A stretch of DNA of 64,000 bases, taken from contig JAUWGS010000006.1 in the NCBI GenBank assembly GCA_030606285.1, forward strand, positions 1 through 64,000, in the 5' to 3' direction. This document shows positions 1 to 64,000 of this stretch, one piece after another. Numbering within the stretch: position 1 is the first letter of the stretch; each line of letters begins with the position of its first letter. This DNA is from Planctomycetales bacterium (GTDB lineage Bacteria; 4484-113). Position numbers and translations under genes: made by a program. The notes beneath the pieces are model-generated. The model worked only from the letters and a program-made list of their open reading frames with translations. It did not search any database and was not told the DNA's origin.

Positions 1-1
1 A

Positions 2-130
2 ATACAGGCCATCGTCGCCGTCATGCGCAAACTCCTTCACGCCATCTGGGGTATGTTCAAAACCAAAACCACCTTCAACGGCTCACTCCTATTCCCCCAA
101 CTAACTCCCCAACCCTTGACATCCCAATAG
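2..130 (+). mobile_element. IS110-family transposase, C-terminal end (partial)
   Basis: An open frame enters from the left edge and stops at 128-130. It reads ...VAVMRKLLHAIWGMFKT, the characteristic end of IS110/IS116/IS902 transposases just after the C-terminal catalytic domain. Only about 42 residues are present, so whether the element is intact depends on sequence outside the window. No terminal repeat is obvious downstream; IS110 elements often lack one. Confidence 0.75.
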
Positions 131-148
131 AGTATCTACAGTCCGGAC

Positions 149-199
149 GCGCAGTCTCCAGGCTGCGCGATTAAGGTGTGGTGGCCTGGAGACCCCCAC
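149..199. repeat. paired-hairpin intergenic repeat, copy 1
   Basis: Two adjacent hairpins. The first has a perfect 6-bp stem GCGCAG/CTGCGC (149-154/163-168) around the loop TCTCCAGG (155-162). The second is a weaker GTGG/CCAC stem whose loop region contains CCTGGAGA (185-192), the exact reverse complement of the first loop, so a loop-loop contact is possible. The same layout recurs at 57743-57788. Confidence 0.55.
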
Positions 200-256
200 T
201 CCCCGTTTAAATCGCGACTCTAGAATTGGCGGTTCGTCACGTCCGGCGAGGCGGGC

Positions 257-901
257 TCAGGCGTCTTTGGTTGCGGGAAACACGTAGCTTGCTTTCGGCG
301 CGGAGATCTTCCCCTTCGGGAAGAATAAGAATCTGATCTGTCTGACCAAGCTGTGGGGCTCCTTGGTGACGACTACGAGGGATTTCAGGCCAACGAGAGC
401 GCCGCCGCCTTCAGCCAGGAATTTGGTTGTGGCTACCCTGTATACTTCCGAGAGAACTATCGGCTCTTCGCCGATGGTGGCGGTCCTCACCATGTTTGTT
501 TTGTCAGCACGTTCACAGAAAACCGTCAGTCCCTGAATGTGCAGCAGGTTCGCATTCTTCCTCGGCATGTACTTGACTGACCGTTCCAGCGCGATCAGCA
601 GGTCTGCGCCGGAGATCTTAATCAGCACGAAGTCAAGGTCCTTCAGGTGCTCCCAGTCCGGGATTTCGCCAACCTTCGGCATCGGGCCTAGTGCCGACAG
701 CTCCCCGCCGGATATCATTGCGATGTCGACCTTGCCCTCGTAAAAGCTCAGCATGCCCCGTGCGCAAGCCTGGCCCCATCCGGTCTCGCGCACGAGCGGG
801 TCTTCGGTGTTTTTATGAGCGGGCGAAGCAAGCGCTGAGAAGCAGGCCAGCAGCGCGATACCTGCAATTAGCAGTAACGCGATTTTGATGCGGTTAAGCA
901 T
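257..901 (-). CDS. lipoprotein made of a 5'-nucleotidase C-terminal domain
   Basis: 214 aa. The N-terminus is a hydrophobic signal with a lipobox-like LLAC around residue 19. The rest resembles the C-terminal domain of UshA-type 5'-nucleotidases (PF02872), which binds the nucleotide base: a DIAMISGGEL motif, then 'FVLIKISGADLLIALE' and 'LLHIQGLTV'. The metallophosphoesterase domain that normally precedes it is absent, so catalysis by this protein alone is unlikely; it may bind a nucleotide or be a remnant. It lies 24 bp after prfB on the same strand, probably in one transcript. An AGGAT ribosome site precedes the ATG. Confidence 0.75.
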   Translation of the reverse strand: MLNRIKIALLLIAGIALLACFSALASPAHKNTEDPLVRETGWGQACARGMLSFYEGKVDIAMISGGELSALGPMPKVGEIPDWEHLKDLDFVLIKISGADLLIALERSVKYMPRKNANLLHIQGLTVFCERADKTNMVRTATIGEEPIVLSEVYRVATTKFLAEGGGALVGLKSLVVVTKEPHSLVRQIRFLFFPKGKISAPKASYVFPATKDA

Positions 902-925
902 ATCCTGCTTAATTCTACCCGATTT

Positions 926-2072
926 CTAGCCGTTTGCCTCGCCCGGACCTGCGGTCTCCTGCCGCTCCTTTTTGTACCGCAGGTACGCGAACATCAGGGG
1001 CTCGATATCTCCGTCCAGAACCCGCTGAGTATTGCCGGTTTCATAATCAGTGCGCAGGTCCTTGACCATCTGGTATGGATGAAGGACGTAGCTTCGTATC
1101 TGATTCCCCCAGGCGATGTCCTTCACCGCTCCGCGCAGGTCTTCCAGGCGCTCCTTGTGCTCCTCGCGGAGCAGCGCCGCCAGTTTGGATCTCAGCACCT
1201 TCATTGCGCTTTCACGATTGAAGTGCTGGCTGCGCTCGTTCTGGCAGGACACAACTATGCCGGTTGGCAGATGGGTGATACGGACTGCGCTACTGGTTTT
1301 GTTGACGTGCTGGCCGCCGGCGCTGCTGGAGCGGTAGGTGTCGATCCGGAGGTCGTTTTCACCAATTACTATCCGGGTATCTTCCTCGACCCGCGGGATC
1401 ACGTCAACCGAGGCAAAGCTGGTGTGCCGCCGGTTCGCCCCGTCAAACGGCGAAATGCGCACCAGCCGGTGCACGCCGTGCTCACCGTGAAGCAGTCCGT
1501 AGGCCAGAGGGCCCGAGAATTCCAGGGTGATGGACTTCGTGCCGGCAACATCACCCGGCAGTTCGCTGAGGATGCGGACGGGATGGCTGCTTCTTTCCGC
1601 CCAGCGCAGATACATCCGCACGAGCATATCCACCCAATCGTGGCTCTCCGTTCCTCCCGCACCTGCGTGTATCGTCACGATCGCCGGCGCGTTGTCGTGT
1701 TTACCGGAGAGCAGCGCAAGGAGCCCCGCCTTCTCCACTTCACGTGCGAGTTCTTCGAGCGTCGCCGCCGCGCCGTCATAATCAGCGTTCCCCTCGTCTA
1801 AGCCCTCTTCCATCAGCAGCTCAAACATCTCCACCGAAGTCTGGTGTTCGTCTTCAAGCTTGGCGAAGCGCGCAAGTACATCCTCTATATGAACGATGTC
1901 GCGGTTGACGCGTGCAGCTTCTTCCGGGTTGTCCCAGAAGTCGGGGGATGATTGCTTCTGCTTCAGCTCCTCTAAACGCGCGCGCTTCCCGGCAAGGTCA
2001 AAGATACCTCCGCATCTTTTCGAGGTCTTTGCCCACGCTGGCCAGAAGCGCGCTGAATTCGTTTGGCTGCAT
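926..2072 (-). CDS. prfB: peptide chain release factor 2, with programmed +1 frameshift
   Basis: RF2 recognises UGA and UAA stop codons and releases the finished peptide. GGQ falls at about residues 252-254 and the UGA-reading SPF tripeptide at about 207-209, nearly the E. coli positions. The gene is read in two frames: ATG at 2072 gives 24 codons ending ...RRYL, then an in-frame UGA (1998-2000), and the long frame resumes at GAC (1999). Total length is about 381 aa. An annotation beginning at the internal ATG at 1834 would lose 79 residues. lnt lies just upstream (20-bp gap), so the two may be co-transcribed. Confidence 0.95.
1997..2012 (-). promoter_or_regulatory. prfB programmed frameshift site
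   Basis: On the minus strand the order is CGGAGG, TAT, CTT, TGA, C: an internal Shine-Dalgarno-like element three bases before the CTT slippery codon and a weak UGA-C stop. This is the classic RF2 autoregulation element. When RF2 is scarce the ribosome slips +1 on CUU and makes more RF2. Confidence 0.92.
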
Positions 2073-2092
2073 ACGCCAATTCTAGCAGAAGT

Positions 2093-3622
2093 CTAGAGCA
2101 TATCCTCGCCGATGCCCACCAGCGTCCGGAACGCCACCCCGCAGATTGCGATTATCAACATAATAATCGCGAAGATGTCGCCGGTCAGAGTGTATAGGGA
2201 GTGCCCGTGATTCATCGGTAGCGGCAGAACGCGCCAGCCGCGCAGGTTGCGCTCGATAATGTCGGCTTCCCTCCCGGAAGGCAGGGTGAAGCCGGAGATT
2301 CCGGTGGTGGCCGCACGGACGACTGCCCGCCGGTTCTCCACCGCGCGGAAGAAATCGAACATACGGTGCTGGCTCGCGCCCGAGGGCAATTTGTACCACG
2401 AGTTGTTGGCCAGCATCGCGATTAGAGTGGCGCCGCGCCGCACCTGCTCACGTGTAACCGACGGGTGAATGGAGTCGTAGCAGATGTTTACCGCAACGAA
2501 GCTGCCATCGAAGGGAATGGGATCGAGGCTCTCGCCTTCACGCAAGTCCTCTGAGCCCCAGGGGTAGTCAAGCATCCGAACAACCCTGCCCAGAGGGACG
2601 AACTCGCCAAAAGCCACGGGGCGGTTCTTGGAATAGGACCCTCCGAGTGAATGGGGACCGATGAAGAGCAGCCCGGTGTTTTGCAGCCCGACTTCGGAAC
2701 GGGTCAGCAGGCCAAGGAGGAGTTTCAGGCTCGGCTCCTGGGCCCATAACCGGCCGATCTGGGGATTAAGCCCTGGATCACTAAAATCCACAAACGCCGG
2801 CAGCGCACCTTCCGGCCACACAATCAAATCAGGCGGCGGAGACTCGCTGAGCAGGAGTTCGCCCGTAGTTCCCACATATGCGCTGAAGGCAGCTACGCGG
2901 TATTCGTCCAGATGCCACGGCACATCGCTAGAGAGACCGCCCTGCACCACTGCGACGGTTTTCGTGGGCATTTTCTGTTCCGCGCTGTTCCAGGCCGAGT
3001 AGGCATAGTAGCCCCAGCCGTAAACGACCAGCAGCACGAGACAAGCGAGTGCAGTTGATTTCAGCCGACACAGCGCCTCACAGCGACCCCAGAGGAGGTG
3101 GTATATGCTGTACGCAATGAGTAGCACGAAGAAGCTCGATGCGTATACTCCTGCATATCCTGCCAACTGGAGCACCGGCGCGTTGTCGTATTGCGTGTAA
3201 CCCAGATGAAGCCAGGGGAAGCTGGCGGCGCCGATGGAGTGCAGGTACTCAAAGCCCACCCATACCGCAGGCACCAGCAGGTAGTTGTACTTCTCGTTGC
3301 GGTAGCGCAACACCATATGCAGCGCAATGCCCAGGAAACCGTAGATGAATCCCTGGTAGACCACGAGCGCAATGAGCGCGAGCGCTCCGAACGAGCTTAA
3401 CCAGTAGACGCCGAGCAGATGCAGGATTGTGCCCGCGAGGAAGCCCAGCAAATAGGCGTGCAGGGCGTTTTTGGCATTCCGCAGCGCCACAAACAGCGGC
3501 ACCGGCGCGATGAACGCCAGCCACGGCCATGCCCACTGGGAGCCGTCAGGCGCGAACGACAGGGGAAATGACGCGGCCAGCAAGACGCCGGCCAGCACAC
3601 TGAGTATGATGTTAACGAGCAT
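2093..3622 (-). CDS. lnt: apolipoprotein N-acyltransferase
   Basis: 509 aa inner-membrane enzyme that adds the third acyl chain to the N-terminal cysteine of lipoproteins. Several hydrophobic segments fill the first 200 residues, followed by a nitrilase-like domain with the Glu of IVWPEGALPAF, the Lys of YSKNRPVAFGE and the nucleophile Cys of NICYDSIHP. The residue two after the Cys is Asp where enterobacterial Lnt has Glu. Its presence with LspA in this window fits the many lipoproteins encoded here. A TATAAT box (3634-3639) ends only 11 nt before the ATG, so the leader is very short. Confidence 0.93.
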   Translation of the reverse strand: MLVNIILSVLAGVLLAASFPLSFAPDGSQWAWPWLAFIAPVPLFVALRNAKNALHAYLLGFLAGTILHLLGVYWLSSFGALALIALVVYQGFIYGFLGIALHMVLRYRNEKYNYLLVPAVWVGFEYLHSIGAASFPWLHLGYTQYDNAPVLQLAGYAGVYASSFFVLLIAYSIYHLLWGRCEALCRLKSTALACLVLLVVYGWGYYAYSAWNSAEQKMPTKTVAVVQGGLSSDVPWHLDEYRVAAFSAYVGTTGELLLSESPPPDLIVWPEGALPAFVDFSDPGLNPQIGRLWAQEPSLKLLLGLLTRSEVGLQNTGLLFIGPHSLGGSYSKNRPVAFGEFVPLGRVVRMLDYPWGSEDLREGESLDPIPFDGSFVAVNICYDSIHPSVTREQVRRGATLIAMLANNSWYKLPSGASQHRMFDFFRAVENRRAVVRAATTGISGFTLPSGREADIIERNLRGWRVLPLPMNHGHSLYTLTGDIFAIIMLIIAICGVAFRTLVGIGEDML

Positions 3623-3626
3623 CTGC

Positions 3627-3639
3627 TGCTATCATTATA
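3627..3639. promoter_or_regulatory. overlapping divergent -10 boxes
   Basis: On the plus strand TGCTATCAT (3627-3635) is an extended -10 for the phosphatase gene. On the minus strand TATAAT (complement of 3634-3639) points to lnt. The two boxes overlap by two bases, so the promoters should compete for polymerase. Confidence 0.5.
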
Positions 3640-3699
3640 TTGCCTGGCGTGCCTGTTGGACAGGGCGCGTGGCACGGTTGTTCATCAAGTGAGGGGGCT

Positions 3700-4329
3700 G
3701 TGCGTTACTTAATCTTCATCCGGCATGGTGAGACTGCGTGGAATCGGGAGAAACGATTCCAGGGACACAGCGATGTTCCGCTGAATGAGCGCGGGCTGCT
3801 TCAGGCGGAACTCCTTGCTGGAGCGCTTCAGCGTGAGGGCGTCTCAACACTGTTCAGCAGCCCGCTCGCCCGTGCACGCCAGACAGCAGAGATCATCGGC
3901 GCGCGGCTCAATCTCGCCGTTGAGGTTATGCAGGAACTCACAGAGCTTAACTTCGGGGAGTATGAAGGGGAACTCGAAGCAGACCTTCGCGCGAAATACG
4001 GGCCGCGGTTCGCGCAGTGGCGGGAAGCCCACTACACCGAGCCGGCTCCTGGCGGTGACAGTATCCGCACCATCAAAGACCGGGCCGCCAGCGCAGTGGA
4101 GGTAATGGCCAGCGCGTCGGAGCGCGGCAGCGTTGCCGCGGTAGCCCATCAAGCGGTATTGATGGCCGTCAAGGCGTACTTGAGGAACGACTATTCCGTT
4201 GAGGCTGCCAAGTCCTACAAGCAGCAGAACAACGAAATCGACATATGGGATGTGGATGAGCGGCAGCCCCTGAGAAGGATTGCCGTATTCGGCTCCTACG
4301 CCGGCAGGCTGGTCAGAGGCGGAGGCTAG
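3700..4329 (+). CDS. histidine phosphatase family protein (phosphoglycerate mutase-like)
   Basis: 209 aa from GTG 3700. The RHGETAWN motif supplies the phospho-accepting His; LFSSPLARARQTAEII and a late His (VAVAHQAVL) complete the branch-1 histidine phosphatase signature. The usual late SHGG is AHQA here. Substrates in this family range from sugar phosphates to alpha-ribazole phosphate, and nothing nearby decides. The start is set by GAGGGGG just before GTG 3700; an upstream ATG at 3640 would add a non-conserved 20-residue tail. Confidence 0.85.
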   Translation: MRYLIFIRHGETAWNREKRFQGHSDVPLNERGLLQAELLAGALQREGVSTLFSSPLARARQTAEIIGARLNLAVEVMQELTELNFGEYEGELEADLRAKYGPRFAQWREAHYTEPAPGGDSIRTIKDRAASAVEVMASASERGSVAAVAHQAVLMAVKAYLRNDYSVEAAKSYKQQNNEIDIWDVDERQPLRRIAVFGSYAGRLVRGGG

Positions 4330-4335
4330 GGCGGA

Positions 4336-4725
4336 CTACTTCTGCTCCAGGATGAACCTGCGGATGTCAGCGCCCAGGTCACGGGAGTTGAGCTTCTTGA
4401 CGTCTCTGAAAGAGACCTCCAGGTAGGGAATCGTCTTGTCGAAAATGCCGACGCCCACGATCTTCCCATAGGCCTCTATCAGCTCGCCCTTCCTCGCCCA
4501 GTCCCGCACCTTGTCGAATTTGACGACATCGCCCACCTTGTAAGAGTCCCTCGTCGCGGTGGAGTCGTAAACCGGGTATTGCGAGTCGCCCTTGACCATA
4601 ACCTTGGACGACCTTCTGCGCGGAGTCTTCGCAGCTGGTTTCGCCTTGGCGGTTTTCGCCTTGCGAGTGGTTTTCGGTTTTTCGGCGGCCTTCTTCTTGG
4701 GTCGCTTTGACTTCGTTTCCGCCAT
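4336..4725 (-). CDS. small basic protein with Lys/Ala-rich tail, function unknown
   Basis: 129 aa from ATG 4725, chosen because GGAGG sits just before it. Residues 5-45 are a Lys/Arg/Ala/Pro-rich histone-H1-like tail. The remainder is a compact domain (YKVGDVVKFDKV ... GKIVGVGIFDKTIPYLEVSFRDV) that looks like a small beta-barrel fold. The tail suggests nucleic-acid binding, but I recognise no family. It is convergent with the phosphatase gene, 6 bp away. Confidence 0.7.
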   Translation of the reverse strand: MAETKSKRPKKKAAEKPKTTRKAKTAKAKPAAKTPRRRSSKVMVKGDSQYPVYDSTATRDSYKVGDVVKFDKVRDWARKGELIEAYGKIVGVGIFDKTIPYLEVSFRDVKKLNSRDLGADIRRFILEQK

Positions 4726-4905
4726 ATGACCTCCAGACCCATGTATGTTAAGTCCGCCTGACTGACATGTCAAGACTTAAGGCGGGATTGCCTTTGCCCC
4801 GCGCTTCCTGCAGATCTCCCGCCATATGTTCGTTTTGGGGATTGCAGGAGCGGTATTCCGGGCCAGAAAGCCCACGTTACACGGACTACACGTGCAGATG
4901 TGCTG

Positions 4906-4914
4906 TGCTATAAT
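4906..4914 (+). promoter_or_regulatory. extended -10 promoter of the 4.9-8.7 kb operon
   Basis: TGCTATAAT gives a predicted transcription start near 4921. That lies downstream of the GTG at 4900 and favours the ATG at 4948 for the first gene. Confidence 0.6.
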
Positions 4915-4947
4915 CAAAGTTCGGACAGCTTGAAGGGCGTGCGGCAA

Positions 4948-6903
4948 ATGTCGGCACTTGACAAAAAACTGGCGGGCTTGAACAGCAATGTGGACATCAT
5001 CAAGCACATTGTCTATTACCTCGGCCCGATTGCGATGAAGGATATCGCCGCCAAGATGTCTGAAGTGATGCTCTCATTCCAGCCGGATAAGAAGAGCATT
5101 GATCAGTTCATCAAACCCATCCTGCAGAAATACGATTACTACACAAAAGACGGCCGAATTTGGGATGTTGTCTTGGAGAAAGTCCCGGAGCACGCCATTC
5201 TCCCCAAAGTGATGCAGGATGAGCAGCGCCCGCTCTACGAGCGTGAGATGCGTAGCCGGATGGCTGTGGCGTTAAAAACCAGGGTCAAGGCTATATGCAT
5301 TGAGCTGAACCGGGATCCTAACCTGAAGAAGTTCGATGGGAAGTGGGGTCTGAAACGCTGGGAGATCGTCAACGACGCTGCGTACGAGCTGATGAAGGCG
5401 CAGGACAAGGCGCTGACAATCAAGGAAGTGCTCGCGCTGCTCGCCAATCTCACCGGGAAGAAGGTTGAGGACATAGTTTTCGACCCCCGGGGTGATCGGA
5501 GGTTTGTGCAGGAGCGCAAAGCGTGGCTACCACGCGAGCTGGCTGACAAGCTGAAGTCCGACCAGAGAGCCGCCGCCTCAGTGAAGGTGCGGCAGGAGCA
5601 GGTGAAGCTGGCGCTCGAAGGCTCCTTTGTGCAGGCGCAGACCGGCAGCCGAGGGGGCGTGCGTTTGGATCGCGGAAGCGGGAAAGTCAAGCTCCGCAAG
5701 ATGTTGCAGCAGGAAGTCAAGCAGGCGCTCAAGGACCGTGAGGCGCTGGTGGCGCCGGTTGAGGTCGACCTTGCAGCGGAGCTTTCGCAGGAGCAGGAGT
5801 TTGACTCCGACCTTGATGCCACGTCCTTCAACCGAGTCGAGACCTCAATGAAGGAGCGGAGTCTCAGCATCAAGGAAAGGGAGAGCATCACGTCTTTTGT
5901 AAAGAAGCTCGTTGAGATGGGAGACGTTAGCGTCGGCACGAACATCAGCCAGGTTTTGCGGGAGCCGCTGTCTCTGCACAAGATTGTCAGCCTGCTGAAG
6001 CTCAAATACCTGCCATTCATCACCGACCGGGTCATCATTCCTGACGACTACTACCACTTCGCCAGCGAGCTGGTGGCGCCTCATCCCGGTATGTCGGTGC
6101 TGAACCCGGCGGCGCAGGCCGGCGCGTTCGCCACACAGGTGCTGAACGTGGTTTTCGATCGACTCGAAGGAGCCGCTTGGGCTCCCTTTGGCACGCACAT
6201 TGAAGTAGCTCAGCGCGACAGCGTCCGATACAAGATACACGTGCAGGGAACGCCATTGCACAAGAAGTCGCAGGAGGATTTCCTTATAAGCCAGAACGAT
6301 CTCGTGGACTACTTCATTCTCAACAACCTCGCTGTGGTTGAGAGTGACCGTCTGCTGGCGCAAGCCGCTCAGTACAACATGCGGCTGTCGGGATATCCCA
6401 ACGTGTACGTGACGGCGAAGGACTTCCTGTCCCAGTTGCCCGAGATCTTCTCCGAACGCGCCAACGAGAAAAACGAAGTTTCGGTACGTTTCGACCTGAT
6501 TTTCAGTAACCTCACCTTTGTCAAGAGCCATAATCTTGCCGCCAATTACATTGACCAGATACTCCGATTGCTCGACCGTGATGGTGTTGCCTGCCTGTTC
6601 GTCCTGCGGGATTTGCTACAGCTGCTCAAGGACCATGACTTCATGGACGACGTTATCAAAGGCCACGACTTCCGCTATATATTCCACTATCCGCAGATTG
6701 ACACCCGCAACCGCGTGTCTTTGCTCGTGATAAGGCACAAGGATGCAAGGACGGACGCCGCTGATACGACTCTGGTGACGGCCAGCGTCAAGGACGTAAA
6801 GGACCTGAGCAACATACTGGTTGACCTGGCGAGAGGAGTGCGGCAGGGCGCCTTCTACGAGGTTCTGAAGCAAGAGAGTACGCGTCGAGCGCTGACGAAG
6901 TAA
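4948..6903 (+). CDS. N6-adenine methyltransferase-like protein with degenerate motifs
   Basis: 651 aa. The first 100 residues look like a winged-helix region (IIKHIVYYLGPIAMKDIAAK). The C-terminal third has the layout of HsdM-type DNA methylases: a SAM-binding motif I equivalent VLNPAAQAGAF (usual form DPaaGsGaF) and, at the catalytic motif IV position, FDLIFSNLTF where active enzymes have NPPF/NPPY. The Asn and aromatic positions are partly kept but the two prolines are lost, so catalysis is doubtful. It heads an operon with tatD (1-nt overlap), a DksA-like gene and lspA; no restriction or specificity subunit is present. A DNA-binding or regulatory role is inference. Confidence 0.7.
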   Translation: MSALDKKLAGLNSNVDIIKHIVYYLGPIAMKDIAAKMSEVMLSFQPDKKSIDQFIKPILQKYDYYTKDGRIWDVVLEKVPEHAILPKVMQDEQRPLYEREMRSRMAVALKTRVKAICIELNRDPNLKKFDGKWGLKRWEIVNDAAYELMKAQDKALTIKEVLALLANLTGKKVEDIVFDPRGDRRFVQERKAWLPRELADKLKSDQRAAASVKVRQEQVKLALEGSFVQAQTGSRGGVRLDRGSGKVKLRKMLQQEVKQALKDREALVAPVEVDLAAELSQEQEFDSDLDATSFNRVETSMKERSLSIKERESITSFVKKLVEMGDVSVGTNISQVLREPLSLHKIVSLLKLKYLPFITDRVIIPDDYYHFASELVAPHPGMSVLNPAAQAGAFATQVLNVVFDRLEGAAWAPFGTHIEVAQRDSVRYKIHVQGTPLHKKSQEDFLISQNDLVDYFILNNLAVVESDRLLAQAAQYNMRLSGYPNVYVTAKDFLSQLPEIFSERANEKNEVSVRFDLIFSNLTFVKSHNLAANYIDQILRLLDRDGVACLFVLRDLLQLLKDHDFMDDVIKGHDFRYIFHYPQIDTRNRVSLLVIRHKDARTDAADTTLVTASVKDVKDLSNILVDLARGVRQGAFYEVLKQESTRRALTK

Positions 6904-7733
6904 TGAGTCCCGACACATCCGACGCGAGCAGGCTTCTTACAGACACGCACTGCCATCTGTATTGGCCGGGTCTGGCCGAGCACGCCGATGAGGTCGTCGA
7001 ACGCGCGCTGGAAGCCGGTGTTGGCACAATCGTTGTGCCCGGCATCAATGAAGAGACATCGCTCGCAGCACAAGCCTTAGCACAGCGGTTCAAAGGCGTG
7101 TACTTCGCAGCGGGAGTGCATCCTTCTGAGGTCGAGAACTCAGAAGGCTTTCGACCCGGCGAGTTCTTCGCGCCTTTCGCCGGTGATCCCAAACTGGTTG
7201 CGGTGGGAGAGATTGGCCTGGATGCGCATTACGATCCGTCAGCGGTCGAGCGACAGCGGCCGATTCTACGCGCACAACTGGAGTATGCAGTCGAACACGG
7301 TCTGCCGGTAATCCTTCATCACCGGGATGCAGGGCGGCCTCTAGTGACCGAGCTTGAGCGCTTCTCTCAGCTTCGCGGCGTGTTTCACTGCTACGATGGG
7401 AGCAAGAGGCTGCTCAATTACGCCCGGAACCACGACTTCTACATCTCGTTGGCCGGGAATGTAACGTATGAAACCGCGCACAATCTGCATTCCCAGCTGG
7501 AGCGGATCCCGGAGTCCAAGCTGGTCGTAGAGACGGACTCGCCTTGGATGCCTCCAGCGCCCGTGCGTGGAAAACGCGTTAGCGAGTCGGCCGATATCGT
7601 ATACACGCTGGACTTCGTGGCGGGCAGACTTGCAAAATCGGTGAATATGCTTAGAATCAATGTGACCCGTAACTCGTGCGGGCTGTTCCAAATACCAGGA
7701 GATAGCAATGGCGTTCAGCCAAAAGGACATTGA
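6903..7733 (+). CDS. tatD: TatD family metal-dependent hydrolase
   Basis: 276 aa TIM-barrel hydrolase; TatD proteins act as 3'-5' DNases. Visible metal ligands are THCHL near the start, GEIGLD, HHRDAG, FHCYDG and ETDSPWMPP. Its start overlaps the previous stop by one base (taATG), so translation is probably coupled. The last 40 residues are not conserved in the family, and the final 26 bp overlap the next gene. Confidence 0.92.
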   Translation: MSPDTSDASRLLTDTHCHLYWPGLAEHADEVVERALEAGVGTIVVPGINEETSLAAQALAQRFKGVYFAAGVHPSEVENSEGFRPGEFFAPFAGDPKLVAVGEIGLDAHYDPSAVERQRPILRAQLEYAVEHGLPVILHHRDAGRPLVTELERFSQLRGVFHCYDGSKRLLNYARNHDFYISLAGNVTYETAHNLHSQLERIPESKLVVETDSPWMPPAPVRGKRVSESADIVYTLDFVAGRLAKSVNMLRINVTRNSCGLFQIPGDSNGVQPKGH

Positions 7734-8097
7734 GAAGTACCGGCAATTGCTGGAGGAGAAGCGCGCGCAGATCGAAAAGCAGGCTGTCGGACTGCGGAAG
7801 AAAATCAAGAAGTCGCTTGACGAGGATCGGGTCTTTGAGCGGAATTCGGGCGATCCTGACAGCGACTTTATCACGGAGAGTTCGGAAATCGAGAAGGACG
7901 AGATGCTGGTGCATCAACTCGAGTCTGCCGTCGAGCAGATTGACGACGCCATTGAAGCCATAAATGAAGGCTACTACGGTATCTGTCAGAAGTGCGGCTG
8001 CTCAATCGATAGGGGCCGGCTGAACACAATACCGTGGGCCAAGTACTGCTATAAGTGCCAGGTCGAGCTGGAAGAAGTCGAGAAGGGAGCAGCCTGA
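7708..8097 (+). CDS. DksA/TraR-type zinc-finger protein
   Basis: 129 aa. A coiled coil at residues 5-45 (KYRQLLEEKRAQIEKQA) is followed by the family's C4 zinc finger GICQKCGCSI ... YCYKCQ. DksA-type proteins bind in the RNA polymerase secondary channel. The coiled-coil tip that normally carries acidic residues reads DEDRVFERNSGDPDSD. The gene starts 26 bp inside the end of tatD and its end abuts lspA. Whether it is DksA itself or a YteA-like paralogue cannot be told from sequence. Confidence 0.88.
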   Translation: MAFSQKDIEKYRQLLEEKRAQIEKQAVGLRKKIKKSLDEDRVFERNSGDPDSDFITESSEIEKDEMLVHQLESAVEQIDDAIEAINEGYYGICQKCGCSIDRGRLNTIPWAKYCYKCQVELEEVEKGAA

Positions 8098-8114
8098 ATC
8101 CCCGTCTCACGCGT

Positions 8115-8711
8115 ATGGCCTCGAGAAACGTCCGAGTCTTCATTGCGTTGGCCGTCATTGCGGCTGTAGCCGACCAGGCAACGAAGCTCCTTGCAACGTA
8201 CTATCTTTCGATTCAAGGCGGAGGCGAACTGCTCCGTTTCGCCGCCCGCTATTTCACTCATTTCTGGGAGTTCCCTTACTCGGCGGGCTCGCCCCATGTC
8301 GTCTGGTCCCCCTGGATAAAGCTGTCTTTCACGACGAACACGGGTATGGCCTGGGGGATGCTGCATGGCCATTCGCTGCTTCTCTCATTTATCTCTCTAG
8401 TCCTTGTTGCGGTCATCTGCATTATCTGGTGGCGTTACGGCTCCCGCAGTGTCTTCCTGACGGTTTCGCTCGGCCTTATACTCGGCGGCGCGCTCGGCAA
8501 TATGATCGACCGGTTCCGGCTGCGGGAAGTAGTGGATTTCGTGGATGTGCTCATACCGGGCTTCAACTATGACTTCCCGGTGTTCAACTTAGCGGACGCC
8601 TGCGCCTCGGTCGGCACGCTTTTAGTAGCAGTATTTCTGATCGTATCCGATGTTCGCCAGTTACGCCGCCGGCGCACGAAGCGTTACGACCTTACTGACT
8701 ACCTGCCGTGA
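8115..8711 (+). CDS. lspA: lipoprotein signal peptidase (signal peptidase II)
   Basis: 198 aa inner-membrane aspartyl protease that removes lipoprotein signal peptides. The two catalytic aspartates are in GNMIDRFR and FNLADACAS, and four hydrophobic segments are present. The loop between the first two segments (about residues 33-65) is longer than usual. No strong ribosome site sits next to ATG 8115; the AAGGGAG at the end of the upstream gene would better fit a CTG near 8094, so the start is uncertain. It provides the substrate for Lnt. Confidence 0.9.
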   Translation: MASRNVRVFIALAVIAAVADQATKLLATYYLSIQGGGELLRFAARYFTHFWEFPYSAGSPHVVWSPWIKLSFTTNTGMAWGMLHGHSLLLSFISLVLVAVICIIWWRYGSRSVFLTVSLGLILGGALGNMIDRFRLREVVDFVDVLIPGFNYDFPVFNLADACASVGTLLVAVFLIVSDVRQLRRRRTKRYDLTDYLP

Positions 8712-8734
8712 CCTGTCCTGTGTGTCCAGATGCT

Positions 8735-9910
8735 TCACAGAGCCTGGTGCTTCGCCGCGATTTCGTCGGCCAGTTTCTCCAGGGATGCGAAGTCGGCTTC
8801 GCGGGGAAAGCCCTGCACCATCACCGGTTCCAGTAACTCCACGTTCAGGTTAGCAATGAGTGAAGACAGCGTTTCCACCGTCCGACCGCCCCAGCCGTAG
8901 GAGCCGATAACCGACGCAAATTTCGCCTTGGGCTTCAGCGCGCCTGCGAGATACGCCGCCTGCACGACCAGTGGGTGCGGCCCGCCGAGCACTGTAGGCG
9001 CTCCGAGGACGATGGTCGCCGCGTCAACCAGCGCTATCGCCAGCTTGCCCAGATCCGTGCGCGCGAGGTCGAACCGCTTGACAGTTACGCCGCGTTCTAT
9101 CAGGGCGCGTGTGAGGTGTTCCACCATCGCTTTCGTGCTTCCGTGCATCGAAGTGAAGGGGAGCACGACCTCGTTGGCGACGTTGTCAGAAGCCCAGTCG
9201 CGGTAGGCGTCCATGATGAACGATGGCTTGTCGTAGGCCGGGCCGTGACTTGGCGCAATGAGATTGATGTCCAGCTTAGCCAGAGTCGCCAGGTGCTTGC
9301 GGATGAACTTGCGGAAGGGCATCATAATCTCGGCGTAATAGCGTTTCGCTGCTTCATAGACTGTAGCCTCATCAGTCACGAACGCATCGCTCGTTGCCAG
9401 GTGCGACCCGAAGAAGTCGCAGCTAAAAAGGATCTTTTCTTCACGCAGATAGGCTGTCATCGTCTCGGGCCAGTGCACCCAGGGCGTGTAGATAAATTCA
9501 AGCGTCCTGCCACCAAGCGAAAGCGTCTCGCGGTCTCCAACTTCGATGAAACGTTCCTCGGGGATGTGCAGCAGGTCAATCAGCATACCTTTGCACTTCG
9601 GATTGGTGACGACCTTGGCCCTGGGGTGCAGATCCAGCACACGGGGAATGCTGCCGGAGTGGTCCTGCTCCGCGTGCAGGCACACTACGTAGTCGATGTC
9701 GGGGTTGCCGACCGCCTCCAGGTTCTCCTCAAGCACGTGACACAGCGGAGGGTCAACCGAGTCTATGAGCGCCGTGCTCTCGCTGCCGACAATGAGGTAC
9801 GAGTTGTAGCTTGTGCCGTCCGGCAGCGGGATGAGCTCGTCGAACAGCCGGCGGTCCCAGTCGATGGCACCGACGCTGAAGATCTCTCGTTTTATTTCTC
9901 TTGGTTTCAT
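8735..9910 (-). CDS. flavodiiron protein (FprA-type A flavoprotein)
   Basis: 391 aa soluble enzyme reducing O2 (and/or NO) to water (N2O) in anaerobes. The N-terminal metallo-beta-lactamase-like domain has the diiron signature HAEQDH, then WVHWPETM and SHGPAYD. The C-terminal flavodoxin domain starts near residue 250 with the FMN loop SMHGSTKAM. No C-terminal rubredoxin is fused. It is the last gene of a minus-strand stress block and probably takes electrons from a rubredoxin-like partner encoded elsewhere. Confidence 0.93.
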   Translation of the reverse strand: MKPREIKREIFSVGAIDWDRRLFDELIPLPDGTSYNSYLIVGSESTALIDSVDPPLCHVLEENLEAVGNPDIDYVVCLHAEQDHSGSIPRVLDLHPRAKVVTNPKCKGMLIDLLHIPEERFIEVGDRETLSLGGRTLEFIYTPWVHWPETMTAYLREEKILFSCDFFGSHLATSDAFVTDEATVYEAAKRYYAEIMMPFRKFIRKHLATLAKLDINLIAPSHGPAYDKPSFIMDAYRDWASDNVANEVVLPFTSMHGSTKAMVEHLTRALIERGVTVKRFDLARTDLGKLAIALVDAATIVLGAPTVLGGPHPLVVQAAYLAGALKPKAKFASVIGSYGWGGRTVETLSSLIANLNVELLEPVMVQGFPREADFASLEKLADEIAAKHQAL

Positions 9911-10013
9911 TGTCCTGTCCTTTGAAGCGCCTTGCGGCAGCAGGCACGCTGGCCGCGCAACAGGCGCGCCCCAGAATTGTAGGAGTCCGGCATCCCGCGT
10001 TCGGTGTGGGCTC

Positions 10014-10475
10014 TCAGTTTTCCTGCATGAAGTGCCGTTCGTATTCAGTCTCGACGAAAGCCTTGTGGGTCAGTTCCCATTCGGCAAGGGTCGTGAATAG
10101 CTTCTTGGCAGTGTCGTCGTTAACGACTCCGCTCATGTGCTTGTAGTACTCCGCCGATTCCTTCTCCCGGGTTGCAGCATAGACGAGAGCCTCCTGATAC
10201 GTCATATCGTCGGATAATTTGGAAGGCTGAAGGTACTCGACAATCTTTAAGTCAAGCGGCTTGGCGAACTCGATGCCTTCCGACTGTCCTCTCTTTTGCA
10301 GCCCTTCGAGGACCATTTTGTGCTTCTCCTCTTCCTTGGACATGTCAAGAAAGAAGGACTTGGCCTGGACGTCAAGCGCCATATTGGCCATCCTCGAATA
10401 GAGGAGCGCCGCTTGTTCCTCCTTGTTTATCGCATACTTAAGTGCCTGCTCAAAACCTACACGTTCTGTGTCCAT
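10014..10475 (-). CDS. ferritin-like/rubrerythrin-type diiron protein
   Basis: 153 aa four-helix-bundle protein. Carboxylate motifs are visible as NKEEQAALLYSRM, SKEEEKH, ATREKESAEYYKHM and AEWELTHKAF, matching the paired E(x)nExxH pattern of rubrerythrin-like ferritins. There is no rubredoxin domain. The start is supported by AGGAGGG, and a TGGTACAGT extended -10 lies about 40 nt upstream, so it has its own promoter within the oxidative-stress block. A peroxide-reducing or iron-buffering role is inferred from the family. Confidence 0.85.
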   Translation of the reverse strand: MDTERVGFEQALKYAINKEEQAALLYSRMANMALDVQAKSFFLDMSKEEEKHKMVLEGLQKRGQSEGIEFAKPLDLKIVEYLQPSKLSDDMTYQEALVYAATREKESAEYYKHMSGVVNDDTAKKLFTTLAEWELTHKAFVETEYERHFMQEN

Positions 10476-10566
10476 AACAAAACCCTCCTGTATTCAGATA
10501 TTTGACTGTACCAAAGCGCTATGCGTCAGCCGACGGCACGACTGCTACACCCGCGATGCCAATACA

Positions 10567-10720
10567 TCAATAGCCACTGTTCCCCACTTCAGCCTTGCCC
10601 CCGAAGGTGCGATAGGCCCACACAGTATATCCGATTACTACGGGCATCCCAATCAGCGCCAGAATCAGCATCGTCGGCGTTAATCTGGTCGTTGAACGCC
10701 TGTTCGATCTTCTTATTCAA
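10567..10720 (-). pseudogene. fused relic: ferritin start plus cydB end
   Basis: Right after the superoxide reductase stop, the minus strand encodes LNKKIEQAFNDQIN, the typical start of a ferritin. It then switches frame near 10671 into MLILALIGMPVVIGYTVWAY, the last transmembrane segment and tail of cytochrome bd oxidase subunit II, stopping at 10567. Neither gene is complete. A deletion that removed most of a ferritin gene and most of cydB explains this best, which implies that both once stood here. Confidence 0.75.
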
Positions 10721-10724
10721 CGGC

Positions 10725-11102
10725 TTACTGCCCCTTCCACAGGCCATGCAGGTTGCAGTACTCGCGTGCCGTGACGCTTGCGGCACTGATGCAGAATGTA
10801 GCCTCCGGAGCGTCACCCGGCTTGAGGAACTCGCGGTAAGCCTTTCCGTCGGCGATGAGTTCGATCCACTCGATGAAGTGCTCATCGGCCATCGGGTGGG
10901 GGACGCTGCCGACCTTCACCTTGTAGCCAGTGTCGGTCTTCTCAATCACCGGCACGTGCTTCTCCGTCGCCGCGTCGATGAGCCCCTCGGACATCAGCTT
11001 CATCGGCTGGCCGCAGCACACGAGCGTTCCAGCGCCACCATGGAGCAGTTCCACGATGTTTCCGCAGATCTCGCACTTGTAGATTTCCAGTTTCTTTGCC
11101 AT
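10725..11102 (-). CDS. dfx: desulfoferrodoxin (superoxide reductase)
   Basis: 125 aa. The N-terminal desulforedoxin domain has YKCEICGN and the adjacent pair LVCCGQ binding the FeS4 centre. The C-terminal superoxide-reductase domain has [22 protein letters not shown] and the late CNLHGLW, supplying the Cys/His ligands of the reactive iron. It reduces superoxide to peroxide, which the nearby rubrerythrin can remove. An AGGAGGAAGG ribosome site precedes the ATG. Confidence 0.95.
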
Positions 11103-11183
11103 TTATCCTTCCTCCTTTATTCAATTGTGCGGCGTCGTTTCACGCCACCGTATAATCCTGCATTTGCCAGCGACGAGTGATCT

Positions 11184-11756
11184 CTACCAGTTCTCGCCCA
11201 AGAGTTCGAAATGCGCCTGGGGATGCGCGCACGCCGGACAGAGCTCCGGCGCTTCTGTGCCTTCGTGGAGATACCCGCAATTGCGGCACCGCCAGACAAC
11301 GGGGGCTTCGCGCTTGAACACGCGTCCGGCCTCGATGTTCGCCGCCAGGTCGAGGTAGCGCTTCTCGTGCTGCTTCTCGGCGACTGCAATAGCCTCGAAC
11401 ACGTCGGCGATTTCGCTGAAGCCTTCTTCGCGCGCGACACGTGCGAACTCGGGATACATCTCTGTATGCTCGTAATGCTCGCCCGCAGCTGCAGCCTTGA
11501 GGTTTTCCACCGTGGAGCCGATTACACCTGCAGGGAAGGAGCCGGTAATCTCTACCTCGCCGCCTTCCAGGAACTTGAAGAGACGCTTGGCGTGCTCTTT
11601 TTCCTGGTTGGCTGTCTCCTCAAAGATGGCCTGCATCTGCACGTAACCGTCCTTCTTCGCCTGGCTGGCGAAGTAGTTGTAGCGGTTCCGCGCCTGCGAT
11701 TCCCCGCTGAACGCCGTCAGCAGATGCTTCTCGGTCTTCGAGCCTTTGAGTTCCAT
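11184..11756 (-). CDS. rbr: rubrerythrin
   Basis: 190 aa peroxidase. The N-terminal diiron domain has the repeated E...ExxH motifs (SGESQARNRYNYF, EETANQEKEHAKRL, GEHYEHTEMYPEF, AVAEKQHEKRY). The C-terminal rubredoxin domain has VWRCRNCGY and LCPACAHP. It starts 2 bp after the HMA protein gene with AAGGAGGG in front, so it is probably translated from the same message as the metal ATPase, linking peroxide defence to metal export. Confidence 0.96.
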   Translation of the reverse strand: MELKGSKTEKHLLTAFSGESQARNRYNYFASQAKKDGYVQMQAIFEETANQEKEHAKRLFKFLEGGEVEITGSFPAGVIGSTVENLKAAAAGEHYEHTEMYPEFARVAREEGFSEIADVFEAIAVAEKQHEKRYLDLAANIEAGRVFKREAPVVWRCRNCGYLHEGTEAPELCPACAHPQAHFELLGENW

Positions 11757-11758
11757 TA

Positions 11759-12001
11759 TTAATTACCCTCCTTAGAATCAGTAGTTTCCTGGTTATCTGA
11801 GATGCTGGCCCCGTAACCTGCCTTTTCAACGGCAATGACCAGACAGCTGGTGTCGAATCCGCTCCCTTTCACAACCGCGCTGGCGGACGCAAGGTGAACC
11901 TCCGCTGACTCCACACCGTCGCACTGCGCAAGCGCGCGCATGACGGCCTGAACACAGTGGTTGCACGTCATTCCGGTGACCCGCAGCGTGACAGTTTCCA
12001 T
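11759..12001 (-). CDS. heavy-metal-associated (HMA) chaperone-like protein
   Basis: 80 aa, a single HMA domain with the metal motif MTCNHC at residues 11-16 and a typical beta-alpha-beta-beta-alpha-beta pattern. It probably hands Cu(I) or Zn(II) to the neighbouring P-type ATPase. Start ATG 12001 lies 2 bp after the ATPase gene; a longer frame to 12202 is only an overlap with that gene. The 10-residue acidic tail after YGASIS is not conserved. Confidence 0.88.
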   Translation of the reverse strand: METVTLRVTGMTCNHCVQAVMRALAQCDGVESAEVHLASASAVVKGSGFDTSCLVIAVEKAGYGASISDNQETTDSKEGN

Positions 12002-12003
12002 CG

Positions 12004-14199
12004 TCAGTTTGCTCTCCTTCTCAGCAGCCTCAGGCTGTTGAATATAACGAGCAACGACACGCCCGTATCCGCGGCTATCGCCATCCAGAGCGTCGCCAGG
12101 CCTGATACAGCCAGCACCATAAACACCGTCTTCACCGCCAGAGCGAACCAGATGTTCTGCTTGATGGTGGTGAGCGTTGCACGCGAATGCCGCACGAGCC
12201 ACGGGAGCTTCATTAAATCGTCCGACATCAGCGCAATATCCGCGGTCTCAATTGCCGCGTCGGTTCCGACCGCGCCCATAGCTATGCCCATCGTCGCCAC
12301 AGCCATTGCGGGTGCATCGTTGACCCCGTCGCCAACCATCGCAACCTGCCCGTGTTTCTCCACCAGTTTTTCAACAGCAGCCACCTTGTCTTCGGGAAGG
12401 AGGTTCGCGCGGTATTCATTCACGCCCGTCTGGTCTGCGACGACCTGCGCCGTCTGTTCGTGGTCGCCGGTGAGCATCACTACACGGTCGATCCCCGCTT
12501 CCTTGAGTTTCCTTATAGCTTCATACGCCTGATCCCGAACGCCGTCGGAGACGCTTATGAGGCCGCACACGTGGCGGTCATTGCCCACCGCCACAACGGT
12601 ATGCCCTGCGCCCTCCAGTTGCAGCGCCATATTGTGGAACTGCGGGGTTTCGCAGCCCTTTTCGTGCATGAACCGATGGCTGCCGATCCAGAAAGGCCGC
12701 CCATTGATGATGGCTTCCGCGCCTTTCCCTTCAATTGCGTGGAATTCCTCGGCGTGCAGGGGCTCAACTCCCTCGGCCTCGGCTCGTTGCACAATCGCCA
12801 TAGCTAGAGGGTGGGCGCTGTGGGTTTCCAGCGCCGCTGCCCGTGCGAGCAGCTCGGCGGTGGTGTGCTCGTTGAGCGGGACTATCTGCTGAACCTCCGG
12901 CTGCCCGTATGTGAGCGTGCCTGTCTTGTCCAGCGCAACCACCCGCAGATGTGCCGGTGCTTCTAGGAAGGCCCCGCCTTTGATGAGCACTCCGGCGTGT
13001 GCCGCCGATGTGAGCCCGGCCACGATGCTGACTGGCGTCGCAATGACCAGTGCGCAGGGGCATGCAATCACCAGAATCACCAGCGCCTGATAGAACCAGG
13101 GGACCCATAGCGCACCGAACGCGAGCGGCGGGATGATGGCGACCAGCACTGCCAGTGCCACGACTGCAGGTGTGTAGTATCGCGCGAATTTCTCCACCCA
13201 CTGCTCGCTGGGCGCACGCCTTGACTGCGCATCTTCCACCAGCCGGATAATGCGCGCCAGCGTGGTGTCGTGCGCGGCTTTGGTTACCTCAAACTCAAAC
13301 GCGCCCTCGTTGTTGATTGTGCCGGCGTATACTTCGTCGCCGATTGCCTTTGGCACCGGCGCGGATTCACCGGTGATGGGAGCTTGGTTGATTGAAGTCG
13401 TGCCGCGGGCAACCACGCCGTCCAGCGGAACTCTTTCTCCCGGCCGCACTTCAACAACTGTACCCGGGCCTACCTGCTCGACCTGCTTCACTTCGATTAC
13501 GCCGTCAGCACCGATGCAGCGTGCCGTGGGCGGCGTAAGCTCCATCAGGGCGCTTATGGCCCGGCGTGCCCTGTCAACGCTCCAGGACTCGAGCATCAAT
13601 GCCAGGGCGAACAGGAATGTCACCGTTGCGGCTTCCAACCACTGGCCGATGAACGCTGCGCCTGCAACAGCGATCACCATCAGCAGGTTCATGTCCGGGC
13701 GCAGGTTTCGCAGCGACAGCCAGGCCTTTGGCGCCACATACCATATGCCGGTGAGGATTGCGGCTGCGTAGATGAGTAATGGAGCCAGGGGTATCGTGTG
13801 GAGACTGATGTCCGCCGCCGGCCACAGGGAGCTGATAACGTCTCCCGTGTACAGGGCCTGTATCACAATGGCGACTAGTATCAGAGCGCCGCTTGCGGCG
13901 CACATCACCAGGCGTCCATGCTTTCGCCAGGCGCTCTCTTCGACCGGGCAAACGGCGCTATCGCAGATGGGCCGCCAGGGGAATGCTCTGAGGCCCGCGC
14001 GGCGAACCGCGGAGTGTATATCCTGCTCGGTGGTGACTTCCGGGTCCAGCTCGACTCGCATCTTCGCGTTCAGGACATCGAAGTCCAGGCGGCTGATACC
14101 GGGCAGGGCGCCGACGGTCTTGCGCAGTGCCGCCACTTCTTCCGCGCAGTCCAGGCCTTCTATCCTGTAGTCCAGCCGTTTCAAGTCGTTCGCTTCCAT
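12004..14199 (-). CDS. Zn/Cd/Pb-type heavy-metal P1B ATPase
   Basis: 731 aa membrane pump. It has an N-terminal HMA-like domain with a single metal Cys (GLDCAEEVAAL), the transmembrane CPC motif (VIACPCALVIATP), the phosphorylation loop DKTGTLT, a nucleotide-binding HP (SAHPLAMAI) and TGD, and a hinge GDGVNDAPA. The last helix has ADTGVSLLVIFNSLRL, whose Asp is the hallmark of Zn/Cd/Pb (ZntA/CadA) rather than Cu pumps. GLDCAEE also matches that class. It leads an operon with the HMA chaperone and rubrerythrin. Confidence 0.93.
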   Translation of the reverse strand: MEANDLKRLDYRIEGLDCAEEVAALRKTVGALPGISRLDFDVLNAKMRVELDPEVTTEQDIHSAVRRAGLRAFPWRPICDSAVCPVEESAWRKHGRLVMCAASGALILVAIVIQALYTGDVISSLWPAADISLHTIPLAPLLIYAAAILTGIWYVAPKAWLSLRNLRPDMNLLMVIAVAGAAFIGQWLEAATVTFLFALALMLESWSVDRARRAISALMELTPPTARCIGADGVIEVKQVEQVGPGTVVEVRPGERVPLDGVVARGTTSINQAPITGESAPVPKAIGDEVYAGTINNEGAFEFEVTKAAHDTTLARIIRLVEDAQSRRAPSEQWVEKFARYYTPAVVALAVLVAIIPPLAFGALWVPWFYQALVILVIACPCALVIATPVSIVAGLTSAAHAGVLIKGGAFLEAPAHLRVVALDKTGTLTYGQPEVQQIVPLNEHTTAELLARAAALETHSAHPLAMAIVQRAEAEGVEPLHAEEFHAIEGKGAEAIINGRPFWIGSHRFMHEKGCETPQFHNMALQLEGAGHTVVAVGNDRHVCGLISVSDGVRDQAYEAIRKLKEAGIDRVVMLTGDHEQTAQVVADQTGVNEYRANLLPEDKVAAVEKLVEKHGQVAMVGDGVNDAPAMAVATMGIAMGAVGTDAAIETADIALMSDDLMKLPWLVRHSRATLTTIKQNIWFALAVKTVFMVLAVSGLATLWMAIAADTGVSLLVIFNSLRLLRRRAN

Positions 14200-14247
14200 T
14201 ATCAGCGTTACCGGGGAAGCCCTAGAGCCTACAGCCCCGTGTTGCGC

Positions 14248-15459
14248 CTACCAGTCTAGCAGACGGCGCTCCCCTTTGAGCTTGCGGATGCCAGTGACGT
14301 CCTGAGACACTTCGAGCGTTCCCTTATAGTCGCCGTTAGAATCGCGCACCGCGAAGTAGCGGATGTGGAGGAATTTGCCGTTGAGTTCAAGCCAGAATTC
14401 GGCGATGTCCTTTTCGCCGTTGCGGAACGAGTCCAGTACCTTCTGAACGATATGAACGCTGGCGGGCGGGTGGCAGTTCTGAACCTTGCGCCCGATCACG
14501 CCGGGGCTGCGCGGGAAGATGCGCTCTTTGACGTCTGAGTAATACCGCACTTCATCGTTCTCGTCGACAAACGAGACATCCACCGGAAGGTGCGTGAGCA
14601 TGAGATTTATCTGCTGAAGCGTCAGCGCACCGGTTGATAGTTCCAGGGCACCTTCGTGCTCTGGAGCCGAGCGCGGAGCGGCTGTTGCAGAAGGAACGGT
14701 GCTGTCCACGCCCTCGTGTGGCTCTATCAACGCGTAGCCGATTTCTTCCTCGCCGGTCTCTACCGCCTGCCAGTTCTCATCATTGAGCTTCTCCAGTGCC
14801 ATCGGGAAGAGGATGTTTTCCTCCTTTGTAATCATATCCTCGAACTTGTCAAGGAAAGCAACTCCGCTGCCGACCGTGCTTGCAGCATCACCATCCGCCA
14901 CGGCTTTCCGCGTGCTTTTCAGCAGCGCGCGGATATCGTCGTGCACCGCCCACATGACCTTCGGCGGGCCGGTGATGCCAATCTGCTCCATCACCGGGAA
15001 CAGCTGGTTTTCTTTGCGCAAGTAGTGCTTCTCAACCTCCGCGAGCTGCTCCAGCAGCATCTGGATATCGCTTGCCTGCCTTCTGAACTTGTCAGCGTCC
15101 GGCGGGTCGCCCAAGGCTGCCAGTTCTGCGCGCAGCTTTTTCGCCACTTCGCCCAGCGCCTCGTTTTCGAGCTGGAATGTGTGCACTGGATGGCCTTTAG
15201 CGACTTGCGGCTTTGCGGGCTGTTTGACCATATCCTGGAACAGCGCCGCGTGCACGTCGCACAGGCGCTTGATTTCTTCCTCGGGCATCCCTTCGGCAAT
15301 CAGCGCCTGCTCCATATCCGCGATTTCACCGGGGCTAACGTTCTTTATCAGTTCGCCGAAGCGCCGCTTGACTTCGTCAAACGCCGCGCCTGCGTGCAGG
15401 TCCTTGATGAGTTGTTTGAGGATTGCCAGCCGTTTGGCTTTTTTGGGGGTATGTTCCAT
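14248..15459 (-). CDS. DUF438 - hemerythrin-like - PAS protein
   Basis: 403 aa cytoplasmic protein. Residues 1-75 match DUF438 (LKQLIKDLHAGA ... VSPGEIADMEQALIAEG). Residues 90-235 form an HHE/hemerythrin-like helical domain (HPVHTFQLENEAL, EKHYLRKENQLFPVME, TKEENILFPMALE) with the His/Glu ligands of an O2- or NO-sensing diiron site. From about 280 a PAS-like domain follows (LPVDVSFVDENDEVRYYSD). This layout is common in anaerobes and is usually read as a sensor; no output kinase is attached. GGAGAATTG precedes the ATG. Confidence 0.88.
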   Translation of the reverse strand: MEHTPKKAKRLAILKQLIKDLHAGAAFDEVKRRFGELIKNVSPGEIADMEQALIAEGMPEEEIKRLCDVHAALFQDMVKQPAKPQVAKGHPVHTFQLENEALGEVAKKLRAELAALGDPPDADKFRRQASDIQMLLEQLAEVEKHYLRKENQLFPVMEQIGITGPPKVMWAVHDDIRALLKSTRKAVADGDAASTVGSGVAFLDKFEDMITKEENILFPMALEKLNDENWQAVETGEEEIGYALIEPHEGVDSTVPSATAAPRSAPEHEGALELSTGALTLQQINLMLTHLPVDVSFVDENDEVRYYSDVKERIFPRSPGVIGRKVQNCHPPASVHIVQKVLDSFRNGEKDIAEFWLELNGKFLHIRYFAVRDSNGDYKGTLEVSQDVTGIRKLKGERRLLDW

Positions 15460-15706
15460 TTCAATTCTCCGGTGTTGTGAATTACCAGGTTCGTTGGCAT
15501 TAGTCTACCCGATAAATCGAGCGATTAATGCTGTCAGGGAACAACATTTTGTATTGGCGTTTCATTTGAATGTGGGATAGCCCAGGCGAAAGCCCGGATT
15601 CTCTCTCCTGGCGCGCTGCAAAGGTCGGGAAACGACGTTATACTATACGTAACTCACGCGGATAGGGCGGGCTCAGGCCGGGGACAAGACTGTAGGGCGC
15701 ACACCC

Positions 15707-15913
15707 GTGGTGCGGCAACGCGGGACGAACGAAAATTCCAAAGGCCTGATCAGCCAGTACTTCCCCAAGGGCCGTAACCTTACTACGATTACCCAGTCGG
15801 AACTGGACCTGGCAATGGATCATCTTAACAACCGCCCGCGCAAGTGCTTTGACTTGAAAACCCCCCCAATGGTATTATGTAGCATAAATTCAAGTCCTGC
15901 CGTTGCGAGTTGA
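15707..15913 (+). mobile_element. IS30-family transposase, C-terminal fragment
   Basis: The frame gives RQRGTNENSKGLISQYFPKG and later HLNNRPRKCFDLKTP, the highly conserved end of IS30 transposases. The upstream catalytic region is missing and the expected preceding aromatic-rich stretch is not found, so this is a truncated, dead copy. It lies directly before a low-GC HEAT-like gene. Confidence 0.85.
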
Positions 15914-15959
15914 TGCCGTGATTGGTATAAACATAAGAGGCGGGTCAGGGGAGGCAATC

Positions 15960-16814
15960 TTGTTCTTTGCACGATGGAGGATCACTAGAATTCTTGACAG
16001 ACTTCAATTTGCTCTCGCTGATGAACTCATTCCTATTGCCCGGCGATACGGTCAAGCCGCAATCGAACCGCTGCTGGTTCAGTACCTACTTTATAAACGG
16101 AATAATTTTGGTGCCGAGTTAGAAGCACTGGATTCGATTAATAACTGGCAACACTCACCTCAAGCGAAAAAAGTCATTCCAATATGCTACAAGAGAATCG
16201 AAGAAGTCCTTGCTAATCTCCGCACTGGTGAGTCAGTGCCCAAAGATCTCAGCATTGAGGAAACGAGAGCCGTGATAGTGCTAGCACTTATTCAAGATAC
16301 TGACTGTGTTCCAATGCTATTGGAGATGCTTCCCGTGCCGGAGTATTTCTATAGTGTAGTGACGACGCTCGGGAAGATAGGTGATGAGAGTGCAATCGCA
16401 CCATTACGAGAGCTCCTCAAGAGAACGGATTCCAGTGAGCTACGAGACGCTGCTATCGCAGAGGCACTGGCGAGGTTTGAGCCATCTACGCTGCAGAAAC
16501 ACGGCGTAGATGTATCCCTAGTTAAGAAACTAGCAACACCCAGGTTGGTTAGTGAGCTATATGAACGATTAAACGTCCTGCTCAAACGAGAAACAAAAGC
16601 GGAGGATTCGTTGCCTGCGGAATATGGGGGGATGGAAGCAATGAATATTGAGATGGACGCAATCAGGAGAGGTATGCTAGCGGTCTTCCATGAATGCCTT
16701 GCGCTTGACAAGAGAGGAGCTCGCAGTATGGCAAGCCAAGTAATGCGATACGGATTCCACAATCTGGATATTCAGTTACTGTGTGAGAAGTTTCTGAAAG
16801 AAACTGAGGACTAG
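15960..16814 (+). CDS. HEAT-like repeat protein, function unknown
   Basis: 284 aa from TTG 15960, chosen because GGGGAGG ends five bases before it; the frame stays open to 15903. The protein is almost all helical. A HEAT-type pair is visible in the middle (YSVVTTLGKIGDESAIAPLRELLKR, then SSELRDAAIAEALARF). No catalytic motif or membrane segment is seen. Its codon use is more AT-rich than the surroundings and it is sandwiched between IS30 and IS1595 remnants, so acquisition by transfer is plausible. Such proteins are usually scaffolds. Confidence 0.65.
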   Translation: MFFARWRITRILDRLQFALADELIPIARRYGQAAIEPLLVQYLLYKRNNFGAELEALDSINNWQHSPQAKKVIPICYKRIEEVLANLRTGESVPKDLSIEETRAVIVLALIQDTDCVPMLLEMLPVPEYFYSVVTTLGKIGDESAIAPLRELLKRTDSSELRDAAIAEALARFEPSTLQKHGVDVSLVKKLATPRLVSELYERLNVLLKRETKAEDSLPAEYGGMEAMNIEMDAIRRGMLAVFHECLALDKRGARSMASQVMRYGFHNLDIQLLCEKFLKETED

Positions 16815-17384
16815 ATAGGTTTAATGTTGTAGTCATGTAGCGCGGTCTTGATGTATGACGAGTCAGAAGGTGACGACGATAAACAGCTCCATCAGGCAGA
16901 TGATTGGCCATGATGTGAAATGGAATACCAGCTCGTGATGGATCGGCTCAGCCATGGTTCCTCATCAGCGCATCGGACAAGCTAACCAGTTTTGTCTTGC
17001 TTGGTTTAGCAAGACTGATTAGCTTCTCGTTCCTCATATCATACAGGTCGGAAGCCTGTGTCCAGAGCTTGCTCAACGCTGTGTCTGATTCAACTCGCTC
17101 AAGCGTCGTGAACCAGTATCCGCGCTTACAGCCAGCGAAAATCACGGGTAGTATCACATCCGGTACTACGGCTGCTTCTCTGAGCGGCGCCTGTCAGGGA
17201 AGCCAGTGGATATGACGCTGACGCTTGGACAAGCTTGAATGAGTTGAAGCCGCTTTACGAAGCGTCTTGTATGTTAAGCAAGAAGCTGGATGACACTCAG
17301 AAGCTCATGCAGTCTTAAGCGTATGAAGACTCAACTTCATTGCTAGGTCTGAAAGGTAGTTCACGAAGCAAGTAAGGGGCTTGC
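16815..17384. other. 570-bp stretch without a convincing gene
   Basis: AT-richer than flanking DNA. A 69-codon minus-strand frame (16948-17157) and a short plus-strand frame (about 17235-17318, ending DDTQKLMQS) read somewhat protein-like but lack ribosome sites and recognisable motifs. They are probably decayed DNA of the mobile-element island. Confidence 0.4.
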
Positions 17385-18042
17385 CTAGTTAAGAGGATTA
17401 TTTCTTAGCAACTCCAACAATATGGCATACAGGTCATCTTTTCGGTGATTGAAGCGAAACTCGCATTCCTTCAGGTGCAAATGGAACATCTTCCGGGGTA
17501 TACCATGGAACTTCGCCAGACGGCGCTTGGCATATGACCAGAACGATTCGGTGCCGTTGATATGTATCTTTCCTTTGCCGAAATCATTCTGGTTGTGTTG
17601 CACCCGGTAGTGTTTCTGATAGCCCAGGTCGACCAGGCCGTCATAACCCACCCAGCCATCTGAATGAATCACACTTTGAAGACTGATCCGGCCACGGATC
17701 ACCGCTCGCAGAGTGGCTTTAGTGCAGTCCGGCACGACCTGCGTATACACCTTTCCGCCACGCAGATAGATGCCGAACACAGGTGTTTTGTTGCCGGCAC
17801 CACATCCGCGTCTGCCGCGAACACGCTGAGGACCGAAGTACGATTCATCTACTTCGACTTCGCCCGCAAACGGTGATTCAGTTTCGCAGAATTCCGCCAG
17901 CCACGCCAACGGCGTGGTTGAGCTTGCACGGTTTCGCAATGCGATAGGAGTCCAGGTCGAGGGCGTAGTACTTGACTAGCTGTCGGAACTTGTGCTCCGA
18001 AATCCTTGAACGCCTGGCGTACTTGTTTTTCCGCTTCTGCAT
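17385..18042 (-). pseudogene. IS1595-family (ISXO2-like) transposase, frameshifted
   Basis: The N-terminal part starts at ATG 18042 (MQKRKNKYARRSRISEHKF ... YYALDLDSYRIAKPCKLN), the usual helix-turn-helix region. The catalytic part lies in another frame from about 17939: EVEVDESYFGP, VIHSDGWVGYDGL and INGTESFWSYAKRRL carry the DDE/N residues. The junction has lost several codons and shifts frame, so the transposase is probably inactive. Possible imperfect end repeats lie near 17375-17395 and 18070-18085. Confidence 0.85.
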
Positions 18043-18089
18043 TGGCCTTAGGATACATTATCCCACTCTCAGCTAATCTATACCCTTAA

Positions 18090-20162
18090 CTATTCCTTCT
18101 CTTTGGGTGCTTTGGCCTCGGCGATAATAGCCTGCGCGATGTTCGCCGGGACTTCCTCGTAGTGGTCGAAGTCCATCTCGTAGTGCCCCGAGCCCTGGGT
18201 CATCGAGCGCAGCGTGTTGATGTACTTGTAGACTTCCGCGAGCGGTACCAGCGCTTCGATAATCTTCATATGCTCGCTGCCGCCAACGCCCTGGACACGG
18301 CCGCGCCGCGAGTTCAGGTCGCCCATCACGTCGCCCATATACTCGTCGGGCACCATAATCTTCAGCTTGTAGATGGGCTCGAGCAGGACAGGCTTGGCCT
18401 CCTCGAAAGCCTTCTTGAATCCCATTGAGGCGGCTATCTTGAAGGCCATCTCGCTGCTGTCAACGGTATGGTAGCTGCCGTCGTACAGCGTGACCTTGAT
18501 ATTGGCCACAGGATAGCCCGCGAGCACTCCGCCGGACATCACTTCTACCAGTCCTTTCTGCACCGCCGGCACGAACTTGCCCGGGACAACGCCGCCGGTT
18601 ATGCCATTGACGAACTCGAAATCTTCGCCGGGAAGCGGCTCTAGCTTCAGCCACACATCGCCGTACTGGCCGCGCCCGCCGGTTTGCTTCTTGTATTTGC
18701 CCTGGGCCTGCGCGTTGCTCTTGATAGTCTCCTTATAGGGCACGCGGGGCTTGACCCACTCAACCTGCACGCCGAATCGCTCATTGAGCTTCTCGCGGGT
18801 GACGCCCAGATGCAACTCGCCCATTCCGTACACGACCAGCTGGCGTGTAAGCTCACTCATCTCGACGCGCAGCGTTGGATCCTCCTCGTGAAGCTGTGAA
18901 AGCCCGGAGGAGGCCTTTTCGAGGAGTGCCTTGTCCTCCACCTCGATAGCTTCGTAAGAGACTGCCTTGGGGTACTCAATCGGCGGGTACTGCACCTGCT
19001 GTTCTTTGCTGCACAGCGTGTCGCCGATGTGCGTGTTCTTGAGCTTGACCGTTGCGACGATATCGCCGGCTGCGGCTTCGGTAACGTCCTGGCGGGTCTT
19101 GCCCAGCATCGCCATCAGCGCGGGTATCTTTTCGTTATTGCCAGTGACAATGTTGTAGACGGTGTCGCCGGGACGGATCTTCCCGGCACCCACTCGGAAG
19201 TACGTCATCTCGCCGACCTTGGATTCGCCGATGACTTTGAATACCCGGGCTGCCAGCGGCGCGTCCTCGCTCACCGGCAGGGATTTCTCCTTCCCGTTTT
19301 TATCCAGGAGAACAAGCTTGCCGCGCGCGTCGGGCGCCGGCATTATATCCACGATGAGGTCCAGCAGCGCGTCCACGCCGTGCAGCGACGATGCGGCGCC
19401 GGCCAGCACCGGCACTATCTCGCCCGACTGCACGCCTTTCGCCAGCACGGAGGCCAGCTCATCCGCGGTGATTTCCTCTTCAGCCAGGTATTTCTCGAAG
19501 AGCTTCTCGTCCTGCTCCACGATATTCTCAATGAGTTCGAAGCGCAGCTTGTCCACAGCTTCTGCCGTATCGTCCGGCACCGCGGATTTCTTCAGCTTAC
19601 CGCCCTCACGCAGGTGAGCCTGGCGCGTAAGTATGTCCGCTACGCCCTTCAGCTTCGCGGCTTCGCCGATGGGAATAACCAGCGGAGTCACTGCCTTCCC
19701 GAACTGACCCTTCAGCTCCTGCAATACCTTGGTGAAACTCGTTCCTTCTTTGTCCAGATGATTGATGAAGAATGCCCGCGCTATCCCCTGATCTCCGGCA
19801 ATCTCCCAGGCGCGGATGGTCTGGGATTCGACGCCGGCCTGCGCGTTGACCACGATGACCGCTGCGTCCGAGACCGCTATTGCGCCCACCATCTCGCCGA
19901 TGAAGTCGAGGTACCCGGGGGTGTCCAGGACGTTCAGGCTGTGCTCCCGGTACGTCAGCGGCAGAATGGACGAGTAGATGGAGTGCTTCTTGCGGATCTC
20001 TTCGGGCGTATTGTCGGATACGGTATTGCCGTCTTCCACCTTGCCCTGCCGGTTCACGACGCCCTGGGAGTACAGGATAGCCTCCGCAAGCGTGGTCTTG
20101 CCGCTTCCGCCGTGTCCTGCCAGAGCTACGTTTCGTTTCTTTTCCACCGGGATGAGTGCCAT
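18090..20162 (-). CDS. elongation factor G-like GTPase (EF-G2/FusA2 type)
   Basis: 690 aa from ATG 20162, set by GGAGA just upstream; the frame is open to 20234. The G1 loop is AGHGGSGKTTLAEAIL, not the AHIDAGKTT of canonical EF-G, and this form typifies the second EF-G family. G3 is DTPGYLDF and G4 is NHLDKE. Domains II-V follow (TGGRGQYGDVWLKLEPL; MVPDEYMGDVMGDLNSRRGR). It probably has a specialised ribosome-linked role; the housekeeping EF-G should be elsewhere. Confidence 0.92.
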   Translation of the reverse strand: MALIPVEKKRNVALAGHGGSGKTTLAEAILYSQGVVNRQGKVEDGNTVSDNTPEEIRKKHSIYSSILPLTYREHSLNVLDTPGYLDFIGEMVGAIAVSDAAVIVVNAQAGVESQTIRAWEIAGDQGIARAFFINHLDKEGTSFTKVLQELKGQFGKAVTPLVIPIGEAAKLKGVADILTRQAHLREGGKLKKSAVPDDTAEAVDKLRFELIENIVEQDEKLFEKYLAEEEITADELASVLAKGVQSGEIVPVLAGAASSLHGVDALLDLIVDIMPAPDARGKLVLLDKNGKEKSLPVSEDAPLAARVFKVIGESKVGEMTYFRVGAGKIRPGDTVYNIVTGNNEKIPALMAMLGKTRQDVTEAAAGDIVATVKLKNTHIGDTLCSKEQQVQYPPIEYPKAVSYEAIEVEDKALLEKASSGLSQLHEEDPTLRVEMSELTRQLVVYGMGELHLGVTREKLNERFGVQVEWVKPRVPYKETIKSNAQAQGKYKKQTGGRGQYGDVWLKLEPLPGEDFEFVNGITGGVVPGKFVPAVQKGLVEVMSGGVLAGYPVANIKVTLYDGSYHTVDSSEMAFKIAASMGFKKAFEEAKPVLLEPIYKLKIMVPDEYMGDVMGDLNSRRGRVQGVGGSEHMKIIEALVPLAEVYKYINTLRSMTQGSGHYEMDFDHYEEVPANIAQAIIAEAKAPKEKE

Positions 20163-20278
20163 TTCGTCTCCGATTGTCCTGGAATGCGCGGAATAATAAT
20201 TATAGCAGTGGGGTATGGGCGCGTCTATGGCCAAACGGCTTCACGTGCCACCTGGTTTCTGTCGCTGGCGCTAATTAT

Positions 20279-20857
20279 CTAAGCATCTTCCCGTTCCAGG
20301 ATTACGACATAAAGCTTCGACTTGCTGCTGCCGTCTTCGGCGGTGAACCATGGCAGTTCCCAGAGCCTGTCGAACGTCTCGTAGGGGATGCGCATTCTCT
20401 CGCCGTGTGGCGCTCCAGGATCATTCACGATAAACACTCCTGCGGTATCATCGTAGCCCACCACCAACCGGTTGTGCGGCCGTTTCACCTTCATCTGTGC
20501 CCACTGGAATACGATCACCGGTCGATTGCTTCGCAGGAGTTGCTTAAGGCGTTCTGTGCCTCCCTCGCCGTATTCCACCTTGAAGCCCGCTGTTTGTGGC
20601 ACTTCCCACAGCAGGGGCACCCAGGTTCCTTTCTGCGCTATCTCCGGGCGCAGCTTCAGCACGTCAGCTTCGTCGGCTGGCGTGCCCCAGTAGGACAGCA
20701 GCATCGCAAGTGCCGCCGCACCACATGTCTTGGACGTAGACTGCGTAATGTGGGGCACGTCGGGGATGAGATGGCTTCGTATGCGGAAGTCCTTCGCCGT
20801 GGCAGGCTGACCCGCACCGAGCGCCAGTGCGTTTACGAGCAGGACGATGGCAAGCAT
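20279..20857 (-). CDS. exported C39-type cysteine peptidase domain protein
   Basis: 192 aa from ATG 20857 (GAAGG six bases before). An N-terminal signal peptide (LAIVLLVNALALGAG) is followed by a papain-like C39 domain: Cys in STSKTCGAAALAMLL, His in RPHNRLVVGYDD and Asp in FIVNDPG. It acts outside the cytoplasm; the substrate is unknown. A minus-strand TGCTACAAT box (complement of 20879-20887) places transcription start near 20872, which argues against the longer frame reaching 21184. It is divergent from the iron cluster. Confidence 0.82.
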   Translation of the reverse strand: MLAIVLLVNALALGAGQPATAKDFRIRSHLIPDVPHITQSTSKTCGAAALAMLLSYWGTPADEADVLKLRPEIAQKGTWVPLLWEVPQTAGFKVEYGEGGTERLKQLLRSNRPVIVFQWAQMKVKRPHNRLVVGYDDTAGVFIVNDPGAPHGERMRIPYETFDRLWELPWFTAEDGSSKSKLYVVILEREDA

Positions 20858-21024
20858 AGTAAGCCTTCGCACTCGTGGATTGTAGCATTTGTCCAACACT
20901 CTGACTGCTTCGCAGTGGAAGTAGAACAAGGACTGATACAAGTATAACCGCTCGCGGGCGGCATGTATGAGGGGGCCAATCAGATCCGGGAGACTGAAGC
21001 GCACAATAATTTCACCGTTTGTTG

Positions 21025-21051
21025 TATAATAGATTCTGAGAATGATTCTCA
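21025..21051 (+). promoter_or_regulatory. promoter with palindromic operator, iron cluster
   Basis: TATAAT at 21025-21030 is followed by the perfect 7-1-7 palindrome TGAGAATGATTCTCA (21037-21051), which would cover the transcription start. The half-site TGAGA...TCTCA recurs at three other places in this cluster. A Fur- or DtxR-like repressor is the natural candidate. Confidence 0.65.
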
Positions 21052-21087
21052 AAGTTAATATTCGCATACCTGTTAGGAGGTTTTCAT

Positions 21088-21429
21088 ATGCCACGCGGAG
21101 ATAGAACCGGACCGATGGGTCAGGGGCCAATGACTGGACGGCGCATGGGTTACTGCACCGGCTACGATGTTCCCGGATACGCAAACGCGCCCGGCCCCGG
21201 AATGGGATTTGGCGGTGGCGGAGGCGGACGTCGCGGCCACCGAAATATGTTCTACGCTACCGGCCTGTACGGCTGGCAGAGAGCGGGTGCTTATCCTCCG
21301 GTTCCTCCGGCACCGGTTTCGGTGAACCGGGAGGAAGAACTCGAAGCACTGAAGCGCCAGTCGGACTATTTCGGCAGTCAGCTTGATGCCATTCGCAAAC
21401 GTATTGAAGAACTGCAGAAGGAGGACTAG
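21088..21429 (+). CDS. DUF5320 family protein
   Basis: 113 aa. It begins MPRGDRTGPMGQGPMTGRRM, the hallmark of this small family found beside NifX/ORP and MinD-like genes in anaerobes. A Gly-rich centre (GMGFGGGGGGRRGHRN) leads to a C-terminal coiled coil (EEELEALKRQSDYFG ... IRKRIEELQKE). The coiled coil suggests oligomerisation; the biochemical role is unknown. AGGAGG precedes the ATG. It is the first gene after the palindromic operator. Confidence 0.85.
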   Translation: MPRGDRTGPMGQGPMTGRRMGYCTGYDVPGYANAPGPGMGFGGGGGGRRGHRNMFYATGLYGWQRAGAYPPVPPAPVSVNREEELEALKRQSDYFGSQLDAIRKRIEELQKED

Positions 21430-21434
21430 TACTT

Positions 21435-21980
21435 ATGCTGATTGCCGTAACTTCCACCGGAGACAGCCTCGACTCGCAGGTTGATCCCCGTTTCGGACGC
21501 TGTCCCTACTACATCATTTTCCAGACGGATGATGGATCATTCACGGCTCTGCCCAACAGTAGCGCCGCTATGGGCGGAGGCGCGGGAATAGAAGCTGCAA
21601 GGGTTGTAAGCGATAGTGGTGCGAAGGCTGTTTTAACCGGTCAGTGCGGCCCGAATGCGCACGCTACCCTCACCGCCGCAGGGATAGAGGTTCATGACGG
21701 CGCAAGCGGAACCGTGCGTCAGGCTGTTGACCAGTTCGTGCAGGGAAAATCGGCAGCTAATGTGCAACCCAGCGCACCTCCACACGCCGGAATGACGGGT
21801 TCCGGTGGTGGACGCGGAATGGGAAGCGGACAGGGCGCTGGCACAGGCGGTGGGCGTGGAATGGGAGGCGGACAGGGCGCAGGCAGAGGCGGTGGTCGTG
21901 GTCGCGGAATCGGCCCCCGCGATGGACGCGGCGGTGGTCGTGGCGGTGGAGGTCGCGGCGGCGGCGGTCAGGGCCAGTAG
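21435..21980 (+). CDS. NifX/ORP-type cofactor-binding protein with Gly/Arg-rich tail
   Basis: 181 aa. Residues 1-105 form the dinitrogenase iron-molybdenum cofactor domain (PF02579): DPRFGRCPYYIIF near the start, then GIEAARVV and TGQCGPNAHATLTAAG. Members include NifX, the NifB tail and the orange protein (ORP). Residues 118-181 are an unusual tail of GGGRGMG/GQGAG/GRGGG units. The stop lies 5 bp before the ribosome site of the next gene. It probably carries a metal cluster in partnership with the two ATPases downstream. Confidence 0.85.
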   Translation: MLIAVTSTGDSLDSQVDPRFGRCPYYIIFQTDDGSFTALPNSSAAMGGGAGIEAARVVSDSGAKAVLTGQCGPNAHATLTAAGIEVHDGASGTVRQAVDQFVQGKSAANVQPSAPPHAGMTGSGGGRGMGSGQGAGTGGGRGMGGGQGAGRGGGRGRGIGPRDGRGGGRGGGGRGGGGQGQ

Positions 21981-21984
21981 GAGC

Positions 21985-21999
21985 AGGAGTCAGTCCATT
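21985..21999 (+). promoter_or_regulatory. ribosome site with apparent ATT start codon
   Basis: AGGAG (21985-21989) is followed at an ideal 7-nt spacing by ATT (21997-21999). No ATG, GTG or TTG exists in frame between the upstream stop and the P-loop. ATT starts are known in infC and pcnB. Confidence 0.6.
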
Positions 22000-22842
22000 C
22001 GCATCACCATCGCCAGCGGGAAAGGCGGAACGGGCAAAACAACCGTTGCTGCCAATCTGGCCCACGTGCTTGCTCAAAACGGCGAGGACGTTCACTTCGT
22101 TGACTGCGACGTGGAGGAGCCTAACGGCCACATCTTCCTGAAGCCGGACATCGAGCGGACTCGCTCAGTCGGTGTTATGACTCCTAAGGTCGACCGGGAG
22201 CTGTGTACCGGTTGTGGCGAATGCGGAGAGATGTGCCAGTACGGGGCTATAGTCGTGGTCAAGAAGACCGTGCTGACATTTCCCACGCTATGCAACGGGT
22301 GCGGCGGCTGCGCGCTGGTATGCCCGGAAGACGCGATAAATGAGACCCCGCGTGAAGTCGGCATCATTGAAGAAGGGATGGCCGGCAAGGTAAGGTTCTC
22401 GCACGGAGTGCTCAACGTTGGAGAAGCGCGCGCAGTCCCGATAATTCGCGAGCTGACGCGCAGTCCTGCCGGTAAGACTGTAATACTGGACGCGCCGCCC
22501 GGAACTTCCTGCCCCGTGGTTGAAAGCGTGCGGAGTGCCGATTGTGTCGTGCTCGTTACCGAGCCTACGCCGTTTGGCTTAAACGACCTGGAGCTGGCTG
22601 TCGGGATGGTGCGCGAGCTCGAAAAGCCCTTTGCGGTGGTTATAAACCGCGCGGATACCGGCGACGACAGAGTCAGTGACTACTGTGCGGAGCAGGGCAT
22701 CAAGGTGCCATTAGAGATACCGGACAGCCGTGAAATTGCAGAAGCTTACTCGCGCGGCGAGCTTGTCGCCGAAGCGATTCCGGGCTACAGCGAAGGCCTG
22801 ATGAAATTGCACGAGTTCATAAGCCGGGAGCTGCAGGCGTGA
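21997..22842 (+). CDS. MinD/Mrp-type ATPase with ferredoxin insert (first of two)
   Basis: 281 aa if it starts at ATT 21997, giving (M)RITIASGKGGTGKTT, which aligns with the usual MKIAIASGKGGTGKTT beginning of the family. The Walker A lysines are intact. Two 4Fe-4S binding motifs are inserted at about residues 67-110 (CTGCGECGEMCQYGA; CNGCGGCALVCPEDA), followed by ILDAPPGTSCPVV. Pairs of such ATPases accompany ORP/NifX proteins, as in the Desulfovibrio orange-protein complex. A frame-open extension upstream is only the Gly-rich gene read out of frame. Confidence 0.88.
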   Translation: MRITIASGKGGTGKTTVAANLAHVLAQNGEDVHFVDCDVEEPNGHIFLKPDIERTRSVGVMTPKVDRELCTGCGECGEMCQYGAIVVVKKTVLTFPTLCNGCGGCALVCPEDAINETPREVGIIEEGMAGKVRFSHGVLNVGEARAVPIIRELTRSPAGKTVILDAPPGTSCPVVESVRSADCVVLVTEPTPFGLNDLELAVGMVRELEKPFAVVINRADTGDDRVSDYCAEQGIKVPLEIPDSREIAEAYSRGELVAEAIPGYSEGLMKLHEFISRELQA

Positions 22843-23771
22843 AAGAACTCGTTGTCATAAGCGGCAAGGGCGGGACCGGCAAGACGAGCGTGGTCGCCGC
22901 ATTTGCAGCTCTGGCGGGAAATGCTGCACTCGCCGACTGCGACGTTGACGCCGCCAACCTGCACCTGCTGCTGGATCCGCAAGTCCAGGAATCGCACGAG
23001 TTCGTTGGCGGAAGCACTGCGGTGATTAACCCCGAGAACTGCACATCATGCGGACTCTGCGAGGAGCTCTGCCGCTTTGACGCGCCGCATGACTGCGGCC
23101 TAAACCGGCAAGGCCTGCCCGCGCCTTATGAAATCGAAGCTGTCGCTTGTGAAGGATGCGGCGTGTGCGCCCGGTTCTGCCCCGAAGATGCTATCAAAAT
23201 GCAGGAAACCGTCAATGGGCAGTGGTTCATCTCCAAGACGCGACATGGGCCGATGGTGCACGCGCGGCTGGGTATCGCTGAAGATAACTCGGGCAAGCTC
23301 GTGAGCCTGGTTCGTGAGAAGTCGCGGGAGGTCGCTGCGTCCAACGGCTGTGAAGCCATCATCGTAGATGCCTCCCCCGGAATAGGCTGCCCGGTGATTG
23401 CCTCGCTCACCGGAGCGAAGCTGGCCCTTATAGTCACTGAACCGACGCTCTCAGGTCTGCACGACCTGCAGCGAATCAGCGAGCTCACCAGGCATTTCGG
23501 GATACCCACAATGGTAGCTGTAAACAAGTACGACCTGAACGAGGACATCGCCGGGAGGATAGAAGGCGTCGCACGCGATGGTGGAATGGAGATAGGCGGG
23601 CGAGTTCGCTATGACCACGTTTTCACCCGGGCGATGATCCACCGGCAGAGCGTTGTGGAGTATACTGATGAAGGAGCTGCCGCAGACCTGCGGAAGCTCT
23701 GGGACGCTGTACAGACTTATCTGACGAGCAGTACCGAACAAACGACAACCACTGGCGAAGGAGATGGCTAA
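22839..23771 (+). CDS. MinD/Mrp-type ATPase with ferredoxin insert (second of two)
   Basis: 310 aa. It starts at GTG overlapping the previous stop by four bases (GTGA), so translation is coupled. The P-loop is ISGKGGTGKTSVV, with two 4Fe-4S motifs (CTSCGLCEELCRFDA; CEGCGVCARFCPEDA) and IIVDASPGIGCPVIA. It is paralogous to the preceding protein, and the two probably act as a heteromer. It ends in a Thr-rich tail (SSTEQTTTTGEGDG) and its stop overlaps the next start. Confidence 0.9.
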   Translation: MKELVVISGKGGTGKTSVVAAFAALAGNAALADCDVDAANLHLLLDPQVQESHEFVGGSTAVINPENCTSCGLCEELCRFDAPHDCGLNRQGLPAPYEIEAVACEGCGVCARFCPEDAIKMQETVNGQWFISKTRHGPMVHARLGIAEDNSGKLVSLVREKSREVAASNGCEAIIVDASPGIGCPVIASLTGAKLALIVTEPTLSGLHDLQRISELTRHFGIPTMVAVNKYDLNEDIAGRIEGVARDGGMEIGGRVRYDHVFTRAMIHRQSVVEYTDEGAAADLRKLWDAVQTYLTSSTEQTTTTGEGDG

Positions 23772-24136
23772 TGAGGATTGCCCTACCGATGGCAGATGGA
23801 AGGCTTAGCCCGCATTTCGGACGCTGTGAAGGCTTCATCCTGATAGATATTGACCCGGAAAGCCGGCAGATAACGGAGCGCAACAGCGTTCAGAGTCCCG
23901 TTCACGCGCCGGGCGCCTTCCCCGCTCTTCTGGCCGAGCACGGCGTCACGCACGTGCTGGCAAGCGGCATGGGGCCTCGGGCGGTGAACCTGTTCACACA
24001 GCACGGCATCGAGGTGGTAATCGGCGCTCTCAGCGATGATGTCGAGCAGGTGGTGGCTGAATTCCTGGAAGGCGATTTGCAGACCGGTGAAAGCCCCTGT
24101 GACCACGACGAGCGCCACGGTCGCGGTGGCCATTAG
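23771..24136 (+). CDS. NifX/ORP-type cofactor-binding protein (second copy)
   Basis: 121 aa, PF02579 fold: MADGRLSPHFGRCEGFILIDID, LLAEHGVTHVLASGMG, then NLFTQHGIEVV. The tail CDHDERHGRGGH is rich in His, Asp and Cys and could bind metal. The ATG overlaps the preceding stop (taATG), making five genes from DUF5320 to here a tight unit. It differs from the first copy in lacking the Gly/Arg tail. Confidence 0.88.
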   Translation: MRIALPMADGRLSPHFGRCEGFILIDIDPESRQITERNSVQSPVHAPGAFPALLAEHGVTHVLASGMGPRAVNLFTQHGIEVVIGALSDDVEQVVAEFLEGDLQTGESPCDHDERHGRGGH

Positions 24137-24178
24137 AAAGTAGTTTACCTCCCTTGGATGAAACCAGCGACCAGTCTG

Positions 24179-24224
24179 TTGACTTCAGGCTATTCCCCTG
24201 TAATAATGTTGAGACTTAATCTCA
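24179..24224 (+). promoter_or_regulatory. feoA promoter with palindromic operator
   Basis: TTGACT (24179-24184) and TAATAA (24201-24206) are separated by 16 bp. TGAGACTTAATCTCA (24210-24224; extended TTGAGA...TCTCAA) follows immediately, where transcription should start. This is the best-formed promoter-operator pair of the cluster. Confidence 0.65.
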
Positions 24225-24255
24225 AATAACCTGAACTTCAACCGGGTAGGAGTAT

Positions 24256-24522
24256 TTGGGAACTGAACGGGATATGGAAGCGAATAACGGTCTAACACCG
24301 CTGGCAAAAGCGAAGCTGACAGCGCCTTATTCGGTGTGCGAACTGCACGGCGAGGAGGAGACGCAGCAGCGTCTGGCGGAACTCGGGTTTGTCAGAGGCG
24401 CGTGCGTCAGCGTCATCCAGCGCGTTGGCGGTGGGGCTAAGGTGCGAGTCAACGGCTTCCATCTCGCACTGAACCGTGAGCTACTTAATATGATAATCGT
24501 CCGTCCGCTCGTTCTTGAGTGA
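24256..24522 (+). CDS. feoA: FeoA family SH3-like protein
   Basis: 88 aa. The FeoA domain reads ETQQRLAELGFVRGACVSVIQRVGGGAKVRVNGF split over the usual beta-barrel; LGFxxG and the late MIIVRPL are typical. It assists FeoB in ferrous iron uptake. The start is ambiguous: TTG 24256 is only three bases from AGGAG, while ATG 24274 is 21 bases away. feoB follows after about 50 bp. Confidence 0.85.
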   Translation: MGTERDMEANNGLTPLAKAKLTAPYSVCELHGEEETQQRLAELGFVRGACVSVIQRVGGGAKVRVNGFHLALNRELLNMIIVRPLVLE

Positions 24523-24573
24523 TCATTCTCCACCTGTAAGCTGAACTCCAACTATGAAAGGTCTTCGCAAGAA

Positions 24574-26958
24574 ATGGAATTGAGACAGAGTCTCAACAAA
24601 ACTCCCAGGCCTGCCAAAGGGATCGATGATCAGGCCCCGGACGAACTGAACCTCATTCTGTGCGGCAATCCCAACGTTGGCAAATCAACCGTATTCAACG
24701 CGCTCACGGGGGGCGACGCGCACGTAGCCAACTACCCCGGAGTCACCGTTGAGGTGAAGCACGGGCACTTCAGGACCGGCACTGTGAAGTGGGTGGCGCA
24801 GGACACGCCTGGAATCTATTCGCTGTCCGCCCAAACCATGGATGAAGTAGCGGCCGAGACCATACTGCTGGACCAGCATCCGAACGTGTGCATCCAAGTT
24901 GTGGACACCCAGAATCTCCCGCGTGACCTATATTTGACGATTGAGCTTATGGAGCTTGGCTATAGGCCTACACTTATCCTCAACAAGTGGGACCTGGCGG
25001 AGAAGAGCAACCGTACGCCTGACGTGGAGAAGCTTGAAGAGGCTCTTGGCCTCAAGTGCATTCCTGCGGTTGCGAACAGGCGAGCGTCTTTGCAGCCGGT
25101 GAAGGACTACCTCGCGAGCATCACGCCCGATGCGAGCGCGCGGGTTGCGAAGCCGCAGGTGCAGATTGACTACGGTCGTGTTCTTGGCGACATTCTCCGC
25201 GACACCGAGCGGCAACTTGAGGTCTTTGACAGTCCTCAGTCCGTGCCTGCACGTTTTGCCGCGCTGAGATTGCTCACCGTCGGACGTGGGGAGCACCCGG
25301 GAAGGGGAGGCGGACGCGGTCGTATGGGCGCTGGTCGTGGTCACGGACGAGGCTGGCGTATGCACCGGCCTCATCCGGTTTCCGGTGCCGAGCCGGTCAT
25401 GGGCTGGCGGCACCAGCTCCGCGCGCGTGCTTATTCAGAGTGCTTGTCCCAGCTAGGTGAAGAGCCGGTGGTCATCGTCGCCGAGCGCCGCCACGCATAT
25501 ATCAAAGCGGTATTGCGGCGTATCGGCTTCGCCGCTGATGCGCGGACTCGCGAAGTTCCGGTAACTGTGGGGCCGGCAACAGGCGCACCAGCTTCGGAGG
25601 TAGCTGCAACGGCAGGAGAAGCTGCTGCCACCGCTGGAGCACCGCCATCGCCGCCGATAGCGACAACATCAGATCGGCTCGACCGGTGGCTTCTGCATCC
25701 AGTACTTGGATGGATCGCATTCATCATCGGGATGTGGCTCGTGTTTCAGGCCACCTTCACTCTGGGCGCGCCGCTGATGGACCTGATCGACGCCGGCGTC
25801 TCGTGGCTGGCGGACGCATCTCTGGTAGCGCTGGCCGGTGTACCCCTTCTGGCTTCACTTGTAGGAGAGGGCATCATCCCGGGAGTAGGGATGGTGCTGA
25901 TATTCCTGCCGAATATTTTCATTCTCTTTCTGGCGCTCTCGCTGCTTGAAGACAGCGGCTATCTCGCCCGGGGCTCGCTGCTTACCGACGGCGCACTGCG
26001 TCGCTGCGGCGTTTCCGGCCGATCGTTTATCCCAATGGTGATCTCATTCGGGTGCAATGTGCCCGCTGTGCTGGCGACGCGCACTATGCCCAGTTTCAAG
26101 GACCGGCTCATCACCATCGCAATTCTGCCGCTGATGAGCTGCGCTGCGCGCATGCCGGTCTACGTGTTGCTTATAGGCGCATTCTTTAGCCGCGCCTGGG
26201 CTGGGACTATCATTACGCTAATGTACTTCCTGGGAATCGTAGTGGCAGTGCTGATCGCACTGCTTCTCCGCAGGATGATTGTCACCGGCGAACCGGGCTC
26301 GCTAATCATCGAGCTGCCCGAGTATAAAATGCCGCGGCCACTGGCAGCCGTAAAGGGCATGTGGCTGATGGGCAAGCATTACCTGCAGAAGGCGGGTACT
26401 ATCATCTTCGCGGCTTCGATTGTCATCTGGTTCCTCTTCAGTTTCCCGCAAGCGCCGGCAACGCTCGCCAGGAGCAGTTCTGCGCCCAATGTTGCCGTGG
26501 CTGCGGAAGAGGTGCTGGCGGGAGAAGAACTCGTAACTGAAGACACAAGCAATGTTGTGGGCAATAGCTATGCTGGACGCATGGGCAAGGCTATTGCACC
26601 GTTCTTCGCACCATTAGGCTTCGACTGGCGAGTGACCGTTGGGCTGATAGGTTCAACCCTCGCCAAAGAAATAATGGTCTCCACGATGGGAGTCGTCTAC
26701 GGGGTAGGGGATGAAGCCGAAGCCGAAGATGAGACTCTCATTGAAACCGTGCGCACAAGCTCCGGCCTGACTCCACTGACTGCACTCGCACTGATGATCT
26801 TCGCACTGCTCTATCTGCCGTGTCTGGCCACCATAGCGGTGATCTACCATGAGCTCCGAAGCGCAAGATGGACGCTGGCGATTATGGGCTTGCATTTCGG
26901 CGCGGCCTATCTACTCGCCTTCCTGGCAATCCAGGTCGGTCGTGTAATGGGATATTAG
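24574..26958 (+). CDS. feoB: ferrous iron transporter B with Gly/Arg/His-rich insert
   Basis: 794 aa inner-membrane Fe(II) transporter. The G domain has G1 GNPNVGKST, ANYPGVTVE, DTPGIYS and NKWD. The membrane part (from about residue 370) contains the gate motifs GCNVPAVLATRTM and SCAARMPVYVLL. Between the two, residues about 237-265 are an unusual stretch with GRGGGRGRMGAGRGHGRG and further His, and residues 325-362 form an Ala/Pro linker. The first codons contain the palindrome described at 24581. Confidence 0.95.
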   Translation: MELRQSLNKTPRPAKGIDDQAPDELNLILCGNPNVGKSTVFNALTGGDAHVANYPGVTVEVKHGHFRTGTVKWVAQDTPGIYSLSAQTMDEVAAETILLDQHPNVCIQVVDTQNLPRDLYLTIELMELGYRPTLILNKWDLAEKSNRTPDVEKLEEALGLKCIPAVANRRASLQPVKDYLASITPDASARVAKPQVQIDYGRVLGDILRDTERQLEVFDSPQSVPARFAALRLLTVGRGEHPGRGGGRGRMGAGRGHGRGWRMHRPHPVSGAEPVMGWRHQLRARAYSECLSQLGEEPVVIVAERRHAYIKAVLRRIGFAADARTREVPVTVGPATGAPASEVAATAGEAAATAGAPPSPPIATTSDRLDRWLLHPVLGWIAFIIGMWLVFQATFTLGAPLMDLIDAGVSWLADASLVALAGVPLLASLVGEGIIPGVGMVLIFLPNIFILFLALSLLEDSGYLARGSLLTDGALRRCGVSGRSFIPMVISFGCNVPAVLATRTMPSFKDRLITIAILPLMSCAARMPVYVLLIGAFFSRAWAGTIITLMYFLGIVVAVLIALLLRRMIVTGEPGSLIIELPEYKMPRPLAAVKGMWLMGKHYLQKAGTIIFAASIVIWFLFSFPQAPATLARSSSAPNVAVAAEEVLAGEELVTEDTSNVVGNSYAGRMGKAIAPFFAPLGFDWRVTVGLIGSTLAKEIMVSTMGVVYGVGDEAEAEDETLIETVRTSSGLTPLTALALMIFALLYLPCLATIAVIYHELRSARWTLAIMGLHFGAAYLLAFLAIQVGRVMGY
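24581..24595 (+). promoter_or_regulatory. operator-like palindrome inside the start of feoB
   Basis: TGAGACAGAGTCTCA lies over codons 3-8 of feoB, extended to TTGAGA...TCTCAA. It shares the half-sites of the other three cluster palindromes. It could be a roadblock site, or the operator of a promoter lying in the feoA-feoB gap. Confidence 0.5.
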
Positions 26959-27021
26959 GAGCAGTGAACCCCGGGCCAAACAGCCAGATGCGTGGGCAAG
27001 CTGCCAAATTTATTTTGAGAT

Positions 27022-27036
27022 TGAGACCCAATCTCA
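27022..27036 (+). promoter_or_regulatory. operator-like palindrome before the barrel protein gene
   Basis: TGAGACCCAATCTCA, directly preceded by another TTTTGAGA half-site (27013-27020). It lies 28 bp before the GTG start at 27064, in the 105-bp gap after feoB. No clear -10 box is visible next to it. Confidence 0.55.
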
Positions 27037-27063
27037 TATCATTACTTGTGTTGAGGAGGATAA

Positions 27064-28044
27064 GTGAACGCTAAACACGAATTATCAATGAAATCACGGT
27101 TGAAAGGAGTATTGTTGTTCTCAGCGCTCGTTCTGGGCGCGTGTCTTGTTGCCTCTCTGCCCGTGAGCGCGGAGACAACCACCGGTTGCCCGCTGGGCAT
27201 TGAAGAAGACCAGTTCTGGGTGAGGACTTCTCATAAAATGGTCGACATGACAGAGAAGTACGATCGGCAATCGGACAGCATGTTGCCTCTGCCCCCCGGC
27301 TGGTATAAGCAGGTGGACACTAGCAGTTTCCGCCTTGGCTACGGCCTGAGTGATAGCTGGGAAATCGGTCTGCTTTTCATCGAAAGAAACATCAATCAGA
27401 AAACCTTCAACAAGAAGACGAAGACCTGGACCGAGATTCACGACGGCGGCATCGGCGATGTCTGGCTGGCGCTCGGATACAAGTTCCTGGAAGAAGAGGA
27501 TTGGGGAGGCTTCGACGAGGCGTATATGAAGCTGGGGCTGGGCTACAAGTCGGGTATGCTGGACACGTTGAGTGACCGCGAGATCCTTCATGGGGTAGGA
27601 AACGGCGCTCGCGAAATGAAGCTGGTATTCCTCTCGCACGAAGTTCTGGGCAAGCTCGCGTTCTGCAATCACCTTATGTACCACTGGCGCGGTACCGCGC
27701 CCACGATTCCCGGCTCCAAGCTCTCGGGGCAGAATCTCGCCGACAGATTGAATTATAAGTTCAATCTCGAGTATGAGTTATCCGAGGATTGGGTGGCTAA
27801 TGTCGGCCTTTTCGGCTGGATGGATGTGCAGAAGATAAGCTTCGCCGGCAAATTCAAGGACAAGGGAATGGATGGACAGAAGGCGCACATGCACCGCCTG
27901 GTGTTCAGCCTCGAAAAATCGCTCGGTGAGGACAAGTATGGCCACAAGAAGCTCAAGCTCGCCTACGGCATTCCCTACAGCGTGAAGAATGGGATGGTGC
28001 CGGACTACGACATCATGCTGATAGCCATGTATACTTGGCCTTAA
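27064..28044 (+). CDS. predicted outer-membrane beta-barrel protein
   Basis: 326 aa from GTG 27064, with GAGGAGG just before. A signal peptide (GVLLFSALVLGACLVA ... VSA) leads to a protein of alternating polar/aromatic strands (FRLGYGLSDSWEIGLLFIE; GGIGDVWLALGYKFL; FNLEYELSEDWVANVGLFGW) ending IMLIAMYTWP, as expected for a barrel of about 12 strands with an aromatic C-terminus. I recognise no named porin family. Lying behind a cluster-type operator and feoB, it may let iron or a chelate cross the outer membrane (inference). Confidence 0.65.
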   Translation: MNAKHELSMKSRLKGVLLFSALVLGACLVASLPVSAETTTGCPLGIEEDQFWVRTSHKMVDMTEKYDRQSDSMLPLPPGWYKQVDTSSFRLGYGLSDSWEIGLLFIERNINQKTFNKKTKTWTEIHDGGIGDVWLALGYKFLEEEDWGGFDEAYMKLGLGYKSGMLDTLSDREILHGVGNGAREMKLVFLSHEVLGKLAFCNHLMYHWRGTAPTIPGSKLSGQNLADRLNYKFNLEYELSEDWVANVGLFGWMDVQKISFAGKFKDKGMDGQKAHMHRLVFSLEKSLGEDKYGHKKLKLAYGIPYSVKNGMVPDYDIMLIAMYTWP

Positions 28045-28101
28045 GTTCTGTCTGCACGCTACGGAACGAATGTGACGAATCAACAAAGGAGTGGATTACA
28101 C

Positions 28102-28989
28102 ATGCATCACGAGAACTTGCTCCGAAGGTTCAAGGCGCTACTAGTTGTATCCCTGGTGGTAATGGCGCTTGCTTCTCTCAGGGCGGAAGCTCACCTGCTA
28201 TGGATCAACCTGTCCGAGCATTATCCGCAGCACGGCTACACCAATGCCTGCTTCGGTTGGGGTCACCATTTCCCGCTGGATGATTTCCTGTCAGCGGAAG
28301 CGCTGGCCAGCTTCGAGCTGATCCGACCCGACGCAGCGCGCACAGAACTATCCCCGGGCCCTGGCGGCTACCTGGCCACCCGGGTGGAGCTGTCGGAGCC
28401 GGGCAACTATATCGTTGTGGCCTCGCTCGCGCCCGCCTATTACACGATGTATCAGGAGGACGGCGAGGTGCATCACAAGGTAGGCCCCAAGACCGGCGTT
28501 ACCGGACAGGTACTCCTCAGCGCACTCCACCAGCAAAACGCTAAGGCTCTGGTAACGGTAGGTGCCCCGGAATGGAATCAGGACGCTCAGGTGGTCGGGC
28601 ACCGGCTGGAAATTATTCCCCTGACATGCCCATACCGGCTCGCCCTGGGGGACAAGTTGCGGGTGCGCGTTCTCTTTGACGGAGAGCCAGCGGCCGGAGT
28701 TGAGGTCACGGGGATCTACTTCGGTCCTGCCTCCACTACTGAGTCGCCGCTCTGGAGCAAGACCGCAGACGAAAACGGTATCGCAACCGTCTGTGTGCAG
28801 CACGCGACTGTTGGAGCGGGCCTGGCAGCACTCAAGCAGCAGGCCGTATGGATGCTATCGGCGATAGTAAGGCAGCCTGCGCCCCCGGAGCTGGCGGACA
28901 GGTGCAACGAGCTGTGGTTTACGGCGACCCTGACTCTGGAGATGCGGGAGGAAGTAGCTGCCTTGGTGGGCGAGACGACTGCTTCATAG
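28102..28989 (+). CDS. DUF4198 exported metal-uptake-type protein
   Basis: 295 aa from ATG 28102. A signal peptide ends at ASLRAEAH, and the mature protein begins HLLWINLSEHYPQHG, typical of DUF4198 (COG5266, periplasmic partners of Co/Ni uptake). His-rich patches (FGWGHHFPLDD; GEVHHKVG) and a carboxypeptidase-regulatory-like beta domain (LFDGEPAAGVEVTGIYFG) are visible. It follows the barrel gene by 57 bp and probably belongs to the same operon. The metal could be iron given the context, although the family is usually linked to cobalt or nickel. Confidence 0.78.
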   Translation: MHHENLLRRFKALLVVSLVVMALASLRAEAHLLWINLSEHYPQHGYTNACFGWGHHFPLDDFLSAEALASFELIRPDAARTELSPGPGGYLATRVELSEPGNYIVVASLAPAYYTMYQEDGEVHHKVGPKTGVTGQVLLSALHQQNAKALVTVGAPEWNQDAQVVGHRLEIIPLTCPYRLALGDKLRVRVLFDGEPAAGVEVTGIYFGPASTTESPLWSKTADENGIATVCVQHATVGAGLAALKQQAVWMLSAIVRQPAPPELADRCNELWFTATLTLEMREEVAALVGETTAS

Positions 28990-29121
28990 ACGCAAATAGC
29001 ATTAGTGTATCCGAGCTCGCCTCGGGGCAGGGCGAAGCGCGCCATTCGGCCAGTCCAGAATTGCAGTTGGTCGTACGGCACTCTGCGTCTATCGTTACCA
29101 CTATCACTCAGCGCTTCGCTA

Positions 29122-29150
29122 TTGACAGCGGTGCTCTGTTATAATACTAT
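29122..29150 (+). promoter_or_regulatory. rpsO promoter
   Basis: TTGACA (29122-29127) is followed by a 17-bp spacer and TACTAT (29145-29150). Alternatively the overlapping extended -10 TGTTATAAT (29137-29145) is used. Both lie close before the rpsO ribosome site. Confidence 0.6.
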
Positions 29151-29175
29151 CTGCGGCTCACTAAGGAGATGAAGA

Positions 29176-29457
29176 TTGGATAACTCAATGGCAGTGGAAA
29201 AGGACCAAAAGACCGCGATAATCAAGGAGTTCCAGGGCCATCCGGGCGACACAGGCTCGGCTGAGGTCCAGATCGCACTCCTTACCAGCCGCATTAACTA
29301 CCTGAACGAGCACCTGAAGCAGCACCGTAAAGACTTTCATTCCCGGCGCGGTCTTCTGTTAATGGTCGGTAAGCGGCGTAAGTTCCTCAAGTACTTGAAA
29401 GCCAAGGACTACGACCGCTACCTGGACGTCATCCAGCGGCTTGGACTGCGGAAATAG
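29176..29457 (+). CDS. rpsO: 30S ribosomal protein S15
   Basis: 93 aa from TTG 29176, which is 7 nt after AAGGAG; the ATG at 29188 gives the more usual 89 aa but lacks a spaced ribosome site. S15 motifs are clear: [39 protein letters not shown] and [14 protein letters not shown]. It binds 16S rRNA and is classically autoregulated. pnp follows 45 bp later, the conserved rpsO-pnp order. Confidence 0.96.
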
Positions 29458-29502
29458 GATGCGCGAGAGTGGGTAGTAGTACTAAGAACGTAAGAGGTTA
29501 TA

Positions 29503-31737
29503 TTGGAATCTATTTCTCATGAATTTACAGTGGGCGACCGCCCGCTGCGCCTTGAAACTGGTGAAATTGCCAAGCAGGCCAGCGGAGCCGTCCTGGTTTA
29601 CTACGGTGGAACAACTCTTCTCGTGACAGCCACAATCTCTGCGGAGCCGCGTGAAGGCATTGATTTCTTTCCGCTGATGGTTGACTTCGAAGAGCGCATG
29701 TATGCCGCCGGCAAGTTCCCCGGCGGTTTCTTCAAACGCGAGGGACGGCCGAGCGAAGAAGCCATCCTTACTGGAAGGCGCATCGACCGAACACTGCGTC
29801 CGTTGTTCCCCAAGCATTTCAGGAACGATGTCCAGATTGTCGTGACCACGCTTTCGTGCGACGGCCAGTCGACTCCCGATGTGCTCGGTATCATCTCCGC
29901 CAGCGCGGCACTGAGCATCTCGTGCATTCCCTTCCCCAAGCTGATTGCGGCGGCGCGCATTGCCTACGTTGACGGCGAGTTTGTGATCAACCCGTCGCAA
30001 GCCCAGGTTGCATCCGCAACAATGGATCTACTGGTTTCCGGCACTCGTGACTACATCAATATGATCGAGGACCAGAGCTACGAGGTGCCCGAAGACTTGC
30101 TGGTCGAAGGCTTTAGGCGGGGTCACGAGGAGATTAAGCGGATTATCGGCGACATAGAGGCGTTCGCCGAGAGGGTGGGCGTACCCGACAAGATGGATGT
30201 GCCGGAACCGCCGTTTGACCAGAAGCTGTACAACCGCGTTAAGGAACTGGTCGAACCGCGTCTGAGCGAGATAATCCCCCATGACGACAAGACGGACCTA
30301 TACCGCGCCATATCCGAGGTCAAGAAGGAAGTGCGCTCAAAGGTCCTGGCGGAGCATCCTGATGCGGATCTGCTCGTTCTCGGAGGCTACGCCGAGACGG
30401 TTGTAAAGCAATACGCCCGCGAGTACCTGCTCCGCGAAGGTGTGCGGGTGGACGGCCGGGGACCTGAAGATATCCGGTCGGTCAGCGGCCGGGTCGGCTT
30501 GCTGCCACGGGTGCACGGCAGCGGATTGTTCACCCGGGGCCAGACGCAGGTGCTTTCTTCGGTCACGCTGGGCACCTTTGGTGACCGCCAGCGGATAGAT
30601 ACGCTGACAACGGAGTCGCAGAAGCGCTTTGTGCACCACTACAACTTCCCGCCTTATTCCGTGGGCGAGGTGCGCTTCATGCGCTCGCCCGGTCGCCGCG
30701 AGATCGGGCATGGCGCACTGGCTGAACATGCGATTCTGCCAGCCATCCCCGACGAAAAAGAGTTCCCGTACACTTTCCGCGTTGTGAGCGAGGTGACGGA
30801 GAGTAACGCCAGCTCAAGCATGGCCAGCGTGTGTGGCAGCACGCTTGCGCTACTGGATGCGGGAGTTCCCCTGTTGCGTCCGGTGGCTGGCATCTCTACC
30901 GGGTTGATTTATGAATCGGACGACCACTGGGTGTTGCTGTCGGACCTTTCGGGCTTTGAGGACTTCAACGGCGACATGGACTTCAAGGTGGCTGGCACCA
31001 GTAAGGGTGTCACCGCCATCCAGCTGGACGTTAAGATTGAGGGTCTTACCATTGAGATGATTGAGCAGACGCTGGAGCGTTCCCGCACCGGAAGGCTTTT
31101 CATCCTGGAGCAGATGAGCCAGGTGATTTCTGAAGCGCGTTCCGAGCTATCGCCGTATGCCCCAACACTGGTGATCCTCAAGGTAGACCCGGAGCAAATT
31201 GGCATTGTGATTGGCCCGGCTGGAAAGACCATCAGGCAGATGGAGGCGGATACCGGCGCTAACATCGATATCGACGAGGACGGGACGGTCTTTGTGTCCG
31301 GTGTCGACCGCGAAGGTGTCAACAGGGCGGCCGATACCATCCGCTCCATGACAATGGAGATTAAGGTGGGGATGGTCTTTGACGGCAAAGTCGTATCCAT
31401 CGTGCCCTTCGGCGCCTTCATCGAGCTTGCGCCGGGGCGCGACGGACTGCTGCACATCTCTAACATCGCGGATCACCGAATCGAGCGGGTGGAGGATGTT
31501 CTGAGTATCGGCGACCGCGTGCCGGTCAAAGTGCGCGAGGTGGACCCAAACGGGAAGGTGAACCTGATACGCGATGACATTGACTACTCGCGGAAGAACG
31601 CCTCGCGCGATTCCTCATCGTCAAGACGCGACGGCGGACGTCCTGACACCCGTCGTCGAGACCAGACGGGCCGGGGCGGTGACAAGCGTTCGCAGAATTC
31701 CAGGGGCGGGCGCGACCGGCGGCCTTCACGTCACTGA
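29503..31737 (+). CDS. pnp: polyribonucleotide nucleotidyltransferase (PNPase)
   Basis: 744 aa 3'-5' phosphorolytic exoribonuclease. Two RNase PH domains (EGIDFFPLMVDFEER, FKREGRPSEEAILTGRRIDR; then RGQTQVLSSVTLGT and the catalytic-core SSSMASVCGSTLALLDAG) are followed by a KH domain (IGIVIGPAGKTIRQME) and an S1 domain (VFDGKVVSIVPFGAFIELAPG). A basic Arg/Ser/Gly tail ends the protein. It starts at TTG with GAGG upstream. Confidence 0.97.
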   Translation: MESISHEFTVGDRPLRLETGEIAKQASGAVLVYYGGTTLLVTATISAEPREGIDFFPLMVDFEERMYAAGKFPGGFFKREGRPSEEAILTGRRIDRTLRPLFPKHFRNDVQIVVTTLSCDGQSTPDVLGIISASAALSISCIPFPKLIAAARIAYVDGEFVINPSQAQVASATMDLLVSGTRDYINMIEDQSYEVPEDLLVEGFRRGHEEIKRIIGDIEAFAERVGVPDKMDVPEPPFDQKLYNRVKELVEPRLSEIIPHDDKTDLYRAISEVKKEVRSKVLAEHPDADLLVLGGYAETVVKQYAREYLLREGVRVDGRGPEDIRSVSGRVGLLPRVHGSGLFTRGQTQVLSSVTLGTFGDRQRIDTLTTESQKRFVHHYNFPPYSVGEVRFMRSPGRREIGHGALAEHAILPAIPDEKEFPYTFRVVSEVTESNASSSMASVCGSTLALLDAGVPLLRPVAGISTGLIYESDDHWVLLSDLSGFEDFNGDMDFKVAGTSKGVTAIQLDVKIEGLTIEMIEQTLERSRTGRLFILEQMSQVISEARSELSPYAPTLVILKVDPEQIGIVIGPAGKTIRQMEADTGANIDIDEDGTVFVSGVDREGVNRAADTIRSMTMEIKVGMVFDGKVVSIVPFGAFIELAPGRDGLLHISNIADHRIERVEDVLSIGDRVPVKVREVDPNGKVNLIRDDIDYSRKNASRDSSSSRRDGGRPDTRRRDQTGRGGDKRSQNSRGGRDRRPSRH

Positions 31738-31792
31738 GTTGACGTCGCCGGGCTGTTACAGCATAATCTTGAACCGTTTGGAGGACTTGATT

Positions 31793-32038
31793 ATGAGAAG
31801 AGTTCTTGCGGTAATAATGGCCGTGCTGCTGTTCGTTGCGAGCACAGTGTCTTTGACGTCCTGCTGGATAGGCGGAGACTACACTCCTAAGCGGGGAGCG
31901 GGGACTGTGGCTAGCGAGGCGCAACCGGTGCCTGAAAGCTCCTCGACGGCTTCCAGCTCGGATACAAGCAGTACTCAGCCCGAAGCGCCGGCGGATACCA
32001 GCGACGACGACGACGATATGGACATCTTCGGCGACTGA
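31793..32038 (+). CDS. small acidic lipoprotein, function unknown
   Basis: 81 aa. The signal peptide MRRVLAVIMAVLLFVA ends in a lipobox (SLTSC, Cys 24). The mature part is a Ser/Thr/Pro/Glu-rich spacer ending in a run of five Asp and MDIFGD. GGAGG lies 8 nt before ATG 31793; a frame open to 31574 only overlaps pnp. The acidic, low-complexity mature chain suggests a tether or cation-binding surface peptide; no family recognised. Confidence 0.7.
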   Translation: MRRVLAVIMAVLLFVASTVSLTSCWIGGDYTPKRGAGTVASEAQPVPESSSTASSSDTSSTQPEAPADTSDDDDDMDIFGD

Positions 32039-32058
32039 TAGGGCACGCGGCAACGCTT

Positions 32059-32832
32059 ATGTATAAGGAGCTATCCCGCTTGCGCCGGGTAATCGCCGGC
32101 GATAAGCCCGTTTGGCTTCTCCGTGACCGCCGGGACGATTTGCACGTCATTGAATCAGCAGATGACCTTTCACCCGGCACTCAGCTCCTACCGGAGGGGG
32201 ACCACCAGCTTCTCTCTCCGGTTGCCCCCAGCAAGATAATCTGCCTGGGGCGCAACTACACGTCACATGCTCTTGAAATGGGCAATGAGCCACCCGAACG
32301 CCCGCTGCTGTTTTTCAAGCCGCCCAGCGCCGTAATCGGGCCGGGCGAGGCAATCGTGTTACCTAAAGCCTCGTCGCGCGTTGACTATGAGGGTGAGATC
32401 GCAGTCGTGGTCGGAAGGGAATGTCGCGGCGTTGACGAAAAGAAGGCAAGGGAGTGCATTCTTGGCTACACCGCCTTCAATGATGTCACTGCGCGAGATC
32501 TTCAGAAGATTGACGGCCAGTGGGCGCGGGCAAAGGGTTTTGACACGTTCGCTCCCGCAGGGCCGGAGGTTGTGCTGACCCCGCCGGATTTCGCCTGGGA
32601 GCTTCTAGCCCTGACCACACGCGTGAACGGCGATGTGCGCCAGCAGGGCAGCGTGGAGGATATGGCATTCTCCATCCCCTACACGGTTTCATACATCTCG
32701 CACATAATGACGCTGAAACCCGGAGACGTAATCGCCACCGGCACACCGGAAGGCGTCGGGCAACTCGCTTCAGGCGATACCGTTTCTGTGGAAATCAATG
32801 GTCTGGATCCGCTTAAGAATCCTGTCAGGTAA
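32059..32832 (+). CDS. fumarylacetoacetate hydrolase (FAH) family protein
   Basis: 257 aa. FAH fold motifs: IICLGRNYTSHALEMG, PLLFFKPPSAV, the metal-binding VDYEGEIAVVVG, GYTAFNDVTARDLQ and ATGTPEGVG. Members hydrolyse or decarboxylate acylpyruvates and 2-hydroxyhepta-dienedioates in aromatic or amino-acid breakdown; this subfamily is closest to acylpyruvases or isomerases. No pathway gene lies nearby. It begins 20 bp after the small lipoprotein gene. Confidence 0.88.
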   Translation: MYKELSRLRRVIAGDKPVWLLRDRRDDLHVIESADDLSPGTQLLPEGDHQLLSPVAPSKIICLGRNYTSHALEMGNEPPERPLLFFKPPSAVIGPGEAIVLPKASSRVDYEGEIAVVVGRECRGVDEKKARECILGYTAFNDVTARDLQKIDGQWARAKGFDTFAPAGPEVVLTPPDFAWELLALTTRVNGDVRQQGSVEDMAFSIPYTVSYISHIMTLKPGDVIATGTPEGVGQLASGDTVSVEINGLDPLKNPVR

Positions 32833-32837
32833 GGGCG

Positions 32838-33065
32838 GACTTCTGTGCCCTGCGGTTGGCCTGCATCCTCACGGCGGGCTATATTCTGTGGATGGTCGAG
32901 CGCGTGATGCTGTGTCGAGAGAATCCGAGCTGGAAGGGATTGTCGGATATGATTGCGCGCGAGTACTGATCGCTGGTGCCCATTGAGGCATTCATCGTGT
33001 TCTTCGGGCTTTACCCATGCCCACTAATGCGGATGTTTGAGTTTTTCGGTGGCGCCTTGGCCTAG
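32838..33065 (+). pseudogene. nuoM C-terminal relic
   Basis: A frame after the FAH gene reads CALRLACILTAGYILWMVER ... GLSDMIAREY, then a TGA at 32967-32969, then SLVPIEAFIVFFGLYPCPLM, stopping at 33063. This matches the last transmembrane helices of NADH-quinone oxidoreductase chain M. The rest of nuoM is missing and the internal stop sits where a Trp or similar residue would be, so this is a gene remnant. Confidence 0.7.
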
Positions 33066-33124
33066 CGTAAGCCCGGCGCTTCTGCATCCTTCGCCAGCTC
33101 GCGCAGCGCGAACTACGGTCGCGG

Positions 33125-33133
33125 TGGTATAAT
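33125..33133 (+). promoter_or_regulatory. extended -10 promoter of giant lipoprotein gene
   Basis: TGGTATAAT, with no good -35. A transcription start near 33140 leaves a leader of about 40 nt containing GGGGAGGGG before ATG 33179. Confidence 0.6.
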
Positions 33134-33178
33134 CGGATTAGCTTGTGCGCCGGATATGGGCGCAAGGGGAGGGGACTA

Positions 33179-36100
33179 ATGTTTCAAAGAAAGGCAACAT
33201 TTATCTGCGCAGTGTTGTTAGCTGCAACGCTGACGGTCACACTCGTGCTGATTCTAGTCGCGTGCGGGAAGCATCGCGGGCAGATGGCGCAGCTTTCGCT
33301 GACGCCGACGCTACAACAGGAACAGGACGGCTCCGAACAGGCAGATGGTGAGAGCGGCGAAGTGCTGCCGCCGGTTATGGAGCTTGACGAGCTGATGGTA
33401 GGTGCGCCGAAAGGCGTGCGAAACGGTTCTCAGGTTGTAAGCCTCGGCTCCGATTATTCACCCGAGCTTTCAGGTACGACGAGCGACAGCGAATACAGCA
33501 TTGAAGTCGATGGCTCGAAGCTGCATCTTCGAGCCTATGAGCCCGGCGAATACACCTATGCGGTGTACGGCCAGCACGTGGGCGAGATACCCAAACCCCT
33601 GCAATCGCTGCTCGACACAGAAACCTGTAGCTATGGCGGGGAGCAAGACGACGAGATACCGCTTTTATACTACGTGGGCGCAGCGGACTACAGTGCTGGC
33701 TCCTGGCGCTGGTTCGGGCCGTTTAGGCGCAATGACGAGACGGTCTATCTGAATACCGAGACGCTCAAGAACCGGTTCAAGTCACCCAACGACAATTTGT
33801 ATTTAGCTGTCCTCACTGCCAGCGGCGACAAGGCTGCCAGCGCACTGCCGGAAGATGGACTGGTGGGAGAACTCCCATTTGCGGCAGGACTGCGAAACAC
33901 CTGCCAACCCTTCGAAGTCGTTGGTGTGACAATCGTTAGCCTCTCGACCGACACGGGCAGCGGCAGCGGCACCGTGCCCCAAATGGTGACGGGGCTTGAG
34001 GCGGGCATCGTAGCCAGCGGGATTATGCTAAGCTGGGACACCAATCCCGATCCGGACGTGACCAGCTATGAAATTTACCGCAAGGACGCCGGGATTGAAG
34101 GACCGCCGTCATGGCTTGCTTCAGTAGGCGCCTCGCCAACCGAGCATATTGACACCAGCGCAGTAACCGGAACAACCTACCTCTACGGCGTACAAGCGGT
34201 AAACGATGTGGGGCCCGGCGGCATGGGATACGTTACCGTCGGCCCGCCGGTGATTCAAGGGGTGACGCCAACCTCGGGCATCGAGGGCAGTCAGGTTACT
34301 TTCTTCGCGATAGTCTCCGGAAGCCCGCCGTTCACTTACGAGTGGAATTTCGCGGGTGCTGCCCCTCCAAGCTATGATGAAACACCAACCGTAACCCTCG
34401 GCGCACCGGGTAAGTATAACGCTTCTCTTGCGGTGACTAACGAGTTCGCTTCCGACACGTTTGATTTCGAGCTCACGGTGTATGAGTTTGAGCCTGGGCC
34501 CGGTGACTGGTGGATGTTTGGACGTGAGCCAACGCACAATCGGAGAAGCCCCTATGTGGGGGCACAAACAGCAACCCTCAAGTGGAGCTACGAGACAGGT
34601 GGCCACGTACTATCCAGCCCGGCGATAGGGGTAGACGGGACCGTCTACGTGGGAAGCGATGACAGCTACCTCTACGCCATCAATCCGGACGGGGCGCTCA
34701 AGTGGCAATACCTGACCGACGGAGCAGTGAACTCCAGTCCAGCGATAGGCGCGGATGGAACTATATACGTGGGAAGCGGTGACGACTACCTCTACGCCAT
34801 CAATCCCGATGGCAGCGAAAAGTGGCGCTACGGGACGGGCGGCGGTGTGAACTCTAGTCCGGCGATAGGTGCAGACGGAACTATCTATGTGGGAAGCCGC
34901 GACTTCTACCTCTACGCCATCAGCGATGATGAAACCAAAGGGACGCTGAAGTGGAGATACAAGACAGGTGGATGCGTCGACTCCAGTCCGGCGATAGGCG
35001 CCGATGGCACTGTATATGTGGGAAGCGATGACAAATACCTCTACGCCCTCAAGCCGGACGGGGCGCTCAAGTGGCAATACCAGACCGGCGGCTGTGTGCG
35101 CTCCAGTCCAGCGATAGGCCCCAATGGAACCATCTATGTGGGAAGCTGTGACTACTACCTCTACGCCATCAGCGATGATGAAACCAAAGGGACGCTGAAG
35201 TGGCGCTATGAGACCGAGCGTGACGTGCGCTCCTCCAGTCCAGCCATAGGCGCCGATGGAACCATCTATGTGGGTAGCTATAGCTTTTACGGCTACCTCT
35301 ATGCCATCAATCCTGATGGGACGCGCAAGTGGCGATACGAGACGTATTTCCATGTGAACTCTAGTCCGGCGATAGGGGCCGATGGAACTGTTTATGTGGG
35401 AAACCGTGACCGCTACCTCTACGCCATCAGCGATGATGAAACCAAAGGGACGCTGAAGTGGAGATACAAGACAGGTGGATGCGTCGACTCCAGTCCGGCG
35501 ATAGGCGCCGATGGCACTGTATATGTGGGAAGCTACGACAACGGCCTTTACGCGTTTGGTGGTTCGGGAGGCAGTCCTCCAACGATAAACTCGGTCAGCC
35601 CGACCGAGGGGCTTGAAGGGACGGTGGTGGAGTTCTCTGCAGAAGTCACCGGCGACGGCCCGTTCACCTACTACTGGGACTTCGATGGTGGGGCCAATCC
35701 TAACACTAGCAGTCAGGCTGGGCCAATGGTCACTCTGTTAAGTGCTGGCATATACAACGCTAGTGTAATTGTGTCGAATGCACATGGAAACGACGAATAC
35801 GGGTTTGAGCTGACAGTGAATGAAGGTCCACAACCACCCGACCCGCCGACAGACTTGTTTGCATCCGATGGCACGTACACGGACAGGATAGAAATCACAT
35901 GGACTGCAAGTATCGGCGCGACCTCCTACAAAGTGTATCGGGCCACGACTCAGTATGGAACCTACAATCTGCTTGCCAGCCCAACCGGCACCTTCTACGA
36001 CGATGACCCCGGCGATACGAACACCTACTGGTACAAGGCGAAGGCGCATAATGACGGTGGTGACAGCGGATACTCGAATGCTGACGATGGACACAAGGGG

Positions 36101-37144
36101 ATCGAGCCCGAGTGGCACATAATCAGTGTATTTAGCGGGAGTGATTGCGAGTACACATCGCTTGAAGTTGTTAGCGGTTATCCCGCCATCAGCTACTACG
36201 ACTGCGACAACGCTGACCTCAAGTATGTGCGGGCAACGAATGCAAGCGGTGGAAGCTGGGGAATCCCGGTGACCGTTGACGCCCCCGGGTCTGTGGGCAT
36301 GTGGACTTCGCTAGCGGTGGTGGATGGCAATCCCGCCATTAGCTATTGGTACGGCACCAACAGTGATCTGAAGTATGCGCGGGCAATCACGAGTACGGGA
36401 GACAGTGCTTCCGACTGGACGCAGATAGTGACGGTGGATAGCGCCGGGTCTGTGGGGAAGTACACATCGCTTGTTGTCATCAACAGCAAGCCCGCTATCA
36501 GCTACTATGACGAGGACAACGCTAACCTCAAGTATGCGCGGGCGACTACGAGCACGGGAGGGAGTGCTTCCGACTGGACGCAGATATTGACAGTGGATAG
36601 CGACGGGGCTGTGGGCGCATACACCTCCCTGGCAGAAGTCAATGGCAACCCCACTGTTAGCTACTACGACTACGACAACGCTGCCCTCAAGTATGTGCGG
36701 GCAAATGATGCAAGTGGGAGTAGCTGGGGCACACCGCAAACCGTGGATAGCACGGAAGATGTGGGGTTGTACACTTCGCTTGCAGTAGTCAACAGCATTC
36801 CCGCAATAAGCTACCAGGATCACAGCAACCAGAATCTTATGTACGTCCGGGCCACGAACTCCACCGGAAGCAGCTGGGGGAGTCCTGTAATGGTTGACAA
36901 CAACGGAGGTTCTTATACTTCGCTGGCAATTGTGGACGGCAATCCCGCGATCGCTTACTACGACTCCAGCTCCCTTTCCTATATACGTGCAACGAACTTA
37001 ACTGGTTCAAGCTGGGGACCTCCAGAGGCAGTAGACGGTGGAGCCCACCAAGATACCTACTTATCGCTCGCTGTCGTTAACGGCCATCCAGCCATCAGCT
37101 ACATATCCGATAGCATGGACCTCAAGTTCGCCATCTATTACTAA
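33179..37144 (+). CDS. giant modular surface lipoprotein A (Fn3/PKD/PQQ propeller/terminal propeller)
   Basis: 1321 aa from ATG 33179 (GGGGAGGGG upstream). Lipobox LVAC at about residue 30. Residues 60-245 form a domain shared only with the 47.9-kb paralogue (RAYEPGEYTYAVYGQ, VGAADYSAGSWRWFGPF). Then come Fn3 (LSWDTNPDPDVTSYEIYR), a PKD-like domain, eight PQQ-type blades (SSPAIGADGTIYVGS ... LYAINPDG; about residues 470-800), a second PKD, another Fn3, and seven TSLAVVNGNPAISYYD...LKYVRA repeats ending DLKFAIYY. It is probably anchored in the outer membrane facing outward, binding protein or glycan; no enzyme motif seen. Confidence 0.85.
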   Translation: MFQRKATFICAVLLAATLTVTLVLILVACGKHRGQMAQLSLTPTLQQEQDGSEQADGESGEVLPPVMELDELMVGAPKGVRNGSQVVSLGSDYSPELSGTTSDSEYSIEVDGSKLHLRAYEPGEYTYAVYGQHVGEIPKPLQSLLDTETCSYGGEQDDEIPLLYYVGAADYSAGSWRWFGPFRRNDETVYLNTETLKNRFKSPNDNLYLAVLTASGDKAASALPEDGLVGELPFAAGLRNTCQPFEVVGVTIVSLSTDTGSGSGTVPQMVTGLEAGIVASGIMLSWDTNPDPDVTSYEIYRKDAGIEGPPSWLASVGASPTEHIDTSAVTGTTYLYGVQAVNDVGPGGMGYVTVGPPVIQGVTPTSGIEGSQVTFFAIVSGSPPFTYEWNFAGAAPPSYDETPTVTLGAPGKYNASLAVTNEFASDTFDFELTVYEFEPGPGDWWMFGREPTHNRRSPYVGAQTATLKWSYETGGHVLSSPAIGVDGTVYVGSDDSYLYAINPDGALKWQYLTDGAVNSSPAIGADGTIYVGSGDDYLYAINPDGSEKWRYGTGGGVNSSPAIGADGTIYVGSRDFYLYAISDDETKGTLKWRYKTGGCVDSSPAIGADGTVYVGSDDKYLYALKPDGALKWQYQTGGCVRSSPAIGPNGTIYVGSCDYYLYAISDDETKGTLKWRYETERDVRSSSPAIGADGTIYVGSYSFYGYLYAINPDGTRKWRYETYFHVNSSPAIGADGTVYVGNRDRYLYAISDDETKGTLKWRYKTGGCVDSSPAIGADGTVYVGSYDNGLYAFGGSGGSPPTINSVSPTEGLEGTVVEFSAEVTGDGPFTYYWDFDGGANPNTSSQAGPMVTLLSAGIYNASVIVSNAHGNDEYGFELTVNEGPQPPDPPTDLFASDGTYTDRIEITWTASIGATSYKVYRATTQYGTYNLLASPTGTFYDDDPGDTNTYWYKAKAHNDGGDSGYSNADDGHKGIEPEWHIISVFSGSDCEYTSLEVVSGYPAISYYDCDNADLKYVRATNASGGSWGIPVTVDAPGSVGMWTSLAVVDGNPAISYWYGTNSDLKYARAITSTGDSASDWTQIVTVDSAGSVGKYTSLVVINSKPAISYYDEDNANLKYARATTSTGGSASDWTQILTVDSDGAVGAYTSLAEVNGNPTVSYYDYDNAALKYVRANDASGSSWGTPQTVDSTEDVGLYTSLAVVNSIPAISYQDHSNQNLMYVRATNSTGSSWGSPVMVDNNGGSYTSLAIVDGNPAIAYYDSSSLSYIRATNLTGSSWGPPEAVDGGAHQDTYLSLAVVNGHPAISYISDSMDLKFAIYY
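34906..35026 (+). repeat. 121-bp perfect internal duplication, first copy
   Basis: By eye, bases 34906-35026 and 35413-35533 are identical. They span one PQQ blade of lipoprotein A (ISDDETKGT ... IGADGTVYVGS). Other blades are close but not identical, indicating recent duplication or gene conversion within the propeller. Confidence 0.7.
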
Positions 37145-37181
37145 GAAGAAGTAGCGAGTAGCGGGGATGGTGGTTGTTCGT

Positions 37182-37213
37182 CCCGCCGGTCACGCGTGGC
37201 GCGTGATGGCGGG
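37182..37213. terminator. hairpin after giant lipoprotein gene A
   Basis: CCCGCCGGTCACGCG and CGCGTGATGGCGGG pair into a long stem around TGG. No T-run follows, so termination is only possible. The outer CCCGCC/GGCGGG arms resemble other intergenic hairpins at 51491, 52879 and 53143. Confidence 0.4.
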
Positions 37214-37348
37214 CAAATGTTGGACGGTCGGCGGTCTGTAGGACGGCAACTTGTATGCCGCCGTGCTTCATCCTCGAACAAGACGGCGCGGTGCAAGTCA
37301 GCCTAAGGCTGATAAATCCCCGCCTACCGGTTTGTTGTAAGAACGTCC

Positions 37349-38155
37349 TCAATCCAGTGGCTTATAGAGGTGCGGCTTCCTGCAGTTGAAGCAGTAGGGA
37401 GCGTCTGTCGGCAGCGCTGTGCCGCAGGACAGGCACTTGGAGTTCCGGTCGGTAAGCATCAGTTGCAGGTCGGCCTGGAAGTGGTCGGTTTCCTCCGGGG
37501 GCAGTTCCTCGTCTTCGAAGTCCTCAAGCTCAGGCTCATCTTCGTCTTCGTCGAGAATAGTGAATTTGTCGGATGGAATCTCCTCTTCTTCGTCGTCTTC
37601 GAAGCGCGTTGCGGCGTTCCCACCTGAGTTGAGGTCTTTCAGCGAGCGCAAGTGGTAGCTGATGTCTTTCTTGAGCTGCTCGGCTTCCTTTATCTCAGCG
37701 GCGTCCGTTTCCAGTTCGAGGTAACGCTCGATGAAGTTCATCGCCAGCGGGTAGTCTTCCTGCTCGAACAGGAAATGAGCGGCGTACCACAGCGCGTGCA
37801 AATCGTCCGGATCAGCGCGCAGGGCGAACTTGAACGAACGCCACACTTCGCGGTCATGCCCCAGCGCTTCGTATGTAAGGCCAAGGAGGTTCCACACCAA
37901 CGGATCGTCGGCATTGAGCTGCGACGCCTGGTTCAGCAACTCCAGCGCCTTGCGGCTGTCCTCGTTGTCGAATGCCTGTTCACCCTCGGCGACCAACACC
38001 TTGTACTTGTCGAGCGCGGCCTGGTCGTCGACCTGCCCCTCAGGCAGCTCGACCGTTTCTTCCTGCGGCAGCTCGCTGACGAGTTCCACCTTACAGTCGA
38101 TGCAGACTCTGAACCCCTCCCGGTATTCAGCCTTACACTTGGGGCAATAAGGCAT
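37349..38155 (-). CDS. zinc-ribbon and TPR protein
   Basis: 268 aa cytoplasmic protein. The N-terminus is a CxxC zinc ribbon (YCPKCKAEY ... CIDCKVEL). Residues 50-150 hold about three TPR units (RKALELLNQASQLNADDPLVW; HDREVWRSFKFALRADPDD). A very acidic stretch (DDEEEEI; DEDEDEPELEDFEDEE) follows, and a second zinc ribbon closes it (CLSCGTALP ... YCFNCRKP). It probably scaffolds a protein complex; no catalytic motif. TACATT stands 6 nt before the ATG, so it may be leaderless. Confidence 0.78.
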   Translation of the reverse strand: MPYCPKCKAEYREGFRVCIDCKVELVSELPQEETVELPEGQVDDQAALDKYKVLVAEGEQAFDNEDSRKALELLNQASQLNADDPLVWNLLGLTYEALGHDREVWRSFKFALRADPDDLHALWYAAHFLFEQEDYPLAMNFIERYLELETDAAEIKEAEQLKKDISYHLRSLKDLNSGGNAATRFEDDEEEEIPSDKFTILDEDEDEPELEDFEDEELPPEETDHFQADLQLMLTDRNSKCLSCGTALPTDAPYCFNCRKPHLYKPLD

Positions 38156-38218
38156 AAGCGAAATGTAGGCGAAAATCCGCCGCTTGTAAAGACTCTGAGG
38201 GAAGTAACGGGGATTTTT

Positions 38219-39547
38219 CTAACCCCAAAGGCGGGAAAGACCGAGCGCGTCGCGGAAAGTAATCAGCAGGATTAAAGATATGAGTATTACAAAACCCACT
38301 TTGTGCGCCAGCGCTTCTTTGCGCTTGTCAATCCGTATTCCTATCGTGTTTAGAAAGAGAAATAGGATGTGCCCGCCATCGAGCGCCGGTATGGGAAACA
38401 GGTTCAGCACCCCCAGGTTCAGCGTGATGACCATAGTTATCATGATCAAGTAATAAGGCCCCGCGCTGAACGACTGTGAGATGAGTTCCGCTATGCCGAG
38501 CGGGCCGGAAACCATCTTCGCGCCTTCGGCAGTGGCCAGAAGCCTGAGCTGGTACACGAAAGCAATCGTTGTGTAAAAGACGTTGCGCAGCGCTCGTACG
38601 ACCGTTTCCTTAACCGGGAGCTTCTCAAGTTCCATGTGGAAGATGATTCCCAGCGAGGCGAGCGTTGTCCCTTCGGGCACCGTTACCGTCAGGCGTTCTT
38701 CGTCGCGTTCCAGCGTTACCTCTACAGGCTCCAGGGAGCCTTCTCCTTCAGGATCGATGAGGAAGTAAACGTCGGTTCCCAGTAAAACCTCGTTTTCGCC
38801 AACGGCGATAATGCGGTCGCCGGGCTTTATGCCCGAAAGGGCGGCAACGGAGTTCGAGGTAACCAGCGCTGTCAACGGCGTGATCTTGTTCACCTGCATG
38901 TTCATCACGCCCAGGCTCGGCCTGCCTTCGTTGTACGGAACCTGCTCGCCGTCCTCCTCAACCGTGAAAATCCGTGGCACCACTTCGCGCGTCAAGATTT
39001 CGCCGCGCCGGTCGAGGGTGATGGTGACAGGCCGGTTCTGCGCTGAGGCTTCACGTATGCGGTCTGCGAGGGACTGGCTGTCGGTGATGCGCTGCCCGTC
39101 AACTTTCTCGATAATGTCGCCGGCTCTAATATCCATCTCCGCCGCGGGCCCCTCAGTCACCACTCCCCGCACAAGAACCACGGACTTGGGGAACCCGATG
39201 AACGACAGCACGAAGATGAGAACCACGGCAAGCACTATGTTGCCCAGTGAGCCGCCTGCAAGGATAAGGAATCTCAATAACGGGTGCTTGGCCCTGAAGG
39301 AATTTTCTGTCAGCGGGTCGTCCGGCTCCATGCCGGCAATGCGCACGAAGCCGCCGATCGGGAAGGCGCAGATGTGGTAGCGCGTGCCACGCCACTCCGC
39401 CGAGACGAGTGAAGGCCCGAAACCCAGTGCGAAGTCTAAGACGTCAACGCGGGCAAGCTTGGCAAACAGCAGGTGCCCCGCCTCGTGCACGAAAATGACG
39501 AGGCCGAGCACAATCACCACTACAAGAATCAGCAAGACGGTGTGCAT
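38219..39547 (-). CDS. rseP: site-2 intramembrane metalloprotease RseP
   Basis: 442 aa inner-membrane zinc protease. Catalytic HEAGH near residue 21 and the third ligand in LFPIPALDGGHILF near the end. Two PDZ domains lie between (VTEGPAAEMDIRAGDIIEKV; VAALSGIKPGDRIIAVGE). It cleaves anti-sigma factors or signal peptide remnants. A TGTTATAAT box lies at 39601-39609 on the minus strand. dxr and bamA, frequent neighbours elsewhere, are absent here. Confidence 0.93.
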   Translation of the reverse strand: MHTVLLILVVVIVLGLVIFVHEAGHLLFAKLARVDVLDFALGFGPSLVSAEWRGTRYHICAFPIGGFVRIAGMEPDDPLTENSFRAKHPLLRFLILAGGSLGNIVLAVVLIFVLSFIGFPKSVVLVRGVVTEGPAAEMDIRAGDIIEKVDGQRITDSQSLADRIREASAQNRPVTITLDRRGEILTREVVPRIFTVEEDGEQVPYNEGRPSLGVMNMQVNKITPLTALVTSNSVAALSGIKPGDRIIAVGENEVLLGTDVYFLIDPEGEGSLEPVEVTLERDEERLTVTVPEGTTLASLGIIFHMELEKLPVKETVVRALRNVFYTTIAFVYQLRLLATAEGAKMVSGPLGIAELISQSFSAGPYYLIMITMVITLNLGVLNLFPIPALDGGHILFLFLNTIGIRIDKRKEALAHKVGFVILISLILLITFRDALGLSRLWG

Positions 39548-39638
39548 CTTGACGACCTGCTCTCGCGGAGCACTTCTTTGCTTGCCCCACGCGCTTTTGC
39601 ATTATAACAGGGGTTGCAGGTGCTGCAGCCTGAAAGGG

Positions 39639-40655
39639 TTACCCTTCTTCCTTGTATGACCGGGACATCAGCTCGGCGATGGCGTCCTGGGGCGGCTTGC
39701 CCTCGTAGATGACCGCGTGTACCTGGCGGGTTATCGGCAAGTCGAGCTCCGGATGCTGCTCTTCCACAAACTGCATCAGCGCCTTGACCGTGCGCACGCC
39801 TTCCGCCACCATCTTGGTCTCGCCCTCAACTTCGGTAAGGCTCATCCCTTTGGCAAACTCCATGCCAGCACAGAAGTTGCGGCTGTCCTCGGAAAACGCG
39901 GTTGCGATGATGTCGCCAAAGCCCGCAAGACCGTACAGCGTGTGCGGGTCGCCGCCGAAGACGGGCAGCACGCGCCGCATCTCCACCACGCCCCGCGTCA
40001 GCAACACGCCGCGGGTGTTCAGCCCTAGGCCCAGGCCCGTGGCGATGCCCGATGCCACCGCCAGGATGTTCTTCAGCGCGCCGCAAACCTCGACGCCCAC
40101 CGGATCCTGGTTCGTGTATAACCGAAGCCCCGGTGTGGAAAGCTCACGCTGGAGACGCGCCGAAATTTCGGTATCGGCGCAGGCGACGACCGACGCCGTA
40201 GGCTGGCCGCGCATTACCTCAACGCTCAGATTGGGCCCGCAAAACTGCACCCAGGTGGGCGCAATATTGGCGAACTCGCGCTGCGCGAAGGCGCTGACGA
40301 GCTCCGTCGGCTCAAACAGTATCCCCTTCACTACGGATACGAACGGTATGCCTTCGGGAAGCTGCGCCGATTGCAGCGCCGCGCCTAGCTGCGGGATGAG
40401 TTCACGCAGGAACTTCGACGGTACTGCGAGGAACACGGCTTCCGCTCCGCTGAGTGCTGCGCCCAGTTCGCCGTGCGCCCGCATTGCAGGATGCAGGCCG
40501 AACTGTGAGTTGAACAGGCAGTTCCTATTCTCGCTGTTGATGCTCTCCACGACTTCCGGCTCGCGCGCCCACAGGTGGACTTCATGGCCGACGGATGACC
40601 AGAGGTGCGCCAGGGTTGTGCCAAACGATCCCGCTCCGACAATGGCGATTCTCAT
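39639..40655 (-). CDS. gpsA: glycerol-3-phosphate dehydrogenase [NAD(P)+]
   Basis: 338 aa. The Rossmann motif IAIVGAGSFGTTLAHLW is at the very start from ATG 40655. Active-site signatures GPNLSVEVMRGQPTA, CGALKNILAVASG and GFGDIIATAFSEDSRN are present. It makes sn-glycerol-3-phosphate from DHAP for phospholipid synthesis. The start overlaps the stop of the aminotransferase gene (ATGA), so translation is coupled; the extension to 40739 is an overlap frame. Confidence 0.95.
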   Translation of the reverse strand: MRIAIVGAGSFGTTLAHLWSSVGHEVHLWAREPEVVESINSENRNCLFNSQFGLHPAMRAHGELGAALSGAEAVFLAVPSKFLRELIPQLGAALQSAQLPEGIPFVSVVKGILFEPTELVSAFAQREFANIAPTWVQFCGPNLSVEVMRGQPTASVVACADTEISARLQRELSTPGLRLYTNQDPVGVEVCGALKNILAVASGIATGLGLGLNTRGVLLTRGVVEMRRVLPVFGGDPHTLYGLAGFGDIIATAFSEDSRNFCAGMEFAKGMSLTEVEGETKMVAEGVRTVKALMQFVEEQHPELDLPITRQVHAVIYEGKPPQDAIAELMSRSYKEEG

Positions 40656-41767
40656 AATGTTCTCTCCAGGGCTTTGCGAAGCGCGCTCACGACTTGCTCC
40701 TGCTCGTTCGCGGTAAGCCCGGGGAAGATTGGCAAACACAGGACTTCGCGTGCCGCCCGCTCCGCTTCGGGAAACGACCCTTCAGCGTGTCCCAGATGCG
40801 ACAGCGCTTTGCACAGATGCAGCGGAGTAGGGTAGTGCACCATTGCGCCGATACCGGCATCATTAAGCCGCTGCTGTACTTCGTCGCGATTCGGCACGCG
40901 TATAGTGTACTGATGGTACGTGTGCTCACAGCCGGGTTTGACCGGCGGAGTGATTACACCAGGCATGTCCGCGAGAAGCTCGTTGTACCGGGCTGCCAGC
41001 GCGCGCCGTTCCTCGTTCCACCTCTGGACGTGCTTCAGCTTGATATTGAGGAATGCCGCCTGTAGTTCGTCCATCCGCGAGTTCATTCCGCGCGTGTCGT
41101 GCTGGTAACGTCCCGACTGCCCGTGGTTGCGCAGCATGCGTACGGCTTCCGCGAGGTTGTCGTAGCGTGTGACGAACGCTCCGGCGTCGCCCAATGCACC
41201 CACGTTCTTCGTCGGGTAGAACGAAAGCGCCGCCATATCCCCGAACACGCCCACCGTCCTGCCGTCTGCTTTAGCGCCAATAGCTTGAGCGCAGTCCTCA
41301 AACACCATTACGCCGCTTTCCTGCCCCACCAGCTTCACGATGCGCTGCATATCACAGGGATGGCCGTAAAGGTGAACCGGTATCACCACGCGGCTCTTGA
41401 GAGTGAAGGCGCGCTCCAGCAGCTCAGGATTCATGCAGAAGCTCTCCGCGTCAATATCCACGAACACCGGCTTTGCGCCCAGAGCGAGAATGCACTCCAC
41501 CGTGGCGAAGAAGGTAAACGGCGCGGTGATAACCTCGTGTTCCGGGCCGACTCCCGCAGCCATAAGGCCCAGCAGCAGCGCGTCCGTTCCGGAGTTGACC
41601 GCTACCGCGTGCTCAACCTCATGCATTTTGGCAAGCGTGCGCTCCAGCGCCGCGTTTTCGTCTCCGGACACGTATCGCCCGGATGAAATTACGCGCGCGG
41701 CGGCTTCCTTCAGCTCGTTTTCCATGCCTGTGTGCACACGGGTCAGATCAAGCGGCGGGACTCGCAT
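40652..41767 (-). CDS. DegT/DnrJ/EryC1 family PLP aminotransferase
   Basis: 371 aa. Family motifs: VNSGTDALLLGLMAAG, VIPVHLYGHPCDM, VFEDCAQAIGAKA, the PLP-lysine loop SFYPTKNVGALGDAG, and RNHGQSGRYQHDTRGMNSRM. It transaminates nucleotide-linked keto-sugars for surface polysaccharides; no other sugar gene is adjacent. A TGATACAAT box (complement of 41774-41782) ends 6 nt before the ATG and no ribosome site is present, so the message is probably leaderless. Confidence 0.92.
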   Translation of the reverse strand: MRVPPLDLTRVHTGMENELKEAAARVISSGRYVSGDENAALERTLAKMHEVEHAVAVNSGTDALLLGLMAAGVGPEHEVITAPFTFFATVECILALGAKPVFVDIDAESFCMNPELLERAFTLKSRVVIPVHLYGHPCDMQRIVKLVGQESGVMVFEDCAQAIGAKADGRTVGVFGDMAALSFYPTKNVGALGDAGAFVTRYDNLAEAVRMLRNHGQSGRYQHDTRGMNSRMDELQAAFLNIKLKHVQRWNEERRALAARYNELLADMPGVITPPVKPGCEHTYHQYTIRVPNRDEVQQRLNDAGIGAMVHYPTPLHLCKALSHLGHAEGSFPEAERAAREVLCLPIFPGLTANEQEQVVSALRKALERTL

Positions 41768-41773
41768 GAGATG

Positions 41774-41782
41774 ATTGTATCA
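41774..41782 (-). promoter_or_regulatory. extended -10 for a leaderless aminotransferase message
   Basis: TGATACAAT, then CATCTC, then ATG. The transcription start would fall on or next to the start codon. Confidence 0.55.
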
Positions 41783-41932
41783 AAGCGAGTGTTCTGTGCG
41801 GGCGTGCGCCCCGCGGTGGGCACTTCGGGGCGCCAATGCGGTCGGCCTGGAACTATCCTACAGCCTGCCGCATCCTCTGATTTAACGCCGCTCGCCATAG
41901 CGCGGCGGCTTAGGTGCAGTGCGGGAGGTCTA

Positions 41933-41941
41933 TGATATAAT
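41933..41941 (+). promoter_or_regulatory. extended -10 promoter
   Basis: TGATATAAT, 27 bp before the ATG at 41969, with GAAGGAGG between. Divergent from the aminotransferase promoter. Confidence 0.6.
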
Positions 41942-41968
41942 CGCACGCGCCAGAGAAGGAGGTTTCAA

Positions 41969-43255
41969 ATGAGGAATTCCGTCTATCTTTTCATCGGTTT
42001 AATGCTGTTTGCATGTCTTACCGTTTTGCCGCGCCCTGCGCTTGCCGAAGAGGACCATTTCGAAGGCGCGGCCGTCAAGTGGTACTCGAAGAGCTATGAC
42101 CACATAGACATCGCTCACTATGTGAACAAGGCGAGGGACATCTTCTTCACCGAGGAGTTCAAGGCCAAGCACCCGATGGCAGCCATGTTCGAGGGCATTT
42201 TCGAGGTCGCAGGGCATTTTTCCATCGACGCTTACGAGTGCGAGGGGTACACGGCTCACGGCAAGTGCTGGTCGAAGGAAACCCTGTGGTTCAACGAGGA
42301 CTATCCTGATTCCTTCGTCTACCGCTGGTACAGTGTGCCCAACTACGACTTCAAAATCGACTCGTTCCTGACAGAAGACGATTACGTGTTTCTGATGGCT
42401 CTAACGGGCATTAAAGAGAAATCCGGCATATTCGTCGATTACATGCGCGATGTCGGGGAATTTGTCGCTGAAATGGAAGGTCGAGACTCGGATATCCCGA
42501 TGGCTCTTGGCTTCCTGCAGATGTTCGAGTTCAACCAGGAGCTTCTGGACTCGCTCGGTAACGAGCTGGATATCGTGTTCTTTGACGTTCCGGACATCAC
42601 GCAAGAGCCGGAAGAATGCACCCCGGATTTCCTCAATGCAGCCGTTATGGTACCGGTTGCGGATTACACGGGGGCGAAGAAGCTGGTTAGTATGGCCGGT
42701 GGAATGCTGGGCCTCGATACCGAGAATCCCGGCTTCGACACCGTGGAATGGGACTTCTACCCGATTGAGGACACCACTGCGGCCATTGGCCTCAGCTCGG
42801 AATGGCTTGTTGTCTGCACGGATTACAAGAAGTTCGCGGAATTCGCACGCGGCGTTCCCAACAAGATGCACGAGGACTTCCCCTGCGGCAGCATGTACCT
42901 GGGCATCAATGTTGACCGCCTTTACGACGAACTGGGGATGCCGGTTCTAACGATGCTCAAGGCCGAGAACCCGCGGCTTGCGATTAAGGAGATAGGCTAC
43001 TTCTTCGACGTATATCCGGAGGCCGATCTGGGCCGCATAAGCGTCCTCCAGACCAACTGGCACAACCACGTCGTATTCGAGACGGAGATGGACGACGACG
43101 TGATGAATTTCCTGAGCTTTGCGCTGTGCATCGGGCTCGAGCACTTCACAATGATGAAGATGGACGACTTTGGCAAGGCCAAAGCCCATATGAAGAAGAA
43201 GGACAAAGGCCGCGCGAAGAAGGGCGGATTCGGTGACGGGCCAGCCTCGTTCTAG
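41969..43255 (+). CDS. exported protein of unknown function
   Basis: 428 aa. A signal peptide (VYLFIGLMLFACLTVL ... ALA) leads to a soluble acidic protein with no membrane segment. Recurrent layout of long helices and strands (AAVMVPVADYTGAKKLVSMA; TTAAIGLSSEWLVVCTDYKK) resembles DUF3352-type proteins, but the match is weak. A Lys/Gly-rich tail (AKAHMKKKDKGRAKKG) ends it. Strong ribosome site GAAGGAGG. It is monocistronic, with a hairpin terminator at 43291. No function can be assigned. Confidence 0.7.
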   Translation: MRNSVYLFIGLMLFACLTVLPRPALAEEDHFEGAAVKWYSKSYDHIDIAHYVNKARDIFFTEEFKAKHPMAAMFEGIFEVAGHFSIDAYECEGYTAHGKCWSKETLWFNEDYPDSFVYRWYSVPNYDFKIDSFLTEDDYVFLMALTGIKEKSGIFVDYMRDVGEFVAEMEGRDSDIPMALGFLQMFEFNQELLDSLGNELDIVFFDVPDITQEPEECTPDFLNAAVMVPVADYTGAKKLVSMAGGMLGLDTENPGFDTVEWDFYPIEDTTAAIGLSSEWLVVCTDYKKFAEFARGVPNKMHEDFPCGSMYLGINVDRLYDELGMPVLTMLKAENPRLAIKEIGYFFDVYPEADLGRISVLQTNWHNHVVFETEMDDDVMNFLSFALCIGLEHFTMMKMDDFGKAKAHMKKKDKGRAKKGGFGDGPASF

Positions 43256-43290
43256 CCGCAGTAGAGGCTTATAGCCGGGAATACTTGCAG

Positions 43291-43310
43291 GAGGGCCCTG
43301 CGGGGCCCTC
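43291..43310 (+). terminator. hairpin terminator
   Basis: Perfect 8-bp stem GAGGGCCC/GGGCCCTC around TGCG, followed by TTGCGCATT. The T-run is poor, so its efficiency is uncertain. Confidence 0.55.
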
Positions 43311-43395
43311 TTGCGCATTAGTGTGAGATGTGGCGTGCGGCGGGGCCGGGTTTCCCTGTGGCGGCAGCCCGGGGTTGCCGGGCGAGGGCAGCGGA

Positions 43396-43424
43396 TTGTC
43401 CACTCCGGCGGCGCTTGGTATAAT
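43396..43424 (+). promoter_or_regulatory. tRNA-Ser promoter
   Basis: TTGTCC (43396-43401), a 17-bp spacer and TATAAT (43419-43424), which is also an extended TGG-TATAAT. Transcription should begin right at the tRNA 5' end. Confidence 0.75.
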
Positions 43425-43433
43425 ACAGGGCGC

Positions 43434-43523
43434 GGAGAGATGGCCGAGTGGACGAAGGCGGTTGCCTGCTAAGCAATTGTGCGGTGATCAGCTGCACCGT
43501 GGGTTCGAATCCCACTCTCTCCG
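43434..43523 (+). tRNA. tRNA-Ser(GCU)
   Basis: 90 nt. Acceptor stem GGAGAGA/TCTCTCC closes with G as discriminator. The anticodon loop CTGCTAA gives anticodon GCT, the long variable arm is typical of Ser, and the T-arm reads GTGGGTTCGAATCCCAC. CCA is not encoded. Confidence 0.95.
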
Positions 43524-43607
43524 CTTAAATCACGGTAGCCAGTCCTGCGCGACCTGGATCATCATCTCCCCTAGAATCCAGCGTTCCTCGCTGCACGTAC
43601 GATTCGT

Positions 43608-43613
43608 TATAAT
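43608..43613 (+). promoter_or_regulatory. -10 box directly before a GTG start
   Basis: TATAAT, 8 nt before GTG 43622; no room for a normal ribosome site, so a leaderless message is likely. Confidence 0.45.
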
Positions 43614-43621
43614 CGGGAGCG

Positions 43622-44257
43622 GTGATTGCGAGAGACTCAGATAAGGTGCCGGAATCGCTCCCCAATGAGTACTTGCAGAAACTGCGCGGGCTTGAAGAGC
43701 ACTATCTCGCCCACGACGACCCCATCCGGCAGTCGGGCTTTTCCGGCGGCGAAGAGCGCTGGAAGAAAGAGCGCGGAATCATCCTGGATGCGGTGGACGA
43801 GGATGGGAGCTTCCTCGATATCGGCTGCGCCAACGGCTACCTGATGGAATGTCTTGTTGAGTGGGCAAAGCTTAAGGGCGTCACGTTGACACCATATGGA
43901 GTGGATTTGGGCGCGCGCCTGATCGAGCTGGCGAAGCGGCGCTTCCCACAATATGCGTCGCACTTCTGGGTGGCAAACGCCTGGGATTGGCGGCCACCGT
44001 GCAAATTCCGCTACGTCTACGCTCTTCATGACTGTGTTCCTAAGGACTATCTGCATCACTGGGTCAGAAGACTGCTTGCGCATTACGTCGAAGGCAGCGG
44101 CACGCTCATAGTTGGCGCCTACGGTAGTTATTCGGAAAACCAGCCGGCGCGGGATATAGCGGGAGAACTCAGCGCTCACGGCTTCACCGTTTCCGGTTCT
44201 GCATCCAGCGGAGAACTCCCCGTTTCAACAGTCGCGTGGGTCAAGATAAGAGAGTAG
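43622..44257 (+). CDS. class I SAM-dependent methyltransferase
   Basis: 211 aa. The SAM-binding loop FLDIGCANGYLMECL lies at about residue 66, followed by the acidic strand end TPYGVDLG and FWVANAWDW. The substrate cannot be inferred. It starts at GTG 43622 and seems to be transcribed as a leaderless message from the TATAAT at 43608. Confidence 0.82.
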   Translation: MIARDSDKVPESLPNEYLQKLRGLEEHYLAHDDPIRQSGFSGGEERWKKERGIILDAVDEDGSFLDIGCANGYLMECLVEWAKLKGVTLTPYGVDLGARLIELAKRRFPQYASHFWVANAWDWRPPCKFRYVYALHDCVPKDYLHHWVRRLLAHYVEGSGTLIVGAYGSYSENQPARDIAGELSAHGFTVSGSASSGELPVSTVAWVKIRE

Positions 44258-44333
44258 GCGGGGACTATCCGCCAGCAAATGCTCCTTTGTCATGCCCAAC
44301 CGAACACATTGAGCTTTCGCGCGTCAAACGTGC

Positions 44334-46661
44334 ATGGGGTACAAAGGTCTCACACTAACGGTTTTGGGAAGTTTAGTCTTCGCGCTTTTCCTTGCTTTCA
44401 CGCCGGCTCATCGGGCGCTGGCCGACGGGATTATGATCCCGCCGCCTGACGTACCGATACACAGCGCATTCGCCATCCGCTACCACAGGGTAACGGTGGA
44501 CGTTCAGGACGGGTTTGTGCGCACGTCCATCGACCAGGAATTCGAGAACCTGACGGGCCGGCGCATCCAGGCGGACTACGTCTTTCCGATGCCAATAGGC
44601 GCGGTGCTGCAGGACTTCGCTATGTGGGTGGGTGGCGAAAAGGTCACCGGCGAGGTTCTCCCTGCCAGTGAAGCCCGGCGGATCTACGAGGATATCGTGC
44701 GCGCGCAGCTCGATCCAGCGCTTCTGGAATACATCGGCAACGACGCCTTCCGGGCACGCGTTTTCCCCATCGAGCCGGGCGAACGCAAGCGGATACAGCT
44801 CAGCTACACGCAGGTTCTGCAAGCGGACAACGGCGTCTACGAGTACGTCTACCCGCTCAACACCGAGAAGTTCAGCGCGCGGCTGATTGACGAGGTAACC
44901 GTCAGCGGGAAGATTGAGACCACGGTGCCCATCAAGACGGTGTATTCCCCATCGCATGCGATAAGCGTTAGCCGCAACGGCGACAATTACGCAAGCTTTA
45001 GCTATGAGGAAACAAACGTGCGCCCCAACATCGACTTCGTCCTCTATTACTCAGTTGACGCGCGCGAGATCGGTGCAAGCCTGCTAGCGTACGACGCCGA
45101 CGACGCGGAGGACGGCTTCTTCCTGGCAACGCTTACGCCGCGAGTGGAGTCGGACGCGAAGGTGATCAACAAGAACTTCCTCTTCGTGCTCGACAAGAGC
45201 GGGAGCATGCAGGACGACGACAAGATTGACCAGGCCAAAGGCGCGCTGCGTTTCGTCCTGCGAAACCTTAACGAGGGTGATCGCTTCAACGTCATCGCGT
45301 ACTCCGACGAGCTCTGGACGTGTTTCGAAGACGGGATGAAGACCTGGTCGGGAAGCACGCGGGACGACGCGCTGGACTTCGTGGGGCAGTTCGACGCCGT
45401 GGGCGGTACCAACATCAACGAGGCGTTGCTACGCGCGCTGGATATGCTGAAAGCCGAGGGTGGCGAGAAGCCCGGCTACATCGTGTTCTTGACCGACGGC
45501 CTTCCCACGGTCGGGGTAACCGATGAGAATAGCATCATCGAAAACGTCACCAATGCCAATCGCGCTGGAGCGAGACTGTTCGCCTTCGGCGTGGGATATG
45601 ATGTAAACACGCACCTGCTGGACAAGCTCTCTGAATCCAACCACGGCATCACCGAATACGTGCGCCCCGGCGAGAGCATCGAGGTTAAGGTATCCAGCTT
45701 CTACTCCAAGATCTCAAGCCCGGTGCTGACGGGCGTGAAGCTCAACTTCGCAGGCGTGAAGGTCAAGGAGCTATATCCCCGCGAGATGCCAGACCTCTTC
45801 AAGGGTGAGCAGGTAATTCTTGCAGGTCGGTTCACGCCTGGCGCGGGAAGCGCAACGATTGAGCTTACGGGCAAGGTAGGCGGCAAGCCGAAGAGCTTCC
45901 GCTACCCGGTGAGCTTCGCCAGCCGCAGCAGCTACAGCTTCGTGCCGCGCGTGTGGGCGGGCCGGAAGATTGGCTATCTCACCGACGAGATCCGCCTGCA
46001 CGGTTCAAACGACGAGCTAATAGAGGAAATCGTGCGCCTGTCCAAGCGCTACGGCATCATCACCGAGTACACGAGCTTCCTCATCCGCGACGAGGACACA
46101 TTCTTTGCGCCCGAAGAGGATAATCTGGCGCGGGCGCGTGATATGGGCATAGAGCTGGAGGAGGTCAAATCCGGCGCTGGTGGAGTGGGGCAGTCCCAGA
46201 CAGCTCAGCGGCTGAAGGGTCACGCGGCAGGTGGTCAGGGCGCAGCAAACGCGCCTGCGGCCTACTACGACATAGCGGGACGGGAAGTGCAGGTGACCAA
46301 CATCAACTACCTCGACGACGTCACGTTCTTCCTGATCGATGACTACTGGACGGACAGCCGTTACGACCCCGAGGTTCATGAAATCATCGAAGTAAAGGCC
46401 TTCAGCGACGCCTATTTCAGGCTGCTGGAGGATGGCCAGTTGCTCAACCGGCAGATGGCGCAGGGTGAACAGGTGATAATCGTCCTTGACGCCGAGAACG
46501 CGCTGAAGATAAGCCGCGAGGAGGGACAGGAGAGCCTGTCCGACAACGAGGTCGCGCGAATCCAGCAGCAGATGGCCTCAGCCGCTGTGACCAGTGCGGG
46601 CACAAACTGGTTCGCTATGCTCATCAACGCAGGCTCGCTCTGGCAGTTCGTGCTGATCTGA
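44334..46661 (+). CDS. exported VIT - vWA domain protein
   Basis: 775 aa. After a signal peptide (LTVLGSLVFALFLAFTP ... ALA), residues 45-165 form a VIT domain (EFENLTGRRIQADYVFPMP; ARRIYEDIVRAQLDPALLEY). A vWA domain follows from about 280 with the intact MIDAS FVLDKSGSMQDD, then GGTNINEAL and VFLTDGLPTVG. The C-terminal half holds beta-rich segments and a Gly/Gln/Ala linker near 620. It resembles bacterial inter-alpha-trypsin-inhibitor heavy-chain homologues, which are extracytoplasmic and probably bind ligands through a metal. No ribosome site is obvious at ATG 44334. Confidence 0.88.
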   Translation: MGYKGLTLTVLGSLVFALFLAFTPAHRALADGIMIPPPDVPIHSAFAIRYHRVTVDVQDGFVRTSIDQEFENLTGRRIQADYVFPMPIGAVLQDFAMWVGGEKVTGEVLPASEARRIYEDIVRAQLDPALLEYIGNDAFRARVFPIEPGERKRIQLSYTQVLQADNGVYEYVYPLNTEKFSARLIDEVTVSGKIETTVPIKTVYSPSHAISVSRNGDNYASFSYEETNVRPNIDFVLYYSVDAREIGASLLAYDADDAEDGFFLATLTPRVESDAKVINKNFLFVLDKSGSMQDDDKIDQAKGALRFVLRNLNEGDRFNVIAYSDELWTCFEDGMKTWSGSTRDDALDFVGQFDAVGGTNINEALLRALDMLKAEGGEKPGYIVFLTDGLPTVGVTDENSIIENVTNANRAGARLFAFGVGYDVNTHLLDKLSESNHGITEYVRPGESIEVKVSSFYSKISSPVLTGVKLNFAGVKVKELYPREMPDLFKGEQVILAGRFTPGAGSATIELTGKVGGKPKSFRYPVSFASRSSYSFVPRVWAGRKIGYLTDEIRLHGSNDELIEEIVRLSKRYGIITEYTSFLIRDEDTFFAPEEDNLARARDMGIELEEVKSGAGGVGQSQTAQRLKGHAAGGQGAANAPAAYYDIAGREVQVTNINYLDDVTFFLIDDYWTDSRYDPEVHEIIEVKAFSDAYFRLLEDGQLLNRQMAQGEQVIIVLDAENALKISREEGQESLSDNEVARIQQQMASAAVTSAGTNWFAMLINAGSLWQFVLI

Positions 46662-46803
46662 GCGCGGTTGCGCGGGCAGTACAGTCAGGTGATGGTTGCA
46701 GCAATCGCTGCCTTGCGTGACACATCGCGCCCCCGTCTGGTATTATAGTGGTGAGCCGCTGCACGTGGGGTGGCTACTCAGTCAGATTGGAGGGAATGTG
46801 GGG

Positions 46804-47892
46804 ATGCGAAACTCGTACTCAGTATCAGGTTCTAGATGCCTGTGTATGCTGTCGATTGCACTTGCGGTGATGCTGCTTCTGCTTTCGGCTTGCGGAGGCT
46901 TCGGTATACAACTGGTCACCCAGTACCAAACGGTGCCAGCCGGTCCGAGCCAGTCTTCGCCGCAAGAGACCCGCGCAGACCTTGACGCGCAGTCGGTGCC
47001 TGACGGTGTTGACCCGGCGCTGTATGCGCAGCTGAAGGATGCGCTGTTCAGCGAGCTGCTGAAGGTCCAGGGCGGGAAGAACGCCTCCCAGCCGCCGACC
47101 GGAGACCTCAACCTGGTCGCTGACCTTGAGCTTGCGGTGGTCGAGACCGAGTACCACCTCATCTGGAGCTACCGCAACTTGGGCGATTATGACCAGAACG
47201 GTGCAGTGGGGATTTCCGACATCACGCCAATCGCCATTCACTATGGCGAAGCGGTGCCCGAAATCGATGGCCAGCCGGACGACTACTCGATACAGGCGGT
47301 CGTGGACGGCAGCGGCAACGGTACGGTAGACATCGCCGACATCACGCCGATTGCGATGAACTACGGCACCACGGTTGACGGCTACGCGGTTCAGACCAGC
47401 GGGGATGAGGCGCAGACGTGGGATGACCTGCCGCCGGTGCTTGTTACAGCCGCGACAGGCGAAGGGCGCAAAGGCTTCGAAGTGTTGCTGGAATCGCCGA
47501 TTGAGCGCAACATCTACCATGTCGTTCCATATTTCGGCGAGGAAGATGGCGACGACAGCAACGCGGTGCGCTACTTCACGAGCAAACTCGTCCTGATAGT
47601 GGAGACGCCGCCGGAGAGCGGCGCGGGCACGGCAGAAGACCCGTACGTCGTGATGCTTGACACGCCCTACTGGCTGCGCGTGGAGGACGATGAAGAGGCT
47701 GATGTCAGCGCTGGTGTGGCATTCGAGACAATGCCGCCGGCGTTTATCGCCTTCACAGCCGAGGAGCCGCGCCTGATGACGGTGGAGAGCATCATGGCGG
47801 GGGACTTCACGGTCGTGGCGCTGCTGGGAGAGTTAGCGCCGATGCCGTCAGGCGACGTGTACTTCCGGGCGCAGGGCACATTGCCGCCCTAA
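46804..47892 (+). CDS. lipoprotein with dockerin-like calcium repeats
   Basis: 362 aa from ATG 46804 (GGAGGG 9 nt upstream; GTG 46798 also possible). The lipobox LLLSAC follows a hydrophobic segment. Two EF-hand-like dockerin repeats are clear: YDQNGAVGISDITPIAIHYG and VDGSGNGTVDIADITPIAMN. A beta-rich C-terminal part follows. Dockerin pairs bind cohesins in cellulosomes or serve as calcium-stabilised modules on surface proteins. No cohesin is recognised in the window. It sits directly before the second giant lipoprotein gene. Confidence 0.8.
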   Translation: MRNSYSVSGSRCLCMLSIALAVMLLLLSACGGFGIQLVTQYQTVPAGPSQSSPQETRADLDAQSVPDGVDPALYAQLKDALFSELLKVQGGKNASQPPTGDLNLVADLELAVVETEYHLIWSYRNLGDYDQNGAVGISDITPIAIHYGEAVPEIDGQPDDYSIQAVVDGSGNGTVDIADITPIAMNYGTTVDGYAVQTSGDEAQTWDDLPPVLVTAATGEGRKGFEVLLESPIERNIYHVVPYFGEEDGDDSNAVRYFTSKLVLIVETPPESGAGTAEDPYVVMLDTPYWLRVEDDEEADVSAGVAFETMPPAFIAFTAEEPRLMTVESIMAGDFTVVALLGELAPMPSGDVYFRAQGTLPP

Positions 47893-47940
47893 AGCGCCTG
47901 ATTTCAGCCAATAGACTTGAGCCCCTGAGAGGGGCATGAG

Positions 47941-50900
47941 GTGATGATGATGGCGAGGAAACGAGTTCTCGCGGTAGTAGCTGTCGCACTGATGGTTTTG
48001 GCTCTCGCCGCCTGCGGGTATAGTCGGGGTCAAGTGGTTCAGCTGACGCCAATGCTGTCGGAGCAACAAGTACAGGACAGCTCCGAGCAGTCAGGTGATG
48101 ACGGCGGAGTGCTGCCGCCGGTTATGGCGCTGGACGGGTGCATCGCGGTGTCGCGAAGCGTGTCGGAGGACGAGACGGTCACCAGCCCGGGATGGGAGGC
48201 GTATATCAACGATCAGACCGGCACCAACGGCACATCCGGCTTGAACGTGGAGATGGAAGGGACGGCGCTGACGCTCAGAGCCTACACGCCGGGCGAGTAT
48301 GCGTACGCGGTGTACGGGCAACCCATCGTCGGAACGCCAAAGCCTTTGCAGACGCTGATTGACAGCGAGGTCTGCGCGTTCGGCGGGGGTCAGGATGACG
48401 ACATACCGCTTTCATACTTCGTGGGCGCGGCGGACTACAGCCTGGGTTCCTGGCGCTGGTTCGGGCCGTTTGGCGAAGAAGACGTGATAGTGACGATGAA
48501 CTCGGAGACGCTGCGGAGCCGGTTCAAGTCACCCAACGGCAACTTTTACCTGTGTGTGCTGGCAAGCAACGGAGGCCGCGCGGCGAGCGCGCTGCCGGAG
48601 GAAGGATACGTTGCGGACTTCCCGATTGAACCGCGCGACCGCGCAGTGTCGACGGAGGACGACGATCCGGGCGGCTTGACGATAGAAGAAATCTGCACCT
48701 GGGTGGCGGAGAATCTGTATACGGAGCCTGCGGTGGTGACGGGGCTTTCGGTAAGCACCTCCACTGCTGGCGTAACGCTGGACTGGGACAAGAACCCGGA
48801 TCCTGATGTTGACATCTTTCAGATTTTCCGGGCAGACCCGGACGTCGAGGGCTCGCAGGACAAGATTGCATCGGTTCTTGACCCGGACACGGATTTCAGC
48901 GATTCAGCCGACGACCCGGTGTATCCGATGTTCGGCTGGAGTGTTGGAGTGCCGGGCAAGGAATATAGGTACAGCGTGCGGGCGCGCAATGATGCGGGCT
49001 ATGGCGGATACAGCACGGTGAGCGGCATCCGGCTGATGACTGCGCCGAGTGTGACCGCATCCGACGGCGCGTACAGCAACCACGTGCACGTTGAATGGAC
49101 GAGCGTAGAGGGCGCGGAGGGCTATATCCTGCTGCGCGGCGACACGATGGAGGAGACTCCCGTGGAGCTAGACCAGTTCGACGCGGAGACGCTGAGCTAC
49201 GACGACTACAGCGGCACAGTCGGGCAGACCTACTACTACTGGGTGCAGGCACTGGGCGAGGACGCAGAGGGGCCGCTAGGCGGGCCGGATGCGGGGTTTA
49301 TGGCGGAGCTTGAGCCGGTGCAGGTGACAGCGACTGACGGCGACTATCCGGATAGAGTGGAGCTCGTCTGGGGTGAGATTGAGGACCCGATACCTGAAGC
49401 GTACAACGTCTATCGCGATACGGATGAGATAGAAGGGGGAGAGGAGTTCTTAGGCTCAGTGGCGCCGCCAGAGCATTCGTATTCGGACACTACTGCGCCG
49501 TGGGATGAGCCACGCTTCTACTTCGTAAAGCCGGTCATAGACAGCGTCGAGCAGCCGCGCGGCGTTGGCGACTGGGGACATCGTGGGCTCAGTACTCCCG
49601 GTGGTATGGTTGCTACACAGGGGACGTTTGCCGGTAAGGTGGCGGTGAGCTGGGATGCGGTGAACCAGGCGACGCGGTATCGGGTGTACCGGAGCGTTAC
49701 TGCGGACGACCCCGACCCAGGCTATCTCGATGAGGTTGAAACGCCTGCCACCAGCTACGAGGACACTGCGGCCAACTGGGGAGACACTGAGGGTGTGCAT
49801 TACTTTTACTTCATCACCGCATTGCACTCGGGGCCCGACGAGGAGAGAAGTCCTCTGAGTGAGTCCGCCGAAGGTTGGCGTGGTATTGGAATCCCGGCGA
49901 ACGTGAGCGCTAGTGACGGCTCCGCCACAGGCTCGGTGAATGTGTCGTGGGCTGCAGTGTCACAGGCGACGCACTATCGCGTGTATCGCAGCACCGTCGA
50001 TAACGATCCGGCACCGGTTCTGCTGGACACGGTGGCCGCGCCATCATTGGGCTACAGCGACACGACGGCGGCGCACGACACGCTTTACTGGTATAGCGTG
50101 AGCGCGCTCTACAGCGGCGACGAAGGCGCGAAGAGCGCCGATGACAGTGGCTATCGCGGCCTGGAACCGCCGCTCAACGTCCAGGCGTCAGACGACTTAG
50201 AGGACACAATCGAAATCACCTGGAGCACCGTGACCGGCGCGACTGGTTACATCATCTACCGCTCCACAACCGAAACCGGCACGTACACGCAAATCGGCAC
50301 CGACACCGCCAGCCCCTACACCGATGGCCCCTTCACGCCGCCCGTAACCTACTGGTACAAACTCAAGGCTACTAACTCGTTGGCAGTTAGTGCTTTTAGC
50401 AGTGCTAGCAAAGGTATTGCAGGCGTTCCCGAGTGGCATATCGAGGTAGTAGACAGCGAAGGGCTTGTGGGCTGGTACACCTCGCTGGCGGTGGTCAATG
50501 GCAATCCCGCCATCAGCTACTACGACTGGGGCAACGACGACCTCAAGTATGTGCGGGCGAGTGATGCCAGCGGCGGAAGCTGGGGAAGCCCGCTAACCCT
50601 GGATAGCGCGGGATTTGTGGGCGAATACACCTCCCTGGCAGTAGTCAACGACTTTCCCGCCATTAGCTACTTTGACTACAACAACTGGGACCTCAAGTAT
50701 GTTCGTGCGAGTGATGCGAATGGGGGCAGTTGGGGAACTCCTGATATCATTGATAGCGTGGGAAATGTGGGCATGTACACCTCCCTTGCAGTAGTTAATG
50801 GCAATCCCGCCATTAGCTACATGGACTTCTCCAACCAACACCTGAAGTATGTGCGCGCGAGTGACGCCAGCGGGGGAAGCTGGGGCCCGCCGGTAACCGT

Positions 50901-51468
50901 TGATAGCGGCACGGGAATGGTGGGCCGATACACCTCCCTGGCAGTAGTCAATGGCAATCCCGCCATCAGCTACCGCAACGAAACCTACGACGACCTCAAG
51001 TACATTCGGGCAATTGATGCAAATGGTGATAGCTGGGACACGCCGGTAACCCTGGATAGCGATGGAAGTGTGGGCCTGTTTACCTCCCTGGCAGTAATCA
51101 ATGACAATCCCGCCATCAGCTACTGGGACGTCACCAATGAAGACCTGAAGTATGTGCGGGCGGATGATGCCAGCGGCGGAAGCTGGGGAAGCCCGCTAAC
51201 CCTGGATAGCGTGGGAACTGTGGGCGAATACACCTCCCTGGCCGTAGTCAATGGCAATCCCGCCATCAGCTACTACGACGGCACCAACTACGACCTCAAG
51301 TATGTGCGGGCGACCGATACCAGCGGGGGAAGCTGGGGCACTCCGGTCATTGTGGATAACGCGGGGAATGTGGGCGGGCATACCTCCCTGGCAGTAGTAA
51401 ACGGATACCCCGCCATCAGCTACTACGATGCCACCAACGACGACCTCAAGTTCGCCATATATTACTAA
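47941..51468 (+). CDS. giant modular surface lipoprotein B (multi-Fn3, terminal propeller)
   Basis: 1175 aa; GTG 47941 is followed by three in-frame ATGs, so the exact start is open. Lipobox LALAAC. Residues 45-220 are the domain shared with lipoprotein A (RAYTPGEYAYAVYGQ, VGAADYSLGSWRWFGPF, NSETLRSRFKSPNGNFYL). About six Fn3-like units follow (VSWDAVNQATRYRVYRS; ITWSTVTGATGYIIYRS). The end is seven YTSLAVVNGNPAISYYD repeats of about 48 residues, closing DLKFAIYY exactly as in A. It lacks the PQQ propeller and PKD domains. 48 bp separate it from the dockerin-like gene. Confidence 0.85.
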   Translation: MMMMARKRVLAVVAVALMVLALAACGYSRGQVVQLTPMLSEQQVQDSSEQSGDDGGVLPPVMALDGCIAVSRSVSEDETVTSPGWEAYINDQTGTNGTSGLNVEMEGTALTLRAYTPGEYAYAVYGQPIVGTPKPLQTLIDSEVCAFGGGQDDDIPLSYFVGAADYSLGSWRWFGPFGEEDVIVTMNSETLRSRFKSPNGNFYLCVLASNGGRAASALPEEGYVADFPIEPRDRAVSTEDDDPGGLTIEEICTWVAENLYTEPAVVTGLSVSTSTAGVTLDWDKNPDPDVDIFQIFRADPDVEGSQDKIASVLDPDTDFSDSADDPVYPMFGWSVGVPGKEYRYSVRARNDAGYGGYSTVSGIRLMTAPSVTASDGAYSNHVHVEWTSVEGAEGYILLRGDTMEETPVELDQFDAETLSYDDYSGTVGQTYYYWVQALGEDAEGPLGGPDAGFMAELEPVQVTATDGDYPDRVELVWGEIEDPIPEAYNVYRDTDEIEGGEEFLGSVAPPEHSYSDTTAPWDEPRFYFVKPVIDSVEQPRGVGDWGHRGLSTPGGMVATQGTFAGKVAVSWDAVNQATRYRVYRSVTADDPDPGYLDEVETPATSYEDTAANWGDTEGVHYFYFITALHSGPDEERSPLSESAEGWRGIGIPANVSASDGSATGSVNVSWAAVSQATHYRVYRSTVDNDPAPVLLDTVAAPSLGYSDTTAAHDTLYWYSVSALYSGDEGAKSADDSGYRGLEPPLNVQASDDLEDTIEITWSTVTGATGYIIYRSTTETGTYTQIGTDTASPYTDGPFTPPVTYWYKLKATNSLAVSAFSSASKGIAGVPEWHIEVVDSEGLVGWYTSLAVVNGNPAISYYDWGNDDLKYVRASDASGGSWGSPLTLDSAGFVGEYTSLAVVNDFPAISYFDYNNWDLKYVRASDANGGSWGTPDIIDSVGNVGMYTSLAVVNGNPAISYMDFSNQHLKYVRASDASGGSWGPPVTVDSGTGMVGRYTSLAVVNGNPAISYRNETYDDLKYIRAIDANGDSWDTPVTLDSDGSVGLFTSLAVINDNPAISYWDVTNEDLKYVRADDASGGSWGSPLTLDSVGTVGEYTSLAVVNGNPAISYYDGTNYDLKYVRATDTSGGSWGTPVIVDNAGNVGGHTSLAVVNGYPAISYYDATNDDLKFAIYY

Positions 51469-51490
51469 GAAGGGAGTAGCGTATAGCGCG

Positions 51491-51516
51491 CCCGCCGTCG
51501 CTGAAGCTATGGCGGG
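51491..51516. repeat. dispersed CCCGCC hairpin repeat, copy 1
   Basis: CCCGCCGTCGCTGAAGCTAT plus GGCGG, followed by GTAAATAGC. An identical core lies at 53143-53168. It follows the lipoprotein B stop and an AAGAAGGGAGTAGCG stretch that also recurs after lipoprotein A and tRNA-Leu. The rest of the gap to 51731 holds further GC-rich hairpins and no gene. Confidence 0.65.
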
Positions 51517-51631
51517 TAAATAGCCGGTAGTCCCGCGAGACGCGGGATAGGGCGGGGCTTGCCCGCCGGAACCTTGGTGAAGGAGGGTCTCCGCGCCCCG
51601 CCTTCAACGGGACCTTTCTGTATCGATAGAA

Positions 51632-51651
51632 GGGCACGGCGCGCCATGCCC
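51632..51651. repeat. GGGCACGGC hairpin repeat, copy 1
   Basis: GGGCACGGCGCGCCATGCCC, a 9-bp stem with one mismatch. The second copy at 53929-53948 has a perfect stem and an AC loop. Confidence 0.6.
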
Positions 51652-51731
51652 CTACAGGAGTCCTAGCTGAACTCGTGAAGGAAGCGCAGGTCGCTTTCTA
51701 GAGACATGCGCGATGCGGTTGGGGGTAGCGG

Positions 51732-52727
51732 CTACAGCTTCAACAGGAGTTTGCCGCTGGAGCGGCGGTTTTCGAGTTTTTCGTGCGCCTTCGCCGCGTC
51801 CGCGAACGGGAACACCTCGTCGATAACGAACTCCAGCTTGCCCTCAGAATACAGCTTGAGCACGGCTTCGGCGGTCGGGCGGATGAGGTCGGGGCGTTCG
51901 CGCACCGAATGCAGCCAGAAGCCGGAGACGGTGTGGCTGCCGCGCATAAGCGACTGCGGCACCATATGCTCCACGATGCCGCTCGCGGAGCCAAAGAGGA
52001 TGAGGTGGCCAAAGTCCGCCAGCGCCTTCAGCCCGCCGTCGAACGTCGCCTGCCCCACGCTGTCGAGGATGAGGTTGACGCCCGCGCCGTCCGTGAGCCG
52101 CCGCGCCTCGCGCACCCAGTCCTGCTCGGCGTAGTTGATTATCTCGTCGGCGCCGAACTTGCGCGCAAGCCGCGCCTTTTCCATGCTTGAAGTCGTGCCG
52201 ATGACGCGCGCGCCGAGGTGCTTTGCCATCTGCGTTGCCAGCAGGCCGACGCCACCGGCGACCGCGTGGATGAGCACGGTTTCGCCGGGCTGCATGCGGT
52301 GCATCTCGTGGAGCATGTAGTATGCGGTCATTCCCTGCACGGGGAAGGCGGCGGCGACTTCCAGCGGAAGGTCTTCGGGCAGCGGCACGAGCTGGTCGGC
52401 GGGCAGCGTGCCGTACTGCGCGTATGCGCTCGGCTTGCGGTAGACGGCGGCGACGCGCGAACCCTCGCGGATGTCGGGAAGGCTCACGTCCTTGCCGAGT
52501 TTCGCCACGCGCCCCGCAGCTTCCAGGCCCAGCTTGCTGGGGAACTTAAACGGACCGCCACGGTGGTAGAGCCCGCGCCGCATCAGCGTCTCCGCGAAGT
52601 TGACGCCGATCATATCGTGCTTGATGAGCGCTTCACCGGGCGCGGGTTCGGGGACGGGCACGTCTTCAAGCTTGAGCACGCTTGGCGGCCCGAATTCGCG
52701 GATGAGCATTGCTTTCATTGTTTGCAT
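51732..52727 (-). CDS. zinc-independent quinone oxidoreductase (MDR family)
   Basis: 331 aa from ATG 52727, set by GGAGG six bases before; the frame open to 52946 is non-conserved. Motifs: MKAMLIREFGPPSVLKLEDV, VGVNFAETLMRRGLY-like substrate entry, the NADPH-binding VLIHAVAGGVGLLATQMAK and VIGTTSSMEKARLARKFGA. No structural-zinc cysteines are present. It reduces quinones or enals with NADPH. An extended -10 TGATATAAT lies at 52747-52755 on the minus strand. Confidence 0.9.
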   Translation of the reverse strand: MQTMKAMLIREFGPPSVLKLEDVPVPEPAPGEALIKHDMIGVNFAETLMRRGLYHRGGPFKFPSKLGLEAAGRVAKLGKDVSLPDIREGSRVAAVYRKPSAYAQYGTLPADQLVPLPEDLPLEVAAAFPVQGMTAYYMLHEMHRMQPGETVLIHAVAGGVGLLATQMAKHLGARVIGTTSSMEKARLARKFGADEIINYAEQDWVREARRLTDGAGVNLILDSVGQATFDGGLKALADFGHLILFGSASGIVEHMVPQSLMRGSHTVSGFWLHSVRERPDLIRPTAEAVLKLYSEGKLEFVIDEVFPFADAAKAHEKLENRRSSGKLLLKL

Positions 52728-52782
52728 GGGATTCCTCCGCGCGGCGATTATATCAGCAGGTGGAGCGGGTACCCCCAGGCAA

Positions 52783-52805
52783 CCTGGGCAGGGGGGGAGT
52801 CGAAC
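52783..52805. repeat. 23-bp duplicate of the tRNA-Leu 3' end
   Basis: CCTGGGCAGGGGGGGAGTCG plus AAC is identical to 53021-53043, which covers the 3' end of the tRNA-Leu gene. The copies are in direct orientation, 238 bp apart. This is the pattern left by integration at a tRNA gene, here with almost nothing in between. Confidence 0.6.
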
Positions 52806-53022
52806 GCGCCAGCGCCGCGAAGCGTCGGGCGCGCAAGCCCCCATCGGGGGCGCAGCACTCCATAGGCGTGTAAACTTTACCCGCCATCGGCATTCTTGTC
52901 GCCGACGGCGGGCCCCACTCTTTCTCCAGACAGTCTGGCCAGGCAAGACTACGGCCGCCCTTGAAGGAGTTCCGTTCGGATTCTGAGACCGAAGCAGCTG
53001 ATTAAGTAGAGAAGCGAAATCC

Positions 53023-53103
53023 TGGGCAGGGGGGGAGTCGAACCCCCACGGGTTACCCCACCAGCTCCTAAGGCTGGCGCGTCTGCCATTCCGCCACCTG
53101 CCC
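53023..53103 (-). tRNA. tRNA-Leu(UAG)
   Basis: 81 nt on the minus strand. Acceptor GGGCAGG/CCTGCCC with A as discriminator, D-arm GGCGGAATGGCAGACGC, anticodon loop CTTAGGA giving TAG, variable arm TGGGGTAACCCGT and T-arm GGGGGTTCGACTCCCCC. CCA is not encoded. A minus-strand TGCTATACT box ends about 8 nt before the 5' end. Confidence 0.95.
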
Positions 53104-53142
53104 GCAGGGATAGTATAGCAAGAAGACGTAGCGAGTAGCGAG

Positions 53143-53168
53143 CCCGCCGTCGCTGAAGCTATGGCGGA
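53143..53168. repeat. dispersed CCCGCC hairpin repeat, copy 2
   Basis: Same core as 51491-51516, again followed by TAAATAGC and GGTAG. It lies between tRNA-Leu and hicA with low-complexity 'gtagc' strings on both sides. Confidence 0.65.
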
Positions 53169-53243
53169 TAAATAGCGGGTAGCGAGGGGGAGCAGTAGCC
53201 AGGGGCCAATAGCCAGTAGCCCGAAGAGAAGTAGGGAGCGGTC

Positions 53244-53480
53244 TCACAGCGCGTTCAGGAAGTCCTCGAGCGAGACCCCGAGCCTGTCCAGCCATTTGAG
53301 CAGCTTGAGCACAATGACCCGCTTAAGTTCGCCGGTATGCCGGGGGAGCGCGAAGGCGTTGTCCTTGTTGCCAGGCGGATGGAAGACGAGATGACCTTTT
53401 CCCTCGCGGCTTTCCAGGCCAAGGCGGTGGAGCGCATGGGCCGCTTCGCGCCAGCGCAGAGAGGGCGTCTCTCGCGACAT
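53244..53480 (-). CDS. hicA: HicA-type toxin (mRNA interferase)
   Basis: 78 aa. dsRBD-like HicA fold with the catalytic His in EGKGHLVFHPPG and the typical ALPRHTGELKRVIVLKLLKWL. HicA cleaves mRNA and is neutralised by HicB. It starts one base after the hicB stop, an operon with antitoxin first. Confidence 0.85.
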   Translation of the reverse strand: MSRETPSLRWREAAHALHRLGLESREGKGHLVFHPPGNKDNAFALPRHTGELKRVIVLKLLKWLDRLGVSLEDFLNAL

Positions 53481-53481
53481 A

Positions 53482-53856
53482 TTAGCCCTCGGTCAGGGCA
53501 GGTGCTCCGGCGGGAACCGGTCCCACGGAAAGCTGGACTACTTTAAACGTATCGTATCCCCACTCTATGAGGTCGTCAGGAATCAGAACTGAACCGGCAG
53601 GCGCCGTCCAGCGGAGCAGATCCCCTTCGGCGATTGATGTTAGCCCGCGCTCGCGCAGCATCCTCTCAAGACTGCTATCTTCCGCCCAATGCTCAAGCAT
53701 ACAAACGATGGCGTCCTTGGCCATCTCGATGGCTTCTTTCTCGCTGTCGCCCTGGGAATAGATGTCAAGCACCGGGCTTCCCGCTACGAAGCCGTCATCG
53801 TCAGCGAAGACGATACCGGGCGTCTCCACAATCACACTGGATGCGCGCTTGCCCAC
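53482..53856 (-). CDS. hicB: HicB-type antitoxin
   Basis: 124 aa. The partly degraded RNase-H-like HicB domain is visible as FVAGSPVLDIYSQGDSEKEA and AIEMAKDAIVCMLEHW. No clear C-terminal DNA-binding domain is seen. GTG start 53856 lies 6 nt after a minus-strand TGTTATAAT (53863-53871), so the operon is probably leaderless. Confidence 0.8.
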   Translation of the reverse strand: MGKRASSVIVETPGIVFADDDGFVAGSPVLDIYSQGDSEKEAIEMAKDAIVCMLEHWAEDSSLERMLRERGLTSIAEGDLLRWTAPAGSVLIPDDLIEWGYDTFKVVQLSVGPVPAGAPALTEG

Positions 53857-53862
53857 AGGATG

Positions 53863-53871
53863 ATTATAACA
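53863..53871 (-). promoter_or_regulatory. extended -10 for a leaderless hicBA message
   Basis: TGTTATAAT, then CATCCT, then GTG, the same arrangement as at the aminotransferase gene. Confidence 0.55.
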
Positions 53872-53928
53872 TCAGGGGAAATGGGCGGCGAGGGGGAGAA
53901 GTAGCCAGGGGCCAGGTAAGAGTCGTGG

Positions 53929-53948
53929 GGGCACGGCACGCCGTGCCC
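53929..53948. repeat. GGGCACGGC hairpin repeat, copy 2
   Basis: GGGCACGGC-AC-GCCGTGCCC, perfect stem. A further hairpin made of GGTGCGCCACCT and AGGTGGCGCCACC follows at about 53962-53990 before the next gene. Confidence 0.6.
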
Positions 53949-54072
53949 GTTGTGCGAACGAAGGTGCGCCACCTGGATAGGTGGCGCCACCCGATGGGGG
54001 ATGTGTAGGGCAGAGAACTGTGCCGTCGCGCCCATGCTACAATGAATCGCGGGACAGGCTGAGGAGGGAATC

Positions 54073-55425
54073 GTGAACAGGACCAATGCGATACTGCTGG
54101 TTGTTGGTCTGGCACTTGGATTGGCGCTGATGGGCGCGTCACCCGCGCGGTCGTTCGCTGCCGAAGACGAAGCGCCCGCATACTCCATCTTCTACTCGCC
54201 GCCGGAGCGGCTGGATGCGCTTTTCTGGGCGATTGTGGACTGCTATCCGGTGCGCGACCTTGCGGAGGCGAAGGAACGGTTTCTTGACGAAAACGGGGTC
54301 GAGTGGGATTCCTCCAACAACGACTGGAACAGGGATATTTCCAAAATGGGTGTGCGGCCCAACCAGGAGAGATTAGCCGCGCTGAAGGCAGATTTCGGTG
54401 ACATGCCGGAATACTGGCAGGCGCGGTGTTTCTTCGAGGCGGTGCGGACGCAGCAGAGGAACGTTGAATTCCTGGAGCGAGCCTGCGATGCCGCGCCGGA
54501 CGATCCGGCGAGCAGGTACTTCCTCGCGGACGCGCGGCGCAGACTGGCCGATTCCAGCATGGAGGACGTTGAAGATCCGTTCGAGGAGCGGTTGCGCAGG
54601 CGGCAGGCGATGCGCGACGCGACGGATATAATGGTGCGCTGCGCCGAGCGTGAGCCGCAAAACGCGTTTTACTATTACGAGGCGGCGTTCGTTATCCGCA
54701 AGCTTGGCGAATACGAGCGGGTTACGGAACTACTGCGCCTGGGGAACACGGCGCCGGTAAATGAAAACGTGCAGCTTTTCCCCGAATCCTACATCGTGCG
54801 CAACCTTCGCGAGATCCGAGAGCAGGACGACGGGAGCGGCAAGTTCCGGTTGCTCAGCTTCGCGCTGATTAATTCGCCGCTGACAATGCTGGATATGATT
54901 AAGCTCCGGGAAATGGTCAATGAGTACCAGGTTATCGTATCGCTATCCGGCGATGTTGAGCTGTTGAATGTCCCTCACGTCTTCGCCTGCCGCTATGGCC
55001 AGCAGCGGTACTCAAAGACGATACAGCAGCTTATTGCGGTGGTGCTGGTTGGAATGATAAACGAAGCGGTAGGGGAAATCGGAGCTATTACGCTCGACCG
55101 AGACACGCTGAGATCGCTATCACATATCAGTAGCCTGCGCGGCACGGTGAAGGGTCTGGTGCTAAGCTCCAGCGTCTGGCGCGAGTTCTTGCGGGACGAG
55201 GGATATGCCAACATCGTGCCCAGTGCTCCCGATATCTTTGAAATTACACGGGAAGACATTTGGGAGCAGTGCGCCCGCTGGTGGGAGGTGCAGATAATGG
55301 ATCACCTTTATTTGGGACCGAAGATTGCCCGGCAGCTTGAAATAATGGAGCTGTATCACTACCATAGCGATGGGACTATTATCAGGGGGGGTCGCGTGCA
55401 GCCGGTAGCGGAGCCGGTTGGATAG
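54073..55425 (+). CDS. exported helical protein, TPR-like, function unknown
   Basis: 450 aa from GTG 54073 with GAGGAGGGAA before it and a TGCTACAAT box near 54038. A signal peptide (ILLVVGLALGLALMG ... SFA) is followed by helical repeats, one TPR-like (NVEFLERACDAAPDDPASRYFLADA), then a region with alternating helices and strands (FRLLSFALINSPLTMLDMIKL). No catalytic motif or family recognised. Monocistronic, flanked by genes on the other strand downstream. Confidence 0.7.
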   Translation: MNRTNAILLVVGLALGLALMGASPARSFAAEDEAPAYSIFYSPPERLDALFWAIVDCYPVRDLAEAKERFLDENGVEWDSSNNDWNRDISKMGVRPNQERLAALKADFGDMPEYWQARCFFEAVRTQQRNVEFLERACDAAPDDPASRYFLADARRRLADSSMEDVEDPFEERLRRRQAMRDATDIMVRCAEREPQNAFYYYEAAFVIRKLGEYERVTELLRLGNTAPVNENVQLFPESYIVRNLREIREQDDGSGKFRLLSFALINSPLTMLDMIKLREMVNEYQVIVSLSGDVELLNVPHVFACRYGQQRYSKTIQQLIAVVLVGMINEAVGEIGAITLDRDTLRSLSHISSLRGTVKGLVLSSSVWREFLRDEGYANIVPSAPDIFEITREDIWEQCARWWEVQIMDHLYLGPKIARQLEIMELYHYHSDGTIIRGGRVQPVAEPVG

Positions 55426-55508
55426 GGAACAATACTAGAGCGTGTCAGAATCACGCAGCTTGGCAGGTTGCAGGATGGGACTCACGGCTGCTTGAGCTTT
55501 TTCTTGGG

Positions 55509-56156
55509 CTAACGTTTCATCTTTCGGACTTGTTCTACAAGCTTGTCCATTGCTGGGACGATAGAGGCGAAGTCCTTAACTGCTTTTTCGAGAGGAGCCA
55601 GGGCTCGACGAAGGTCATCTGTTTCAATCCATTTAGCTACTTCCCCATGGTCGAGTGTGATCGGTAGGTGAAGACCCCACTGACCGCCCGGTGTCGTTAC
55701 ACGTTCGCCAAAAGGAATCCATTTCTTCTTTTTTATTAATGGCTCAGCGATCTGATCATTCCACATTTCCTTGACGGTCTCTAGGTTCTCTGCGTGTCGT
55801 GAAAGCGGTGTCCCCCAAATTTCTGCATATACACGTGCAGAACCCTCCAAGCCAAGCAAGATGGTTGTCTTCGGGACAACACCAGGGAACCAGAAAGCCG
55901 GGGCTTTCTCCCATTCTTCCGTCGCTTTTCTGATATCAAGCATCCACTTTATCCTGTACGCATGACACTGACGGTCTTCGTGCTTGTACTTAATCGTCCA
56001 ATCGGCACCGGCACCACGGAGAGCATTTGCCAAGAGTGTCTCTAGGATATCTCCTAGTTGGGCCCAGAAGTGTCTTTCAGCTTCGGCAAACGCGCTAGTA
56101 AGCTGATGATACACGTCGGCCTTCTTAAAAAGGAAAGCGTTGAGTTCTTTGTCCAT
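55509..56156 (-). CDS. unknown partner protein of PD-(D/E)XK nuclease
   Basis: 215 aa from ATG 56156 (GAGG seven bases before). N-terminal helices (YHQLTSAFAEAERHFWAQLG) precede a strand-rich middle (TTILLGLEGSARVYAEIWG) and a C-terminal helix pair. No motif recognised. It starts 4 bp after the nuclease gene and must be translated with it. AT-rich relative to neighbours. Confidence 0.65.
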   Translation of the reverse strand: MDKELNAFLFKKADVYHQLTSAFAEAERHFWAQLGDILETLLANALRGAGADWTIKYKHEDRQCHAYRIKWMLDIRKATEEWEKAPAFWFPGVVPKTTILLGLEGSARVYAEIWGTPLSRHAENLETVKEMWNDQIAEPLIKKKKWIPFGERVTTPGGQWGLHLPITLDHGEVAKWIETDDLRRALAPLEKAVKDFASIVPAMDKLVEQVRKMKR

Positions 56157-56160
56157 TTCG

Positions 56161-56931
56161 TTACCTCTTCCAGTTGGAGAATAGTTCTGTGTCATGGTAA
56201 ATGTGTGTCATTATGAACCCCGCATAGTGCCTTGCTAGGTCCCGGATGAATGGGCTTATAGCCACAAGCTCGTCCTCAGGTCCGCTGGTCGTAGAGAATC
56301 TTATCAAAGCAGAAGCTACATCTCGCCAGAGAAGCCTAGTAAAGCCCTCTGTCACCGCCCCTTTATTTACGCCATGGCGTGTGAGGTACTTACCGATGAA
56401 CCTCCTTCCTTCAAGGATGCCGCTCTCGTGCACACCGTTATACTGTTGGCGGAGCTGTTCCTTGCTTTCAGGTGCATCGATCTTTGCCTCGATGCAGATG
56501 AAGAAAGCCTCGCCTTCAATCACGATATCGAGAATGCAGTTCCCCTCTGGTATGTAGACTTGAGGTCTTACTCTTATCTCATCAGTATTCTCCAACGCAG
56601 GTTCGATGTGCATGTGCCCTAGAAGACACCGAAAGAAGCGACTCCTCTGGAAATGTGATTCCTTGGGGTCAAGCAGCCACTTTAGAATCTTGCAGTTGCG
56701 GACTTCGTCTTTATCAAGACCAGCGACGTCCCAGATGTTTATAAAGGGCGGATTGGCTATATTTATTTCAGCGAACTCATCCCATCTTTCCTCGAAATCA
56801 GTAAGGAATTCATCAGCTTCTTTTACGGTTAGTTCTTTCCTCAACTCAGCCTTGACGGCTCCCAAAATCCCCTGAAAGCTCGCAAGAAAATCTTCAAATT
56901 CTGCGATACTCTTCGAAACTTCAGTCGACAT
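56161..56931 (-). CDS. PD-(D/E)XK nuclease family protein
   Basis: 256 aa. The nuclease core reads CILDIVIEGEAFFICIEAKI, with D and the E-x-K pair of the PD-(D/E)XK fold (PDDEXK_4 type), preceded by NCKILKWLLDPKESHFQRS, typical of this group. The N-terminal 60 residues are helical. Such proteins often belong to phage defence or mobile elements. It forms a two-gene unit with the downstream unknown gene and is more AT-rich than its surroundings. Confidence 0.8.
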   Translation of the reverse strand: MSTEVSKSIAEFEDFLASFQGILGAVKAELRKELTVKEADEFLTDFEERWDEFAEINIANPPFINIWDVAGLDKDEVRNCKILKWLLDPKESHFQRSRFFRCLLGHMHIEPALENTDEIRVRPQVYIPEGNCILDIVIEGEAFFICIEAKIDAPESKEQLRQQYNGVHESGILEGRRFIGKYLTRHGVNKGAVTEGFTRLLWRDVASALIRFSTTSGPEDELVAISPFIRDLARHYAGFIMTHIYHDTELFSNWKR

Positions 56932-56977
56932 CCCAATTCAACTCTCGCACGCTCGCTCCTGCTTGTCAAGCCAACTG

Positions 56978-57499
56978 CTATTTCACATTGCTGAAGAAGG
57001 CGTTGGCGAGAAGGCCGGCGATGGGAGCGAGGAAGAAGGTGCAAGCGAGTCGCACGGCGGTGAATTTCCAGCCGAGAATGCCCACCTCCATCGGCAGACG
57101 GCCCACGGCGATGAGTGACCACGCGGTGAGGAACGCCACCATCGTGCCGGTGCCCGCGCCGCTCCTGAGCAGGCCCGCGACGATGGGCAGGCTGACGTAG
57201 GGCCCGCCGGGAGTGAAGCCGCCGGCGAGCGAGCCTAGCAGTATCCCGCGCAGGCCCGATTCCGCGCCGACCCAGCGCGACAGCAACTCCTGGGGCAGCA
57301 GCACCTGCACCATCCCGGCGACGATGAACGCGAAGACGAGCAGCGGGAGTATCTGCGCGACCATTAGAGCGCCGGATTTCAAGCCGGTGAGATGCTGATC
57401 CCCGCCTTTGAAGTAACCTATAGTGAGCAAAGCGATTGCGAGAACGGCCATTACGGCTGTCGCGATGAGCATACTGGTGTTCCCCCGTTTCTTAGGCAT
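56978..57499 (-). CDS. short predicted permease (DUF318/ArsP-like half)
   Basis: 173 aa from ATG 57499 (AAGG about 7 nt upstream). Five hydrophobic segments; the middle has the family signature LGSLAGGFTPGGPYVSLPI and VAFLTAWSLIAVGRLPME. Related permeases (PF03773) have about 300 aa in two halves, so this is a half-size form that may dimerise. The substrate may be a metal or metalloid; the gene's context does not help. A minus-strand TATACT box lies near 57546. Confidence 0.78.
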   Translation of the reverse strand: MPKKRGNTSMLIATAVMAVLAIALLTIGYFKGGDQHLTGLKSGALMVAQILPLLVFAFIVAGMVQVLLPQELLSRWVGAESGLRGILLGSLAGGFTPGGPYVSLPIVAGLLRSGAGTGTMVAFLTAWSLIAVGRLPMEVGILGWKFTAVRLACTFFLAPIAGLLANAFFSNVK

Positions 57500-57879
57500 C
57501 AGGCACCTTCGCGCCGGGCGCGGATGTTGCGCTTCCCGGCGCTTGTAGTATAGCAAGAAGAACTGGCGAGCCCGACATAGGGGGGCAAGTAGCGTGTAGG
57601 GAGTAGCGAGGAAAGCAAGCAGGAAGTAGGAGGTAGGAAGGCGAAGAGGGAAGAGATACTGAGTAGCAGGCAAGTGCTGTAGATTGGAGTCTTGTGCCCC
57701 ACCGCTCTTCGCTATTATAAAGATGACGCCGATTCGCCGGAGGGGCAGCTTCCAAGCTGCCCATTAATTCGGCGGCCTGGAGACCGCCGCTCCAAATTGA
57801 GGGGAGAAGAAGGTGCAGCACAAGACCCCACCCTACAGAAGGAGAGCCGGTAGTACAGCTCCGCGTCCGCCGCAGCGGC
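57500..57879. other. 380-bp intergenic region with repeats
   Basis: It holds the permease promoter (TGCTATACT near 57546 on the minus strand), low-complexity 'gtagcg/gtagg' strings shared with the gaps at 37.15, 51.47 and 53.12 kb, and the paired-hairpin repeat at 57743-57788. No gene is seen. Confidence 0.55.
57743..57788. repeat. paired-hairpin intergenic repeat, copy 2
   Basis: The first hairpin is a perfect 9-bp stem GGGCAGCTT/AAGCTGCCC (57743-57751/57754-57762). Then ATTAA, and GGCGG-CCTGGAGA-CCGCC (57771-57788). The CCTGGAGA loop is identical to copy 1 at 185-192. Confidence 0.6.
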
Positions 57880-59151
57880 TCAAGACAGGCCCAGGGACTT
57901 GACCATCTCGTCGTATTCCTTCGCGGCGACCTTCTGGGCTGCGATGCGGGCGTCGTTTACTACGTCGAAGTTCTGATGCAGCTGCGATACGATGGTGCCG
58001 TCCAGTGCGGACGTGTCGGCCATCTCCTGCAGCACTTCCAGCGCCTCGTCCTTCGTCATTCCCTTTCTGTAGGGGCGGTCTTCGGTAAGCGCGGTGGACA
58101 CGTCCGCAACGGAGATTATTCTCGCGCCGAGCGAGAGTTCTTCCATCTCTTCGTGGGAAGGATAGCCTGAGCCGTCCAGCCGTTCGTGGTGCGATGCCGC
58201 CCAGTCGGTAATCACGCCGAGGTCGCCCATACTCTCCAGCACCTGCCGCGTGTAGAACGTGTGGCCGCGGATCACGCTGAACTCCTCTTCGCTCAGCGCA
58301 GACGGCTTCTCCAGGATTTCAGCGGGAACCGCGAGCTTGCCCAGGTCGTGCAGGAGGCCGGCGATTCTCATATACTTGCACTCTAGGTCGGAGAAGCCCA
58401 CAATCCGGGCGAGGGCTTCCGCGGTTGCGGCAACGCCGCTGGAATGAGTCGATGTGAACGTGCTCTTAAAGTCAACTATGCGCATGAACACTTCGGCGAG
58501 AGCGCCCATCTCGTCGAGGTCAAGCCGGATTGAACCTGACGTAATGCGGCGCCTGAGCGCAAGCTCTATGGAGGGAGATGCGGCGTCCATCCAGAAATAT
58601 TCTTTGGCGGAGAGCTTCTCGAAGGCCTCCACGTATCCGGGGACGAACATCCTGCCGGCGTTCTCTCGTATCTTCTGGTAGATATCCTGCGCCTGGATCA
58701 GCACGTGCCTCTTGGGGTCAATGGAAACTGAAATGCGGTCGGCCAGGTGAATCATGTGGCTTGCAGCCGGAACGTCGTCCCCATCGGCCTTTGCACCTTT
58801 GCCGTCGTCCCAGTACGTGTGGTGGTAGCGCACGATGTCCGCGATGTCCTTGAACAGGGGGAACTGGCTCAGGAAGCGGTAGCCCAGCTCGGCGTGGTTT
58901 TTAGCGTTCGCGAGTTCGAAATCCAGCGTACTGACCCTTTCTTTAAGGGACAGCGCGCCAATGTCGTGCAGGCAGCCTGCGAGGACTAGTTCCTCGAGCT
59001 GGTCGCGGCTCCAGTCCAGCTCCTGACCCACGCTCAAGGCGACGTAGGCAACTCGCTTGTGGTGGTCGGCGACAACGGTGCTCACCAGGTCGACCGCTGT
59101 GGCCAGCGACAGCACTAAATCAAGCAGGTCAATCGTGAAGTCCTTGTTCAT
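57880..59151 (-). CDS. HD-GYP type phosphohydrolase with tandem HD domains
   Basis: 423 aa from ATG 59151. The first HD domain has DHHKRVAYVAL and GCLHDIGALSL, then IVRYHHTYWDD. The second is a full HD-GYP: THSSGVAATAEALA, GLLHDLGKLAVPAEIL, IRGHTFYTRQVL, SHHERLDGSGYP. HD-GYP domains degrade cyclic di-GMP or cGAMP. No membrane segment or receiver domain is attached. A TGGTATAGT box lies about 60 nt upstream on the minus strand. It is monocistronic. Confidence 0.9.
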   Translation of the reverse strand: MNKDFTIDLLDLVLSLATAVDLVSTVVADHHKRVAYVALSVGQELDWSRDQLEELVLAGCLHDIGALSLKERVSTLDFELANAKNHAELGYRFLSQFPLFKDIADIVRYHHTYWDDGKGAKADGDDVPAASHMIHLADRISVSIDPKRHVLIQAQDIYQKIRENAGRMFVPGYVEAFEKLSAKEYFWMDAASPSIELALRRRITSGSIRLDLDEMGALAEVFMRIVDFKSTFTSTHSSGVAATAEALARIVGFSDLECKYMRIAGLLHDLGKLAVPAEILEKPSALSEEEFSVIRGHTFYTRQVLESMGDLGVITDWAASHHERLDGSGYPSHEEMEELSLGARIISVADVSTALTEDRPYRKGMTKDEALEVLQEMADTSALDGTIVSQLHQNFDVVNDARIAAQKVAAKEYDEMVKSLGLS

Positions 59152-59271
59152 GGTCCCATCCCCGCGCAGGCTGCATTTGTCTCGCATACCGCGCCATACA
59201 TCGTGGCAACACTATACCACTTAAGGCGTGGAGTTTGGGCCTTTCGGTAACACCAACTGCTCGTGCGTCAA

Positions 59272-60513
59272 CTAGAAATCCCAGTCGGGGTGGGGGGATG
59301 GAAGGCGCAGCACCGAATCGAGCGTTTCCAGGAGATCGGGCGGCGCGTTAAGGTCGTCGGTGAATTGCAGCGATGACGCGGAGCGGACTCCGAGCCACAA
59401 GCGCGTGAAGGCATTCACCGATGCGGTCATCGTGGGAAGCGAGTTGTCGTGCCCTGTCTCAGCACCGGAGCTTTCGCTAAGCGTTGCCAAGTAATCACCC
59501 GCGCAACCGCGCCAGGGGGCGTCTTCGTCCAGCAGGCCTTCGATCGGGTCGGTGAGCTTCAGGTTGAACCGCGCTTGCCCCCAGGGAAGGCGCGTGCGCG
59601 CGATGCATCCTGGAAGGTCGCAGATGCGCATCTGCCAGTAGGCGTAGGCGGAGGCGCGGGCTTCGTATTTGCCCTTCTCAGTGAGGTCGTAGTGCTTGAA
59701 CGGCTGCGTTATAAGGTCCTGCAGCTGGATGCCCGCGGGTTCGCGCATGCGGATTGACAGCACCTGGTCGCCCTGGCTTTTCAGCAGCGCCAGAAGCTCC
59801 AGAAACTGCTCGCGCGTTTCGTACGCCATCCAGCCGATAGTGTAGGGACCATGCTCCCCGCCGTCCTTCGCGTCGCACCAGAGGTGGTGGCTGAGCACGC
59901 CGCCTTCGCAGTCGGTGTATCCCAGACCGAAGCCGTTCTTGGCCCACAGCATCTCTGCGTGGGTCATTTCCGGCGGAGTGAGATTGCACGAGCCGTGCCG
60001 TCGCTTGCGGGCGAGGCGTGCTTCGTGCACGAGTTTCCAGTCGTCAAGGATGATGCGGCGCGGCACGCGCGGCGCGGCGTCAACGCTCAGGCGCGAGGGG
60101 TCAAACGAAATCCAGTGCTCGTAACCGCCGGTGCCGAATCCCAGGCGGTCGTAGTAGCCCTGCTCGAATATGCCGAGGCCCGAGACCAGCGCGCCGTCGG
60201 CTGCATCCTGCGCGACGGCTGTTGCGGTGAGCTTTGCGGCGATGCGCTGCTTGCGCGCGATGCGGCTCGTGGTCACAGCGGCGACGCATGAAAACGGCAG
60301 GTCGTCTTTCAGGTGACGAATGGTGCCGGGCGCGGTGAGCACGAGGCACTCCGGCTCGCCTTCGATGTCCGCGACGAGCGCCCTGCCCGCGGTGAGGAAG
60401 AGGTCCATCCCCTCCACCTGCGCCTTGTTGTCCTTCTCCAGCCAGCCGGTCTCCAGCCAGATGCGATGGACGGCGTCCTTGTCCCTATCGGCGTTGTATT
60501 CCCTGAATTCCAC
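59272..60513 (-). CDS. Eis-like GNAT N-acetyltransferase
   Basis: 413 aa. The N-terminal GNAT fold (IRHLKDDLPFSCVAAVTTS, KQRIAAKLTATAVAQ, GIFEQGYYDRLGFG) is followed by a second GNAT-like domain and a C-terminal SCP2-like domain, the layout of Eis-type acetyltransferases, which modify aminoglycosides or other amines. GTG 60513 lies 6 nt after a minus-strand TATAAT (60520-60525), so the message is probably leaderless. Confidence 0.85.
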   Translation of the reverse strand: MEFREYNADRDKDAVHRIWLETGWLEKDNKAQVEGMDLFLTAGRALVADIEGEPECLVLTAPGTIRHLKDDLPFSCVAAVTTSRIARKQRIAAKLTATAVAQDAADGALVSGLGIFEQGYYDRLGFGTGGYEHWISFDPSRLSVDAAPRVPRRIILDDWKLVHEARLARKRRHGSCNLTPPEMTHAEMLWAKNGFGLGYTDCEGGVLSHHLWCDAKDGGEHGPYTIGWMAYETREQFLELLALLKSQGDQVLSIRMREPAGIQLQDLITQPFKHYDLTEKGKYEARASAYAYWQMRICDLPGCIARTRLPWGQARFNLKLTDPIEGLLDEDAPWRGCAGDYLATLSESSGAETGHDNSLPTMTASVNAFTRLWLGVRSASSLQFTDDLNAPPDLLETLDSVLRLPSPHPDWDF

Positions 60514-60519
60514 GGGGCA

Positions 60520-60525
60520 ATTATA
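60520..60525 (-). promoter_or_regulatory. -10 box for a leaderless acetyltransferase message
   Basis: TATAAT, then TGCCCC, then GTG. No TG extension is present here. Confidence 0.5.
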
Positions 60526-60575
60526 CCCGCCGTCGCGCGCGGTGACGCAGGGGGAACGCCATCTTGCGCGGAGGT

Positions 60576-61337
60576 CTACTTCTCCAGCACCCAGATCATA
60601 TAAGGGCTTGTGTCGTCGCTGAAAGGTTCGCAGGAGTAATCGCCGTACAGGTCAGCGATGCTGAAGCTCGCGGAAGCCGCTAGTTGCTCGAACTCGCCGG
60701 GTTCGATGACGCGAAGGCGCAGGTGCATCTCGCGCACGAACAGCGGGAGGGAGTTGGGGCCGTATGCCTCAAATATCTGATGGCTGGTCACGATGCGCGT
60801 ATCAGGGTCGTAGCTTTCGCGCTTCCACATTGCCACTACGCCGTACCGCCGCCGCAAGGGCTTCTTGCCCAGGAGCTTTTTCCTGCCGTCAACGTCCTTC
60901 ATTCTGACCTTTGGGTTGTCCAGCGCGCAGATGAAGCGTCCGAAGTCGGTGAGATGCTCGTGGATCCCAGAAAGCGCGGCGCGCTGTGCGTCGTCGGTGA
61001 GCAGTTCGGAAAACGAGTTGAGGGCGATGAATGCCAGATCGAAGCGCTGGCTTAATTTCAGAATGCATACATCCATCTCGTGTACCGGTGCGGTCAGCTT
61101 GCGCCTTTTAAGGCTCTCCCTGAATTCTGCCAGCATATCGGGCGAATTATCCACGCAGGTCAGGTGGACTCCCGCCTTCAGCAGTGGAATGGAAACGCGC
61201 CCGGTTCCGCACATCGGCTCCAGGACTTCGCCCGTCACGCGCTTCCCTTCCTCAACGAAGAACGGGATGTCGTCTTTAAACGTGACGTAGGAGTCGTAGA
61301 AATCCGCCACCTTGCAGTATTCGTTTTGCTGCTCCAT
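60576..61337 (-). CDS. class I SAM-dependent methyltransferase
   Basis: 253 aa from ATG 61337 (AGGAG six bases before). The SAM-binding motif is VLEPMCGTGRVSIPLL with the acidic HLTCVDNSPDML, then DLAFIALNSFSELL. The N-terminus (YCKVADFYDSYVTFKDDIPF) is typical of small-molecule methyltransferases. Substrate unknown. It ends 62 bp before the acetyltransferase start on the same strand. Confidence 0.85.
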   Translation of the reverse strand: MEQQNEYCKVADFYDSYVTFKDDIPFFVEEGKRVTGEVLEPMCGTGRVSIPLLKAGVHLTCVDNSPDMLAEFRESLKRRKLTAPVHEMDVCILKLSQRFDLAFIALNSFSELLTDDAQRAALSGIHEHLTDFGRFICALDNPKVRMKDVDGRKKLLGKKPLRRRYGVVAMWKRESYDPDTRIVTSHQIFEAYGPNSLPLFVREMHLRLRVIEPGEFEQLAASASFSIADLYGDYSCEPFSDDTSPYMIWVLEK

Positions 61338-61442
61338 TGCGCGCTCCTGACAACTTGGCGAAGTACCACGGCTTGGGTTCACCGGCGAGTGATGCGTTTC
61401 TATTATTGCACACTGACAAGGGGCTGAGCGGATTTACGCGGC

Positions 61443-61658
61443 TCAGATGGCGGCCTTCCTCGCGCGGAAGCAGATGAAGCCCGGCAGGCGGGAGAGTTGC
61501 TCGTAGGATTCAGGATCGGCGCGCTTGAATTCCTCGGTGGGCAGCGGCTCCAGTATGCGCTCGATGGTGAAGCCGGAGCTTGTGAGCGTTTCGGTAATCG
61601 CAGTGAGCGGACGCCGGTAGGTGGGCACATCCACTGGCGCTTGGTGTAGAATCATCAC
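61443..61658 (-). pseudogene. C-terminal relic of a methyltransferase
   Basis: The last 71 codons read TYRRPLTAITETLTSSGFTI, then EPLPTEEFKRADPESYEQLS and FICFRARK, matching the end of a UbiE-like class I methyltransferase. No SAM-binding region is present upstream; that stretch is antisense to the start of the next gene. The gene has been truncated, probably when the 61.7-kb gene arrived. Confidence 0.65.
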
Positions 61659-61701
61659 CACCTGCTGCTCGCGGGCAGATTTCGGAGGAAGGGGGCTTTT
61701 C

Positions 61702-64000
61702 GTGAGAACTGCAACATTCGCTTCATTGCTGCTTGTGGTGATTTTGCTGTGCACAGCGGGTTCTTCGCGCGCTGATTCGTATGAGCTATCCGGTCTGGGC
61801 GCGATACTCGCCGCGCAAATGGGCGAGACGTACACGGCGGCGGAGCTTTCCGCGATCGACCGCGCGCTGTGGGCGGGGAATATGACGCGCGAGGATATGC
61901 GCTTCAACAAGGACTACACGAAGGGCTACGCATGCTTCCCCATCGTGCGCGATATGATGCACGACCCACTCCTCATCGCCCCGTTTATGGATATGCTGGC
62001 TTCGCGGTTGAAGGACGGCTCGGCATTCTTCGAAGCGGTCGGCGAGTGTTTTGGCTGGAGCGACGCAGAGAAGGGAGCGCTGCAGCAAGAATGGGAACCG
62101 TCAACTATGGAGAGGGCGGACTTTGCGCTTGGCCTGCTACAAGTCGGCTTGGACCGCTCTGAAAGGCTCTTGGCGTACGAGTGGACGGACGAGGAGATGG
62201 AGATACTGCGTGAGTTTCTGCCGGAAGCGATGGCGTGGCACGATGTGTTTGAAAGCACTTGTTCCGAAGAGCGCAGGGCGGAGCTGGAAGCGCTTATAAA
62301 GGAGGAGGGCGACGCATACATCTATGAGCTAGCGGCGAAAGACAACCTTGCCAATTCCGCTGCATCCCTTGCCGCGCTAGTCGCTTTGGGCGGATTAGCC
62401 GAAGGATGGGACGTTTCGCTGTTCCCGCAAGATGAGCCGTTGACGGTTGATAGCCGTTTTGGGCGGATCGCGTTGGGCACGCTTGGCGATAATTATTACG
62501 AGGGCGAATACGCTGTGCTTATCGAACCAGGGGGGAATGATACTTACCGCAACTGCCGGCTGGGCGCGGCATATGGCACCGATAGTAGGCGCGTGGGGCT
62601 GTTTGTAGACCTGGGCGGCGATGACTTCTACGATTGCGGCGACACGAACATCACGCTGGGCGCGGCCGTGCTCGGCGTTGCGATATTCGCCGACCTGGGA
62701 CAGGGGAACGACCGCTACGTCGCGGGGAGCTGTAGCCTTGGCGCGGCGATGGGCGGCTTTGCGATATTCGCTGACGACGGCGGAAGCGATACTTACGAGG
62801 GAAAGGTTTTCACCCAGGGCGCGGCGGGCTTCGGAGTTGCGATGATGCTGGATGATAGCAAGCAATCTGAGCCTGAGTTTAGCACCGACGAAGGGATGGA
62901 GGATCCCATTAACATCCGGCTGTTCGACAACGATGTCTACCGCGCGTGGATGAATTCGCAGGCGTTTGCGCGCACGAAAGGAATCGCAATCTGTGCAAAC
63001 AGGCGTGGAAACGAAGTCTACGAAGCCGGCGGGGTTTACCTGCACGCGCCGCTGTTCTCTGACCGCTACCAGAGTTTCAGCCAGGGATTCGCCATCGGCG
63101 AACGCGGCATTGACTACGCGGGCGGTATCGCAATGCTGATTGACTATGACGGCAACGACCGCTATCTCGGCGACATCTACAACCAGGGCGTGGGCTACTG
63201 GTACAGCGCCGGGCTGCTCTGGGATGGGGGGGGCAACGACACTTACGAGATGACGCAGTACGGACAGGGCAGCGGCATCCACCTCGCCATCGGCGGGCTG
63301 GTGGACGTTTCGGGTAATGACACCTACGTCATGCACAGCGGGCTGGGGCAGGGCGGCAGCCACGACTACGCCGCCAGCATCCTCCACGACCGCGGCGGCA
63401 ACGACCATTACATGGGTATGACGAGCTGCAACGGCACGGGGCTCACGAACGCCGTGGGCATCCACATTGACCGCAGCGGCAACGATACGTACGCGGGCAG
63501 GCGCAGCGGCGGCATCAACTGGGGGCGTCCTGCGCGCGGAACCAGCAGCATCGGCATATTGGTAGACCTGGAGGGCACCGACGACTACCTGGGAATTATG
63601 GAGGATGAAATGCTGTGGCGGCACACGGACATCGGTGTGGGCTGGGATCTGCCGACACCGGAGCCGGAGCCGGAGCCGGAAAACGCTGCCGGTGTCGCCA
63701 CCGGAGACGCGCCCATCCCTGAAATCTGTTATTACGAAGGCGAGTTGACGCAGGAAGCGTTCGACGAGCTGTGGGAGATATCCATCCGCTGGGCGGTGGG
63801 TGACAACAATTACATCGTGCCCGAAGCGCGCAAGCGGCTGATCGCATTCGGCGTGGACGTGCTACCTTACTTAAGTGAGGTGATGGACCATACGGCGAGC
63901 AGCCTAGCGTACCGGGCGTTTATGGATATTCTCGGTGCGCTCAAAGAAGAACACGGCGAAGCGGTGGCTGGCGTGCTGCGCGAAAACGCCGGAAGCGAGG
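61702..64000 (+). CDS. exported GGNDxY-repeat protein (partial, runs off the window)
   Basis: At least 766 aa, open from GTG 61702 (GGAGGAAGGGGG upstream) to the window end. A signal peptide (ASLLLVVILLCTAGSSRA) and a helical domain of about 230 residues come first. Then about eleven repeats of a G-G-N-D-x-Y turn occur: EPGGNDTYRN, LGGDDFYDCG, LGQGNDRYVAG, DDGGSDTYEG, DYDGNDRYLGD, GGGNDTYEM, VSGNDTYVMHS, DRGGNDHYMG and others, suggesting a beta-solenoid with calcium- or water-binding turns. A PTPEPEPEPE linker leads to HEAT-like helices (DVLPYLSEVMDHTASS). Function unknown. Confidence 0.8.
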   Translation, partial: MRTATFASLLLVVILLCTAGSSRADSYELSGLGAILAAQMGETYTAAELSAIDRALWAGNMTREDMRFNKDYTKGYACFPIVRDMMHDPLLIAPFMDMLASRLKDGSAFFEAVGECFGWSDAEKGALQQEWEPSTMERADFALGLLQVGLDRSERLLAYEWTDEEMEILREFLPEAMAWHDVFESTCSEERRAELEALIKEEGDAYIYELAAKDNLANSAASLAALVALGGLAEGWDVSLFPQDEPLTVDSRFGRIALGTLGDNYYEGEYAVLIEPGGNDTYRNCRLGAAYGTDSRRVGLFVDLGGDDFYDCGDTNITLGAAVLGVAIFADLGQGNDRYVAGSCSLGAAMGGFAIFADDGGSDTYEGKVFTQGAAGFGVAMMLDDSKQSEPEFSTDEGMEDPINIRLFDNDVYRAWMNSQAFARTKGIAICANRRGNEVYEAGGVYLHAPLFSDRYQSFSQGFAIGERGIDYAGGIAMLIDYDGNDRYLGDIYNQGVGYWYSAGLLWDGGGNDTYEMTQYGQGSGIHLAIGGLVDVSGNDTYVMHSGLGQGGSHDYAASILHDRGGNDHYMGMTSCNGTGLTNAVGIHIDRSGNDTYAGRRSGGINWGRPARGTSSIGILVDLEGTDDYLGIMEDEMLWRHTDIGVGWDLPTPEPEPEPENAAGVATGDAPIPEICYYEGELTQEAFDELWEISIRWAVGDNNYIVPEARKRLIAFGVDVLPYLSEVMDHTASSLAYRAFMDILGALKEEHGEAVAGVLRENAGSE

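Follow-up and report, generated by a model that had tools for sequence, protein, structure and literature searches.

Four palindromes in the iron cluster of a Planctomycetales bacterium are probable operators of a Fur-family repressor of the Arg/Lys subtype

Four palindromes with the pattern TGAGA-N5-TCTCA stand in a ferrous-iron gene cluster of a Planctomycetales genome (G000), and very probably serve as operators for an iron repressor of the Fur family. The likeliest candidate is the Fur protein encoded on contig C30, which belongs to a subtype carrying Arg or Lys near the start of its DNA recognition helix. The assignment of the regulator is well supported by the comparisons described below, and the accompanying code, linking the helix residue to the letters of the operator, is offered as a testable proposal.

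The first-pass annotation had reported four 15-mers sharing perfect TGAGA/TCTCA arms, and this observation is confirmed. In the window, meaning the whole 64-kb stretch of DNA that was analyzed, perfect matches occur at 21037, 24210, 24581 and 27022 and nowhere else, compared with a mean of 0.08 and a maximum of 1 in 100 dinucleotide-preserving shuffles. A scan of the genome (2,303,343 bases in 36 contigs), which had been proposed as a check, found that the pattern is confined to the iron cluster (4 of 4 sites), and the reversed control pattern is absent from the entire genome. At the window shuffle rate, the 6 kb that contain all four should hold 0.0075 matches by chance (Poisson P(>=4) ~1e-10); the remaining genome should hold 2.9 and has none. 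The longer form TTGAGA-N5-TCTCAA is perfect at two of the four sites and has one mismatch at the other two. Allowing up to two mismatches, it matches 53 times genome-wide versus 31 times for its reversed control; sites outside the cluster with one or two mismatches are near background level, and a wider regulon in this genome was rejected as a candidate. Each of the four is a 7-1-7 inverted repeat with TGA/TCA ends, as expected of a Fur operator, with half-sites reading TGAGAC, TGAGAT or TGAGAA. None has the GATAAT hexamers of the classical (E. coli-type) Fur box, and the sites are therefore classed as a variant Fur operator and not as a classical box.

Table 1. Positions of the operators, promoter elements and genes of the cluster
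Feature	Position	Strand	Evidence
-10 box TATAAT, DUF5320 operon promoter	21025..21030	+	read from sequence
Operator 1, TGAGAATGATTCTCA, before the DUF5320-NifX-MinD-MinD-NifX genes	21037..21051	.	motif search
DUF5320 protein	21088..21429	+	Pfam PF17253, 2e-27
NifX-type (Nitro_FeMo-Co) protein, Gly/Arg-rich tail	21435..21980	+	PF02579, 2.6e-23
MinD/ParA-type ATPase, two 4Fe-4S motifs	21979..22842	+	PF01656, PF00037
Second MinD/ParA-type ATPase with 4Fe-4S motifs	22839..23771	+	PF00037, PF01656
Second NifX-type protein	23771..24136	+	PF02579, 9.9e-23
feoA promoter TTGACT-17-AATAAT, TG before -10; good sigma-70 type	24179..24207	+	
Operator 2, TGAGACTTAATCTCA, just 3' of the feoA -10	24210..24224	.	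motif search
feoA, start codon uncertain	24256..24522	+	PF04023, 1.6e-12
feoB (ATG at 24574)	24574..26958	+	NCBIfam TIGR00437, 510 bits (cut-off 315.65); PF02421, PF07664
Operator 3, TGAGACAGAGTCTCA, within codons 3-8 of feoB	24581..24595	.	
Extra TTGAGA half-site, 6 bp 5' of operator 4; can also be read as -35 hexamer	27015..27020	+	
Operator 4, TGAGACCCAATCTCA, before the 'barrel' gene	27022..27036	.	
Exported protein, proposed beta-barrel; no Pfam/NCBIfam family	27064..28044	+	
DUF4198 protein	28072..28989	+	PF10670, 5e-36

The location of the sites relative to the genes is given in Table 1. Operators 1, 2 and 4 adjoin predicted promoter elements of iron-cluster genes, and the first two follow directly on -10 boxes (TATAAT and AATAAT), as had been noted earlier. 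Operator 4 occupies the spacer of a promoter-like TTGAGA-16-TATCAT (27015-27042). The first-pass placement of all four sites at gene starts holds for DUF5320, feoA and the 'barrel' gene; the feoB site lies inside the reading frame. Operator 1 is the nearest of the four to the classical Fur box, each of its heptamers having A as the sixth base. The exported protein downstream of operator 4, for which a beta-barrel was proposed, gave a single-sequence fold model with a pLDDT of 33, too low to support a barrel. Given that only 27 bases separate its gene from that of the DUF4198 protein, the two are probably transcribed together.

We compared the cluster with a single genome of the same genus (G001, contig C26), which carries operators 1, 2 and 3 base for base; its contig does not cover operator 4. 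At the DUF5320 promoter, the block containing the -10 box and operator 1 (21021-21056) is identical at 35 of 36 positions, versus 64 of the 117 bases immediately 5' of it. The feoA promoter is preserved in its -35 hexamer (6/6) and in the block from the -10 to the operator (31/32), with 5 of 13 spacer positions identical. Operators 1 and 2 are thus conserved at 15 of 15 bases each, in flanks that have drifted to ~50% identity. The coding DNA around operator 3 is also well conserved, and so its identity in G001 is weaker evidence. Judged from these alignments, the sites are under selection.

The same operator is found beyond the genus. Full or near matches to TGAGA-N5-TCTCA lie 5' of feo in class members G003, G004, G005, G007 and G009, perfect or near-perfect sites precede feo in the distant genomes G050, G061 and G091, and in G024 and G091 the site precedes a Fur gene. 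The first-pass annotation had made its reading depend on conservation of the pattern 5' of feo in relatives, and it is conserved there within the class and in distant genomes, as expected of a Fur operator that controls iron genes. Several of the perfect palindromes seen in the sister order (G003-G006) are located at genes with no evident link to iron. Scanning a GTDB-based collection with the 17-mer TTGAGACTNAGTCTCAA returned at least 117 sites, mostly in Planctomycetota and Verrucomicrobiota among the matches listed, although these phylum shares may reflect scan order. Of the 117 listed matches, 13 have a Fur-family gene immediately downstream, and 23 are within 600 bases of a feo start; a Fur or feo gene is found at 31 of 117, compared with 3.5 for random positions on the same contigs. 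Among the matches listed, the 17-mer directly precedes Fur-family genes in Omnitrophota, Neomarinimicrobiota, Latescibacterota, Spirochaetota and others, and the gene order site, fur, feoB is seen in examples from Omnitrophota, Latescibacterota, WS1 and Spirochaetota. Other iron-related Pfam families 3' of the listed 17-mers include TonB plug and barrel, FTR1, heme oxygenase, SufBD and PepSY_TM, and a siderophore-type binding protein. The feo genes of the cluster, together with operator conservation 5' of feo in relatives, support the earlier view of an iron-type regulon, here one under a divergent Fur.

The comparison with fur and dtxR genes that had been called for revealed four Fur-family proteins in the genome, one on C30, two on C26 and one on C8. 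The C30 protein (L005) matches PF01475 at 2.3e-31 (109 bits), its translation contains the HHDH and CxxC motifs and a TVYR helix, and it is the most Fur-like of the four, with Fur as its best PDB and NCBIfam match. It scores 89 bits against NCBIfam Fur (PRK09462), below the cut-off of 146, and we therefore name it a Fur-family protein of probable iron type and not a certified Fur equivalog. Its recognition helix reads SRSTVYR, with Arg two residues before TVYR, and it is most likely the protein that is predicted to bind the four operators. No matching box was found 5' of the C30 fur gene, indicating that autoregulation is either absent here or exerted through another site.

Membership of the same family and genome, and a 7-1-7 layout common to Fur-family operators in general, would also allow one of the paralogues to be the reader, in which case the signal would be peroxide or zinc. 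This is improbable. The two C26 proteins are PerR-like, with the helix SMSTIYR, in which Met takes the key position; the PerR-like Furs surveyed follow boxes such as ATAGTAATTGTTACTAT and not TGAGA. The Zur-like C8 protein has Gln at that position and is encoded beside znuA/znuC-like genes. The genes under the operators are ferrous-iron genes, which argues against either signal. Less probable still is a DtxR/MntR-type or other non-Fur repressor. DtxR-family proteins control feo in some bacteria, and the TGAGA arms are unlike textbook Fur hexamers, but a search limited to the DtxR C-terminal domain (PF02742) found no match in this 91%-complete genome, and DtxR was rejected as the regulator. Further, the 17-mer stands directly before Fur genes in several phyla, and the site geometry is Fur's 7-1-7, with, at operator 4, a third half-site at the 6-bp shift that has been reported for Fur operators (PMC545781). 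Because no DtxR C-terminal domain was found and the 117 listed loci point to Fur, the regulator is most likely Fur and not DtxR; of the earlier alternative, 'a divergent Fur or DtxR protein', the first half is retained, on the strength of sites before fur and feo across phyla.

A different question concerns operator 3, which could be a coincidence of coding sequence with only the other three sites functional, a reading that is compatible with Fur control of the cluster. It lies within the feoB frame with no promoter found in front of it, and the good conservation of the surrounding DNA in G001 means that its own conservation says little. Nevertheless, it is the closest of the four to the subtype consensus, with TGAGAC in both half-sites, and Fur sites inside genes (+39, +93) have been predicted in Desulfuromonas (PMC545781). 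We consider coincidence a minority possibility, although a real one, and retain operator 3 among the candidate Fur sites.

With Fur as the preferred regulator, we examined how its recognition helix relates to the letters of the operator. In two genome samples, Furs with Arg or Lys two residues before TVYR go with TGAGAC-like half-sites, and those with Leu, Phe or Tyr at this position go mostly with TGA[A/T]AAT half-sites; already in the first sample the boxes of Arg/Lys Furs were unlike those of other Furs. An initial automatic palindrome search matched GC-rich chance palindromes at many genes and was replaced by a fixed rule, TGANA...TNTCA with at least 7 of the 8 fixed bases, within 260 bases upstream, leaving positions 4 and 6 free. 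In the second sample, which is not wholly independent of the first (a few families recur, e.g., G024 and G171) and was recruited in part with a profile of Arg-type Furs, G occupies position 4 in 20 of 24 half-sites of Arg/Lys Furs versus 5 of 44 others, and C occupies position 6 in 11 of 24 versus 0 of 44. Where Fur genes were scored in contigs selected by the 17-mer, Arg was present at the key position in 12 of 12. With the key position masked, the Fur tree gathers most Arg-type Furs into a single clade of weak support and shows six changes in all, consistent with a specificity subfamily that arose through few independent switches. The tree yields two to three independent pairs for the residue-base link, too few for significance, and contingency p-values therefore overstate the link; none of the pairs speaks against it at position 6, and they are mixed at position 4. 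It is plausible, though not proven, that Arg/Lys is the causal residue of the TGAGAC code, as a subfamily trait.

Published structures suggest how such a residue might act. The Arg57 of TVYR recognizes a G in Magnetospirillum gryphiswaldense Fur (PMC4506495), and by our alignment this G would be at heptamer position 2. E. coli Zur uses a second residue, Tyr45, for the purine that faces the Y of RNNNY (PMC4219657); by our alignment this purine would lie opposite position 6. We propose that Arg52 of the C30 Fur likewise reads the opposite-strand purine at position 6. The Zur operator skeleton RNNNYxxxRNNNY accommodates GAGACxxxGTCTC but not the classical GATAAxxxTTATC; operators 2-4 fit it, whereas operator 1 does not, and operator 1 is without the position-6 pyrimidine expected for an Arg-type Fur. 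In the mechanism that we envisage, an Fe(II)-bound Fur dimer would cover TGAGA-N5-TCTCA at the promoter or transcription start of three units, namely the DUF5320-NifX-MinD operon, feoA, and the gene pair for the exported and DUF4198 proteins. A fourth site, within the first codons of feoB, would also be bound, and plentiful iron would keep these genes off. The subtype would recognize TTGAGACTNAGTCTCAA in place of the classical TTGATAATNATTATCAA, preferring G as the fourth base of each heptamer and often a pyrimidine (C) as the sixth, with the Arg putatively in direct contact with the DNA.

Several known systems resemble this arrangement. The classical Fur box (E. coli GATAATGATNATCATTATC; 7-1-7 TGATAATNATTATCA) shares the inverted heptamers around one base, the TGA/TCA ends, the position 5' of feo and the extra half-site shifted by 6 bp seen at operator 4, and differs in having T and not G at position 4, and A where position 6 is here often C or T. 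That Fur boxes can be lineage-specific is already established. The delta-proteobacterial dFUR-box WTGAAAATNATTTTCAW precedes feoAB, fur and porin genes in small regulons, with boxes overlapping at a 6-bp shift and some sites inside genes (Rodionov 2004, PMC545781). Its position before feo, the shift and the intragenic site are paralleled here, but its arms are TGAAAAT, predicted for another Fur branch, FUR_Delta, and those described here are TGAGACT. The E. coli Zur operator is similar in that the position-6 pair offers an opposite-strand purine, although Zur uses Tyr45 and senses zinc (PMC4219657), whereas here the helix Arg/Lys is the proposed reader and the genes concern iron. The C30 protein has the TVYR helix, and the fold and the Tyr56/Arg57 contacts of the M. 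gryphiswaldense Fur-DNA structures are expected of it; unlike that Fur, the subtype carries Arg or Lys where the numbering corresponds to residue 52 (PMC4506495), and no structure with either residue there was identified among the PDB alignments listed. We found no description of the TGAGAC operator form in the literature searched, which included few subscription papers or regulon databases, so that an earlier description is possible; 'Fur box' and 'TTGAGA' occurred together only in an unrelated context, and no literature on DUF5320 was found in the search made.

Most predictions of Fur boxes rely on E. coli-type matrices. We give even odds to the broader proposal that Arg or Lys where the recognition helix begins switches the operator from TGATAAT to TGAGACT, the purine opposite position 6 being read in a Zur-like way, and that it defines a Fur subfamily spread over many poorly studied phyla, with regulons that scans for the E. 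coli box miss. With a second code recognizable from a single residue of the protein, iron regulons would become callable in Planctomycetota, Verrucomicrobiota, Omnitrophota and further uncultured phyla; the code also supplies a simple protein-DNA specificity hypothesis to test. Finally, probable iron control of the DUF5320/NifX/MinD cluster provides a lead on its role.

The TGAGA operator (the palindrome TGAGA-N5-TCTCA, a putative Fur-family site) is absent from the interval upstream of the iron-uptake cluster that holds ferritin/rubrerythrin-, P-type-ATPase- and hemerythrin-like genes. Within the cluster, the first NifX protein carries a Gly/Arg-rich C-terminal tail, and a Gly/Arg/His-rich insert lies in the cytosolic part of FeoB; these RGG-like stretches could bind metal or RNA. 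Another contig of the same genome, C26, carries a tandem duplication: a pair of PerR-like Fur paralogues that share about 88-90% identity, each adjoined by a similar NuoF/HydB-like gene.

Features located (window positions unless a contig is given; proteins upstream of the cluster named from translations alone)
Feature	Position	Strand
Two ferritin/rubrerythrin-like proteins	within 10014-15459	opposite to cluster
P-type-ATPase-like protein	within 10014-15459	opposite to cluster
Hemerythrin-like protein	within 10014-15459	opposite to cluster
First NifX, tail	21775-21975	
FeoB, insert	25295-25380	
PerR-like pair (L041)	C26, 172000-190000	
TTGAGA-N5-TCTCAA-type sites (L035)	G061:C19, 4013, 4076, 4150	

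In genome G061, three sites within 150 bases make L035 a strong candidate target of Arg-type Fur, which has Arg/Lys two residues before the recognition-helix TVYR. The fur-feoB operon of G010:C48 (L032 and L225), whose Fur has Phe at this position (GFSTVYR) and which lacks a TGAGA box, is a natural contrast to this type.

In Opitutales/Opitutia and other Verrucomicrobia, the extended 17-mer stands ~20-40 bases 5' of ~310-codon genes (L047, L052, L083, L102 and L109 among the examples). These are possibly the phosphonate-type PF12974 binding proteins, seven of which occur in the tally of genes downstream of the 17-mer matches listed, and which may bind iron.

Follow-up and report, generated by a model that had tools for sequence, protein, structure and literature searches.

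Lipoproteins A and B, encoded in the 64,000-nucleotide window (the whole stretch of DNA analysed here), belong to a modular family in which the N-terminal base is constant and everything beyond it is exchangeable, the C-terminal seven-repeat propeller included. Among the genomes searched, the N-terminal domain (N-domain) of this base is restricted to one candidate phylum, its genes have expanded in number, and the propeller has been shuffled among different N-termini. On balance, though far from securely, we read A and B as a base that is specific to the phylum, anchored by lipid and fitted with exchangeable modules for binding outside the cell, which here would form a multivalent, lectin-like tip.

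Architecture of lipoproteins A and B

The two genes and their parts, with the evidence for each assignment, are as follows.

33179-37144, + strand: lipoprotein A, whole open reading frame, ATG start
33179-33265, + strand: A, signal peptide and lipobox LVAC; the Cys aligns with C25, invariant in 45 family members
33266-33880, + strand: A, acidic linker and N-domain (core 33494-33841); profile and alignment
34001-35809, + strand: A, middle modules overall; Pfam
34001-34219, + strand: A, Fn3; Pfam
between Fn3 and PQQ propeller, + strand: A, PKD-like domain; Pfam
about 34730-35428 (Pfam stretches), + strand: A, PQQ/BamB-type propeller; Pfam
35609-35809, + strand: A, second PKD; Pfam
36092-37141, + strand: A, C-terminal seven-repeat propeller; seven units by HMM, profile match
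46696-47892, + strand: lipoprotein directly upstream of B, double dockerin-like EF-hand motif; sequence
47941-51468, + strand: lipoprotein B, whole open reading frame, start GTG 47941 or ATG 47944
47941-48015, + strand: B, signal peptide and lipobox LAAC; sequence
48016-48660, + strand: B, linker and N-domain (core 48241-48588); no Pfam, NCBIfam or PDB match
48700-50400 (approximate boundaries), + strand: B, run of Fn3-like domains; weak Pfam fn3 and sequence
50434-51465, + strand: B, predicted C-terminal seven-bladed propeller; AlphaFold2, Foldseek, VIA-align

The ATG start of A at 33179 lies downstream of AGGGGAGGGG, a strong Shine-Dalgarno sequence. Both proteins have the signal peptide and lipobox cysteine of bacterial lipoproteins, the lipoboxes being read as LVAC in A (Cys at 33263) and LAAC in B (Cys at 48013). 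In agreement with the original prediction, their N-termini are shared, with 56% identity over ~205 residues, including a core of ~125 residues that contains the motif VGAADYS.GSWRWFGPF. The predicted common ending is also present, DLKFAIYY forming the last residues of both proteins, and a repeat HMM finds exactly seven C-terminal units in A and seven in B. Neither Pfam nor NCBIfam gave a confident family for either end of the two proteins.

Between the ends, A contains, in this order, Fn3, PKD, a PQQ/BamB-type propeller, PKD and an Fn3-like domain, and B contains Fn3-like domains only, with weak Pfam fn3 matches. The middles thus differ, as had been proposed (PQQ/PKD versus Fn3); they are not wholly unlike, since Fn3-like domains flank the PQQ propeller of A on both sides.

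The region between A and B also encodes a protein with a VIT plus a VWA domain (44334-46661). In the lipoprotein directly upstream of B, the double motif reads GDYDQNG..ISDITPI and DGSGNGTVDIADITPI (SDITPI/ADITPI) and has no confident Pfam match. The pairing of this gene with B is kept at locus L018 of a related genome. Elsewhere in the window's genome, the same dockerin-like module acts as an alternative N-terminal base that carries the propeller.

The N-domain is conserved and restricted to one phylum

A profile built from 11 N-domain sequences was run on the window's genome, on genomes of the phylum and on genomes outside it. The window's genome yields 17 matches, and those listed all have E-values of 5.5e-24 or better. 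As some matches are halves of broken genes (C33/C24 with C2/C20), we estimate the true count at about 15 genes. Several of the contigs C2, C16, C18, C19, C20, C24 and C33 of this genome end within N-domain genes, some of them at the same motif; these repeats have therefore fragmented the assembly, and the numbers of genes should be read as estimates. Within the phylum, the domain is present in nine of ten genomes (17, 4, 1, 96, 73, 108, 60, 4, 0 and 6 matches, about 369 in all). With the phylum genomes as positive control, the same query found no match in 79 genomes outside the phylum. No N-domain was found in viral contigs, and a search of plasmids and phages gave no match.

The genome with 108 matches (G005) carries N-domain genes in tandem, with four consecutive genes in contig C11 and three in C109. 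Its listed frames average about 850 residues, so that by extrapolation the family perhaps fills ~7% of this 4.0 Mb genome.

An alignment of 59 members defines a core of ~110-125 residues with the pattern YyvGvadYs.grWeWhGPf. The lipobox Cys and one core Trp are invariant in 45 aligned full-length, divergent members; the aromatic residues of GRWxWxGPF are invariant or near-invariant, Trp171 being invariant. The domain had been proposed to be undescribed, and it appears so in the libraries searched: Pfam gave no match, NCBIfam gave none over the domain and sub-cut-off matches at the signal peptide only, and the best match among PDB sequences had an E-value of 0.15. As the AlphaFold2 model, calculated from a three-sequence alignment, is of low confidence (pLDDT 36.6), this assessment is based on sequence libraries. 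We found no description of this kind of family in the literature.

B and L018 are likely orthologues, with identities of 88% in the N-domain, 74-84% in the Fn3 parts and 69% in the propeller. With dS near 1, the propeller has a dN/dS ratio of 0.21, against 0.09 in the N-domain. As judged from these sequences, the base is conserved and the tip evolves faster, with purifying selection acting on both. Recent gene conversion among paralogues was considered and rejected, as no stretch of at least 100 bp at 93% DNA identity or more was present in the genes compared.

The N-domain is the sole universal domain of the family, and its invariant and near-invariant aromatics could point to a new carbohydrate- or protein-binding module, with the distal modules acting as spacers. 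This assignment of roles seems doubtful to us: the N-domain adjoins the membrane anchor, beneath the stalk, and in B and L018, the only orthologue pair compared, no other part evolves more slowly. Its position would rather suit a base or spacer than a binder.

Distal modules and cellular location

After the N-domain, the usual order is an Fn3-like domain followed by varied modules. Among 45 members, PKD is found in 29 and a PQQ-type propeller in up to 11; NHL, carboxypeptidase-regulatory (CarboxypepD_reg), SdrD_B and SpaA domains also occur. One member, L021, has a PPC match, and L146 resembles PPC repeats.

The genome encodes Omp85 and two secretins, which makes an outer membrane and export routes likely; these proteins speak only to the presence of the outer membrane, not to the side that the lipoproteins face. 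MacB_PCD was rejected as a marker of LolCDE, since it is not diagnostic and matches in 13 of 14 control genomes. The architecture of A and B suggests display at the cell surface. With a lipid anchor that by itself is silent on the membrane side, and with PQQ/BamB-type propellers in several members, the proteins could instead face the periplasm as outer-membrane lipoproteins, serving as scaffolds or, like BamB, as assembly factors rather than as surface receptors. We hold this to be rather unlikely. With diverse adhesin-like modules (Fn3, PKD, SdrD_B, PPC) and between 17 and 108 copies in a genome, the family is unlike an assembly factor, and outside the phylum the propeller occurs in signal-peptide proteins that, by our reading, have apparent C-terminal secretion or sorting tails.

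The C-terminal repeats are predicted to form a seven-bladed propeller

The propeller of B was modelled with AlphaFold2 from an alignment of A, B and the relative L018. The model, of 353 residues, has high confidence (pLDDT 92.4, pTM 0.91) and 28 strands, and places the repeats in the fold class that had been proposed, a seven-bladed beta-propeller, with seven four-stranded blades in a predicted closed ring. The modelled strand order starts with a single strand (WHIEVV), followed by six full units and a final unit that is one strand short. This order agrees with the proposed velcro closure, in which the N-terminal strand would complete the last blade in a 3+1 arrangement.

Within the family, seven repeat units are found in 22 N-domain proteins, 14 in one, and five to six are detectable in a few; 13 proteins without an N-domain also have seven units. 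In genomes outside the phylum, seven units are present in seven proteins; the unrelated contig L148 has 14. The likeness of A and B goes beyond chance: most members of the family keep strictly to 7 or 14 repeats, and the N-domain occurs in 17 places of the genome. The protein with 14 repeats is an N-domain lipoprotein (L031, 3516-7400, - strand), in which the repeats would form two seven-bladed propellers in tandem. At L023 (5737-8548, - strand), a gene encoding N-domain and Fn3 (844 residues) is succeeded by a second frame, which overlaps it and carries the final propeller repeats; from the sequence, either a frameshift or a misassembly seems to have split the propeller.

Each blade comprises ~50 residues and contains one Trp, conserved at 99%, and an Asp-box-like turn, (ST)DA(SN)GxSW, between the third and fourth strand. 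The B blades have a mean internal identity of 69%. Between homologues, cognate blades are 0.58-0.73 identical, compared with 0.57-0.72 for non-cognate blades. All positions conserved in at least 85% of 14 propellers recur at equivalent blade positions, which favours repeated equivalent sites over a single active site. The most variable columns are the D-A and B-C loops, on one face according to our strand assignment; as loops vary in most proteins, this variable face is weak evidence.

The best 20 PDB matches of the model in Foldseek are all Photorhabdus PLL/PHL lectins, with E-values of 1.6e-16 to 7e-15, TM-scores of 0.76-0.80 (about 0.78) and 12-14% identity. VIA-align ranks the CylK propeller first (Z 36.6, rmsd 2.3 over 324 residues), followed by PLL lectins at Z 33-35 and, at lower ranks, integrin propellers and polysaccharide lyases. 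In both programs the matches to seven-bladed structures extend over the whole propeller. By sequence, neither phmmer nor profiles of three and 14 sequences gave a PLL/PHL match against the PDB at E <= 10, which leaves distant kinship possible. Nor did these searches link the repeats to any other PDB propeller; the sole listed match was a designed protein at chance level. Hence, as the sequence searches connect the repeats neither to PLL nor to another propeller of solved structure, the common fold does not prove a common function, and the list of fold neighbours also takes in an enzyme (CylK), lyases and integrins.

The glycoside hydrolase BT3686 and the ulvan lyase PL25 are among the fold neighbours as well, and one relative has a BNR_4 Pfam match, from which the propeller itself might be taken for an enzyme, a glycoside hydrolase or polysaccharide lyase of this kind. 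We consider this improbable: across 14 propellers no blade-specific conserved polar residue, and thus no candidate active site, was found, and the blades have almost no positional identity, unlike those of an enzyme with one asymmetric site.

Instead, the propeller of A and B would most likely be a multivalent binder, as its predicted fold is like that of PLL/PHL and conserved residues are present in every blade. By this analogy and these repeated residues, its ligand may be sugar.

Propellers and N-termini are exchanged

The original prediction described two shared ends with swappable middles, forming a display platform. Swappable modules are indeed seen across the phylum; the two ends, however, are not a fixed pair, and they are not both constant. 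In the window's genome, N-domain genes without a seven-bladed propeller exist (L021, L022, L024). Conversely, in L064, L065, L066 and L070 the propeller follows an N-terminus with dockerin-like EF-hands, and in L068 and L073 it comes shortly after a signal peptide of the lipoprotein type with a bare lipobox. Outside the phylum, too, it is common: a profile search over 279 genomes detects it in 33. Three such proteins of other phyla (L159, L165, L167) carry, besides a seven-repeat propeller, a signal peptide at the N-terminus and, at the C-terminus, a tail that to us looks like a secretion-sorting domain. A propeller was found in one viral contig, L148; as the neighbouring protein ends like a PEP-CTERM protein, the contig is probably a bacterial fragment and was rejected as a viral carrier.

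The relationships of the propellers do not track those of the N-domains. On the propeller tree, most of which, the deep branches especially, is poorly resolved, the presence of the N-domain requires nine changes, of which at least three are forced by the starred branches. The propellers of B and L028 are sisters (support 96/97), with the N-domain of L028 sitting in the group of A, and the propeller nearest to that of A is in the dockerin-type protein L070. Paralogues are common and some form tandem arrays, yet these groupings and the different kinds of distal modules between members make it very unlikely that A and B are alike simply because a single gene was duplicated, without any modular platform behind them.

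Proposed role and implications

For the lectin-tipped, lipid-anchored base that we favour, the following arrangement is proposed. The lipobox Cys would anchor the protein through its lipid. A flexible acidic linker of ~70-100 residues and a single copy of the ~125-residue N-domain would follow as the conserved base, and an Ig-like stalk of Fn3 or PKD domains would hold the distal module away from the outer membrane. The propeller that takes this distal position in A and B would then bind several ligand molecules, probably glycans, so that an exposed position at the surface and an adhesive or capture role appear plausible. New propellers may arise by amplification or homogenisation of blades, and would then be shuffled between anchors.

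Taken singly, none of the components is new: the propeller fold, stalks of Fn3 and PKD domains and lipid anchoring have all been described before. New are an N-domain, unnamed in the sequence libraries used, that is restricted to one phylum and reaches very high copy number, a widespread, unnamed family of seven-bladed propellers, and the combinatorial use of the two. An uncultured phylum apparently invests heavily in one modular lipoprotein family that these libraries recognise at neither end. Separate family models are merited for the N-domain and the propeller repeat, and the latter may well represent a lectin family that has so far gone unrecognised.

More speculatively, and with some reluctance, the N-domain might be seen as a phylum-specific sorting or docking domain that is read by dedicated outer-membrane machinery, with ~100 different lipoprotein cargos displayed per cell. 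If so, the phylum would have its own general surface-display system, and lipoprotein surface display in it would become testable.

Comparison with known systems

A sorting or docking N-domain would be similar in role to the C-terminal domain of T9SS and to SLAM, but unrelated to them. The CylK C-terminal propeller (PDB 7fh7) gives the best VIA Z-score here; CylK is an alkylating enzyme, and no sequence link to it was found. With Asp-box/BNR propellers, the repeats share an Asp-box-like turn, and BNR_4 and weak BNR_2 Pfam matches occur in relatives, with no BNR match by Pfam in A and B themselves. This turn is related to, but is not, the canonical Asp-box (SxDxGxTW between strands C and D), as its Asp lies six residues before the Trp instead of five.

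Propellers whose blades share a median internal identity of more than 60% are reported to be widespread (PMC9218822). In its 69% mean internal identity, and in blades that resemble the cognate and non-cognate blades of a homologue about equally, B is like such recently amplified propellers; the present propeller family is without its own Pfam model. The PLL/PHL lectins (PMC6943638, PMC5584973) are alike in the seven blades of four strands, here predicted, and in the repeated Trp-containing units. They differ in sequence, with 11-14% identity, and in being stand-alone lectins, whereas the propeller described here is the C-terminal module of a large lipoprotein. As a whole, A and B resemble modular bacterial surface adhesins with Fn3, PKD, SdrD_B and CNA-B stalks, with which they share a beta-sandwich stalk and exchangeable distal modules, but from which they are set apart by the lipid anchor and by a phylum-specific N-domain between anchor and stalk.
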